Translations under genes and position numbers: made by a program
Notes under the pieces: generated by a model
What the model was told of the DNA's origin: nothing
What the model saw: only the letters and a program-made list of their open reading frames with translations
The model's database searches: none
IMG/VR virus record: IMGVR_UViG_3300046557_000824
Location: 1 to 36,017 of that record
Direction: 5' to 3' (one strand)
Origin: a virus
Length of the DNA: 36,017 nucleotides
Shown here: piece after piece, positions 1 through 36,017 of the stretch
Position numbering within the stretch: position 1 is the stretch's first letter
Layout of the letters: every line of letters begins with the position of its first letter

Positions 1-1061
1 ACGAGGAAAAGATCGAGATGTTCAGTGGCGAATTCGTCACCAAGAAAGAGCTGCAAGAAAACGCCATGATCAAAGGCCAGTTCATCCGTGAACTGATCGA
101 AGACTTCATCGGTGGCTTCTCGCTGACTCTGCCGGAACCGGATACCACCAAAGTCAAGAACCTGGGCGAGCTGTACCAGCAACAGACGCAGCTTGTGGAA
201 GAAGGCTTGAAGGCATGGGTGTCGGACGACATGATGGACGATTCGATCGTTGGCCCGGAACTCGCTTCGCACGTGCGTATCGCGGCTGCTCAGTTCAAAG
301 CGTACATGCTGCGCGACTGGCAGATCAAGAATGGCATGTTGCCAGAACTGGCGTCACTCACGGCCAAAGGTGAAGATGGTGAGCTCGAAGTTGACATCGC
401 GGAAATCTCGGCGGTGCACAACGACGCCATGATGGATGTGTTGACCACCTTGATCAGTGCCAACAAGAAAGCCAAAGAGAAAGCGGCAAAAACCCTGGAG
501 AAAGCCGGGGTGGGTGGTGGTAGCGATAGCTACGGTAGCGACACCGGCAGCGGTGACAGTGGCGGTAGCGGTGGCTTTGGTGATTCGGGTGGCGACACCG
601 GCGGCGACACCGGTGGTGATGGTGGTTTCGATATGGGCGGTAGCTTCGACTTTGACATGGGTGGCGGTGATACTGGCGGCGACGCTGGTGGAGGCGACAC
701 CGGTGGTGAAGCTGGTGGTGACACGGGCTCGGACGATACCAACATGGGTACCGATGACATGGTCAGCCTGAACGACGACGGTAGCGGCGAAGGTAGTGAC
801 GAGGGTAGTGAAGGTGACGGTGACGATACCAACACGGAAACCGAAACCAACACCGACGACACGGCCCAGACCGACGACGACGCTGGCAAAGCCGATGAAG
901 AAAAGGCAGCAGAAGAAGCCAAGGCGGCAGAAGAGAAAGCCAAGGCCGATGAAGCAGCCGAGAAGGAAAAACAGAAAGCAGAGGAAGCTGAAGCGAAGAA
1001 GAAAGCGGAAGAGGAGCAGAAAGCAAAGTACGCCTCCAAGCCGGACGACGAGCAGACGTAA
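1..1061 (+). CDS. C-terminal part of a large protein with a Gly/Asp-rich tail (5' end outside window)
   Basis: The reading frame is open to the left edge of the window. The first ATG (18) has no ribosome binding site and is preceded in frame by Glu/Lys codons, so the gene almost certainly starts upstream. Counting from that ATG, residues 1-160 are a mixed alpha-helical domain. Residues ~163-293 are a low-complexity Gly/Asp/Ser/Thr stretch, and ~294-347 are an Ala/Glu/Lys-rich segment likely to form one long charged helix. It is the only plus-strand gene in the first 11 kb and converges on a minus-strand block, with a hairpin just after the stop. I do not recognise the family. It lies a few genes beyond the RNAP-like and capsid genes, near where I recall phiKZ having its portal gene, so a virion (possibly portal) protein is a weak positional guess. 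Confidence 0.75.
   Translation, partial: EEKIEMFSGEFVTKKELQENAMIKGQFIRELIEDFIGGFSLTLPEPDTTKVKNLGELYQQQTQLVEEGLKAWVSDDMMDDSIVGPELASHVRIAAAQFKAYMLRDWQIKNGMLPELASLTAKGEDGELEVDIAEISAVHNDAMMDVLTTLISANKKAKEKAAKTLEKAGVGGGSDSYGSDTGSGDSGGSGGFGDSGGDTGGDTGGDGGFDMGGSFDFDMGGGDTGGDAGGGDTGGEAGGDTGSDDTNMGTDDMVSLNDDGSGEGSDEGSEGDGDDTNTETETNTDDTAQTDDDAGKADEEKAAEEAKAAEEKAKADEAAEKEKQKAEEAEAKKKAEEEQKAKYASKPDDEQT
520..860 (+). repeat. Imperfect ggcgacaccggt tandem repeats encoding the Gly/Asp tract
   Basis: Short imperfect units of the type GGCGACACCGGT recur within the gene and encode Gly-Asp-Thr-Gly runs. The tract is strongly acidic and probably disordered. Such repeats expand and contract easily by slippage. 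Confidence 0.7.
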
Positions 1062-1086
1062 CCAAAAAAAGAAGTCAGGTCATAGT

Positions 1087-1126
1087 CTCCCCTCTACCCG
1101 TTGGGGTAGAGGGGAGGTATGTCGTC
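1087..1126. terminator. Bidirectional terminator hairpin between convergent genes, with TATGTCGTC
   Basis: A perfect 13-bp stem (1087-1099 with 1104-1116) with a 4-nt loop sits between convergent genes. On the plus strand it is followed by TATGTCGTC (1118-1126). On the minus strand it is followed by CTATGACCTG and a T-rich run (complement of 1066-1072). Confidence 0.8.
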
Positions 1127-1140
1127 AGATTACTTCTCTG

Positions 1141-1215
1141 TTATTGATTCTTACGGAACAGTTTGGCCCAAACTTCAACGGGAAGCTTGGCTAGTTTACC
1201 AGTTGGATCTTTCAT
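1141..1215 (-). CDS. Possible 24-aa basic microprotein
   Basis: A short frame starts with ATG at 1215, 3 nt after the stop of the upstream gene, and ends at TAA just before the terminator hairpin. The product (begins MKDPTGKLAK, ends LFRKNQ) is lysine-rich and amphipathic, with a natural-looking composition. No clear Shine-Dalgarno is visible, so translation would rely on coupling to the preceding gene. Function unknown. It may be a chance frame. Confidence 0.4.
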   Translation of the reverse strand: MKDPTGKLAKLPVEVWAKLFRKNQ

Positions 1216-1218
1216 GAT

Positions 1219-1476
1219 TCAGTTCAGTGAAGTGGGAATATGGCCGCAGACAAAGCTGTCGGCCGGCGCTTGGGGATTAGTGCGGAACAGGTCGCCAGCA
1301 GTGACGTTAAAGACCTCGCCATCGACGTAGTTGACATGTTGGTCACCCGCGATAACTGTCACGCGCTGTACGCCATTACGCAAGAACTCCGAGGCAATGA
1401 CCCGGACTGCTTCCGACTCATACGCTGCGTCACTAGACGTTACGACGACCCGGATTTCAAACAAGCCGCTAGCCAT
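1219..1476 (-). CDS. Hypothetical protein, 85 aa
   Basis: Small protein beginning MASGLFEIRVVVTSSDAAYE. The pattern of hydrophobic strands alternating with polar turns suggests a compact alpha/beta fold. No motif is recognised. The start overlaps the end of the upstream 112-aa gene by 8 bp, so the two are very likely translationally coupled and part of one transcript that ends at the hairpin near 1100. It has no signal peptide or membrane segment. Confidence 0.75.
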   Translation of the reverse strand: MASGLFEIRVVVTSSDAAYESEAVRVIASEFLRNGVQRVTVIAGDQHVNYVDGEVFNVTAGDLFRTNPQAPADSFVCGHIPTSLN

Positions 1477-1807
1477 TATCGTCTCCGAAGTACGGTGACA
1501 TCAAGATGGGTTCCATCGTAATTTGTTCCGGTTCCGACAACGCGTCTTCATTTTGCAAGATCGTCGTGACGGCTGTGGGAGAAATCACCGAGATAGCTGC
1601 GATGAGTTTCGCCACGTCGAGGTTAAGCTGAGGTGCGCACATGAGGGGCTCCCCGGTATGCGGACTGAAGGCCATGACTTCAACCCCGAGTTCAGCGATC
1701 CCTTGCTCGACATTTGCCATCACGAAGTCACTCAGTTGTTGCATGTGTTCTGGATAGTCCTTGCCATCGACCGAACGCACTTGGATCTTGATCTGCAAAT
1801 CTTTCAT
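1469..1807 (-). CDS. Hypothetical protein, 112 aa
   Basis: The start was chosen at ATG 1807 (MKDLQIKIQVRS) because AAGGAC lies 8 nt upstream. The frame remains open for 28 further codons, but those would run into the upstream terminator. The N-terminal strand (LQIKIQVRSV) and later helix-rich part suggest a small alpha/beta protein. No known domain is recognised. It is first of a two- or three-gene unit, overlaps the 85-aa gene by 8 bp, and follows a strong terminator, so it must have its own promoter or depend on read-through. Confidence 0.75.
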   Translation of the reverse strand: MKDLQIKIQVRSVDGKDYPEHMQQLSDFVMANVEQGIAELGVEVMAFSPHTGEPLMCAPQLNLDVAKLIAAISVISPTAVTTILQNEDALSEPEQITMEPILMSPYFGDDNG

Positions 1808-1831
1808 ACATAGTCCTTTCGATGTAAGGGC

Positions 1832-1878
1832 AAAAAAGATCAGGGAGGGGACAGACCGAAGTCCATCCCACCCCCTGA
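1832..1878 (-). terminator. Rho-independent terminator after the 641-aa gene
   Basis: Read on the minus strand, a long GC-rich stem (complement of 1840-1878) is closed by a UUCG tetraloop and followed by a run of six T (complement of 1832-1837). It is 37 nt beyond the stop of the Pro-rich gene and looks like a textbook intrinsic terminator. Confidence 0.85.
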
Positions 1879-1914
1879 CAAAAATCACCACTTAATCTTC
1901 TCTAGCCTTGGGCC

Positions 1915-3840
1915 TTACTTGACCAGCTTCAGCAGGTAGGTTTCCGGGATCAGCGTGCCCTCGAACACTTCCAGGATGCGGCCATCGACGGTCACGATCA
2001 GCTTACGGTCAGCGCCTTGGTCGTTGATGTCCGGATCGAACAGCGACGCGACCAGATCGTACAACACTGCGCTGTGCTGCTTGGTGACGACGTTGCTCAC
2101 CCCCAGCATGCCGTCGATCAGCAGGTCGTGCGACACCACATTCAGGAACGTGATGCCCACAGTCGGACCGTAGAACGTGAACTGCGGCAGATCCTCGCGG
2201 CCTTCCCAGCTTTCCGTCAGCATGCCGCTGGTGAGCGAATCATGCAGTTCACGACCGGCTTCGTCCGTGATGACTGGGGCCGAGAACATGGCCTTGATGC
2301 GGGCGCCTTGGCCGTTGATAAAGGCACGGTACAGACGATCGTCGGCACCACGTTTCTTCAGCACGTCCAGCAGGGCGTCGAGGTCGGCCACGAAATCATC
2401 AACTTCGATACCGTTGACCGGATCTTGCGACACCGGCAGGATCGACAGGCGATCCGTCAGGATGTCGTTCATCAGCTTGGTCAGCTTCAGCGTGATGTCG
2501 GTCAGGAGCGCCGGCGAGGCCGTCGCCGCTGCTGCGCGGATCTTTTCACGCAGTTCGATGTAGCTGCTGCTGTCGCCGAGTTTGTGGATCAGATCGTACT
2601 CGCTCTTTTCACCGATGATCGGGGTGAAGATTTGCGCATAGGTCTGGAACACCATCGGCGGGTTCTTGCGGTCGATCTTGGCCAGCATTTCGGTCCGCAG
2701 GTCGGTGATGGCCGAGTCCAGGTTGTAGGCTGACAACACGTTCCGCAGACCCATCGCCTCTTCCTGACGCTGGCCTTCCTCATCGACGTTGCGGGCCTCT
2801 TCCGCAGCATCGCGGGCACCGTCCTTGATCTGGTGGATGATCTCGGCGTTGTCCGTCACGACCTTCTGGCCTTCGAGCGGCTTGTTGAAGAGCGTGGCGA
2901 TGTTGTGGCGATCGTAGTTGATGGGGTCCATGTTGGTCTTTGCAGGCTGTGGTTTGGTTTTACCGTCGACAATCGCGTACATCATCTTCACGCGAACCGG
3001 GTTGTACAGCATCGGGTGTGGGGTGCCCGAATCCGGATTCCACTTAGTATCTTCCGGATCGACCAGGGACACCGAACCTTGCGGCTGCTGGGCAGCCTGC
3101 GGGGCGGCAGGCGGTACCGGTGCCGACGGGGGCATCGGACGCATCTGCTGCGGCGGAGCGACCGGCGCAGGTGGTTGGATCGGCGCGGGCGGCTGACCAC
3201 CGGTACCGTAATCGCGACCCGTACCGCTGTTACGCGGTTGACCCACCGGTGCACCGTAACCCGGCGTCTGGTAACCCTGCTGGGCTGGCATCGGTGCGCC
3301 CGGAGGGGCGTACTGGACCGGCGGCGGATAACCACCAGCCATCGGTGCCGGCGCTGGTGCCATGTTTTGCGACACACCGTTACGCAGGTTGACGATGGCC
3401 TTGATTTCGCCGTCGAACATCTGGGCGGCTTGGTCGAAGGTGTAGATGTCTTGCGGTGCGATGTAGCTGCGCAGTGCCGGGAACAGCGCGACTTCGAAAT
3501 CGGTGCGCAGTTTGACGTAGGTCGGCGCCAAGCGGGCGATCAGGTCCGGATTCTGCTGACCTTGTGCCTTCAGGAAGACGAAGTCCGCGCAGTTCGCCAC
3601 TTCCTGCCCGAACTCGTTGTTGGCCCAGCTGTTCTTCGACATGTTGTTGTAGAAGTGCATCGACACCGGGCCTTGGGCGTTGCGGGTGATGATGTCGATC
3701 ATGATCCCGGTCAACCACGGCAAGTACTGATGAATCCACGGCGCGCAGCGGATGTCGAATGCGACCGGTGGCCGGTTCACGTCGATCTGCACCATCGGCG
3801 TTTGCGGCGCGTCGGTGCGATATTGAGTTTGTGCGTACAT
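1915..3840 (-). CDS. Pro/Gln-rich linker protein, 641 aa, probably structural
   Basis: The start is ATG 3840 (MYAQTQYRTDAPQTP) with AAGGAA 9 nt upstream; the frame stays open for 53 more codons but without a ribosome binding site. Three parts are visible. Residues ~1-155 are a globular N-terminal domain. Residues ~160-270 are a disordered linker rich in Pro, Ala, Gln and Gly. From ~275 to the end is a large C-terminal domain that includes a helical Asp/Glu/Arg-rich segment and a beta-rich end. It follows the 204-aa gene by 46 nt and ends at a strong terminator. Two globular domains joined by a Pro-rich linker fit a virion or scaffold protein, but I do not recognise the family. Confidence 0.85.
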   Translation of the reverse strand: MYAQTQYRTDAPQTPMVQIDVNRPPVAFDIRCAPWIHQYLPWLTGIMIDIITRNAQGPVSMHFYNNMSKNSWANNEFGQEVANCADFVFLKAQGQQNPDLIARLAPTYVKLRTDFEVALFPALRSYIAPQDIYTFDQAAQMFDGEIKAIVNLRNGVSQNMAPAPAPMAGGYPPPVQYAPPGAPMPAQQGYQTPGYGAPVGQPRNSGTGRDYGTGGQPPAPIQPPAPVAPPQQMRPMPPSAPVPPAAPQAAQQPQGSVSLVDPEDTKWNPDSGTPHPMLYNPVRVKMMYAIVDGKTKPQPAKTNMDPINYDRHNIATLFNKPLEGQKVVTDNAEIIHQIKDGARDAAEEARNVDEEGQRQEEAMGLRNVLSAYNLDSAITDLRTEMLAKIDRKNPPMVFQTYAQIFTPIIGEKSEYDLIHKLGDSSSYIELREKIRAAAATASPALLTDITLKLTKLMNDILTDRLSILPVSQDPVNGIEVDDFVADLDALLDVLKKRGADDRLYRAFINGQGARIKAMFSAPVITDEAGRELHDSLTSGMLTESWEGREDLPQFTFYGPTVGITFLNVVSHDLLIDGMLGVSNVVTKQHSAVLYDLVASLFDPDINDQGADRKLIVTVDGRILEVFEGTLIPETYLLKLVK

Positions 3841-3886
3841 GCTGCTTTTCCTTCTTCTTAGTAGTGGTGATGAATTATGCTTGTTG

Positions 3887-4501
3887 TTACTTCTTTTCGT
3901 CCGTCTTGTCCGCGTGGTCGAACATGGCTTTGACTTCCGCGAGCGCTTGACCGGGCACATACGGCAGACCGTCGGTCTTTTCGATGGATTCACGTTCACC
4001 CACCGACTTGTCAGGCACGTTACGCGGTTCCTGCGCGTAACGATCTGCGTTGTTCAGATCACTCAACACCCCGCACGACTTCAGCGGCGCAACGAACGGA
4101 CGAACCTCCATGTCGATAGGCGGTTTAGGCCAAGGCTGAATGCGAACCGGCGGTTGATCTTCCTCGCCGCGCGTCAGGCGGTTGAACATTTCGATCGCGC
4201 GGATCTGGTTATGACTTTCAGCATGATCTTCGAGATGATAATAGCGCTCGATCGATAGCGGGAAGATGTACGCCTCTTCACCACCAATCATCGAGAGGGT
4301 CTTGGCGTACGAGTCAATCACCGACATCTGTAAGGACGTCAGCCGGTTGACTTCGTAATAGCCGTTCTCGCCGGTGAGGAGAATGGTGTTGCGTTTTTGC
4401 AACAGCTCACGTAGCTCATCGGTAGTGGTACAGCGAACACCCAAAACCAATGCAATCGCGTTCAGATCCAGACCCCCTGGACTGGTTTCTTTGTCACTCA
4501 T
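3887..4501 (-). CDS. Hypothetical protein, 204 aa
   Basis: It starts with ATG 4501 after a strong AAAAAGGAG 9 nt upstream. The product begins MSDKETSPGGLDLNAIALVL. It is acidic, with a helix-rich N-terminal half and a Pro-rich segment around residues 115-135. The last 40 residues are charged and end in DKTDEKK, probably disordered. No motif is recognised. It lies between the RNAP-beta-like gene and the 641-aa gene on the same strand with no terminator hairpin, so it is probably co-transcribed with them. Confidence 0.8.
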   Translation of the reverse strand: MSDKETSPGGLDLNAIALVLGVRCTTTDELRELLQKRNTILLTGENGYYEVNRLTSLQMSVIDSYAKTLSMIGGEEAYIFPLSIERYYHLEDHAESHNQIRAIEMFNRLTRGEEDQPPVRIQPWPKPPIDMEVRPFVAPLKSCGVLSDLNNADRYAQEPRNVPDKSVGERESIEKTDGLPYVPGQALAEVKAMFDHADKTDEKK

Positions 4502-4598
4502 GGTAAATCTCCTTTTTGTTGATTGTTACCTAAATACGGAATACCAAACTTTTTCTTGGCGAATCTGGGTTTCGTTTTAGTTTTGGATAGTGCAGGTA

Positions 4599-6293
4599 TT
4601 ACAGTTCGATCTTCCGCTGGGCATCGTCGTAGATATCGACGAATTGGGCGTGCCGTTGAATCACGTTGTCCAGCGTCAAGCCCACGAATGGGTTGATGCG
4701 GAAGTGACCCGACGGTTGTGACTTCGGCAGGTTGGCGTACCCGCCCACTTCGACCACCGAGATGTGCAACTGATTGATGGGATCGCGCAGTTGCAAACCA
4801 CCTTTCTTTCGTCCGCCCTTGTTGGTGTGTTGCTGCGGGACGAGGAGACTCGTGATCTTGAACACCTTGTTGTCGCCCGGATAGCTGTTGGCTGACACAG
4901 CCCCCGACGATTTGTAGATGTGGAAGATCGCGCCGGTGCGGATCTTGTTGCCGAACACGTGGTTGAACTTGTCCGCAGTCAGGTTCTGTTCTTCGCAGAG
5001 TTTCAGCATCTGGAAGCCCAGTTCCATGATCGACTTGCTGATGTCGAACAGGACGAACTGCAGAATGTTCAGTTCCTTGTCGTACATCGACGAGAGTTTG
5101 CTGCGGTTGGCCAGCAGCAGCGGATCGAAGTCCTGGATCATGCGGGCGAACAGCTGGTAGACATTATCGACCTGGTACCCGATATTGTTCAGCTGATCTT
5201 TGACGATCGGATCGATGTACTCATCGAGCGAACGCATGTGGCTTTCCATCTCTTTCAAGACTTTGCCTTCACCCGAGCCCGGTGCCACGAGGTGCCCCAG
5301 AATCAAGATCCACATCCGCCTTTCGTGCCCCAACTTTTCCTGGTCTTGCCGCACCACGTAATTCTGCAGGTGGGCAACACGGTCCGGGAACCGGTCAGCG
5401 ATGTAGTAGAACGCTCCGATCAGGTTGTGCACCATCGTGTTGTCCGCACCCTTACGGATGGCGATGCGGATCTTGGTCGGCCGGTAGCTCTCGTTACGAC
5501 GACCACTCGGGTGACCGTTGTGTTCGCTGCGTGAGGTACGGGCGATGTGCCACTCCGAGCTCGGGTACTTTTCCGTCGTGATGTTTTCTGCGTCACCGAT
5601 CACCACTTCGGTCCCGGCGAACTGGCGGAACGTCTCCAGAATACCGTACTTGCAGAACAGGTAATGGCCGAGGGTGGATTCGGCAATCACACTGTCGGGA
5701 TCGTTCTTGTCCCGCACCACTTTCTTTTGGTGGATCTTCGACCACACCACGTGCGCGAACGTTTCCACATCGTCGACCCGGAAGTGTTGGCTGATCCGGT
5801 TGATGTTGAAACGGGTTTTGATGAGACGCACAAAGATGGTTTTGCGCATCACCGAAATCACACGGTCTGCGAGCACCGGCGAAATGGTGTACAGCGAATC
5901 GCTGATCCGGATGAAACCACCATCATCGACCCACGGCAGGTACAGGAACCGGGGCTTCAGTTTGGTGGTCACTTGGCTGCCCGGTGGCGTATACTCGAAC
6001 TCGTAGCGCATCATGTACACATACGACTTGGCGATATCGAACTGCGAGCGCTGGCTGTTCTTGGTCGACTTCTGGTTATGCCGCTTGGTGGCTTCGCGGT
6101 ATTCTTCCATCGGGGTACAACGCTTGCCACCCACAAAGCGCAGACCAGGCGGGAACGTGTCCTTGATCGACTCGAACAGCATCCTGATGAAGTTCTCGGA
6201 TTTGGGGATTTCCGTAACGGCAAACCCGTCGACAACTTTCTTGTTGAACGGGGGCATATCGTCACGAACAAATGCCCGAAGTGATGGGTCCAT
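4599..6293 (-). CDS. Probable phage RNA polymerase beta-subunit N-terminal fragment (phiKZ gp123-like)
   Basis: A 564-aa protein starting at ATG 6293 with AAAGGAG 11 nt upstream. Residues 125-140 (GGFIRISDSLYTISPV) resemble the G-x-F-I-x-x-x-x-x-x-x-I-S motif of the RpoB protrusion. The end of the protein (SGHFRINPFVGLT, ~528-540) resembles the RpoB fork region (P-S-H-x-G-R-x-C-P-x-x-T-P-E-G). The similarity thus runs from the protrusion to the fork, and the chain stops about where split phage beta subunits are cut. In phiKZ-type phages beta and beta' are each encoded by two genes, and gp123 is the N-terminal beta part of the non-virion enzyme that transcribes middle/late genes. Its place three genes from the capsid gene agrees with that. 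The virion RNAP paralog is the main alternative. Confidence 0.72.
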   Translation of the reverse strand: MDPSLRAFVRDDMPPFNKKVVDGFAVTEIPKSENFIRMLFESIKDTFPPGLRFVGGKRCTPMEEYREATKRHNQKSTKNSQRSQFDIAKSYVYMMRYEFEYTPPGSQVTTKLKPRFLYLPWVDDGGFIRISDSLYTISPVLADRVISVMRKTIFVRLIKTRFNINRISQHFRVDDVETFAHVVWSKIHQKKVVRDKNDPDSVIAESTLGHYLFCKYGILETFRQFAGTEVVIGDAENITTEKYPSSEWHIARTSRSEHNGHPSGRRNESYRPTKIRIAIRKGADNTMVHNLIGAFYYIADRFPDRVAHLQNYVVRQDQEKLGHERRMWILILGHLVAPGSGEGKVLKEMESHMRSLDEYIDPIVKDQLNNIGYQVDNVYQLFARMIQDFDPLLLANRSKLSSMYDKELNILQFVLFDISKSIMELGFQMLKLCEEQNLTADKFNHVFGNKIRTGAIFHIYKSSGAVSANSYPGDNKVFKITSLLVPQQHTNKGGRKKGGLQLRDPINQLHISVVEVGGYANLPKSQPSGHFRINPFVGLTLDNVIQRHAQFVDIYDDAQRKIEL

Positions 6294-6325
6294 GTACTGC
6301 TCTCCTTTTTGTAGACTCGTACCGC

Positions 6326-7489
6326 TTAACTGCTCTTGAAGGTCTTCCAGGCCATCAAGATCATCCCTACCGCCGACAGGATCGTGGGTAGGAACTTGAT
6401 AAATTCCGAAGCATCTTTGCGCTCAGCCGATCGCTCTTCGTATTTATCCTTCATTTGCATCTTCTGCATTTCTGAAAGGTGTTCTTGCTGATTCCTCAGT
6501 TCCTTCATTTGGATTTCGGTGGCGCTGCGCTGCGCTTCCATTTCAGCAATGGTGCGTTTGCGTTCTTCTGCTTCGCGTTCCATCGCCAGCTTTTCTTGTT
6601 GCCACTCATGCTTTTCTCTAGCAAACTCATGTTCACGTTCTTGCGCTTCGCGTTTGCGATTGCCCGCGATATCGCCATGCGTTTGAGCCAGTTCATAGGT
6701 CGCGTACACCCCCAACTCTTTCTCGATGTTGTCGAGCGAGTAAGCCCGCACCTGGATGTCGGTGGAAGTGATGCGACCATTTGACGGCTTACTAGATACA
6801 ATATACAGACCGTCCGGTCGATTTTTATCACGCTTGGGTACAATCTTGTAAATTTGATTACAAATCGACACGAAACGTTCACCATATTTTCCTAGGTTGT
6901 CAATAATTTCTACCCAGAAAACAAAGCCATGCGTGTCTTGTATCTTTTCTGCCGCCTCCACCACTGCCGCTTGGCGTCCATCTACGCTGTGCGGGTGGGC
7001 GACATCGAATGGTTCTACACCAAACTTGAACATGGTGTCCAGCTCGTCATGGTAGAAGAGACCACCGTTGTTGTTGAGGTCCGTCTCAGTGAAGGTATAC
7101 TCCACCACACAGCGCAGTTCATGGGTACGTCCAAAGCGATAGATGTTGTCGTAGACTTGCAAGTACGCTTTGCGGAAGGCATCGAGTTCGCCATAGACAT
7201 CAGGCAGCTCAGTAAAGTAATTTCGCATCGCCTCAGCGCAGGCTTGCCCCACCACCAACTCTTTCCTTACCACAAACGTTTCATCATGGGCGTACTGGGT
7301 ACGCACCGGCACGGCTGGGATGTTGAGTTCCAGGTTGGAGCGCATTTTAGCGCGGATGACTTTGCGGGTGTTGTTGATGTAACGGGTGTTGATCTGGAAA
7401 TGAGAAAGTCCACCCGACTCAGCTTCACCTTGCTTCACACTTGCGATGCGGATTTTACCGTAAAAGGTAACGATGTCTTCTTGTTTCAT
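6326..7489 (-). CDS. Coiled-coil protein with a C-terminal membrane anchor, 387 aa
   Basis: Residues 1-260 form a globular, beta-containing domain. Residues ~270-360 are a continuous Glu/Lys/Arg/Gln-rich helix with heptad character, a likely coiled coil. Residues ~366-384 (FLPTILSAVGMILMAW) form one hydrophobic segment, followed only by KTFKSS. This is the layout of a tail-anchored protein with its bulk in the cytoplasm. No enzymatic motif is seen. It ends 32 nt before the RNAP-beta-like gene, with no terminator between, so the two are probably co-expressed. A membrane- or shell-tethering role is possible but is inference. Confidence 0.8.
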   Translation of the reverse strand: MKQEDIVTFYGKIRIASVKQGEAESGGLSHFQINTRYINNTRKVIRAKMRSNLELNIPAVPVRTQYAHDETFVVRKELVVGQACAEAMRNYFTELPDVYGELDAFRKAYLQVYDNIYRFGRTHELRCVVEYTFTETDLNNNGGLFYHDELDTMFKFGVEPFDVAHPHSVDGRQAAVVEAAEKIQDTHGFVFWVEIIDNLGKYGERFVSICNQIYKIVPKRDKNRPDGLYIVSSKPSNGRITSTDIQVRAYSLDNIEKELGVYATYELAQTHGDIAGNRKREAQEREHEFAREKHEWQQEKLAMEREAEERKRTIAEMEAQRSATEIQMKELRNQQEHLSEMQKMQMKDKYEERSAERKDASEFIKFLPTILSAVGMILMAWKTFKSS

Positions 7490-7588
7490 GGCGGCTATCT
7501 CATTCTAATGGTTAGTGCGGGTAGAGTTATCTAGACCCTTGACAGTAGAGTGATATAGTCGTGAAAATAATTAGACTTTTTTTTTTTT

Positions 7589-7631
7589 GACGGCATACAG
7601 CAGGGGCGCGCAGCCCCTGCTGGGTTATGCC
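7589..7631 (-). terminator. Hairpin plus TATGCCGTC element after the 157-aa gene
   Basis: A 10-bp stem (7598-7607 with 7613-7622) is flanked by GGCATA (7592-7597) and TATGCC (7626-7631), which can extend it. On the minus strand the hairpin is followed by TATGCCGTC (complement of 7589-7597). The next bases on that strand are A-rich rather than T-rich, so it is not a canonical intrinsic terminator. The stop codon of the 157-aa gene lies inside the element. Confidence 0.6.
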
Positions 7632-8098
7632 TTTGTTCGAGCGCGGGTGTGGGTATAATGGCCAGTTACCATGAAATCCATGGGGATGCAGTTACAGGCG
7701 TACTTGTCTGCAACACCCATTTTCCGAGCACGCTTATACGCCATGCCGGTGGTGATACCATCTTCCATCAAACGTTCACCATCTTTGCTGAAGTAACGCA
7801 CCCCTTTCCAGATCTCGTTCAATTTGTTGGCGACCTCTTGGGCGGCGGTCTTGTCCTCCCACCAACATCCCACGGTGTAAGCCCACGGCGCTTTACCTTC
7901 TTGCATGTGGGGTGGCACAAACGCTGCACGGAAATTGGTCAAGCGTTTGTAGGGGATGTGTTTGTTGATCCGGCGGCCTCCTTTGCTGATGCCCGTAACT
8001 TCCACGCTTTCGGCGCTTTGGTTGGCACTCAGGAGATACACCTTGGCCCCGGTGCGCAGGGCTTTGTCCGTCTTAACGTTGGCGACAATGCAAAACAT
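7625..8098 (-). CDS. Hypothetical protein, 157 aa
   Basis: It starts at ATG 8098 with AAAGG 8 nt upstream and begins MFCIVANVKTDKALRTGAKV. The protein is basic and rich in Lys/Arg (GISKGGRRINKHIPYKR around residues 37-53), with several aromatic residues and two cysteines late (C-N-C). A nucleic-acid contact is possible from charge alone. No family is recognised. It sits between the capsid gene and the coiled-coil gene, with hairpin/TATGCCGTC elements on both sides, and so looks like its own transcription unit. Confidence 0.78.
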   Translation of the reverse strand: MFCIVANVKTDKALRTGAKVYLLSANQSAESVEVTGISKGGRRINKHIPYKRLTNFRAAFVPPHMQEGKAPWAYTVGCWWEDKTAAQEVANKLNEIWKGVRYFSKDGERLMEDGITTGMAYKRARKMGVADKYACNCIPMDFMVTGHYTHTRARTKA

Positions 8099-8175
8099 GG
8101 TGATACCTTTCTCCCATTATGGGGTATGGACTATTTGAAATAGTGCTGGGCATTCGCCCGTTGTTACAAAAGATA

Positions 8176-8191
8176 AAACTACTTAGTAATT
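8176..8191 (-). promoter_or_regulatory. AT-rich block shared with the capsid leader, possible phage promoter
   Basis: The minus strand reads AATTACTAAGTAGTTT about 80 nt upstream of the 157-aa gene. An almost identical block, AATTACTAATAGTTT, occurs upstream of the capsid gene (10605-10619). Being the same motif upstream of two units makes a phage promoter or regulator site plausible; no mapped start is available. Confidence 0.4.
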
Positions 8192-8194
8192 TTT

Positions 8195-8234
8195 GACGGC
8201 ATAAAGCAGCCTCCCCCTACCCGAAGGTAGAGGG
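8195..8234 (-). terminator. Hairpin plus TATGCCGTC element downstream of the capsid gene
   Basis: The stem is CTACC/GGTAG with a CGAA loop (8217-8221 and 8226-8230), extended by CCC/GGG after one mismatch. On the minus strand it is followed by TATGCCGTC (complement of 8195-8203). It lies ~115 nt beyond the capsid stop. Confidence 0.6.
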
Positions 8235-8281
8235 AAGTAGCCCCAATGCTTGTGCTGAAAGGACAGCTTACAGCCATGGGC

Positions 8282-8329
8282 TGGGAGGATAGCTGAGCGG
8301 TTATCTCCTCTCTCAGACTTCTCCTCCCA
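8282..8329. other. Structured 3' untranslated stem of the capsid transcript
   Basis: An 8-bp outer stem (8282-8289 with 8322-8329) encloses a 5-bp inner stem (8293-8297 with 8312-8316), directly after the capsid stop codon. It could stabilise the capsid mRNA 3' end. It is too short and lacks the arms to be a tRNA. Confidence 0.5.
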
Positions 8330-8346
8330 ACTCATTTGCCGAAGTC

Positions 8347-10542
8347 TTAGACGTTCTTCAGAACGACCGGGACTTTGGCGTTGACCACATCTTCGATACC
8401 TTCCACGTCGATCTCGATCAGCAGCGGCAGGTTGACGAAGTGGCGGAATGCCGGCGACACGGTGACTTCTTTCGAGGTCTGGCCATCGCGGCTCACCGGC
8501 AGGATGATGGTCATTTCCGGACGGTACATGGTGGTGCCGAAGTGCAGGACATTCGGGATGCCTTGCGCTGCGGTTTCCATGTTGCCGAACGTGATGTACA
8601 TCTTGCCACGCAGGTTCTTGTTCGTGTCGGACACGACCTTGACCGGGAACTTGTCACCCAGCAGGCGCAGATCGCCCTGGATGTTCAGGTACTGTTCGAT
8701 GCGCGGATCGCAAGCGATGATGACGGTCGGGATCTGACCGACGCCACCGTTCTGCGAAGCCGATGCCGGGCCGTAGCTCGACAGTTGCCACATCTTGAAC
8801 ACGTGGTCCTGGACCATGTTGGTCAGCGAAGCGCGGATGTCCGCGTTGCGCTCGGACGACTTCAGGCTGTCCACCACGTCCGGCGCGGTGTACTTGTCGT
8901 ACGCGTAGTACGGGTCCAGCAGCCAGCGAGCCAGGCCGAAGGTCTCGACCGTCTCGCCAGGCATGTGGAACTGGCCTTGCATCGCCTTCATGGTTGCAGC
9001 GTGGTTCTGCAGCACTTCGACGGCGTCGATCGACGAACGGGTCTTGGTGGTGAAGATCAGGAACGACAGGTCACGTGCGTCGTTGACATCGCCGGCGCTG
9101 TGCGGACGAACGATGGTGACCGGAGCCAGCAGGTTCAGCGGGTAGAACTGGCGCTTGGTGTTGGTGTCCATGGTCTGGCCACGCAGACGACGGTTCAGGT
9201 TCGAACGCTTCGCTGCCAGGGTGTAACCGATGACTTCGGCGCCCTTGAAGATGTCAGCGATGGTTTTGCCACCACCGGAGTCGGTAGCGACTTGCACGCC
9301 GTTCTTGGCGACAGTTGCGACTTCCGGTGCCGGGCCGTAGACCGAGCCGTTACCGAATTGCAGGTTCAGGCGGCCGGACAGAGCCACCGACAGGCGCACT
9401 TCGTAGCTGCCGGTCTTGATCGGGTCCAGCAGGGTTGCGACGGTGCCGTCTTCCTTGGTGGTGCTGCCCGAAACCAGCAGGCCACTGTTTTCGAACGACA
9501 GTTGCTGGTCGCGGTAGTCGCCCTGGGTCGCCGGGTAGTAACCAGCGTACGGCAGTTCCTTGACGTTGAAGCGGATGACTTCGGTCTTGGAGCCATCGGC
9601 CGATTTCAGCGCGATGTAGATGTTTTCCAGGAACACGCCGGTGTCGATCGAGTCGGTCTGGTTCGGCAGGCCCTTGGCGACCATGGCGTCGGTGTGCGAC
9701 AGCGACAGCAGGTCGAACTTGGCGCCGACTTTCAGCGCGGTGGTGGTGATCACTTCACCGTTGTTCATCTTGCGGTCGATCGGCTGCACCAGGGTGGTGT
9801 CGACGAAGTTCTGCTTCGATTCGTCACGCAGCACTGGCACCAGGTCGGATGCATCGTTGTGCAGCAGTTCCGGGTAGGTCTGTGCGCGGATGACGTTGTA
9901 ACGGTGGAAGTTCGTGACGGCGCCGCTGATCTGGCGGTTCGCGTCGTCTTGCAGCAGGGCCAGGTCGATCGACATGAACAGGCCGGCTTCGTTCGGCGGG
10001 ATCACGACGGTCGGGAACAGGGTTTCGGCCAGTTCCGATTGACGTGCGCATTCCAGGTTGTAGGCCACCGAGAAGGCGATCGAGGTCGAGGTCGATTGAT
10101 CGTCGTAGGCTTCGTTTGCAGCACGACGCTCGTACGGGGTACGGTCGCCGGATTCGCAGACGGTGATGCCTTCGGTCGAGAAGGCCGGCTTGGTCGGAGC
10201 CTTGACGGCGGCGCCCAGGTCGTGGCCCAGCATCGCGGCGATGGTGGCGGCTTGCAGTTGCTGTTGGTTGTAGCTGTGGGTCGGACGGCCGGTCTTGCTG
10301 TCTTCGACGCCCCAGGCTTCGGTAGCGATGGTTTCGATCTTGTTCAGCAGGCTGGAAGCCGTGTGCTGCAGGTTTTCGATGGCGAGCGTGTTGCCCGAGA
10401 TCGATTCCAGCGAGATCATGTTCTTGGCGACGTCAGCGCCTTGAGCCGAGTGAGCGAAGGTTTCGACTTCCGCGAGGGTGCGATCCAGGAAGCCCGGCAG
10501 GCCACGCGAGTTCGCGCTGTTGTTGAAGATGATGCTTTTCAT
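8347..10542 (-). CDS. Major capsid protein precursor, phiKZ type
   Basis: A 731-aa protein. The start was chosen at ATG 10542 (MKSIIFNNSANSRG) with AGGA 12 nt upstream; a TTG four codons earlier lies too close to that site. The length matches phiKZ-like capsid proteins (~745 aa). Residues 122-124 are S-T-E followed by G, fitting the (S/A/G)-x-E site of the phiKZ-group prohead protease. Cleavage there would give a 124-residue propeptide and a mature shell protein of ~607 residues. Codon choice is strongly biased (C/G in third position), as expected for the most abundant virion protein, and a hairpin-rich trailer follows. The assignment rests on size, cleavage site, codon bias and the neighbouring RNAP-like gene, not on an alignment. 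Confidence 0.8.
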   Translation of the reverse strand: MKSIIFNNSANSRGLPGFLDRTLAEVETFAHSAQGADVAKNMISLESISGNTLAIENLQHTASSLLNKIETIATEAWGVEDSKTGRPTHSYNQQQLQAATIAAMLGHDLGAAVKAPTKPAFSTEGITVCESGDRTPYERRAANEAYDDQSTSTSIAFSVAYNLECARQSELAETLFPTVVIPPNEAGLFMSIDLALLQDDANRQISGAVTNFHRYNVIRAQTYPELLHNDASDLVPVLRDESKQNFVDTTLVQPIDRKMNNGEVITTTALKVGAKFDLLSLSHTDAMVAKGLPNQTDSIDTGVFLENIYIALKSADGSKTEVIRFNVKELPYAGYYPATQGDYRDQQLSFENSGLLVSGSTTKEDGTVATLLDPIKTGSYEVRLSVALSGRLNLQFGNGSVYGPAPEVATVAKNGVQVATDSGGGKTIADIFKGAEVIGYTLAAKRSNLNRRLRGQTMDTNTKRQFYPLNLLAPVTIVRPHSAGDVNDARDLSFLIFTTKTRSSIDAVEVLQNHAATMKAMQGQFHMPGETVETFGLARWLLDPYYAYDKYTAPDVVDSLKSSERNADIRASLTNMVQDHVFKMWQLSSYGPASASQNGGVGQIPTVIIACDPRIEQYLNIQGDLRLLGDKFPVKVVSDTNKNLRGKMYITFGNMETAAQGIPNVLHFGTTMYRPEMTIILPVSRDGQTSKEVTVSPAFRHFVNLPLLIEIDVEGIEDVVNAKVPVVLKNV

Positions 10543-10604
10543 GGTTGTAACCAATCCTTTATCAGGAGTAAGGGAAAGAATTTGCTTTGGGGCTTATTCA
10601 GCTC

Positions 10605-10619
10605 AAACTATTAGTAATT
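10605..10619 (-). promoter_or_regulatory. AT-rich block upstream of the capsid gene, possible phage promoter
   Basis: The minus strand reads AATTACTAATAGTTT, ~65 nt upstream of the capsid ATG, in an AT-rich gap. It matches the block at 8176-8191 except for a single inserted G. Confidence 0.42.
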
Positions 10620-10644
10620 ATTTACCGAACTAGTCAGAGAATAA

Positions 10645-11271
10645 TTAAGCTAACGATTCAAGGTACTTCCGGAAGTAGGGTGTCTTGCACCCCGATGCGG
10701 GCGTGTTGTACACATACAATACTTTCAACACCTCTTTGCAAAGGCTGACAACATTGTCTGCATACGAGGCACTCTCAAAGAATGCCGGATACACAACGAC
10801 GATTAAGAACTCACGCTCCACGTCATAGGTAATAAAGGGGTGGTTATGCGCGATACGTCCAGCATTGGCCGGGTCAAACCGCATTGCCACTTCCTGCTCA
10901 GCCATCTGGTTCCATGACAACGAGTTCATGACTTCCAAATTTTTGAACAGCTTATTATCATTTGCATCCGAAGAACCGGACACGCATTTACGCCACGCTT
11001 CATACAGTGGGGATGTAAATGCGTGTTCAGTGATGCTGGTTTCACCCGCTACCACTTCAAGTCCGTACGTCGGCGTGTGGCGATCGCCCACCACCTTGGT
11101 CTTGAACGGATTGAAGTCTTCGAACAACAGCATGTTGCCTTGCTCTTGGGCGCTCACGTACTGTGCCATCTTGCGGTAGTCCAGAATCGTGGACAATGGC
11201 AAGTTGTTCAGCTCCAGCGCACGGGCGATCCAGTACGGAACGAAGACAACGTCTTTCTTTTGTTCCACCAT
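10645..11271 (-). CDS. Hypothetical protein, 208 aa
   Basis: It starts at ATG 11271 with AAGGAG 7 nt upstream and begins MVEQKKDVVFVPYWIARALE. It is an alpha/beta-looking soluble protein with a hydrophobic strand (FLIVVVYPAFF) near residue 155. The C-terminal end holds Cys and aromatic residues. No family is recognised. It is the first minus-strand gene left of the divergent region and is directly upstream of the capsid gene, from which it is separated by a ~100-nt AT-rich gap. A head-assembly or capsid-linked role is possible by position only. Confidence 0.8.
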   Translation of the reverse strand: MVEQKKDVVFVPYWIARALELNNLPLSTILDYRKMAQYVSAQEQGNMLLFEDFNPFKTKVVGDRHTPTYGLEVVAGETSITEHAFTSPLYEAWRKCVSGSSDANDNKLFKNLEVMNSLSWNQMAEQEVAMRFDPANAGRIAHNHPFITYDVEREFLIVVVYPAFFESASYADNVVSLCKEVLKVLYVYNTPASGCKTPYFRKYLESLA

Positions 11272-11310
11272 TGAGAACTCCTTGGGAAACCCAGATTTAA
11301 AAAAACGGAC

Positions 11311-11340
11311 GAGTCCTTTAGTATGAAGAACTAAAGACTC
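11311..11340. promoter_or_regulatory. Stem-loop in the divergent intergenic region, attenuator-like on the minus strand
   Basis: The 124-nt gap between divergent genes holds an inverted repeat (11311-11322 with 11330-11340, one bulge). On the minus strand it is followed by a run of seven T (complement of 11299-11305) and then the Shine-Dalgarno of the 208-aa gene. That is terminator-like but sits in a leader, so attenuation or insulation between the two directions is possible. The promoters themselves are not recognisable. Confidence 0.5.
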
Positions 11341-11395
11341 TCATAGAAGAATAACTACTAACGCATCACGCGTCGAACTAACCAGAAAAAACATC

Positions 11396-12961
11396 ATGGA
11401 CACTAAACTTTTGTTGGTCAATTCGATCACACTTCTTTACCGTGAAAGCCAGCAAGTTGGTCATACCAATAACGCAGCAGAAGATGTACTGAAAGTCGTC
11501 GAAGAAACCAAGGCGCCGGAGATGAGTCTTGGCCGGGATATTCGCGATCGCTCGACCGAAGTGTTGATGAATTTAAAAGACACCGCCTACTACATGGCGT
11601 GTCTGCCGTATGACCATCAATACGAACCGAATGAACTGCTGCAACGCCTGAAGATGAACTGCGGTGACGACGACATCACCTACGAAGCGTTGCAAGGCGG
11701 CATCATGCCAGAGTTGTCGGAGAACGCACTGAAACGCACGTGCCTCAACTTACGTAGTCAGATTCGTAATTATTTCCGCAGCAAAGAAGTCGAGCGCATC
11801 ATCGTCGATGCGTTCAGCAAGGTCAAGTTCAACAAGTCGAAGATCCAGTCGATGAACACCTTCGCCATGGAACTGCGCGAGAAGCTGGAACCGTACACCA
11901 CCAACATGCTGGAGAAGGACCCGGCCGTGGTGAACGAAGTCGACTTTAGTAAACCAGAAGAAGTGCGGGAAGTGTTCCAGTCGGTGAAAGAAAACGAGGA
12001 AGGCAACACAATTTTGCAACTCGGCTTGCAAGGCAAGAACCGCATGCTTGACGGTGGCTACCGTCGCGGTGAAGCGGTGATCGGCCCAGCGGCGTTACCA
12101 CACAACTTCAAGACTGGCGGTAACCTCACGGACTTTCGCCATATCGCGGTGTACAACACCCCGGTGCTGCGCGACCCGACCAAGAAACCGTTGCTGCTGC
12201 GGATCTCGTTGGAAGATAGCCTGCGTGAGAACTTCCAATTCTTGTACGAGCAGTTCTACTGCAACGAACACAAGCACGACAAGATCAAAGCCCTACCGGA
12301 TCTGACGATCCTGAGCGATGAAGAACTGGCGGCGTATTTCATCCCTCGGATGACGGCCACGGGTTTCCATATCCGCATGATGCGCGTCAATCCGTCGGAG
12401 TGGACCTATCTGGATGTGCAAAACAAAGTATTGCAGTTGGAGTCCGAAGGGTTCGAAGTGATCGCGTTGTTTGTCGATTACTTGGCGATGCTGCCGACCA
12501 CGGGTTGTATCATGACCACGGCTGGTTCGGATATCCGGGACATGTTCCGTCGTATCCGTAACTTCTGCGCGCCGCGCCACATCCTGTTCATCACCCCGCA
12601 CCAGCTCTCGTCGGATGCCAAGAAGTTGTACCGGGACGGTCAAAACAACTTCGTCAAGATCTTGCCAGGTAAAGGCTATTACGACGGCTCGCAACGTCTG
12701 GACCAAGAAGTCGATTTGGAACTGTTCCAACACATCGAGTATGTGAACGGCAAACCGTACTTGACCCTGCAACGGGGTAAACACCGTAAGACCCGTCAGA
12801 CCCCGATGATTGACCGCTATTGCGCTTGGCCGCTACATGAAGTGGGCAATCTGCTGGATGACGTGGATGGCCCGGATACGGGTCTGCGTAAGCCGGGCGC
12901 TGGCCCGATTGGTTCCCCGCGTGAAAACCCTGTTTGGTCGTTTGACGGCGACATCTTGTAA
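11396..12961 (+). CDS. DnaB-like replicative helicase with variant Walker A
   Basis: A 521-aa RecA-fold ATPase of the DnaB/gp41 type. Residues 1-200 are a helical N-terminal part. The ATPase core has R-R-G-E-A-V-I-G (223-230) and a Walker A variant LPHNFKTG (234-241), which keeps the Lys-Thr. It then has an S-L-E-D-S motif H1a (271-275, DnaB S-L-E-M-S), a Walker B with VIALFVDYLAML (355-366, Asp361), a motif H3 Gln in I-T-P-H-Q-L (~403) and a late L-Q-R-G-K-H-R-K segment like motif H4. It would unwind DNA at the phage replication fork. There is no good Shine-Dalgarno; the start at 11396 is the first ATG after the divergent leader. It heads the plus-strand operon with the SNF2 ATPase. Confidence 0.85.
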   Translation: MDTKLLLVNSITLLYRESQQVGHTNNAAEDVLKVVEETKAPEMSLGRDIRDRSTEVLMNLKDTAYYMACLPYDHQYEPNELLQRLKMNCGDDDITYEALQGGIMPELSENALKRTCLNLRSQIRNYFRSKEVERIIVDAFSKVKFNKSKIQSMNTFAMELREKLEPYTTNMLEKDPAVVNEVDFSKPEEVREVFQSVKENEEGNTILQLGLQGKNRMLDGGYRRGEAVIGPAALPHNFKTGGNLTDFRHIAVYNTPVLRDPTKKPLLLRISLEDSLRENFQFLYEQFYCNEHKHDKIKALPDLTILSDEELAAYFIPRMTATGFHIRMMRVNPSEWTYLDVQNKVLQLESEGFEVIALFVDYLAMLPTTGCIMTTAGSDIRDMFRRIRNFCAPRHILFITPHQLSSDAKKLYRDGQNNFVKILPGKGYYDGSQRLDQEVDLELFQHIEYVNGKPYLTLQRGKHRKTRQTPMIDRYCAWPLHEVGNLLDDVDGPDTGLRKPGAGPIGSPRENPVWSFDGDIL

Positions 12962-12981
12962 TTCTAGCTAAAAGCACCCTA

Positions 12982-13030
12982 CCACTCTCTAGCCTATCCT
13001 GTGGCTAGAGAGTGGATGGATTATGTCACT
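12982..13030 (+). terminator. Hairpin after the helicase gene followed by TATGTCACT
   Basis: A perfect 13-bp stem (12982-12994 with 13003-13015) has an 8-nt loop, 20 nt after the helicase stop. It is followed by TATGTCACT (13022-13030), a variant of the TATGNCGTC motif found after other hairpins. It may end or process the helicase transcript, and lies ~50 nt upstream of the next start. Confidence 0.6.
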
Positions 13031-13068
13031 CCGATTATTCTAACAAATCTCCCATAGGCGGAATCGAC

Positions 13069-15111
13069 ATGCTGTTAAGTAGCTTGCGAAAAATGATTGG
13101 CAACATCCACGTTGTCGAAGACGGCAACTTCATCCGGATCGAAGGGCTACCGACTTACCAGTACATGAACGACTTGGCCCGCATCTGGAAGACGTCCAAG
13201 ATCGGTTTGAACATGTTTAGCAAGGTCACGAGTTCGTACGTCGTGTTCCACAAGTTCTTTTTGCCCGAAGTGATCTACACTCTGGAAGGCATCTTAGAAT
13301 CGCCTAAGGGACATTCCTTCAATTACCGCGCCATCCGTAGGGCGGTAGAGGAATTACGCCGGGAAACATGGTTTAAACGCACCACAGAGCGCTTCCCGAA
13401 TATCCTGGACTTCAGTCAGCTCGACAAGCTCACCAAAAAGCTGTTCGACACCCAGCTCGGCTTTCTGGAGATCTACAATGAGAAAGTTCCGCAGCTCAAT
13501 CTGAACGGGTATTTGCTGGCGGCTGATCCAGGGACTGGCAAGACCATTAACAGCTTGGCGTTGGCCACTTGCCTGCACTCGGATTGCGTGGTGATCATCT
13601 CACCGAAGAACGCACTCGACCGGGTCTGGACCGCCACGCTGGAAACCCTCTTCAAAACACCGGTAAGTTACTGGTCGTCGTCGAGTGAAGAACCGCTGGT
13701 GGGCGGCAAACAGTTTTACGTGTTCCACTATGAACAACTGGAGCGCGCCGTTGAGTTCTTCAAGAAGTACCACGGGCGTAAGCCCATGGTGATTCTGGAC
13801 GAATGCCACAACATGAACGACATCGATTCACTGCGCACCAACCTCTTTACCGACCTGTGTAAAGTGCTGGCTGCGCAACACGTGCTGTGGATGTCCGGCA
13901 CGCCCGTCAAGGCGATCGGCAAGGAAGTCGTGCCGCTGATGCGCACCATCGACCCGTTCTTTGACAAGAACGCCGAAGAGCGCTTCATCGCGATCTTTGG
14001 TAAAGCCAGTTCGAAAGGCTTGGACATCATCGCCAACCGGCTGGGAATGGTGATGCACAAGGTCGCCAAGGCCAACGTGATGACCAGTGAAGTCGAGCGG
14101 ATCGATCTGAAGGTCGCCACCCCCAACGGCCGTCAGTACACGCTGGAAGCGGTCTCGAAAGAGATGCGGGAGTATGTGGAGGAGCGGATGGAATACTACC
14201 GCTTGAACTTCTCCAAGTACGAAGCCCAGTATGACTTGGGAATGCGTGAATGGACCCGCGTGGTCGGCAACAATCCACAAAAGCGCCAACAGTTAGAGAC
14301 CTACCAACGCTATGTGCGCATGATCCGAACCCAGTACGACCCGGAAACGATGAAAGAAGAATCGAAGTTCTGTAACCGCTACGAGAAAGAAATCATCGCG
14401 CATCTGCACCAGCCGCTCAAAGACGAGTTTCGCAACGCCAAGTCGGTGGTCAAGTACTACAACCTGAAAGTGCAAGGCGAAGCCCTCGGTCGTATCCTCG
14501 GCAAACGCCGCATGCAGTGTAATCTGGAACTGGCCAGCCACGTGGAGTTCGAGCCGATCATCGACAGTGCCCGCAAAAAGACCGTGATCTTCACGAGCTA
14601 TATCGAAGTGGTTGACAACATCTACGCAAACCTGAGTGAGAAGGGTTACAAGCCGCTGCGCGTGTATGGGGCCACTAACCACGATCTGGCCAACATCGTC
14701 AAGGTCTTCGAGCAAGACCAAGACGCCAATCCCCTGATCGCCACGTTCCAGTCGCTCTCGACCGCCGTGCCGCTGATCATGGCCTCGACCGCCATGATGA
14801 TGAACCGTCCGTTCCGTTCGGGTGAACTCGATCAAGCCGAAGCCCGGATCGACCGTGTGGGGCAAGATGGTCCGGTGCAGTTTGTGACCGCAGTGCTGGA
14901 GACTGACGGCGAACCAAACCTCTCGACCCGCTCCGACGATATTCTGGAATGGAGTCGTAAGCAGGTGGCGGAAATTCTCGGACTACCGATGGCGGACGAA
15001 GCCACGTTGGCGAGCGAAAGTTTCCATATCCCGATGCCTTGGTTCACCGATGAGGTGTTCAAGGAACTCATCGAACCCGAAGTCCTCAAACCTGTGTCGA
15101 TGCGCTGGTGA
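13069..15111 (+). CDS. SNF2-family helicase/ATPase, 680 aa
   Basis: The start was chosen at ATG 13069 (MLLSSLRKMIGN) with an AGGCGGA-like site 6 nt upstream; a GTG at 13012 would fall in the upstream hairpin. An N-terminal domain (1-140) precedes two RecA-like lobes. Lobe 1 has Walker A DPGTGKT (153-159), the DECH box (244-247) and SGTP (276-279). Lobe 2 has KTVIFTSYIEVV (motif IV-like) and the SNF2-type motif VI QAEARIDRVGQDG (from ~589). The Q-x-x-x-R-x-x-R-x-G-Q form marks SNF2 ATPases, which translocate on double-stranded DNA. In phages such proteins act in recombination, replication or clearing bound proteins. It is followed by the GNAT gene after 3 nt. Confidence 0.88.
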   Translation: MLLSSLRKMIGNIHVVEDGNFIRIEGLPTYQYMNDLARIWKTSKIGLNMFSKVTSSYVVFHKFFLPEVIYTLEGILESPKGHSFNYRAIRRAVEELRRETWFKRTTERFPNILDFSQLDKLTKKLFDTQLGFLEIYNEKVPQLNLNGYLLAADPGTGKTINSLALATCLHSDCVVIISPKNALDRVWTATLETLFKTPVSYWSSSSEEPLVGGKQFYVFHYEQLERAVEFFKKYHGRKPMVILDECHNMNDIDSLRTNLFTDLCKVLAAQHVLWMSGTPVKAIGKEVVPLMRTIDPFFDKNAEERFIAIFGKASSKGLDIIANRLGMVMHKVAKANVMTSEVERIDLKVATPNGRQYTLEAVSKEMREYVEERMEYYRLNFSKYEAQYDLGMREWTRVVGNNPQKRQQLETYQRYVRMIRTQYDPETMKEESKFCNRYEKEIIAHLHQPLKDEFRNAKSVVKYYNLKVQGEALGRILGKRRMQCNLELASHVEFEPIIDSARKKTVIFTSYIEVVDNIYANLSEKGYKPLRVYGATNHDLANIVKVFEQDQDANPLIATFQSLSTAVPLIMASTAMMMNRPFRSGELDQAEARIDRVGQDGPVQFVTAVLETDGEPNLSTRSDDILEWSRKQVAEILGLPMADEATLASESFHIPMPWFTDEVFKELIEPEVLKPVSMRW

Positions 15112-15114
15112 TGT

Positions 15115-15591
15115 ATGGACCAGATCAAGACCCGGGAGTTAAGTAAACTCACCAGTCACCAAACCCGTCTCTTTCAGGACGTCCTCAGCCAAGCGTCGCA
15201 AGACCGCTACTTGAGTCCAAATGAACATGAGACGGTACCGCAAAAGCCCACGGTGGTGGTGATTCTGTTGGGTGAAGAGCCTGTCGGCTTCTATTGTCCG
15301 AAGTCGCAAATGTGGGGTAACCAACGGTACTGGCGATGCGGCGCCTGTTTCGTCGTACCGAAACACCAAGGCAAGGGGATCATGGGAAAAGTGTTGAAGG
15401 AATACTTCGATCGCTATTCGCATGCCTTGTCTTGGATTGAAGACGGCAATACCAAGTCCATCGCACTCTTTACCAGTTTGGGGTTTGTCAAATCCAAACG
15501 GAAAGATTACGAAGGGTATCCAGGCCATTGGTATGTAAAGGAGAAAGCGACCGTCAGTCAGGAAAGTCTGCCGGTCTATCTGCGCTGGTGA
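15115..15591 (+). CDS. GNAT-family N-acetyltransferase, 158 aa
   Basis: The length is typical of a single-domain GNAT enzyme. The acetyl-CoA motif A is seen at 81-94 (VPKHQGKGIMGKVL, the Q-x-x-G-x-G/A pattern), followed by motif B with N112 and the usual S-L-G-F-V end (121-125). The start ATG is 4 bases past the SNF2 stop, so translation is coupled. GNAT enzymes move an acetyl group from acetyl-CoA to an amine of a protein or small molecule; the substrate here is unknown. Small phage GNATs have been linked to modifying host proteins, but this one could equally act on a metabolite. Confidence 0.85.
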   Translation: MDQIKTRELSKLTSHQTRLFQDVLSQASQDRYLSPNEHETVPQKPTVVVILLGEEPVGFYCPKSQMWGNQRYWRCGACFVVPKHQGKGIMGKVLKEYFDRYSHALSWIEDGNTKSIALFTSLGFVKSKRKDYEGYPGHWYVKEKATVSQESLPVYLRW

Positions 15592-15610
15592 TGTTTCAGG
15601 GAGTAGAGAG

Positions 15611-15967
15611 ATGTTGTTTGAAGACATGGAACAAGCAGGTCCATACCTGCGGCGCTTTTTCAATGACCATAACCGGTGTTGGTACTACTACCACCTGTGC
15701 CCAGCCTGCGACGATATTCACCAATTCGCAGTGACAGGCACTACGGTGGGGTGGGTCTTCAACCACGATTACCAAAAACCCACGTTCAACCCGTCGATGC
15801 GCAAGATGACCAACATCCCACGCACCCCAGAAGAACGTGTTCATCCAGTGAACTACACGAGTTGCCACTACTTCCTGCGGGAAGGCAACATCGAGTACTG
15901 CACGGATAGCCCGCACCATCTGGCAGGCAAGACTGTTCCCTTACCGGAATGGCCAAAAAAGAAATAG
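15611..15967 (+). CDS. DUF6527-like Cys/His small protein, 118 aa
   Basis: It starts at ATG 15611 with GGGAG 7 nt upstream. It has C30-x2-C33, W48, the stretch K-P-T-F-N-P-S-M (56-63), then C85-H86, and G-x-I-E-Y-C-x-D-S with D99 and His102/103 before L-A-G-K-T-V. This order (W...PTxxPS...CHxF...G-x-I-x-Y...D-S...H-x-L-A-G-K) fits the DUF6527 family found in phages and prophages, whose role is unknown to me. The Cys/His set suggests zinc binding. It is last in the plus-strand operon and ends at the convergent terminator. Confidence 0.75.
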   Translation: MLFEDMEQAGPYLRRFFNDHNRCWYYYHLCPACDDIHQFAVTGTTVGWVFNHDYQKPTFNPSMRKMTNIPRTPEERVHPVNYTSCHYFLREGNIEYCTDSPHHLAGKTVPLPEWPKKK

Positions 15968-16004
15968 ACGTCATAGCTCCCGCTACCCCGAAGGGTAGCG
16001 GGAG
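15967..16004. terminator. Bidirectional terminator between convergent genes, with TATGACGTC
   Basis: A perfect 12-bp stem (15977-15988 with 15993-16004) has a CGAA loop. On the minus strand it is followed by TATGACGTC (complement of 15967-15975) and then a T-rich run (complement of 15954-15964). It separates the DUF6527-like gene from the minus-strand 491-aa gene. Confidence 0.85.
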
Positions 16005-16014
16005 ATCTGTGCCC

Positions 16015-17490
16015 TTACTCCGAAGCCGGGCGGAGCGAACGTTCAGCGTACATGCACGCGGTATCAGCCACCTTGGTCAGCACCAGCGTGGCCTTGGCCA
16101 TGGCTTGACCGATCTTGGCCATGTTGAACACCGAGAAACCCATCTGTTGCACAGCGCCCGTGAGCACGCTCATGCTGAGACCTTTCAGTGCATCAGGTTC
16201 GTTCTTGATGTCTTGGGCGGTGGGCTTGGATTCACTCAGGCGATTCATCGCATCTTCAACAGCCTTCCGGTGACTATTCATCGACATGTCGGAGCCCATG
16301 TCCTTCTCCAGCTTCCGAATGACGTCGAAAGCAGCATCGACTGCAGCGAACACTTCCGGCAGATTGTCGAGCGGGATTTCGCGAATGCCATCAGCGCGGA
16401 CATTGTTGTAGCCGTTGCCGGCCATATCCACCCACAGATCGAAATCGTTCCAGTTACTGCTATGCGAATCTTTCGATGTGTAGAGCAACGCGAAGTCAGC
16501 CAACATGTGTTTTTCCGAACCTTCTCGCTGGAAGCCGCCGTATTGGACGATCTTGTCGTAGATCTGACTCTGTTTGGCGCCGCCTTCTTTGTAGGTTTTC
16601 ATGAAACTGTCGTAGGTTTCTTGCGATTGCTGGCCATTCAGCGAGCGGTGCATGGATTCAGCACTGTGCTTGACATTGTCGTACAGTTGTGGCCACCCGG
16701 CGTGCATCTTCGAGACACCTTTCTCTACAGCGTCGGTCAGACGACGGATTTCGCCCGCCAGCTTTTCCGGCTCGACGAGTTTGCCGTCAATCGAGAGATT
16801 GCCGGCCGTGCCCCAGAAATCGATACGACGGGGTGGACGCGGCTGTTTGGGTTTCTTGGCTTCGGGCGGCTGTTGGGGCTCTTGACGTGCTTTAGCCTCC
16901 TCAACTTGCTGTTTCGTGATGACGTGGTCACCTGCTCGCGTGATACCATCGCGTTCCACGTAAGCTTGGATGACCGGGTCTTCTTCGAGCGCTTTTTGGA
17001 CTTCAGCGTACTGCTCTTTTGCCTTCTCCAGCTTCTTCTCAGCTTCCTGGAGTTTGGTTTTGTTAAAGCCGAAGAACTGTTTGATGTTCTCCCACGCCTT
17101 GGAAATCAGCTCTTTGATCTTCTTCCAGATCTCTTTGAGTTTGGCGGAAACCGTATCGATGAAACCTTCTGCGCTCACGCCATTATTCGGCAGCACATCG
17201 GTTACCAGTTCTTCTGGGTTCGCGTCTGTGCCCGCCACCGCCATATCAGCCACCGCCGACACCAAGGCTTGGTCGATTGGTTGGATTTCCGGCGTGTTGC
17301 TGACCACGGTTTGGACGTCACCCATGGTCACGATAATGTCGCCGAGTTGATCGATGTCCGCCGATTCCTCTTCGATCTCGTGTTCTGTTTGGTTGCTCTC
17401 ATCGATTGCGATGGCTTCCTCTTCGACGGAGAGCTGTACCGGTACAGAAGCTTGCACTCCCGGCGCTTTATAGGAAAATTTTCTCATCAT
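16015..17490 (-). CDS. Probable packaged head protein with cleaved acidic propeptide, 491 aa
   Basis: It starts at ATG 17490 with AAAGAGA just upstream. Residues 1-105 are strongly acidic (S-V-E-E-E, H-E-I-E-E-E-S-A-D). Residues 106-108 are S-A-E followed by G-F, the same (S/A/G)-x-E site seen in the capsid precursor. Next comes an amphipathic Lys/Trp/Phe helix (~112-140), a Lys/Glu coiled coil (~145-172), a Pro/Lys/Arg-rich linker (~203-222), and a mostly helical C-terminal domain. In phiKZ-group phages the inner-body proteins enter the head with an N-terminal propeptide that the prohead protease removes; this protein fits that plan. The exact homolog is not recognised. Confidence 0.68.
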   Translation of the reverse strand: MMRKFSYKAPGVQASVPVQLSVEEEAIAIDESNQTEHEIEEESADIDQLGDIIVTMGDVQTVVSNTPEIQPIDQALVSAVADMAVAGTDANPEELVTDVLPNNGVSAEGFIDTVSAKLKEIWKKIKELISKAWENIKQFFGFNKTKLQEAEKKLEKAKEQYAEVQKALEEDPVIQAYVERDGITRAGDHVITKQQVEEAKARQEPQQPPEAKKPKQPRPPRRIDFWGTAGNLSIDGKLVEPEKLAGEIRRLTDAVEKGVSKMHAGWPQLYDNVKHSAESMHRSLNGQQSQETYDSFMKTYKEGGAKQSQIYDKIVQYGGFQREGSEKHMLADFALLYTSKDSHSSNWNDFDLWVDMAGNGYNNVRADGIREIPLDNLPEVFAAVDAAFDVIRKLEKDMGSDMSMNSHRKAVEDAMNRLSESKPTAQDIKNEPDALKGLSMSVLTGAVQQMGFSVFNMAKIGQAMAKATLVLTKVADTACMYAERSLRPASE

Positions 17491-17550
17491 GTCTCTTTCA
17501 GGTTAATAGAAACGAACGCTTCATAACAATTAACCAAAAAAAAAAGAAGT

Positions 17551-17591
17551 GACGGCATAAAAAAGGCTCAGATGCCCGAAGGCACCTGAGC
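17551..17591 (-). terminator. Terminator hairpin plus TATGCCGTC
   Basis: An 11-bp stem with one mismatch (17566-17576 with 17581-17591) and a CGAA loop is followed on the minus strand by TTTTTT, then TATGCCGTC (complement of 17551-17559), then a second T run (complement of 17536-17545). It ends the transcript coming from 19.9 kb. Confidence 0.82.
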
Positions 17592-17619
17592 GGAAGTCAA
17601 ACTAAGGAAATCAGCATTC

Positions 17620-17760
17620 ATGCACAAAACTCAACAAACCCGGCTAACCCACACCGCGAAAGAAGAAGCACACAGAGACATGAACCCTATGCACCCACCA
17701 CAGAACCTATTCTTAGAACAAGTCCTCTGGCGGTTGCACACTCGGATAATCGCGCGGTAA
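17620..17760 (+). CDS. Possible 46-aa plus-strand ORF
   Basis: An ATG at 17620 lies 10 nt after AAGGAAA, in the otherwise gene-poor stretch 17491-17951. The product begins MHKTQQTRLTHTAKEEAHRD and is rich in His, Arg and Gln. Its codons (CTA, AGA, ATA) are unlike those of the neighbours, and it runs against a broken minus-strand frame. It may be chance. Confidence 0.22.
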   Translation: MHKTQQTRLTHTAKEEAHRDMNPMHPPQNLFLEQVLWRLHTRIIAR

Positions 17761-17936
17761 CGCTCGACCGAAAATCCCTCATGACAGCTTGGTAGTCCTC
17801 GCTACCCGTACCGTTCGTGACCATCGCCCAACCCCGCCGCAGCAGGTGAGTTCTCCCGAAGTTACCTCTGTTGTAGTTCCCTGGTCACACCTTCTCCCCT
17901 CAACGCGACACGGTGAGTTACGTTGGGGTGATATCG
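17713..17936 (-). pseudogene. Frame-broken coding remnant
   Basis: No intact frame exists here, but three consecutive minus-strand segments in different frames each read like protein. 17936-17862 gives a segment with HRVALRGEGV. 17884-17687 gives one containing NFGRTHLLRRGWAMVTNG and SEDYQAVMRDF. 17778-17713 gives GRALPRDYPSVQPPEDLF and a stop. Joined, they would make one ~70-aa C-terminal region broken by two indels. There is no good start; the first segment is in frame with the end of the upstream 166-aa gene, beyond its stop. A decayed gene or assembly errors are possible, and so is chance. Confidence 0.35.
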
Positions 17937-17951
17937 TTACATACAATGGTA

Positions 17952-18452
17952 TCAATTAAAGCCACGTTCGCTCTTACGAAACACCACCAAACCGTTGGGA
18001 AGTAATCCGTGGTAATCCACCGTCAAGTGACCATGGCCATCGTAGAAGCCGAATTGCTTGAGGATCTTAGCCATCTGGTCTCCTAGGCGCATTACCGCAT
18101 CGGCATGTGCCCGTTGGATGGCACTATTGTGCACGGGTAGATCCTCTTCAGGAATCCCCAGTTCTTTGGCTTCGTGACGCAGGTAATCCAACCCTTCGTC
18201 AAGAAGTTCTTCCGTGTGACGCTCTAATGCGCTACTAAGATTACCGAACGTCAGATTCTCCACGACTTCCGTCAGTTCGACGTCCACCATATCGTACCCA
18301 CTACACTCGTTGCTTTCCGAGGCCATGTGCATGCGGACAGATTCGGGCACTTGTAGAAATTCAGCGATGGGGTCCAAGCAATCGACTAAATAGTAGTTGC
18401 CGTCGTACAGGGGTTCTGGTTTGAAGTTACTGCGGTCATCAATGAAAGACAT
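17952..18452 (-). CDS. Tandem paralog 3 of 3, 166 aa
   Basis: The start was chosen at ATG 18452 (MSFIDDRSNF) with GGAGG 8 nt upstream; a TTG eight codons earlier is inferior. It overlaps the upstream gene by 14 bp. It is an acidic, helix-rich protein. Its C-terminal pattern G-F-Y-x3-G-x5-Y-x2-L-x4-L-V-V-x-R is shared, in diverged form, with the two preceding genes (K/R-L-Y...G...Y...T-L-Y-L-V), so the three look like copies of one ancestral gene. No known domain is recognised. Confidence 0.75.
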   Translation of the reverse strand: MSFIDDRSNFKPEPLYDGNYYLVDCLDPIAEFLQVPESVRMHMASESNECSGYDMVDVELTEVVENLTFGNLSSALERHTEELLDEGLDYLRHEAKELGIPEEDLPVHNSAIQRAHADAVMRLGDQMAKILKQFGFYDGHGHLTVDYHGLLPNGLVVFRKSERGFN

Positions 18453-18885
18453 CGGGTACCTCCGGACGAATGACAAGGTAGAGCGTATCCTGGATCAGGT
18501 TCTCATACCCTGCGATCAAAAATCCGTTGCTGGTATACAGCCGGTGCGATTGGAAGAGTTTGAACATGTCTTCTGCAAACCCGTACAAGCAGTAGACATA
18601 ATGCTGGTACTCTTCATTACTCATCTGCCGCAAGAAGTTGAGCGGATGGTACTTGAAACGCGGGGAGACTGTTGGGTCGGTGATGAGTTGGGTGTAGTGT
18701 GCCACAAACATCTGCACCGCTACATTCTCTACATCGAAGTGGGCGATCATTTGTTCGACCATCATCTTGATGTAATCTTCTTGCAACGGTGCCGGGACAG
18801 CCGGGTTCGCGTAGTGTACGTGGTATTGGCGAAAGCGCTCGACCGGTTCGTACACGTCAATGGTGTATTGTTGTTGATTAGGCAT
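18439..18885 (-). CDS. Tandem paralog 2 of 3, 148 aa
   Basis: The start was chosen at ATG 18885 (MPNQQQYTIDVYEPVERF), which overlaps the stop of the upstream gene by 8 bp; upstream codons in the same frame read as a shadow of that gene. The protein is rich in Tyr, His and Gln and is predicted helical. Its end has R-L-Y-x3-G-x5-Y-x-N-L-x2-D-T-L-Y-L-V, close to that of the preceding paralog. It overlaps the following gene by 14 bp, so all three are translationally coupled. Function unknown. Confidence 0.75.
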   Translation of the reverse strand: MPNQQQYTIDVYEPVERFRQYHVHYANPAVPAPLQEDYIKMMVEQMIAHFDVENVAVQMFVAHYTQLITDPTVSPRFKYHPLNFLRQMSNEEYQHYVYCLYGFAEDMFKLFQSHRLYTSNGFLIAGYENLIQDTLYLVIRPEVPDVFH

Positions 18886-19318
18886 GGAGGTCGCGCACCA
18901 AATACAGCGTGCCGTGGTGGTAGTTGTAAAAGTTATACCGATGAATCCCGTCTTGGGCGTAGAGCTTGTACTCCACAAACCGATCCACCAGTTTTTGTGC
19001 GGCGACATACCAGCACTGGCGTTCTAACGACGACATCTCGGTACGGTCAAAATACTGGGTGAAGGCGTCCAACACCTCACGGATGTTCTTGGTCACAAAC
19101 CGGTTCCCGTCGGGCAGGTAACCGAGTTGGTCGTAAATATCAAATAAGAACGCCACAATGCCATTGCCTTGGTTGATGTTATCGTACGCTGGCTGCTCAC
19201 CATACAACCTCAACGTCCTGTCGAGCGTTTGCATGATGTCGTCGATATCGATGATCAAGACTTGGTCATTGACGGGATGATGCCCTGCCGCTGACAGCGG
19301 CGCAAGGTCTTCCCTCAT
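18878..19318 (-). CDS. Tandem paralog 1 of 3, 146 aa
   Basis: The start is taken at ATG 19318, which forms an ATGA overlap with the stop of the 190-aa gene; a second ATG seven codons earlier (19339) is possible. A strand (QVLIIDIDDIM) near residue 25 is followed by helices. The end K-L-Y-x3-G-x6-Y-N-x3-G-T-L-Y-L-V matches the next gene downstream. It is soluble, with no catalytic motif seen. Confidence 0.72.
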   Translation of the reverse strand: MREDLAPLSAAGHHPVNDQVLIIDIDDIMQTLDRTLRLYGEQPAYDNINQGNGIVAFLFDIYDQLGYLPDGNRFVTKNIREVLDAFTQYFDRTEMSSLERQCWYVAAQKLVDRFVEYKLYAQDGIHRYNFYNYHHGTLYLVRDLHA

Positions 19319-19887
19319 TCGAAGAATAGCTGAGCCCATTTCTCGGCACTTTCACTGCGATCCAGCTTCGCTGCCATCTCCACCGCTTCTGGCGGTCGTA
19401 CTAAGGCAGACGAATACTGGGGACGGTCAAGGAGTTTCTTTTTTGGGTCAAAGTCAACGGTCACGATTTTGTAGTCGTACGGATTGGGAACGTTCTGGTG
19501 CAGATAACGTTCAGCCACAACTTGGCTAGAGATTTCGTTTTCAAACTGCTCATACAAAGGCATAATAACACCGTTCTCGGTCCACGCCAAAGTTGACGCC
19601 GACGCACTTCCTTGGCACGCCTGTTTGACCAAACTGCCGTTACGGAGCCATTGATGCATGACAGTACAAGTACCATTGTTGATGATCCAGAACTCGTTGT
19701 GCACCAAGCGTAGTTCGCGTTGCCGCCTCAGATGGCTAAAACCAATGGTAGTGGTCCACTCTTTAGCATCATCTTGGTCGATACATAACGAGCGAAAACG
19801 GCGTGGATGGTGGTTCAACACTGTGGGCCGAATCTCCAAGGGAATGGCCGCAGTGAGCTTCAGGTGACGGTAGATGGCAATAGACAT
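19315..19887 (-). CDS. Hypothetical protein, 190 aa
   Basis: It starts at ATG 19887 (MSIAIYRHLKLTAAIPLEIR) with AAAGAAG 5 nt upstream. It is basic in the N-terminal half (N-H-H-P-R-R-F-R) and acidic at the end (E-K-W-A-Q-L-F-F-E). No motif is recognised. It is the first gene of a four-gene coupled unit with the three tandem paralogs, and lies just after a hairpin that ends the large paralog array. Confidence 0.75.
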   Translation of the reverse strand: MSIAIYRHLKLTAAIPLEIRPTVLNHHPRRFRSLCIDQDDAKEWTTTIGFSHLRRQRELRLVHNEFWIINNGTCTVMHQWLRNGSLVKQACQGSASASTLAWTENGVIMPLYEQFENEISSQVVAERYLHQNVPNPYDYKIVTVDFDPKKKLLDRPQYSSALVRPPEAVEMAAKLDRSESAEKWAQLFFE

Positions 19888-19947
19888 GATCTTCTTTGTA
19901 AAGTGGTCTCTATCTGATAAGCTCCTTGGGTGAAAAAAGAAAATATA

Positions 19948-19974
19948 GCATAGTCCCAGCCCTTACGGGCCGGG
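19948..19974 (-). terminator. Hairpin terminator after the paralog array
   Basis: The stem CCCaGCCC/GGGCcGGG (19955-19962 with 19967-19974, one mismatch) is followed on the minus strand by CTATGCTATATTTTC and a T run (complement of 19933-19938). This is a diverged form of the hairpin/TATG element. It lies 5 nt beyond the stop at 19980. Confidence 0.72.
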
Positions 19975-19979
19975 GCCTG

Positions 19980-20387
19980 TTATGTTTGCGATTCCAAATA
20001 CTTGGTTACGTCTTTCTTCACCTCCACCCACACCGTCACCATGGTGTCGAGGCTGAGATGTAACGAGCCGCGTTCGCGATTACGCTGAAGTTGAAGTGTG
20101 TTGGTGATTTGTTCGAGCAAAGCCGCTTGCTCTGGCGCCAGGCTGGGGTAGGTGGATGGCTGGGACCGCGCAATGAATTCGTCGGTATGCTTTTCCCATG
20201 ACGTCCGCACTTCTGGGGCGGCATCTTCGTATGGTGCCCGCGCGCGTAGTTCCATCAGACCAAAACCGTACTCGATTGCCTCGTGTGCAGTCGAAGCAAT
20301 TCGCGTTCCTTGGAAGGGACTAAGCTTCATACCCTCGACAGTCACTTCGAGCGGCAGCAACAATTTGTTCGGATCAATCGTTTGCAT
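19980..20387 (-). CDS. Hypothetical protein closing the array operon, 135 aa
   Basis: It starts at ATG 20387 (MQTIDPNKLLLPLEVTVEG) with AAGGAGA 5 nt upstream, 9 nt after the previous stop. It is helix-rich and amphipathic; the middle (S-T-A-H-E-A-I-E-Y-G-F-G-L-M-E-L) faintly recalls the helix of the array family, but the D-L-F-G tail is absent. It is best treated as a non-family gene at the end of the same transcript. Confidence 0.75.
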   Translation of the reverse strand: MQTIDPNKLLLPLEVTVEGMKLSPFQGTRIASTAHEAIEYGFGLMELRARAPYEDAAPEVRTSWEKHTDEFIARSQPSTYPSLAPEQAALLEQITNTLQLQRNRERGSLHLSLDTMVTVWVEVKKDVTKYLESQT

Positions 20388-20396
20388 GTTTTCTCC

Positions 20397-21266
20397 TTAT
20401 TTGAATAGATCACGTTTGGCTTGCTTGTCGCGGTTACGAATGGTTTCGTACGTGTCGACCAACGAGTCCGTGGCTCCATACGGCGGTTTACGATTCAGAG
20501 GGATACTGCTATCCCACGTCGGATTGCCGGACAGCTGTTGTGCGCGGTTGAATTCTTCCGTCGGCGCCGCAAACACCATGAATGGTGGTGTGTCAGCGTA
20601 ATCGGGATGCTCACCATCGAGAAGTTGCATGATTTGGTATGCCGTACCTTCACACGCTTCTCTTTTATCAGGGACATGCAAGGCAGTCTTCCACGCGATG
20701 TCATATGCAGCTTGGGTGAACGTTTCCCGCATTTCTTTTGGGTTTAGCTCTGTCCGACCGAGCGGGGGTATTTTTTCCGGATACAACTTTCGAAGCGTCG
20801 GATAAAGAAGCTCATGCAACGATGTTGACACCACCGATTTAGAATCGTAATAGTTTTCACCGTTTTCGATATGATAATCCTTATCGTCTTCATGCACGTC
20901 AGGTACCAGATCGAATGCCGGCAACCGAAGCTTACAACCATCGAGCATCGCCAGTGTCGAATGGATTACACCTTCCACACGATTTTCCATAGACCCGCAA
21001 TTCGGCTGAGTTTGCCAATAGTGAATGTCGTGGCAGATTTGTTCCATCACCTGCTCGGTGACCTCTTCGGACGTATACGCCCGTGGTGCGTTGGGGTCGA
21101 CCGCAGGTTGTTCGTACGGGTTACCCAGCCCGTGCTCTTTGAATACTTGTGCCACGGCTTTCTTAGCCGCCGTTTCTATCAGTTCCTCGATTTGTTCTTT
21201 GTTGAGTTGCTCTTGGATTTGTGGATTGAAGTTCTTCTTTGGGTCATACCCATCATCGCGTGGCAT
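20397..21266 (-). CDS. DLF-tail paralog 8, with duplicated helical domain, 289 aa
   Basis: It starts at ATG 21266 (MPRDDGYDPKKNF) with AGGAGG 6 nt upstream. It seems to hold two copies of the family's helical block. One is near residues 83-130 (E-N-R-V-E-G-V-I-H-S-T-L-A-M-L-D-G, then L-P-A-F-D-L-V-P). A second is near 185-240 (E-A-C-E-G-T-A-Y-Q-I-M-Q-L-L-D-G). A S-I-P-L segment follows, as in the 268-aa paralog, and the chain ends Q-A-K-R-D-L-F-K. The function is not recognised. It is the most degenerate tail of the series and lies at the 3' end of the array. Confidence 0.75.
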   Translation of the reverse strand: MPRDDGYDPKKNFNPQIQEQLNKEQIEELIETAAKKAVAQVFKEHGLGNPYEQPAVDPNAPRAYTSEEVTEQVMEQICHDIHYWQTQPNCGSMENRVEGVIHSTLAMLDGCKLRLPAFDLVPDVHEDDKDYHIENGENYYDSKSVVSTSLHELLYPTLRKLYPEKIPPLGRTELNPKEMRETFTQAAYDIAWKTALHVPDKREACEGTAYQIMQLLDGEHPDYADTPPFMVFAAPTEEFNRAQQLSGNPTWDSSIPLNRKPPYGATDSLVDTYETIRNRDKQAKRDLFK

Positions 21267-21281
21267 AATGCCTCCTGTCGG

Positions 21282-21344
21282 TTACCATACTTCTTTCTCT
21301 TTGCGGTAGTCGCCCGGTTTGTTGTTATCTTCCTGCTTCTTCAC
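21282..21344 (-). CDS. Possible 20-aa microprotein between array genes
   Basis: A GTG at 21344, after a GGGGGG site ~4 nt upstream, opens a 20-codon frame (KKQEDNNKPGDYRKEKEVW after the initiator). It fills the only sizeable gap in the array, and its stop is followed by the AGGAGG of the next gene. It is very charged. It may be a real leader/coupling peptide or the remains of a larger gene. Confidence 0.35.
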   Translation of the reverse strand: MKKQEDNNKPGDYRKEKEVW

Positions 21345-21354
21345 AGCGCCCCCC

Positions 21355-21933
21355 TCAGTCGTATGGTTGGAACAGATCCCGGGCGCTGGCAGCTAGGCGA
21401 TCTTTGTAGCGATCGTAGACGTCCGAGAACACGCTGGTCATGGTGATTACATCGTCTCCCATACCGGACAACGAAATGGGGTCCTCTGTCCAGCGGGCTT
21501 GGATTTCGTTCTCACCCCTTTCAACGTAAACAGAAGGGACAAAATGCGGTAACGCCACAGGTAGCAAATCGAATGCCGGCATCAACCCTTCCACGCCGTT
21601 TTGCAGCATTTCGAACGTGGAGTACACCGCCCCAGCGATACGGTCGTTGATGGTTAAGCGGTGGTGCTGCACACCTTCACCCCACAGCAACAACGCTTGG
21701 TTGTAAGCGCGCTCAGCGACGACCGTCAATGCTTCTTCTTTGGTCAGCGTGGGGATGTCCTCGTACGGGTTGTCACGACCGACATCGTCGATGCTCAGGA
21801 TACCTTTCGCCATCTTGTCCTCCTGTTGTCGTCTGCGTTTCGGGTCCCAAGTTTCTGGCGTACCAAAGAACTCGGGATTGCTGTCTAACACGCGCCGGGC
21901 ATGGTAGTCCAGCTTGCCGTCCTTGCGGGACAT
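21355..21933 (-). CDS. DLF-tail paralog 7, 192 aa
   Basis: The ATG at 21933 overlaps the previous stop (TAATG). The Shine-Dalgarno GGAGG is inside the C-terminal codons of the upstream gene. The N-terminal ~45 residues are basic (D-P-K-R-R-R-Q-Q-E-D-K). Residues ~70-130 hold the family block: A-Y-N-Q-A-L-L-L-W, then N-D-R-I-A-G-A-V-Y-S-T-F-E-M-L-Q-N-G, then M-P-A-F-D-L-L-P. The end is A-A-S-A-R-D-L-F followed by four extra residues QPYD. It is closest to the 275-aa paralog (shared M-L/F-Q-N-G and P-A-F-x-L-x-P). No enzymatic motif is seen. Confidence 0.8.
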   Translation of the reverse strand: MSRKDGKLDYHARRVLDSNPEFFGTPETWDPKRRRQQEDKMAKGILSIDDVGRDNPYEDIPTLTKEEALTVVAERAYNQALLLWGEGVQHHRLTINDRIAGAVYSTFEMLQNGVEGLMPAFDLLPVALPHFVPSVYVERGENEIQARWTEDPISLSGMGDDVITMTSVFSDVYDRYKDRLAASARDLFQPYD

Positions 21934-22760
21934 TAATATCCTCCATGACCAAAGAGGTCTTGAGCCGCAGTACGGAAACGACCACGGGTATTTTCATACT
22001 GTTCTTCGAAGCGGCAGGTTAGTGAACCAGGTGGGCTGCTTGGATCATCAGCATAGGACGTACTCTTGTAAGTCAGTCCCATTGGCTGCCCATAATTCCA
22101 GTCTGCATCGGTCGGCACGCCGTCCCGATAAACCTGGTTGATACATCCTCGATCCGTTTCAGGATCGAGCGGAATGAGCTGGAATGCCGGCACTTGGTCA
22201 TTAAACCCGTTTTGGAACATTCCTAGCACACCGTGTACAGCCCCCATCACCCGTTCCTCAACCCCTAACCCCTCATCCTGCCGGTTAGCCCAGTTATGGG
22301 CGATTAAATGAGCGTTGGTGGCGATCGTTTGGATCTGCTCATACGGCGTCATACGGGGAATGAAATGCCGTTCCTTGAGTGGGTTTTCGATATACGGGAC
22401 TTCTTTTCCTTTGCTTTCAAAGTCAAGCGAGTCGGAGCCAATGACGTAAACATTGTCATAAGCCGAGTTGATGTGCTCAACTTTGAGTTCCACCACGGCG
22501 GCCATGGTGTCGATAAGATTGTGCTTTTCTTCAATCGGCAACGTGTCCAACATCTTATTCAAATCGACATTGCCCACCGTGTAAATACTTTGCACTGCGC
22601 AAAGCGCGGTGTCACGGTATGGATCGTCGATTGGCCATTGATCGTACACGATGTCTTGTCGCGCTAGGTTATTAACATCATCAATAGCAGCAACTGCGTT
22701 GACATAACGCGGTTGATTGAAGTCGGGCTTTGGGCGGGGTGTGCTTTTTGGCAATGGCAT
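21933..22760 (-). CDS. DLF-tail paralog 6, 275 aa
   Basis: The ATG at 22760 follows the previous TAA with no gap; GGAGG is provided by the last Gly-Gly codons of that gene. The N-terminal half (1-135) is specific to this member. Residues ~145-200 carry the family block: H-L-I-A-H-N-W-A, then E-E-R-V-M-G-A-V-H-G-V-L-G-M-F-Q-N-G, then V-P-A-F-Q-L-I-P-L. The tail is F-R-T-A-A-Q-D-L-F-G followed by HGGY. Function unknown. Confidence 0.8.
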   Translation of the reverse strand: MPLPKSTPRPKPDFNQPRYVNAVAAIDDVNNLARQDIVYDQWPIDDPYRDTALCAVQSIYTVGNVDLNKMLDTLPIEEKHNLIDTMAAVVELKVEHINSAYDNVYVIGSDSLDFESKGKEVPYIENPLKERHFIPRMTPYEQIQTIATNAHLIAHNWANRQDEGLGVEERVMGAVHGVLGMFQNGFNDQVPAFQLIPLDPETDRGCINQVYRDGVPTDADWNYGQPMGLTYKSTSYADDPSSPPGSLTCRFEEQYENTRGRFRTAAQDLFGHGGY

Positions 22761-23567
22761 TTATCCTCCGAATAACTCTCTGGCGGCGCGCAGCGAGCGC
22801 TCCTTGATGTTGGATTCGAAGCGGTTGTCGAAATGGCGGTCGAACGCTTTGACCATACCAGTCTGGTAATCGCTCGGTGGCAACAACCCTTCATCCAGCG
22901 GTATGCTGTTGTCGTACCGTGGCAGGTTCTTTTCTTCCCGCGATTCGTCGAACGACGGGTGGGGCGAGAGTATGAACTGCATCAGCGGCAACCCTTCACC
23001 GCCCGGCCGGTTTCCTTCACCACCATCGATCACGTCGATCACGCTGCGCACGGTGCGCAGGCAACGTTCAGTGGGGGTGTAGTTCCCCGGTTCTTGGCCG
23101 TGGTGGAGCGCCTTGTCGATGAGTTTATCAAAGAGCTGCTTGCGCACCTGGCCCATGGTGTAAAAGCCACCGTCGGGGTTTTCGGTGAACGGTTGGGATT
23201 CCGGCCACTCCCGTTCCTTGGCGGGTAGTTCGATGGTCGAGATACCTTCGTAGAAGTGGGTACCCATGCCTTGGCGGACGATCTCAGCCATGGTGTCGAT
23301 GATCTCATGGCTGAGCTCAGGATCATCGAAATCCAAATCCACGCCACTACGACCATTCAACTCTGCTTTGACAGCCAGAGCGACGATGTCTGCCCGGTCG
23401 ATAGCAGGATGGTACCACTTCTTTTGATTATCCTCGGGATCAAAATGTTTCGTCGGTTTGGCTGCCTGTTCCTTCTGATGCGAAATTTCGTAGCGTGCAC
23501 AGGTTTCGATATCTCCCCGATACTTGGGATCGGTGAAAAATTGTCGATGTTGTTTTTTGTCTTCCAT
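22761..23567 (-). CDS. DLF-tail paralog 5, 268 aa
   Basis: The start was chosen at ATG 23567 (MEDKKQHRQFFTDP) with AAAGGAAA 6 nt upstream; in-frame codons further up read as a shadow of the previous gene. The family block is at ~150-205: K-A-L-H-H-G-Q-E-P, then T-E-R-C-L-R-T-V-R-S-V-I-D-V-I-D-G-G, then L-P-L-M-Q-F-I-L-S-P. N-S-I-P-L and F-D-R-H-F-D-N-R-F follow. The end, E-R-S-L-R-A-A-R-E-L-F-G-G, is the canonical tail. The GGA GGA codons before the stop form the ribosome binding site of the next gene. Confidence 0.82.
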   Translation of the reverse strand: MEDKKQHRQFFTDPKYRGDIETCARYEISHQKEQAAKPTKHFDPEDNQKKWYHPAIDRADIVALAVKAELNGRSGVDLDFDDPELSHEIIDTMAEIVRQGMGTHFYEGISTIELPAKEREWPESQPFTENPDGGFYTMGQVRKQLFDKLIDKALHHGQEPGNYTPTERCLRTVRSVIDVIDGGEGNRPGGEGLPLMQFILSPHPSFDESREEKNLPRYDNSIPLDEGLLPPSDYQTGMVKAFDRHFDNRFESNIKERSLRAARELFGG

Positions 23568-23578
23568 GTTGTTTCCTT

Positions 23579-24697
23579 TTACGTCCCGAACATTTTCTTG
23601 GCGGCTTCTGCGCGACGCGTACCCAGCGTTTCCACGAGCGTATCGAACGAACGCACGATGCTTGACGCCTGGGTAGCGGACGGCATCGGCGTGTGAAGAA
23701 GCCACTGTTGTTGGGTTTCCGTTTCCATTACAGGTTCGACAAACGGCTGCGGGATTAATCGCATTGGCGGTACGTTATGGTCGTCACCGAACTCGAACAA
23801 CTGCGCCGCATCCCGCACCGCGTTGAAGACCCGTGTGACCGGATCGTAGTTTTCGTTATGCGCCCAGGTGTTGGCGGTATGGTACAACGCATCCGCCATG
23901 AGCTTGCGCTGCTCACCCGCAGTTAACACGCGGGTATTGTCATACGCGTTGGCTGGAGCGGAGTCGTTGGTGGCAGGTTCTCCTTGCGGGATTGGTTTAT
24001 AAACGTTACTGAGGTTGTGGACCACCGCCTGAGTGACTTGCTGGCGTGCATACGGGTCGGTGATGCCGTGGATGACATTGGCGAACTGTGCACCCATGTA
24101 ACTGCCGATGCCGGTGTAGTCTTTTTCCACCAACATTCTCTCAACCTCCGCTGAACGAACCCGCGCCATGTGCGAAGAGATATGTGCGGAGTACGTGTTG
24201 CTATGGTATTCGCCCCAGCCGCCGAATTCCCCCAAACGCGGTTTGTCGCAATAGTAAGCTGCGTCGACTTGGTAAGCCGATAAACCGTGACCGTCATCCA
24301 TCAGCTTAGCGATTTCATACAACCACAACAGCTCAGGCGTCTCGTAGGGATCAACATCCGTAAGAAAATTGACGTACTCCGCAGCTTTGTCAGTACCCAT
24401 GGTACCAAAATGGGTGAAGAGATTTGTCAGCAGGTTCGACAAGTCTTGCGCGATCCAAGGTTCTTGCATCATACTCGACTCAAATGGAACTTTGAGGAAC
24501 GTGCAGAGATCTTCCAACGGCTTGACCATATTTTCCCACGAAGCGTATTGTTCCAAGAACTCGCCGCGTGCAATATAGGCTTCACCATTACCGGGGTATT
24601 TCTCATTCAGATTGTAACATCCAAACAGTGCTCGGATGACCGGGGTCACCAGTTTGACCTTGATGACCCCGACGACTTCTTCGTAATTATTCGCCAT
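23579..24697 (-). CDS. DLF-tail paralog 4, 372 aa (longest member)
   Basis: The start was chosen at ATG 24697 (MANNYEEVVGVIKVKLV) after AAGGGGAAGG, 11 nt past the previous stop. The first ~250 residues are unique to this member and predicted helical. The family block is at ~285-335: A-L-Y-H-T-A-N-T-W-A, then V-T-R-V-F-N-A-V-R-D-A-A-Q-L-F, then V-P-P-M-R-L-I-P-Q-P. The end R-R-A-E-A-A-K-K-M-F-G-T has Met in place of Leu in the D-L-F-G tail. Confidence 0.8.
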   Translation of the reverse strand: MANNYEEVVGVIKVKLVTPVIRALFGCYNLNEKYPGNGEAYIARGEFLEQYASWENMVKPLEDLCTFLKVPFESSMMQEPWIAQDLSNLLTNLFTHFGTMGTDKAAEYVNFLTDVDPYETPELLWLYEIAKLMDDGHGLSAYQVDAAYYCDKPRLGEFGGWGEYHSNTYSAHISSHMARVRSAEVERMLVEKDYTGIGSYMGAQFANVIHGITDPYARQQVTQAVVHNLSNVYKPIPQGEPATNDSAPANAYDNTRVLTAGEQRKLMADALYHTANTWAHNENYDPVTRVFNAVRDAAQLFEFGDDHNVPPMRLIPQPFVEPVMETETQQQWLLHTPMPSATQASSIVRSFDTLVETLGTRRAEAAKKMFGT

Positions 24698-24707
24698 CGC
24701 CTTCCCC

Positions 24708-25370
24708 TTACGTACCGAACAAATCTTTTGCTGCACGAACCGTTCTGGCTTTGATAGCTTTACCGTATTCGTTATCATAGCGCAGCCCGTAGCTTTGCTG
24801 CGCCATGACTTCTGGTTCTTCGGGATGCGCGATGCGGTAAGCATCGTACGCGACACCATGAGCCACCTCCACCACGCTCAGGTTCGGTTTCTCAGCCCAC
24901 TTCTTGGCGGTATCGAAGAAACGCTGCTGCTGCGTTTGATGCTGTTCTTGCCGCGCAAGCGCGATGAGGTCGTTCATCTGCCGCGCGCCTTCTTCAGGCG
25001 ACAGTTCTTTCTCCCGGATCTTGGTGTAAATTTGACCAAAATCTTTGGTGAGCGTGGCGGCGTTTGACAAACCAGAGAGTGAGTCCAAATCACCCATGAA
25101 ACTGGTCAACAAGTTCGCGGCCACGTAATTGTCCATATCTTCTTCAGTCGTTACTTCACGGTAATCGAACTTCTGACCTAAGCGGTTAAAAGACACGCCG
25201 TTGACATGACCCATGTTCATCTGGTCACCCATCTTGATCGCTTCTTCGAGTGCTTGGGTAAATTCAGCGGAACTGATAAATCCGCCATGTTCATTGAAAT
25301 AGTCGACGATGAAAGTACGTCCTCGAACATGGATCTCTTGTTGCTCTTTCTTACCTTTACCAGTTTTCAT
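24708..25370 (-). CDS. DLF-tail paralog 3, 220 aa
   Basis: The ATG at 25370 follows the previous stop by 2 nt; GGGGGT from the last Gly codons of that gene is the likely ribosome binding site. Residues ~150-182 hold F-F-D-T-A-K-K-W-A-E-K-P-N-L-S and V-A-H-G-V-A-Y-D-A-Y-R-I. The tail is Y-D-N-E-Y-G-K-A-I-K-A-R-T-V-R-A-A-K-D-L-F-G-T in sense order. It groups with paralogs 1 and 2 by the H-G-V/A motif and by the Y-D-x3-Y/F-x4-I-K-A-R lead-in. Confidence 0.82.
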   Translation of the reverse strand: MKTGKGKKEQQEIHVRGRTFIVDYFNEHGGFISSAEFTQALEEAIKMGDQMNMGHVNGVSFNRLGQKFDYREVTTEEDMDNYVAANLLTSFMGDLDSLSGLSNAATLTKDFGQIYTKIREKELSPEEGARQMNDLIALARQEQHQTQQQRFFDTAKKWAEKPNLSVVEVAHGVAYDAYRIAHPEEPEVMAQQSYGLRYDNEYGKAIKARTVRAAKDLFGT

Positions 25371-25372
25371 AC

Positions 25373-26095
25373 TTAACCCCCGAATAAGTCTTTGGCGGCG
25401 CGCAGCTTGCGTTCCTTGATCTGTTCGCTCAGATGGGTATCGTAGTGCCGGGCGTAAGCTTGACCTGCACTGATGTCGTAAGCTTTGCGCATGCTGTCCG
25501 GAATGAATTTCGTGCCACCAAAATCGAACTCTTTGGCATCCACTCCGTAGATCTTGTACAGATCGTGCGCCACACCGTGACAGCGTTCCATTGGCGTGAG
25601 GTCCGGTTCGGCAGCCCAGTGGTTGGCGATATCAAACGCTTGGCGCAGTTCTGCGGTGCGCTTGTCTTGCATTTCCCGGACAGCTGCTCGCTCGTAGTGT
25701 TCCGAACGCTGGCGATTGTGTTCATGGATCGCCTCCTTCTCTTCCTCCGACTTGCTTTCCCATGCCAATCCAGCAGCTTCGTCGCCAGCCATCATGGTGG
25801 CAGCGAAAATCAAGCCCGACGCCACCTGCGCTTTCAGGTGCAGTTGCAAACGGCCGGGACCAAAGCCCGGCAGTTCCTTCAGCGCCTCAGCGTCTTCCGG
25901 GCTCATCAAGCCTGTCGGCAAAATTTCGTCCGGCACATTGGTAACCATGCCGATCTCGACGCTTTCGAGTTTTTCGTAGACGCTCTCGGAAATATCGTCG
26001 AGAACCCGCATCAACCGTACCGGGTCGGAATCCTTCGGAATTCCCGAGACCGTAATGACCGCACGTGGCCCGCGTTCGTTATTTTCAAATTCCAT
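25373..26095 (-). CDS. DLF-tail paralog 2, 240 aa
   Basis: The ATG at 26095 follows GAGGAG, 9 nt after the previous stop. The N-terminal part has a strand plus G-I-P-K motif (A-V-I-T-V-S-G-I-P-K, ~12-21) shared with paralog 1 (V-V-I-M-G-V-P-K-K). A Glu/Arg/His-rich helix lies at ~110-155. The family block at ~152-185 reads A-F-D-I-A-N-H-W-A-A-E-P-D-L-T, then M-E-R-C-H-G-V-A-H-D-L-Y-K-I-Y-G. The tail is E-R-K-L-R-A-A-K-D-L-F-G-G. Confidence 0.82.
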   Translation of the reverse strand: MEFENNERGPRAVITVSGIPKDSDPVRLMRVLDDISESVYEKLESVEIGMVTNVPDEILPTGLMSPEDAEALKELPGFGPGRLQLHLKAQVASGLIFAATMMAGDEAAGLAWESKSEEEKEAIHEHNRQRSEHYERAAVREMQDKRTAELRQAFDIANHWAAEPDLTPMERCHGVAHDLYKIYGVDAKEFDFGGTKFIPDSMRKAYDISAGQAYARHYDTHLSEQIKERKLRAAKDLFGG

Positions 26096-26104
26096 GGTGA
26101 CTCC

Positions 26105-26854
26105 TCACTTCTGACCAAACAGGTCTTTGGCAGCGCGAATCGAGCGTGCCTTGATGTCCTCGACGAAGTGCGTGTCGAAGTGCTTGTCATAATCCCGACC
26201 GGGATCGACTTCCATTGGTCGTCCGGCTGCATCAGCGCCACGGGTTTCGCCATAGCGGCTGTAGAGGTCACGTACAGCACCGTGGACGCGTTCACGCGGC
26301 GTCAGGTCGGTACCGGTCGACCATTTCTGGGCGGTTTCGAAAGCGTGCTCAACGGCTTCCAAACGGCGCTTCTCGGCCGCTTCGTTGGATTCTTTGCGCA
26401 AATGGCGTACGCGTTCGATCATGCGCTGTTGTTCTTCAGGCGACATCTCGTCGAAATTTTTGTCTTCTTCGTCTATAGCGCGCAGACGCTGCTGGCGATC
26501 TTGGTGGATAAACAACGCCATCAACGCCTTACCTTCGCCGCTGTTGATATAATCCAGCATCTCTTCATCCCCTTCGCTCTTCGCAAACATCAGCGGGGCA
26601 TGCAGATTCACGTCCTTGATCTTGACCACATCGATGAAGTCGTATGCGTTGCGAACGGCTTCGCCGATGGCTGGGATAATAGTGCGCGCGTTGTAGTTGT
26701 CCTTTTTCGGGACACCCATGATCACCACCATCTCGCCGACCAACGGTTTTGTTTCATCCGGCATCTTACCGTCGAAAATTTGGTTACGTGTTTCTTCAGC
26801 CACTTCCATTTTGCCGGTGTTTTTCTTAGCCGCTTTTGCTTTCTTCGTAGCCAT
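26105..26854 (-). CDS. DLF-tail paralog 1 (first of the array), 249 aa
   Basis: It starts at ATG 26854 with CAGGAGG 6 nt upstream. The N-terminus is Lys/Ala-rich (MATKKAKAAKKNTGK). V-V-I-M-G-V-P-K-K (43-51) is shared with paralog 2. A long charged helix follows at ~118-170. The family block is at 171-202: A-F-E-T-A-Q-K-W, then P-R-E-R-V-H-G-A-V-R-D-L-Y-S-R-Y-G. The tail at 234-249 is I-K-A-R-S-I-R-A-A-K-D-L-F-G-Q-K in sense order. It follows a terminator and a ~110-nt gap, so the array promoter is probably just upstream. Function unknown. Confidence 0.83.
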   Translation of the reverse strand: MATKKAKAAKKNTGKMEVAEETRNQIFDGKMPDETKPLVGEMVVIMGVPKKDNYNARTIIPAIGEAVRNAYDFIDVVKIKDVNLHAPLMFAKSEGDEEMLDYINSGEGKALMALFIHQDRQQRLRAIDEEDKNFDEMSPEEQQRMIERVRHLRKESNEAAEKRRLEAVEHAFETAQKWSTGTDLTPRERVHGAVRDLYSRYGETRGADAAGRPMEVDPGRDYDKHFDTHFVEDIKARSIRAAKDLFGQK

Positions 26855-26937
26855 GATATCCTCCTGTTGTGTTGTGGTTAACTAGATAATTTGTTTCTCC
26901 AATATTCTTTAACCCCTGCAACTTTTGCAACACAAAC

Positions 26938-26962
26938 GAGGCCGATTCGGAGAACCGGCCTC
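26938..26962 (-). terminator. Hairpin terminator after the 92-aa gene
   Basis: An 11-bp stem including one G-T pair (26938-26948 with 26952-26962) and a 3-nt loop is followed on the minus strand by GTTTGTGTTG. It lies 7 nt beyond the stop at 26970 and separates that gene from the paralog array. Confidence 0.72.
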
Positions 26963-26969
26963 ACCAGGA

Positions 26970-27248
26970 TTACACCAACATCGTGATCTCGTCGATGCCG
27001 ATCAGGGTCAAGCCCTTGACGTAGGCGTTCCACGACATGTGGTCGCTGGCCAGCTCTTTGGCGACATTGGCAGCGGCGCCAGCGGCGTCATGGGAATCTT
27101 GCCCCGGCCTGATGACGAACGCCTGGATGCGCTTTTTCAGTTCTTCTTCGTTGATGTTTTTGTCCTTGAGGATCTTGCGCCACGCTTGGCTCAGCGTGTT
27201 GATCTCGGTGGGACGGTTGATGCCGATATGGACGACGGTAACGGACAT
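26970..27248 (-). CDS. Hypothetical protein, 92 aa
   Basis: It starts at ATG 27248 with AAAGGAAG 6 nt upstream. The small protein begins with a strand (MSVTVVHIGINRP), followed by Lys/Glu helices (I-N-E-E-E-L-K-K-R-I) and a C-terminal strand (L-T-L-I-G-I-D-E-I-T-M-L-V). It lies between two hairpins, so it is probably a single-gene transcript. No family is recognised. Confidence 0.78.
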   Translation of the reverse strand: MSVTVVHIGINRPTEINTLSQAWRKILKDKNINEEELKKRIQAFVIRPGQDSHDAAGAAANVAKELASDHMSWNAYVKGLTLIGIDEITMLV

Positions 27249-27281
27249 GATACTTCCTTTCTTCAGGTGGTGGTAAAAAGA

Positions 27282-27324
27282 GACGGCATACCTAGCCCCC
27301 GTGATGGGAGGCTAGGCGTTATGC
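27282..27324 (-). terminator. Hairpin plus TATGCCGTC element
   Basis: The stem CCTAGCC/GGCTAGG (27291-27297 with 27310-27316) is extended by CCC/GGG. Outer GCATA/TATGC pairs flank it. On the minus strand it is followed by TATGCCGTC (complement of 27282-27290) and TCTTTTT, so it fits an intrinsic terminator for the 149-aa gene. Confidence 0.8.
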
Positions 27325-27327
27325 GGT

Positions 27328-27777
27328 TTATTTGGTGATGATGGGGATAACTTTACGACCGACGGAACCGGGGGCGTAGTTGGCACAAATAGCGGTGGCC
27401 ATGGCGCGGGCATCGGTTACCATGCGCGACATGCTGCGGTGCCCCGAACGTTGCAATTTTTTGTTCGGTTTGATCTGGAGTTGCAGCTTCAATACACCTT
27501 TGTCGACCGTGGTGGTGACCAGGGCGGTGTGGGCCATTTCCAGTTCTTCCCGGCGCAGGTTAAAGAAGAACTCGCCGCAGGGTTTATAGTCCTCGTTGTA
27601 ATGCAGCCGACATTCGATGTCCGCGAACGCCGAGTTACGGCTCGGCAGCGGGAACACGACCTTGTCCTTGGTGGCTACCAGATTCAATGCTTCGATCACG
27701 TCATAGACGAATTTGAAGTCGCTAGGGCATGCGTCATGCGGGCTATTCTTGTTTCTGGTTTCGTCGATCAGATTCAT
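27328..27777 (-). CDS. Hypothetical protein, 149 aa
   Basis: Begins MNLIDETRNKNSPHDACPSD. The C-terminal part is basic (K-P-N-K-K-L-Q-R-S-G-H-R-S-M-S-R). There is a beta-rich middle around E-C-R-L-H-Y. The Shine-Dalgarno is weak (TTAGAAACC before ATG). The gene starts 12 nt after the 130-aa gene and likely shares its transcript, which ends at the hairpin near 27300. Not recognised. Confidence 0.75.
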   Translation of the reverse strand: MNLIDETRNKNSPHDACPSDFKFVYDVIEALNLVATKDKVVFPLPSRNSAFADIECRLHYNEDYKPCGEFFFNLRREELEMAHTALVTTTVDKGVLKLQLQIKPNKKLQRSGHRSMSRMVTDARAMATAICANYAPGSVGRKVIPIITK

Positions 27778-27789
27778 GGTTTCTAAGTA

Positions 27790-28182
27790 TCAGTGTTGAT
27801 GTTCAGCTGCCCTGCGTACGCCTTCGATCAACCCCGCTTCCGTGGTGCGTAGTACATACGTGTCAAGGATCACCGGTTTCTTTTCGTCGGTGGCGATCGT
27901 CAAGAAGATTTGTTTCTGGACAAAAGCGGAGAGTGAAAGGCGTGCCACCAAAGGATGTGTATTGGCGTTTTCAGCGGCGCACTTCTTGACTTCCGCAAAC
28001 AACGTTTCCAAATGAAACTGGATACCGGCTCCTGCGGCTTGCTGGAGCAGTTCTCGTTCCATCAATTCCACCGTTGTCCACTGCATGAGCTTCGGAATCA
28101 AGCCATACACGGACGCTTCCTTAATCTGCTCTTTAAAGTCAGTGACCCACTTAGGGACCGTGACTGCGATTGCTTTTGCCAA
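27790..28182 (-). CDS. Hypothetical protein, 130 aa, TTG start
   Basis: The only credible start is TTG 28182 (reading MAKAIAVTVPKW), placed 3 nt after GAGGGTG; no ATG occurs in the first 30 codons. It is a helix-rich soluble protein (V-E-L-M-E-R-E-L-L-Q-Q-A). It follows the 52-aa zinc-ribbon gene by 16 nt and the AACAACA leader motif lies between them. Function unknown. Confidence 0.75.
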   Translation of the reverse strand: MAKAIAVTVPKWVTDFKEQIKEASVYGLIPKLMQWTTVELMERELLQQAAGAGIQFHLETLFAEVKKCAAENANTHPLVARLSLSAFVQKQIFLTIATDEKKPVILDTYVLRTTEAGLIEGVRRAAEHQH

Positions 28183-28198
28183 TTCACCCTCGTTGTTG

Positions 28199-28357
28199 TT
28201 AATTGTTGGTTTGTTCCCCTTCCTCGTCGGGGATGGGGGCGTAAGTTCTACCGCACCAGCGACACAGCAGGTCTTCTTGGAGTTGACCTATGCCGCATTT
28301 GCAGATCCATTTGCTAGATGGGAGTACCGAAAGAACCACTGGAGTATACGAAACCAT
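28199..28357 (-). CDS. Small zinc-ribbon protein, 52 aa
   Basis: The ATG at 28357 has AAGGG 6 nt upstream. The product has C19-x-C21 and C32-x2-C35 in W-I-C-K-C-G and C-R-W-C-G-R, spaced like a minimal zinc ribbon or rubredoxin-like knuckle, then an acidic tail ending EQTNN. Such small ribbons often bind nucleic acid or a polymerase, but the partner is unknown. It is first in a three-gene unit with the 130- and 149-aa genes, after a terminator hairpin. The TAA and following bases belong to the AACAACA leader of the next gene. Confidence 0.7.
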   Translation of the reverse strand: MVSYTPVVLSVLPSSKWICKCGIGQLQEDLLCRWCGRTYAPIPDEEGEQTNN

Positions 28358-28379
28358 GTCGACCCTTAAAAGAAGAAGA

Positions 28380-28420
28380 GGGAAAGTTGCATCATACTAC
28401 TACATAGCAACAACCTTCCC
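28380..28420 (-). terminator. Hairpin terminator before the zinc-ribbon gene
   Basis: The two-part stem GGGAA/TTCCC (28380-28384 with 28416-28420) and GTTGC/GCAAC (28386-28390 with 28407-28411) is followed on the minus strand by TCTTCTTCTTTT. It lies ~25 nt past the stop of the 126-aa gene. Confidence 0.72.
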
Positions 28421-28444
28421 TGTTCAAAATTTATTGCAAGTCGA

Positions 28445-28825
28445 CTAGCTACGTCGCGGTAACCCCTTGAACTCACGAGCGATACGCGCCTTAGCCCGCT
28501 TTGAGAGCTTCTTAGTGAAGTCGCCCTTGGGGTCGGTACTGGTGGCCAGATACTTACCCTGCTTGATGCGACTAGCGTCGAAAGCGGTTACCACTTCGTT
28601 CTCGCCGTTGCGGGTAAAGTGGAACAAGTCTTTACCATTTTCATCGTCATACACCACCGCAACCGCAGCACCGTACAAATCCTCAACCATGGCGTCGTGG
28701 GCACGGTCTTTGGCACTGCGGGCGTACTTGTACCAGCGAGTGGTGCCGCTGATGACGGCGGTTTTGGTAGCATCGGTGAAGTAGTAGACAACAATGGTGC
28801 GTCTGTTGAGAGATTGCATCACCAT
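28445..28825 (-). CDS. Hypothetical basic protein, 126 aa
   Basis: The start was chosen at ATG 28825 with AGGGGG 5 nt upstream; it overlaps the stop of the 87-aa gene, and a GTG one codon earlier or ATG two codons later are possible. There is an N-terminal strand (R-T-I-V-V-Y-Y-F), then helices, and a C-terminal Lys/Arg cluster (T-K-K-L-S-K-R-A-K-A-R-I-A-R). A nucleic-acid contact is possible from charge. Not recognised. Confidence 0.75.
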   Translation of the reverse strand: MVMQSLNRRTIVVYYFTDATKTAVISGTTRWYKYARSAKDRAHDAMVEDLYGAAVAVVYDDENGKDLFHFTRNGENEVVTAFDASRIKQGKYLATSTDPKGDFTKKLSKRAKARIAREFKGLPRRS

Positions 28826-29088
28826 CACACCCCCTGCCCGTAGATCCCGTCGACAAGGTCACCGATCAGAATCGATCCGGTGCCGGCATGGGTATCCAGA
28901 TGTTCATCGCGAGTACCCCACAAATCAAGGCTCACACCTTCCGCGTTGATCGTGATTTGGAGCGTACCGTCGGTTTCTTCCCCGTCAACCGGGACGGTGA
29001 TGTTTTCATACACCACACGGACATCGTTCACGGCGGGCTGGAATGTCACGCCGCCATCTAGGCTGATTTTGACTACTTGGTTACTCAT
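28825..29088 (-). CDS. Hypothetical acidic beta-rich protein, 87 aa
   Basis: It starts at ATG 29088 with AAGGAA 7 nt upstream and begins MSNQVVKISLDGGVTFQPA. The composition suggests an all-beta fold and it is acidic (D-G-E-E-T-D-G). The start lies inside the last codons of the 327-aa gene (8-bp overlap) and the stop overlaps the 126-aa gene, so all three are coupled. No motif is recognised. Confidence 0.78.
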   Translation of the reverse strand: MSNQVVKISLDGGVTFQPAVNDVRVVYENITVPVDGEETDGTLQITINAEGVSLDLWGTRDEHLDTHAGTGSILIGDLVDGIYGQGV

Positions 29089-30064
29089 GGTGATTTTCCT
29101 TCTGTTGTTGATTATTGGTTTTACGCAAAGCGCCGTGCCACCAGAACAACTGGTCTTTGAAGCGGCGCAAACGGCTGGTGCCGATGTGGTCGCGGATCTT
29201 CGCCACGTAGTCGAGGTTGGTCATGTTCATGAGGTTCATCAACCCATCGAGTGACGTGACTTCATTGGCCAACCGATACAGGTCCACCACGTGGTAAGCG
29301 TAGTTGCTGCGCAAGACTTGTGGGATCTTTGAGGCTTCTTTGCGACTGAGAAGATACATGTGTGCATCGAGGTTCGCGGTGCTGAGGACAGCCAACCCTT
29401 CGGTGATGTCTTTCATGGCCAAGAAACCAGTGCGGTACACCATGCTACCAGAATAGTCTTTGTTGGCCATGTCCTCTGCGGTGTCCATCTCTTGGGGGTT
29501 ATCGGGATCAGACATGACGTTGTAACTCCGCACCACCATGTAGCCCTTGGCATCGAACTCCTTGGGGTAGATGACGTAAACGGTCGGTAGCAGATAGCAC
29601 GCCGTAATAGCGAACGAGATGATACGCACCGTGTAACCGTCTGGCCAGCGTGGGTCGATGTAAATCAAGTACGCCCCGGTGGAGTTCTCGATCACCAGCG
29701 TATCAACCGGCAGCAGCATGAACGAATTGAGGGACTTGACCATATTCCGCCAATCCTTAAAATTCCCTTCGACCTTCTCAAAGGCTTGCCAGTATTCTTC
29801 GTTACTGGCGTTGTCAAAGCTGTGATGCAGGTTAAGGTTGAGCACCGGCCAGACGAACTTGGTGGCGTTTTGCACCATCACCCGGACATCGAACACATCT
29901 TTCTCCAGACGGGCTTTCGGGTAGAGCTTTTCGAACCCAGGCGAGAAAACCAACTTCTTGGGATTCTCAGCGATCTGAAGTGAGACCGGCGGCATACCGA
30001 GTGAAATGCCCAGCAGTTCCTGCGACGCCGTGGTTTTGGCGAAGGTGGGTTTGGTTAATGGCAT
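29081..30064 (-). CDS. Hypothetical protein, 327 aa
   Basis: It starts at ATG 30064 with AAGGAA 11 nt upstream. The alpha/beta protein has a hydrophobic stretch (I-I-S-F-A-I-T-A-C-Y-L-L-P-T-V-Y-V-I-Y) near 145-165, too polar-flanked to call a membrane helix with certainty. A Leu/Met-rich segment lies near 285. The last residues (NNQQQKENHHE) are encoded by a copy of the AATCAACAACA leader motif that serves the next gene. A candidate phage promoter lies 63 nt upstream. Not recognised. Confidence 0.8.
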   Translation of the reverse strand: MPLTKPTFAKTTASQELLGISLGMPPVSLQIAENPKKLVFSPGFEKLYPKARLEKDVFDVRVMVQNATKFVWPVLNLNLHHSFDNASNEEYWQAFEKVEGNFKDWRNMVKSLNSFMLLPVDTLVIENSTGAYLIYIDPRWPDGYTVRIISFAITACYLLPTVYVIYPKEFDAKGYMVVRSYNVMSDPDNPQEMDTAEDMANKDYSGSMVYRTGFLAMKDITEGLAVLSTANLDAHMYLLSRKEASKIPQVLRSNYAYHVVDLYRLANEVTSLDGLMNLMNMTNLDYVAKIRDHIGTSRLRRFKDQLFWWHGALRKTNNQQQKENHHE

Positions 30065-30126
30065 CGTGATGATTTCCTTGGATATGTTGTTGATTATAGA
30101 GGTACTTCGTATAATGGTTCAAAAGA

Positions 30127-30134
30127 GTAATATA
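30127..30134 (-). promoter_or_regulatory. TATATTAC box, candidate phiKZ-type early promoter
   Basis: The minus strand carries TATATTAC within TTATATATTACTC, 63 nt upstream of the 327-aa gene. From memory this is the core reported for early phiKZ promoters. The site lies in an AT-rich gap just after a terminator hairpin, where a promoter is expected. Confidence 0.5.
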
Positions 30135-30152
30135 TAACCAAAAAAATGTAGA

Positions 30153-30189
30153 GACGACATAAATCCCGCTACCCTTCAGGGTAGCGGGA
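30153..30189 (-). terminator. Hairpin plus TATGTCGTC element
   Basis: A perfect 11-bp stem (30164-30174 with 30179-30189) with a TTCA loop is followed on the minus strand by TATGTCGTC (complement of 30153-30161) and then TTTTTTT (complement of 30140-30146). It lies just past the stop at 30199. Confidence 0.85.
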
Positions 30190-30198
30190 GTATGCGCG

Positions 30199-30600
30199 TT
30201 AAGCGGCGAGCGGGGTGGGAACAGCGACAGTGACTGGCAGTTTGTTCAGGCGCAAGAACTGTTGGATATCGTTTGCGATGTGGGGTGCGGTCTTTTGGTT
30301 GTACTTCACCCGGACTGCGTTTTCATCGAACGACTTGGCCATGTAGATCACCGAGATCAAACCGTCGTCCGTCAGCTTGGTTTCGATGTATACCCGACGG
30401 GTAATGGGGCGGTGGCCCCATTTACGTTCCAGCCAATCAGCGGTGAAGGAAATCGCGGTCATGGCAGTAGCGTCGATATGCACGCGGATGGCTGCATCGT
30501 TGATACAGTAGTTGCGCACCGCTTCCATGGCATCCATGACGAAAGCGGCGTAAACTGCACCGCCCTTGGAAGGCGATACTTGTTTTGTCGTTGTGAGCAT
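30199..30600 (-). CDS. Hypothetical protein, 133 aa
   Basis: The start was chosen at ATG 30600 (MLTTTKQVSPSKGGAVYAAF), although it lacks a Shine-Dalgarno (leader AATAACAAACAAA). The frame extends to a TTG inside the upstream hairpin, which is less likely. It is an alpha/beta protein with helix A-F-V-M-D-A-M-E-A-V-R and later strands (R-V-Y-I-E-T-K-L). Its own hairpins flank it on both sides, so it is monocistronic. Not recognised. Confidence 0.72.
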   Translation of the reverse strand: MLTTTKQVSPSKGGAVYAAFVMDAMEAVRNYCINDAAIRVHIDATAMTAISFTADWLERKWGHRPITRRVYIETKLTDDGLISVIYMAKSFDENAVRVKYNQKTAPHIANDIQQFLRLNKLPVTVAVPTPLAA

Positions 30601-30627
30601 TTTGTTTGTTATTGGCTTGTAAGTTGA

Positions 30628-30663
30628 TTGAACGAAGGAGCGGTGGTTGGCCCCTTCATTCAA
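30628..30663 (-). terminator. Long stem-loop between the 257-aa and 133-aa genes
   Basis: A 14-bp stem with two G-U pairs (30628-30641 with 30650-30663) and an 8-nt loop lies 26 nt beyond the stop at 30690. It lacks a clean T run, so termination may be weak or the loop may be a processing site. Confidence 0.55.
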
Positions 30664-30689
30664 TAAGTCTCTTTCAGGTGCTACGGGTG

Positions 30690-31463
30690 CTACAGGTCGA
30701 GAATCGACTGGGTATGGATGTAACCAGCTTTGGCGATCTTGATGTAATCGTTAACCGTGTGGATGATGGTGTCGCTCGAATCGCAGGTCAGAATCCGTGC
30801 CAAGCAAATGGTGCGTTCTTGGTCACTCCAGAAGTGGGGGATCTCCAACTCCCCACCCAAGATTGGATCGCTCTTGTTACCGCGGCCGGGTTTGCGGATG
30901 AACTTGGCCTTGAGACGGGTACCCATCACATCCTCGGGTGCATCGATGCGAAACACAAACGGGGAACAGTCAGACGACAGAAGTTTGAACATCTCGCCGG
31001 GCTCTTGCGCCATGCCGCCGATCTTGGCTCGCATCCCCATCGATTCGGCGTATTCCCGCACTGCCACTAAAATTGGCCACACTGCCCGCTGGATCAAGAC
31101 TTCCGGTGCATCCATAAAGTTCGTGTGCCACACCAGTTCTTGACCGCCGGTATTGCGCGCGACTTTGTCCCAGTCAAAGTACACATAGCACAAGTAGTCG
31201 TCCCAGATGCGATGGGGTTCGTATTTGTGGATCAACTCTGCAATGACCTGTTCCATGTGCTGGATTTGCACGATCATTTGCCGTTCGGGGTTGGTTGGTT
31301 CTTGAACAACCATGTTCCTCCCCTCGATGATTTCCATCATCCCATCTTTCCGCAACACATAAGCTGCGCGGTCATGTACGATCGCCACAGCCTGTTGTTG
31401 GGCGCCGTCTTTCTCGGCCCTGTCCTTGCGAAGCTTTTCAAAATCGATGATGTTGTCGCTCAT
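30690..31463 (-). CDS. Hypothetical protein, 257 aa
   Basis: It starts at ATG 31463 with AAAGGAG 7 nt upstream. The N-terminus is charged (D-F-E-K-L-R-K-D-R-A-E-K-D), followed by a His/Met-rich helix (I-Q-H-M-E-Q-V-I-A-E-L-I-H-K-Y). An aromatic patch (D-D-Y-L-C-Y-V-Y-F-D-W-D) comes next, and a Lys/Arg-rich loop lies near 195. No family is recognised. It is 11 nt from the 300-aa gene and probably co-transcribed. Confidence 0.8.
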   Translation of the reverse strand: MSDNIIDFEKLRKDRAEKDGAQQQAVAIVHDRAAYVLRKDGMMEIIEGRNMVVQEPTNPERQMIVQIQHMEQVIAELIHKYEPHRIWDDYLCYVYFDWDKVARNTGGQELVWHTNFMDAPEVLIQRAVWPILVAVREYAESMGMRAKIGGMAQEPGEMFKLLSSDCSPFVFRIDAPEDVMGTRLKAKFIRKPGRGNKSDPILGGELEIPHFWSDQERTICLARILTCDSSDTIIHTVNDYIKIAKAGYIHTQSILDL

Positions 31464-31474
31464 GATAGACTCCT

Positions 31475-32377
31475 TTATGTTGTTAATTTTGCGTCTGGTT
31501 GAAGGATTTGAATCTGGTCATACTCCGCCGGTTTTTCATTCATCCGGTCTTTGAGGGTAAACAGCACTTGGATGTCGTGGTGTTTCTCCAGCGTACCGAG
31601 GCGGAAGAACGTGAAGCGACGCAGAATCTCCCGGTGCAGAATCACACCGAGCAGATCCGGGTCGAGACTGTTGCTGAGGCGTTTCTCAATATTCCACTGT
31701 GGTTTGGTGACACTACTGGTGACTTCAGCAATGCGGTTCCAACGCGGCAGATCGGCCACTTGCAGGGAGAAGAAGTACGAGATCCCAGCAAAGCGCATTA
31801 CACCGAAGAAGCCATCGCGCGGGTACGTGTGCGCGACCGTATCCGGATTGACATCTTTCTGCGACAGTTCTTCAAAGCGACGGCTATAGAAGCTCTGCGG
31901 TGGCGCCTTGGCGTCGTTGGGGTCACGGCACACCACCCGGTCATGCATGTGAAAGAAGATCAGGTTGGGTAGCTCGATAAACATCTGGTAGCCACCCATC
32001 GAACTGTTGATCGGTTCGATCCGCGAGCCTGGCTTTTGCCCCATGTAACGGCCACTGGGGTTTAACAGCCACATCAAGTACCGGCGCATGGTGGGCAACC
32101 CGTGGACCTGCACCGGATAACCATACAAGTTCTTAAAGTACTGCGTGATCACGTTTTCCAGCTCCGCTTTCAAATCGTCAAAGCGGTTGTATTTGATGTT
32201 ACGATTGCGTACCGTAGCACTGACCTTCAAACGGTAATACACCAGGTCGTCACCATGCAGATCGTTGATGATCAGGCGACCCGAGGGGTATTGTTCAAAA
32301 GCCGTGGCGCTGGCCGGGAAGTCACAGATTTCCACGCAGCCAAACGATAACTCAATCCTGTCTAGGTACTTTTCCAT
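31475..32377 (-). CDS. Hypothetical protein, 300 aa
   Basis: It begins MEKYLDRIELSFGCVEICDF at ATG 32377, with AAGG close upstream and the AATCAATAACA leader before it. It is a beta-rich protein with many aromatic residues and Arg (T-M-R-R-Y-L-M-W-L-L-N-P-S-G-R-Y), including F-F-G-V-M-R-F-A-G-I-S-Y-F-F-S-L near 190-205. No catalytic motif is recognised. It follows the 101-aa gene in the same unit. Confidence 0.8.
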   Translation of the reverse strand: MEKYLDRIELSFGCVEICDFPASATAFEQYPSGRLIINDLHGDDLVYYRLKVSATVRNRNIKYNRFDDLKAELENVITQYFKNLYGYPVQVHGLPTMRRYLMWLLNPSGRYMGQKPGSRIEPINSSMGGYQMFIELPNLIFFHMHDRVVCRDPNDAKAPPQSFYSRRFEELSQKDVNPDTVAHTYPRDGFFGVMRFAGISYFFSLQVADLPRWNRIAEVTSSVTKPQWNIEKRLSNSLDPDLLGVILHREILRRFTFFRLGTLEKHHDIQVLFTLKDRMNEKPAEYDQIQILQPDAKLTT

Positions 32378-32395
32378 AAACCTTGTTATTGATTG

Positions 32396-32701
32396 TTAGC
32401 CGACCTTGACACTAATCGAGGTTTCCACATGGACTGGATTAACCTCGATCGGGATGAATGCCTTGGGTGTACCGAAACGCGGTTGGAGTGCGTCTCGGGC
32501 CCGCTTGATGATTTCTGCTTCCCACAGCGCTTTGTCGAGATATGCGATATACTCGATGAAGTTTTTGGTGGTGGACGGGTCGCCGACATCATAACCTTCT
32601 TCACGGACCGAACCCGTCTCCAGAATCGCCCAGTGTTTTTCTTTGGGGATCTCGTCTTGCGTGTGGCACCAGATCGGGCCGAGGTTCTCTGGTTTATTCA
32701 T
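32396..32701 (-). CDS. Hypothetical protein, 101 aa
   Basis: The ATG at 32701 overlaps the end of the deoxyribosyltransferase-like gene by 8 bp, so translation is coupled. The protein begins MNKPENLGPIWCHTQDEIPK. The middle is helical (F-I-E-Y-I-A-Y-L-D-K-A-L-W-E-A-E-I-I-K-R-A) and the C-terminal part ends in strands (V-H-V-E-T-S-I-S-V-K-V-G). Not recognised. Confidence 0.75.
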   Translation of the reverse strand: MNKPENLGPIWCHTQDEIPKEKHWAILETGSVREEGYDVGDPSTTKNFIEYIAYLDKALWEAEIIKRARDALQPRFGTPKAFIPIEVNPVHVETSISVKVG

Positions 32702-33119
32702 TTTTCAGGAACTCCACTGGATCGAGGTAAATCATGGGTAGGGTGCTGGGACGATCGTTCCACAGTTCGGTCTCGGCAGCAATGCCGGTTGACTTTTCCC
32801 AACCATCGATCATGAGAACGATTGCGCGGTCGCACTTGCCAAGCATGACTTCGGAGTACTCGCCCCAGTAAGCCCAGTCACCTGGCAGTTCATTGACATA
32901 GGTGCGCAGCAGGTGCATCAGCACCGGGCTGCAGGTCTTGATCCCCATGTGCATGAGTTTCGCCATGCACAGGCTCACGACGCGCACACGCTCGGCGACT
33001 TTGACCTTGTCTTCACTGCCGTCAGGTAACTTGGCGGTGTAAGGAGCAAGGATGTACACCAGATCGGTAGGGAGGATCTGTTTCAGTTCGATCAGGGTGT
33101 TGTGGTGTTGTACGTTCAT
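32694..33119 (-). CDS. DUF1937 / nucleoside 2-deoxyribosyltransferase-like protein, 141 aa
   Basis: It starts at ATG 33119 with AAAAGGAA upstream. It has V-Y-I-L-A-P-Y-T (21-28), then A-K-L-M-H-M-G-I-x-T-C-S-P-V-L-M-H (53-69), D-W-A-Y-W (81-85), and C-D-R-A-I-V-L-M-I-D-G-W-x-x-S-x-G-I-x-x-E (96-116). This is the order of the small Rossmann-like family DUF1937, related to nucleoside 2-deoxyribosyltransferases, where the last Glu (E116) would be the nucleophile. Such phage proteins may act on nucleotides or on nucleotide-derived signals; the substrate cannot be read from sequence. Confidence 0.8.
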   Translation of the reverse strand: MNVQHHNTLIELKQILPTDLVYILAPYTAKLPDGSEDKVKVAERVRVVSLCMAKLMHMGIKTCSPVLMHLLRTYVNELPGDWAYWGEYSEVMLGKCDRAIVLMIDGWEKSTGIAAETELWNDRPSTLPMIYLDPVEFLKNE

Positions 33120-33177
33120 GTTGTTATTCCTTTTAATGTTTGACTCATAAATGCATGTTCGCTAATCGCAAAATATC

Positions 33178-33212
33178 GACGGCATAAAGAAGAGGAGCCG
33201 GAGCTCCCCTTC
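33178..33212 (-). terminator. Hairpin plus TATGCCGTC element
   Basis: The stem GGAGC/GCTCC with a CGGA loop (33194-33198 and 33203-33207) is extended by four pairs after a mismatch. On the minus strand it is followed by TATGCCGTC (complement of 33178-33186) and ATATTTT. It lies in the gap between the 561-aa gene and the deoxyribosyltransferase-like gene. Confidence 0.65.
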
Positions 33213-33271
33213 CCTCAAGACTTAGTTGCTACCACGGCCGTTCATCAAACGATTATCACGGCCGGTACGGC

Positions 33272-33291
33272 ATTCCCGCTTGCGCGGGAAT
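33272..33291. terminator. Perfect 8-bp hairpin ATTCCCGC/GCGGGAAT
   Basis: The palindrome with a TTGC loop lies 8 nt past the stop of the 561-aa gene. There is no T run after it on the minus strand. It may add stability to that mRNA, acting together with the hairpin at 33189-33212. Confidence 0.55.
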
Positions 33292-33299
33292 CTTGATGC

Positions 33300-34985
33300 T
33301 TAGTGTGAACGGTCGATCTGGTACTTCATGATCGCGTCTTTCGTCACCACCAGCAGCGGGATGAACATCTGACCGTTCTTGTTGGCGTGCAGGCCGACCA
33401 CCGGCTTTTGACCTTCATCCAGCGGGGTCATGCGTTTGGTGCGGAAGAACAACTCCATCACCGAGCGCACTTCGTGCAGTTCCGGACGGAAGGTTTCCGG
33501 GAACATCGGCGTGCTGCCGACTTGGGCCAGACGGGAATCGCGGCCGGTTTCGAAGATGAAGACCAGGTCTTGCTCGCCGAAGTTAAACGGTTTTTCCAGC
33601 GTGGCGTTGTTCCACTGGTCCGGGTTGATCACGATGTCGGTGATCCGCACCTTACCGGGCGGCAGGTCCCAGTGCTGCGGCGACGAACCGTTATGGTACA
33701 CGTAGCTCGACACCGGATTGCGGTCGTCTTCACGGTCCCACAGCAGGATCGGCTTGGCATCGGCACGCACCGCGGTGATGAAGCCACGGATGTTGAAGCC
33801 GCCGCTGTAGTGGTTGCGGTAGTCGAAGTACAGCTCCTCGGCCTGCGGCAGGATTTCCGCCATGAAGCGCTGCAGCGTGATCGGGCCGCCGTTGATTTCG
33901 AGTTTTTCCGGTTGGGCCGGCTTCTCGTTCTGCGTGGTCAGGTGGCCGAACAGCGGCTTCTTCTTTTCTTCCTCGACTTCCGGCACCGGTTGCGACCAGA
34001 CCTTGCCACGGATTTCTTCGTGGGTCAGTTCACGGCGTTCGAGGGACGGGGCGAGTTCCATCTTCTCGAAGATCGCTTCTGCGCGTTGCACGGCGCCTTG
34101 CTTCGGCGCTGCCGTCGGACGCATGTAGTTGATACCATTGGTCATTTCCAGGAACTTCTTGGTGGCGACGTCGTAGCTGATGCCGGCGACGATGTTCTTG
34201 ATGAACTTGCCGAGCGGGCTGTTCTTCACATCGACACGACCCGGCGACTGGGTCGCGACCTGCAGCCAGACGTAGGCGCGGCGCTGGTCTTGCGGCAGGG
34301 CATCGCGTTGACGCTTGAATTCCGCCAGCCATTCGAGGTGACCGATCCACTTGGCCTGGCTCTTGAGGCGGGCGTCGTGCTTGAAGAACACCAGGGCCTT
34401 GTCCAGCACGTCTTGGGTGACGTCCTTGCCGATAAACTTCGACAGGTTGCTGAAGGTCTGCATTTCGGTGGCGACGACTTCGTGCGCTTGGGACAGCTCG
34501 TGGACGAAGACTTGCTTGTTGATCACCGCGAAGTGTTCGAAGCCGCCCTTTTCGAATTCGCCGAAGTGTTCAGCGCTCGACAGGAAGTGGTAGCCGATGG
34601 CGGCTTTCTCGACCAGGTCACGCATGGTGGTCACTGCTGCATCGAAGGCCGGATCGGTTTCCGTCGGCGTGTCATCACGCCACAGCACCGATTGCAGCTG
34701 GCCGAAGGTCTCGGTGGCGGTCGAGATGCGGACCAGGCCGCCGCTGCGGTTCAGGAAGCTGCGGCAGCACGAGCAGTTCATCTGTTGGCGGATTTCCGCC
34801 GGCAGGCTGTTGAGGTAGGCGTCGAACAGTTTACCCTTCGGGACTTCGACACGGAACAGCGGCTCGTTGCCGTTGACATGGGCGTCGTAGTTCGCTTGGG
34901 CGCGCTGGGCGATACGGTGGAACAGGCTCGGGTCGTACGGTGCTTTGACGACGTCTGTGTTTGCTGCGACTGCGGTTTCAGACAT
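33300..34985 (-). CDS. Conserved-looking phage protein with Cys cluster, 561 aa
   Basis: It starts at ATG 34985 (MSETAVAANTDVVKAP) with AAGGAAAG 6 nt upstream. A cluster C71-x-C73-C74-R-x-F-L-x-R-x-G-G-L-V (71-85) could hold a metal or a thiol. A Glu/Lys/Pro-rich linker lies near 335-375. The C-terminal part has D-R-E-D-D and S-x-Y-V-Y. I have a vague memory of a C-x-x-C-R-x-F-...-G-G-L-V protein in other phages but cannot name a role. Codon choice is strongly biased, as in the capsid gene, which suggests high expression and perhaps a virion protein. Confidence 0.8.
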   Translation of the reverse strand: MSETAVAANTDVVKAPYDPSLFHRIAQRAQANYDAHVNGNEPLFRVEVPKGKLFDAYLNSLPAEIRQQMNCSCCRSFLNRSGGLVRISTATETFGQLQSVLWRDDTPTETDPAFDAAVTTMRDLVEKAAIGYHFLSSAEHFGEFEKGGFEHFAVINKQVFVHELSQAHEVVATEMQTFSNLSKFIGKDVTQDVLDKALVFFKHDARLKSQAKWIGHLEWLAEFKRQRDALPQDQRRAYVWLQVATQSPGRVDVKNSPLGKFIKNIVAGISYDVATKKFLEMTNGINYMRPTAAPKQGAVQRAEAIFEKMELAPSLERRELTHEEIRGKVWSQPVPEVEEEKKKPLFGHLTTQNEKPAQPEKLEINGGPITLQRFMAEILPQAEELYFDYRNHYSGGFNIRGFITAVRADAKPILLWDREDDRNPVSSYVYHNGSSPQHWDLPPGKVRITDIVINPDQWNNATLEKPFNFGEQDLVFIFETGRDSRLAQVGSTPMFPETFRPELHEVRSVMELFFRTKRMTPLDEGQKPVVGLHANKNGQMFIPLLVVTKDAIMKYQIDRSH

Positions 34986-34999
34986 GACTTCTTTCCTTA

Positions 35000-36016
35000 T
35001 TAGTTATTGATAATTGTGTTACTCTTGGGTTGCTGCTGAACTTCTTTGACAAATTCTTCAATTTGCTGCGGGGTTTGGTGATTGACCCACTGTTCAAACG
35101 AGAACATGCTCATTCGCTTCTGCCGGTCACGACATTCCTGCATGAAATCACCCAACGCTTTGCCTGTCAAACCGGTGATAGCGGTAACAATCGCGCCATT
35201 CCAGACTTTCTTGGCTTCGCGCGCTTGCTGATCCTCGGTCTGTTTGATGATGACCAGCCCTTCTAGACCAGGGAAATAGTCATAAGACTTTTCAAGCCAG
35301 TACGCTTTTTCCTTGTCACGCTCTGCGGATTTATCGCCAGGCGTATACTCCAGCCACTGATACTTCTCCAGTTCCGGCTTCATCCCCAGCCAGGTCAGGA
35401 ACGCAGTATACGACTTACGCTTCGCGTCCCGTGCCCGTGACTTATGGTTCCGGCTCTCCAGCAGATAGATACGTCTGTTGAAGTACCGGGTGGAAGCCGC
35501 AAACGTAAAGACGTCTTCCTGGGTTTCGAAACCACGGCTGAAGCGACCATGGTCGTAACCCAGGAACTCGAAGATCTGCGCGACATCACGGCTTACCAGG
35601 ATCTTTGCAAATGGTTCACCCTTATCGTTAATGAGCTCTTTCCAGAGACCATCCCAGCCGTACTTGAAACCCATGCGTTCGGCGATGCGGCCCATGAAGT
35701 TACCCAGATCGTTGAACGCATAGTACGTACGAGCAGTATTGAATTCATCCCGATTCACTAGGATTAAGTCAACTTGCAGACCCATGATGTCGAGAGACAC
35801 CGAGAAGCACTCGGGACTGATTGCTGGTACTTCGTCGTCCCAACGATACGACAGCGGCGTACCTTTGAAACGGTTGATGACGAGATTCTGGGGCATGAAC
35901 GCTTTGTGCATTTGCTGTACCCAGTCACTCGGCAGATTGTCACGTTCGATCAGGATGTCACCATCGCCGAAACTTTCCTTCTTGGCGTAGGCGGTCACTG
36001 CGGTCAGGTGCGACCA
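35000..36016 (-). CDS. Hypothetical protein, 5' end outside window (at least 338 aa)
   Basis: The frame is open to the right edge. A GTG at 35998 could start it but has no ribosome binding site, so the gene probably begins beyond the window. The visible part has a mixed fold, then a Lys/Arg-rich segment (S-R-A-R-D-A-K-R-K-S-Y), a Lys/Glu helix (~205-225) and a Gln-rich end (E-V-Q-Q-Q-P-K-S-N-T). The stop is followed at once by the Shine-Dalgarno of the 561-aa gene. No family is recognised. Confidence 0.75.
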   Translation of the reverse strand, partial: WSHLTAVTAYAKKESFGDGDILIERDNLPSDWVQQMHKAFMPQNLVINRFKGTPLSYRWDDEVPAISPECFSVSLDIMGLQVDLILVNRDEFNTARTYYAFNDLGNFMGRIAERMGFKYGWDGLWKELINDKGEPFAKILVSRDVAQIFEFLGYDHGRFSRGFETQEDVFTFAASTRYFNRRIYLLESRNHKSRARDAKRKSYTAFLTWLGMKPELEKYQWLEYTPGDKSAERDKEKAYWLEKSYDYFPGLEGLVIIKQTEDQQAREAKKVWNGAIVTAITGLTGKALGDFMQECRDRQKRMSMFSFEQWVNHQTPQQIEEFVKEVQQQPKSNTIINN

Positions 36017-36017
36017 C

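Follow-up and report, generated by a model that had tools for sequence, protein, structure and literature searches.

TATG beside hairpins at gene 3' ends: a candidate transcription terminator of phiKZ-like jumbo phages

The closest described systems to the element reported here are the Rho-independent terminator, the late promoter of phage phiKZ, the terminators of the jumbo phage AR9 and the DNA-uptake-sequence terminators of Haemophilus and Neisseria. The non-virion RNA polymerase (nvRNAP) of phiKZ initiates transcription at T-3ATG+1 and requires all four bases (PMC4666361), and its gp123 subunit holds the TATG of the non-template strand in a pocket located beneath the beta-lobe (PMC12809450). 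AR9 possesses a related multisubunit RNA polymerase and uses the late promoter AACA-N6-TA/G, and RNA-seq of this phage revealed strong termination at predicted terminators by jumbo-phage polymerases (PMC5312081). In Haemophilus and Neisseria, a fixed word is tied genome-wide to terminator hairpins (PMC1852404). Concerning the phiKZ-like polymerases, their promoters have been studied, but neither a stop signal of the family nor an account of how the enzymes stop was found in the open-licence literature that we searched, which included a 2026 jumbo phage review and a phiKZ review.

The window, which is the whole stretch of DNA analysed here, is a 36 kb virus contig that represents part of a phiKZ-like jumbo phage genome. 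It encodes a major head protein of the phiKZ type (phrog_3231), a DnaB-like helicase (phrog_3213) and an nvRNAP subunit (phrog_2943), and it was assigned to the phiKZ-like phages on the homologues of helicase, gp119, head protein, gp122 and gp123 and on their order. Among named phages, Burkholderia phage FLC9 has the closest head protein (39% identity), and a nucleotide search of phage records did not identify a close relative. Head proteins 71-84% identical to that of the window are present in five environmental contigs, and two further related contigs were recruited via the DNA pattern. The comparison set consisted of 7 related contigs together with 8 named phiKZ-like genomes (phiKZ, PhiPA3, 201phi2-1, FLC9, LucasX, Ea35-70, FLC6 and PhiEaH1) and two controls, AR9 and T4. 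Genes were called with a home-made hexamer model, by which a few gap classes may have been wrongly assigned, and hairpins were called with a fixed score. Rfam and tRNA searches gave no match.

The word TATGNCGTC occurs eight times in the window, against a mean of 0.93 and a maximum of 4 in dinucleotide shuffles. Exact copies are present at all of the eight positions given in the initial annotation, 1118 on the plus strand and 7589, 8195, 15967, 17551, 27282, 30153 and 33178 on the minus strand. As had also been claimed, every copy is preceded by a hairpin. The hairpins are strong, are separated from the word by 0-7 nt and lie 3' of a stop codon. The elements combine a stable GC-rich hairpin at the gene 3' end, as in a Rho-independent terminator, with a TATG in the sense strand, as in a phiKZ-type late promoter; that TATG is the core of the latter had been correctly stated in the initial annotation (PMC4666361, PMC12809450).

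Two of the exact copies are situated between convergent genes. The first is a bidirectional element (1081-1126, plus strand) between genes ending at 1061 (plus) and 1219 (minus), with CATA at 1081-1084, a hairpin at 1085-1118 and the word TATGTCGTC at 1118-1126. In the second (15967-16004, minus strand), the word TATGACGTC at 15967-15975 overlaps the opposing stop codon and the hairpin occupies 15977-16004. On the minus strand, the element after the gene at 7625-8098 (7589-7629) comprises the word TATGCCGTC at 7589-7597, a hairpin at 7598-7622 and a TATG of the other strand at 7626-7629. The element after the gene at 27328-27777 (27282-27318) has the word at 27282-27290, a hairpin at about 27291-27318 and CATA upstream, and that after the gene at 30199-30600 (30153-30194) has TATGTCGTC at 30153-30161, a hairpin at 30164-30189 and a plus-strand TATG at 30191-30194. 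CATA is not found in the remaining three minus-strand copies, which are the element after the major head protein gene (8195-8237; word 8195-8203, hairpin 8210-8237), an element with a T-run (17551-17591; word 17551-17559, hairpin 17566-17591) and the element after the gene at 33300-34985 (33178-33212; word 33178-33186, hairpin 33189-33212). Two variants that had been noticed near 13022 and 19948 proved to be genuine hairpin-TATG elements. One follows the helicase gene (11396-12961, plus strand) at 12982-13025, with the hairpin at 12982-13015 and TATG at 13022-13025, and the other (19949-19984, minus strand) carries TATG on both strands (minus, 19949-19952; plus, 19981-19984) around a hairpin at 19953-19976. 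CATA/TATG bases flank both sides in five cases (1118, 7589, 19948, 27282 and 30153), the number that had been indicated. We also observed that T-runs of 6-10 nt, with GG or GTT next, are often present 10-18 nt past the stem, beyond the word (window positions 15940-15966, 17535-17550 and 30135-30150, as well as relatives), and persist even across the end of an opposing gene.

We examined whether the word is tied to hairpins in the clade of the window, where 72 exact words are present. Among these, 59 are intergenic, 24 in convergent gaps and 29 in tandem gaps in the sense direction, and nearly all lie beside a hairpin. Counting strong convergent hairpins with TATG within a few nt of the stem, 63 of 66 carried it on one side or more and 45 on both sides. 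When gaps of 25-400 nt between convergent genes were considered, a hairpin with TATG was found in 50 of 64 in the clade and 18 of 19 in phiKZ, and such enrichment between convergent genes is a property of Rho-independent terminators. TATG was also oriented in tandem gaps, being present on the sense side of 88 and on the antisense side of 36 of the 224 hairpins, and the word occurred on the sense side only in 64 cases and on the antisense side only in 12 (p=1e-9). On the other hand, only one of seven divergent hairpins, and only 6 of 526 sides of intragenic hairpins, had TATG. Away from hairpins, TATG was at background, with ratios of 0.94 in tandem and 0.82 in convergent gaps; equal frequency of the word off hairpins, the outcome that the initial annotation had named as speaking against it, was thus not observed. 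Neither side of 124 of the 224 tandem hairpins carried TATG, indicating that the hairpin-TATG element is not the sole terminator type, and many tandem hairpins had neither TATG nor a U-tract.

The comparison with related phages suggested at the outset revealed hairpins with TATG across the phiKZ-like family. One or both sides of the convergent hairpins carried TATG in 22 of 24 cases in phiKZ, 20 of 22 in PhiPA3, 18 of 21 in 201phi2-1, 17 of 17 in FLC9, 26 of 28 in LucasX, 14 of 15 in Ea35-70 and 13 of 19 in FLC6, with a weaker tendency in PhiEaH1 (10 of 20). Without assuming the word, TATG ranked first of the 256 tetramers 3' of convergent stems in 8 of 9 groups; in PhiEaH1 it was second to TTAT, and TATT/TTAT were as frequent as TATG. 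The consensus in most of the larger groups is a hairpin, mostly 0-3 nt, TATG(C/T)CGT(T/C) and T-rich DNA, the spacer in 201phi2-1 being 2 nt in 24 of 33 elements. The initial annotation had treated the full word, or a one-base variant of it, as the kept unit; what is kept is the hairpin with TATG, and the rest of the word is only a preferred extension, NCGTC. Its statement that the stem sequences differ stands, although within the clade the stems share a bias towards pyrimidines in the 5' arm and purines in the 3' arm. A hairpin with TATG follows the major head protein gene in 12 of the 15 genomes holding this gene, with differing stems, and a candidate terminator of this kind after phiKZ gene 120 reads GGCCCTCCCTTCGGGGAGGGCTTTATG. 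As a separate observation, GCATTGGGGCTA or a close variant abuts the stem after the head protein gene (window about 8238-8252, minus strand; also in relatives G004, G001, G002 and G007), and is kept there although the stem changes.

The element was absent from the control phages. In AR9, TATG was found at 3 of 22 convergent hairpins and ranked 29-32 of 256, T-rich tails being present instead; in T4, which has just two convergent hairpins, it was found at neither. In the tandem gaps of phiKZ, PhiPA3 and 201phi2-1 there was no sense bias (22 versus 34). CATAA ahead of the hairpin with no TATG behind it is common in these gaps, often as CATA upstream with TTAT downstream, and this pattern may reflect use against antisense transcription. 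TATG was present at 20 of 61 early operon ends and 105 of 222 others in these three phages, and the terminators of early and other operons did not split cleanly by polymerase.

The location of the word at gene 3' ends, most strongly between convergent genes, its background frequency off hairpins and its absence from AR9 and T4 favour a terminator. We consider it probable that the element is a family-specific transcription terminator of the phiKZ-like nucleus-forming jumbo phages, acting bidirectionally between convergent genes. Judging from the sequences, a GC-rich RNA hairpin would fold right after the stop codon, and 0-3 nt further on the phage RNA polymerase would meet TATG(C/T)CGT and T-rich DNA, where the transcript would end; RNA 3' ends are thus expected to form at the hairpin-TATG sites. 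Where genes converge, the word on both strands of one hairpin would allow a single site to halt both polymerases. A promoter-only reading, which the initial annotation had already disfavoured, fails in these gaps. Among the three suggestions of that annotation, the comparative data point to the terminator word rather than to an RNA-processing site or a combined stop/restart element.

Taking into account that the phiKZ nvRNAP is known to start at TATG, the hairpin might end one transcript while the adjoining TATG acts as a late promoter, with the next transcript starting at its G, and the word does sit upstream of the next gene in tandem gaps. We regard such a stop/restart function as unlikely. 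The elements are most regular between convergent genes and on both strands, where restarting would yield antisense RNA only, whereas a late promoter would be expected upstream of genes. Moreover, the mapped phiKZ late promoter, P119L, lies upstream of a gene and its TATG is not preceded by a GC hairpin. The window contains a promoter-like TATG without a hairpin at 11342-11345 (minus strand), upstream of the phiKZ gp119 homologue and at the position of P119L, and it is kept in most clade members. Divergent gaps showed only a small excess of TATG off hairpins (1.25x, z=2.5), which is to be expected if some of these copies are late promoters. In several gaps, a separate early-promoter-like motif is also present downstream of the element. 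The 8-mer TATATCAC is overrepresented ahead of genes in the clade, as noted in the window and in relatives G004 and G002, and its counterpart in phiKZ, PhiPA3, 201phi2-1 and FLC9 is TATATTAC. In the window it occurs at 7550-7557 (minus strand), about 40 nt past the 7589 element, as a candidate promoter of the next gene distinct from the element. Of the 26 tandem gaps bearing the motif, 16 have a hairpin-TATG upstream of it (p=1e-7), mostly by 25-50 nt, and past the stop signal the next gene would thus be served by a candidate promoter of its own.

A position 3' of stop codons also fits a motif read in RNA. A phage or host endonuclease might cut UAUG by the hairpin, or the hairpin might protect the 3' end, and a cut and a stop look alike in sequence. 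We find RNA processing improbable, as it requires an unknown nuclease common to all these phages, whereas a TATG-reading polymerase is known in phiKZ, and the near-constant presence in convergent gaps described above is the classic pattern of terminators.

It is likewise doubtful that the elements are ordinary intrinsic terminators with an interrupted U-tract, in which TATG is incidental to a T-rich tail. They resemble Rho-independent terminators in their GC-rich hairpin after the stop codon, near-universal presence between convergent genes, often palindromic form and nearby T-rich DNA, and the T fraction at +9 to +20 after the word is 0.39-0.44 as compared with about 0.26 further on. However, TATG(C/T)CGT occupies the place of the U-tract. 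Runs of five T peak 13-18 nt past convergent stems rather than directly after them, with T's coming first, directly ahead of TATG, in a minority of copies (17551 and 33178), and a standard U-tract scan detected 2 of the 6 elements in positions 1-18000. The enrichment of TATG exceeds that of TTTT, its conserved extension CCGT is GC-rich, and the terminators of AR9 and T4 are T-rich yet without TATG.

Two further explanations were rejected. The first regards CATA and TATG as a pairing that extends the stem. In two-sided elements, the distances of CATA and TATG from the stem were equal in 27 cases against 22.7 by chance (P=0.17), and are thus independent; together with the copies at 8195, 17551 and 33178, which have no CATA, this shows that pairing is not required and indicates separate directional copies of the word, one per strand, rather than a longer stem. 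In DNA-uptake-sequence terminators the word itself forms the stem; the phiKZ-family word is likewise fixed and tied to hairpins, but lies outside the stem with independent spacing on the two sides. A DNA repeat, packaging or uptake word is dismissed, as the word tracks 3'-end hairpins and is at background elsewhere.

Returning to the terminator, the candidate reader of the stop signal is the pocket of gp123. The window encodes a homologue of this beta-like nvRNAP subunit at 4599-6293 on the minus strand (phrog_2943, E=1e-137; phiKZ gp123, E=2e-62). The elements have in common with the late promoter both the tetranucleotide and its location on the non-template strand, and core residues of the pocket are kept in the family. 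Four of them, F151, H331, S334 and Q466, do not vary among 15 phiKZ-like proteins, which apart from the closest kin are mostly 25-30% identical to that of phiKZ; residue 406 is always aromatic and S144 is changed once. Strict invariance at 4 of the 14 named residues is a modest enrichment (p=0.0035), and the homologue in the window differs at Y399, N398 and S402. In the PhiEaH1 homologue, residue 144 is T and residue 406 is W, and this phage also leans towards TATT/TTAT over TATG behind its hairpins, so that reader and word may co-vary.

If gp123 is the reader, the subunit would grip the non-template TATG as at late promoters and the polymerase would pause; a hairpin ending 4-7 nt behind the captured TATG would then shorten the RNA-DNA hybrid and pull out the RNA. 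The TATG at P119L and that at 11342-11345 have no hairpin, so that the same letters would mean start at such sites and, according to this proposal, stop where a hairpin precedes them. We raise only tentatively, and with the balance somewhat against it, the idea that the promoter-reading pocket is reused for stopping and that the presence or absence of a hairpin decides between these meanings.

These results define a family-wide candidate stop signal in the model phages phiKZ, PhiPA3 and 201phi2-1 that can be tested with purified phiKZ nvRNAP. Within one phage family, the short word TATG may signal the starting as well as the stopping of transcription. The phiKZ papers note the puzzle that TATG alone is insufficient for a promoter, and the many copies beside hairpins at gene ends may explain why. 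The element would also provide a simple marker of transcription-unit ends across hundreds of jumbo phage genomes.

Follow-up and report, generated by a model that had tools for sequence, protein, structure and literature searches.

A tailed, lineage-specific tandem expansion of an uncharacterised phage domain in jumbo phages related to phiKZ

Large tandem families of paralogous genes with variable copy number have been described in phiKZ-related giant phages, where they are represented by family B of SPN3US and by family A, phiKZ_IP (PMC5694885). A short terminal sequence shared by different co-expressed phage proteins is known from the T4-type capsid-targeting sequences (CTS) (PMC5694885), and the PIC import system of phiKZ and PhiPA3 reads a folded surface and no N- or C-terminal sequence (PMC11087766). 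The locus described here is an array of genes which share a C-terminal tail. The comparison of its sequence with those of other phages identifies it as a genuine tandem expansion, lineage-specific and tailed, of an uncharacterised phage domain, which to the extent of the sources searched has not been described before.

The window, which is the whole stretch of DNA that was analyzed, is a complete IMG/VR record of 36,017 bases, and represents a genome fragment. Homology identifies its phage as a phiKZ-related jumbo phage. The window encodes a phiKZ-type major head protein (MCP) at 8347-10554 (phrog_3231, E 9e-164), together with two helicases, a DnaB-like one and a second DNA helicase, and the closest cultured phage by the head protein is Burkholderia phage FLC9 (39% identity). 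Three close contigs were found in IMG/VR, which are G001 (271 kb), G002 (272 kb) and G003 (70 kb), and their second helicase is 73-79% identical to that of the window. The two large contigs, G001 and G002, which are near-complete, contain weak homologs of phiKZ ChmA (gp54) and phiKZ gp69, which suggests that this lineage is probably nucleus-forming. The same array is located in the same genomic place in all three contigs, with 9, 10 and 9 tailed genes in G001, G002 and G003, respectively. Each of them also has one additional array gene without the tail, and that of G001 is a truncated relative, the first ~100 residues of which match the N-terminus of protein 5. Hence, the tandem amplification proposed in an earlier note on this DNA was borne out by tailed arrays of 8-10 related genes in four phages. 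Extra scans of IMG/VR viral contigs with the tail or protein 8 as the query returned only the same three contigs, while a tblastn search of phages with the main-type array members gave no significant match, a search of plasmids with protein 8 gave no match, and a pattern scan of genome contigs for the domain gave no confirmed relative.

In the window the array consists of eight adjacent, tightly packed minus-strand ORFs of 192-372 aa at 20397-26854 (starts refined). That these are consecutive paralogs, as had been claimed, agrees with all-vs-all BLAST, which links the members. The previous outline of gene 5 was correct as to the gene itself, but not as to its start, which is the ATG at 23567, while the earlier ORF ran further upstream. 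The array and its flanking genes are as follows.

26970..27248, minus strand: 92-aa gene upstream of the array, preceded by a hairpin and a TATGCCGTC element
26105..26854, minus strand: array gene 1, 249 aa; tail RSIRAAKDLF at 26117-26146; degenerate domain copy at ~26270-26374
25373..26095, minus strand: array gene 2, 240 aa; tail RKLRAAKDLF at 25382-25411; domain at ~25445-25660; C-terminal half confident in the AlphaFold2 model
24708..25370, minus strand: array gene 3, 220 aa; tail RTVRAAKDLF at 24717-24746; weak domain copy at ~24843-24935
23579..24697, minus strand: array gene 4, 372 aa, with orthologs in all three relatives (G001, G002, G003); divergent tail RRAEAAKKMF at 23588-23617; domain at ~23741-23935
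22761..23567, minus strand: array gene 5, 268 aa; tail RSLRAARELF at 22770-22799; domain at ~22953-23162
21933..22760, minus strand: array gene 6, 275 aa; tail RFRTAAQDLF at 21951-21980; domain at ~22167-22349
21355..21933, minus strand: array gene 7, 192 aa; tail RLAASARDLF at 21370-21399; domain at ~21544-21687
20397..21266, minus strand: array gene 8, 289 aa, the final member; tail RDKQAKRDLF at 20403-20432
20802..21086, minus strand: domain copy 1 of protein 8, full ~100-aa form (aa 61-155)
20553..20741, minus strand: domain copy 2 of protein 8, degenerate (aa 176-238)
19980..20387, minus strand: 135-aa gene directly downstream of the array, without a family match, followed by a hairpin

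The 92-aa gene possibly belongs to the transcription unit of the array. The TATGCCGTC element was considered as the array promoter, and this was dropped, because its sites follow strong hairpins, and several of them have no co-directional gene downstream. One hairpin has TATGCCGTC on both sides, and the element is more like part of a terminator.

The body of the array proteins had been described in the earlier note as mostly different outside a helical block. This holds for the N-terminal parts, but not for the block, which all-vs-all BLAST and profile comparison identify as a conserved domain, present as degenerate copies of a ~100-aa phage domain. In its first domain copy, over residues 59-154, protein 8 shares 47% identity with ~100-aa proteins of Salmonella phage seszw and Citrobacter phage K1M, and further relatives of the domain are encoded by N4-like, Acinetobacter and phiKZ phages, with phiKZ carrying it as a tandem pair, gp257-gp258. 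A scan of IMG/VR for the stand-alone domain gave 19 loci, and its hosts range from ~40-kb phages up to the largest of these contigs, 543 kb in length. A profile built solely from 14 stand-alone proteins of other phages, with the pattern YTxEE..W..ER.xG..S.L..DG..P.F.L, was compared with 6,140 ORFs of the window and its relatives, and all 28 of its matches were array members. In hhalign the match to the domain had a probability of 98% with the alignment of groups 5-7, and of 90% with that of the group 1-3 type, and the profile-profile alignments ended at or before the P-x-F region, short of the tail. The C-terminal half of the domain, PHPxDK...GENYY...LHE, is mostly kept in copy 1 of protein 8, and is degenerate or lost in the other copies. 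These comparisons identify the array proteins as enlarged versions of a small protein that is widespread among phages.

The earlier note had overlooked that the block belongs to a known, though uncharacterised, domain of phages. No function of the domain is recorded in the sources searched, and there was no credible match to Pfam, NCBIfam, PADLOC or PDB sequences. The matches to PADLOC-DB, which covers defence and not counter-defence systems, were weak and unconvincing (best E=0.0022). A literature search on phiKZ gp257/gp258 found no study of these two proteins, and the gp257 discussed in the papers found is a PhiPA3 DNA ligase. In the cases inspected the stand-alone genes are surrounded by other small, hypothetical genes, in small phages of diverse kinds, and no recurrent neighbors were found among distant hosts. 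None of the stand-alone homologs examined, including phiKZ gp257-gp258, has the array tail.

The tail is the second component of the array proteins. All 36 tailed proteins of the four phages end in a C-terminal amphipathic helix with the consensus R-x3-A-A-[KR]-[DE]-[LM]-F, in which the two final positions, L/M(-1) and F(0), are present in 36/36 proteins, A(-4) in 35, R(-9) and K/R(-3) in 33 each, and D/E(-2) in 31; the consensus also has A at -5. The last 16 residues of the eight array proteins had a mean pairwise BLOSUM62 score of 33.8, well above chance, as compared to 12.4 for shuffled sequences (max 14.8 of 1000) and 10.8 for internal 16-mers (max 13.5), while none of the remaining window genes scored >17 against the array tails. 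When the C-termini of ORFs of at least 40 aa in the three relatives were searched with a tail HMM, the array genes were matched with E<=1.6e-6, and no convincing copy was found outside the array, replication genes included, the next best match having E=0.06. The invariant F is located 1-7 residues before the C-terminus. Many C-terminal docking peptides depend on a free carboxylate, and this variable distance means that here the carboxylate is not what is read.

The genes are closely spaced, and it could be considered that the tail is a by-product of translational coupling, recent duplication or gene conversion. The following gene often takes its Shine-Dalgarno site from the codons that come after F, and the G following F tracks gene spacing, as it is present in 20/27 members with the next start within 12 nt, and in 2/9 others. 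Hence, of the D-L-F-G tail claimed previously the core A-A-[KR]-[DE]-[LM]-F stands, while the G is not a fixed element of the tail, and is partly due to the Shine-Dalgarno site of the neighboring gene. The core, on the other hand, lies upstream of this site, and it persists in the last member, as well as in those members that are separated from the next gene by 36-98 nt. Copies made by recent duplication or gene conversion would show an excess of codon identity. Among same-residue pairs at the last ten tail positions the fraction of identical codons was 0.359, versus 0.352 expected from family codon usage (3,711 comparisons), and it was also near expectation inside each single genome. Synonymous codons are thus used at random from one tail to another, which shows that the tail is maintained by selection at the protein level, and not by recent duplication or gene conversion. 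The by-product explanation, which we regard as having next to no likelihood, is thus refuted for the core motif, and holds for the trailing G only.

Among orthologs of the same group, identity is 64-86% in the tail and 39-50% in the body, which bears out the view that the tail is more conserved than the body, and does so under protein-level selection. Body windows conserved like the tail were absent from group 7, and made up 3-16% in the other groups tested. In a maximum-likelihood tree of the C-terminal parts five groups each contained one member per phage in 4/4 phages, which suggests that those duplications predate the split of the phages, while the other clade gains and loses members, with the turnover located in the first half of the array. 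The N-terminal modules are variable, in agreement with the N-terminal divergence that had been noted, and they are also exchanged between members of different C-terminal type. G001 member 8 shares its N-terminal module with G003 member 7 (55% over 60 aa, E 3e-23), and G001 member 3 is similarly related to G003 member 6 (37% over 101 aa, E 2e-19). The array proteins are 29-59% identical between phages, versus 73-87% for DnaB, the SNF2 helicase and MCP. Small genes near the array are likewise fast-evolving; therefore, the divergence alone is no sign of an arms race. Together, the age of the duplications, the exchange of modules and the variability point to an old, modular set of genes in an accessory region.

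AlphaFold2 was run on protein 2 with 16 family members. The C-terminal half of the model was confident, with helices at residues 117-161, 168-183 and 210-238, while the N-terminal half was unreliable. The pLDDT of the final helix, 210-238, was about 90, and hence the tail forms the last turns of a predicted ~29-residue helix and in this model is not an evident free peptide. The stretch between the domain and the tail is variable in length and was poorly predicted. The prediction for protein 8 had a mean pLDDT of 57, and was left out of the analysis. A fold search of PDB with the protein 2 model gave no match, while the best match among viral structures was LLCLJKAH_00246 of Klebsiella phage vB_KvM-Eowyn, which has a homolog in Serratia phage KpGz_1.

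The reading that we tentatively prefer is that variable N-terminal modules are joined to a common C-terminal module which docks on one shared partner. The array would then encode a family of modular accessory proteins, in which the common C-terminal half, tail included, would bring each member to this partner, whether a protein of the phage or host or a complex formed by the family, and the N-terminal modules would perform different tasks at this site, which are probably dispensable or host-specific. A competing explanation, to which we assign about one chance in three, is that the tail is a structural helix packing on its own domain or on sister proteins, so that the proteins form homo- or hetero-oligomers with no separate partner, and the conservation mirrors the shared fold. 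This is consistent with the confidence of the final helix of protein 2 and of two more helices, with the strong amphipathicity of the tails (mean moment 0.36 versus 0.24 for shuffled tails, shuffle max 0.30, with hydrophobic i/i+4 positions at -16, -12, -5 and -1), and with the co-encoding of the members by genes with overlapping or adjacent starts, as is typical for subunits. It is less easily reconciled with the lack of the tail in every stand-alone homolog examined, with the variable, poorly predicted linker, and with the retention of the charged R(-9), K/R(-3) and D/E(-2). In the final two helical turns both faces are conserved, including K/R(-3) and D/E(-2), and the conservation of these two charges would not be demanded by hydrophobic core packing alone. 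Such all-round conservation favors a binding surface over pure core packing. Against docking count the location of the tail on a 29-residue helix, which is also expected from an internal structural role, the variation from 1 to 7 in the residues after F, and the fact that no other gene of the two large relatives clearly shares the tail. Hence, docking on a shared partner ranks only slightly above the structural helix. Its more specific form, in which the helix would be an address tag by which a phage or host hub gathers eight to ten N-terminal effector modules through A-A-[KR]-[DE]-[LM]-F, the effector set being remodelled by module swapping, is rather unlikely, at perhaps one chance in four.

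Of the candidate partners named earlier, a head packaging factor, a sliding clamp and the nuclear shell were not supported. In the first case the array proteins would be internal head (ejection) proteins, and the tail a capsid-targeting signal. This could be suggested by the tandem head paralog families of giant phages (SPN3US family B, gps 138-154; PMC5694885), by a PF12699 internal-head gene (16015-17490) ~3 kb downstream of the array, and by the best tail match outside the array, a 168-aa protein adjoining the head protease in both large relatives, which ends in RQKQAA[QY]D[ML]FAPA (E 0.06). However, the tail of this protein is not kept in FLC9 or LucasX, none of the eight array proteins matches phiKZ_IP (PF12699) above the Pfam cut-off, and the SPN3US family B profile does not match any array ORF, while it matches six ORFs elsewhere in the relatives (E<=5e-11). 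Moreover, the S/A-x-E protease motif shows no enrichment (113 versus 111 in shuffled sequences), and in the cases inspected the stand-alone domain genes are located outside head operons, all of which makes a role in the head improbable. Still less probable, and indeed very much so, is that the tail serves as a sliding-clamp-binding peptide or as a phage-nucleus import signal. The D-[LM]-F ending counts for a clamp, since it is reminiscent of clamp peptides, but the Q of the bacterial QxxLF motif is found at motif position 1 in 0/36 tails, and no match to DNA_pol3_beta_3 (PF02768), that is, no bacterial-type clamp, was found in either large relative, while the control was positive in 11/14. For import speak the ChmA and gp69 homologs of the relatives; the published PIC import, however, uses a folded surface and no terminal signal (PMC11087766). 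For both functions, the lack of a clear tail on any other gene of the two large relatives, replication genes included, is unfavorable.

The tailed amplification in four jumbo phages turns an unannotated family of small phage proteins into a testable system. Since the array proteins are enlarged copies of a widespread phage protein, the tail would provide a testable handle on what this family binds. Identification of the partner of the helix would give the family its first function, and would show how a giant phage runs a swappable set of proteins.

Among known systems, the homologous domain of the array proteins is found in PHROG 27353, 29367 and 11061, the function of which is unassigned, and which include phiKZ gp257-gp258 and proteins of phages seszw, K1M, Escherichia U1G and Acinetobacter AB1. 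These stand-alone members have neither the RxxxAA[KR][DE][LM]F tail nor the shuffled N-terminal modules, while the array has both, and they number one or two per genome in the genomes searched, as compared to eight to ten in the array. Klebsiella phage Eowyn has two domain proteins, and LLCLJKAH_00246 and its KpGz_1 homolog contain the array domain with E 6e-28, one Eowyn sequence being inside the query profile. The Eowyn protein ends in an SSB-like acidic tip, DEFQDDAIPF, in contrast to the R-x3-A-A tail of the array proteins. The T4 CTS is N-terminal and is removed by the head protease, while the array tail is a helix at the C-terminus, and the cleavage motif is not enriched here. SPN3US family B and phiKZ_IP are tandem and variable in copy number, as is the array, but their sequences are unrelated to it, and the relatives carry separate homologs of SPN3US family B outside the array. 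This sets the array apart as a third tandem paralog family beside the two described head families of giant phages.

The 9-mer TATGCCGTC occurs between genes in the window at the following sites:

7589-7597, minus strand, 9-mer
8195-8203, minus strand, 9-mer
17551-17559, minus strand, 9-mer
27282-27290, minus strand, 9-mer
33178-33186, minus strand, 9-mer

Strong intergenic hairpins, with folding energies of -12 to -29 kcal/mol over 40 nt, directly precede the 9-mer, and the related contig G001 contains 15 exact sites versus about 2 expected. Because a single hairpin in G001 is flanked on both sides by the 9-mer (58279/58327), and because several sites have no co-directional gene downstream, the 9-mer appears to belong to a terminator specific to this lineage.

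Further features were noted in the window and in the related contigs G001 and G002, which carry the same array:

Window 15115-15591, plus strand, acetyltransferase-like gene, with the helicases on one side and the array block on the other
Window 16015-17490, minus strand, phiKZ-type internal head protein gene (PF12699, E 4.5e-8)
G001 ~133431-141257 and G002 ~111062-118732, homologs of SPN3US head paralog family B
G001 46287-46793, gene of a 168-aa protein adjoining the head maturation protease; the G002 ortholog ends near 21582

The acetyltransferase-like gene has a 47% identical counterpart in G001, while none was detected in G002 or G003. About 3 kb separate the array from the internal head protein gene downstream of it, and the family B homologs of G001 and G002 sit apart from the array. 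The 168-aa protein, which ends in RQKQAA[QY]D[ML]FAPA, is the top match to the tail profile outside the array (E 0.06); this ending is absent from its FLC9 and LucasX orthologs.

Copies of the array's domain in other phages include the following:

L098 (Eowyn) 4201-4572, stand-alone copy, LLCLJKAH_00246
KpGz_1 137421-137798, stand-alone copy
L006 (phiKZ) 5092-6197, adjoining copies PHIKZ257 and PHIKZ258

These two stand-alone copies end in an SSB-like acidic tip, DEFQDDAIPF or DDFQDEEIPF (LLCLJKAH_00246 and KpGz_1, respectively), which suggests that the C-terminal docking peptides of this domain family differ from phage to phage. Since phiKZ encodes two neighboring copies, the seed of the array can be found in a phage that is amenable to genetic manipulation.
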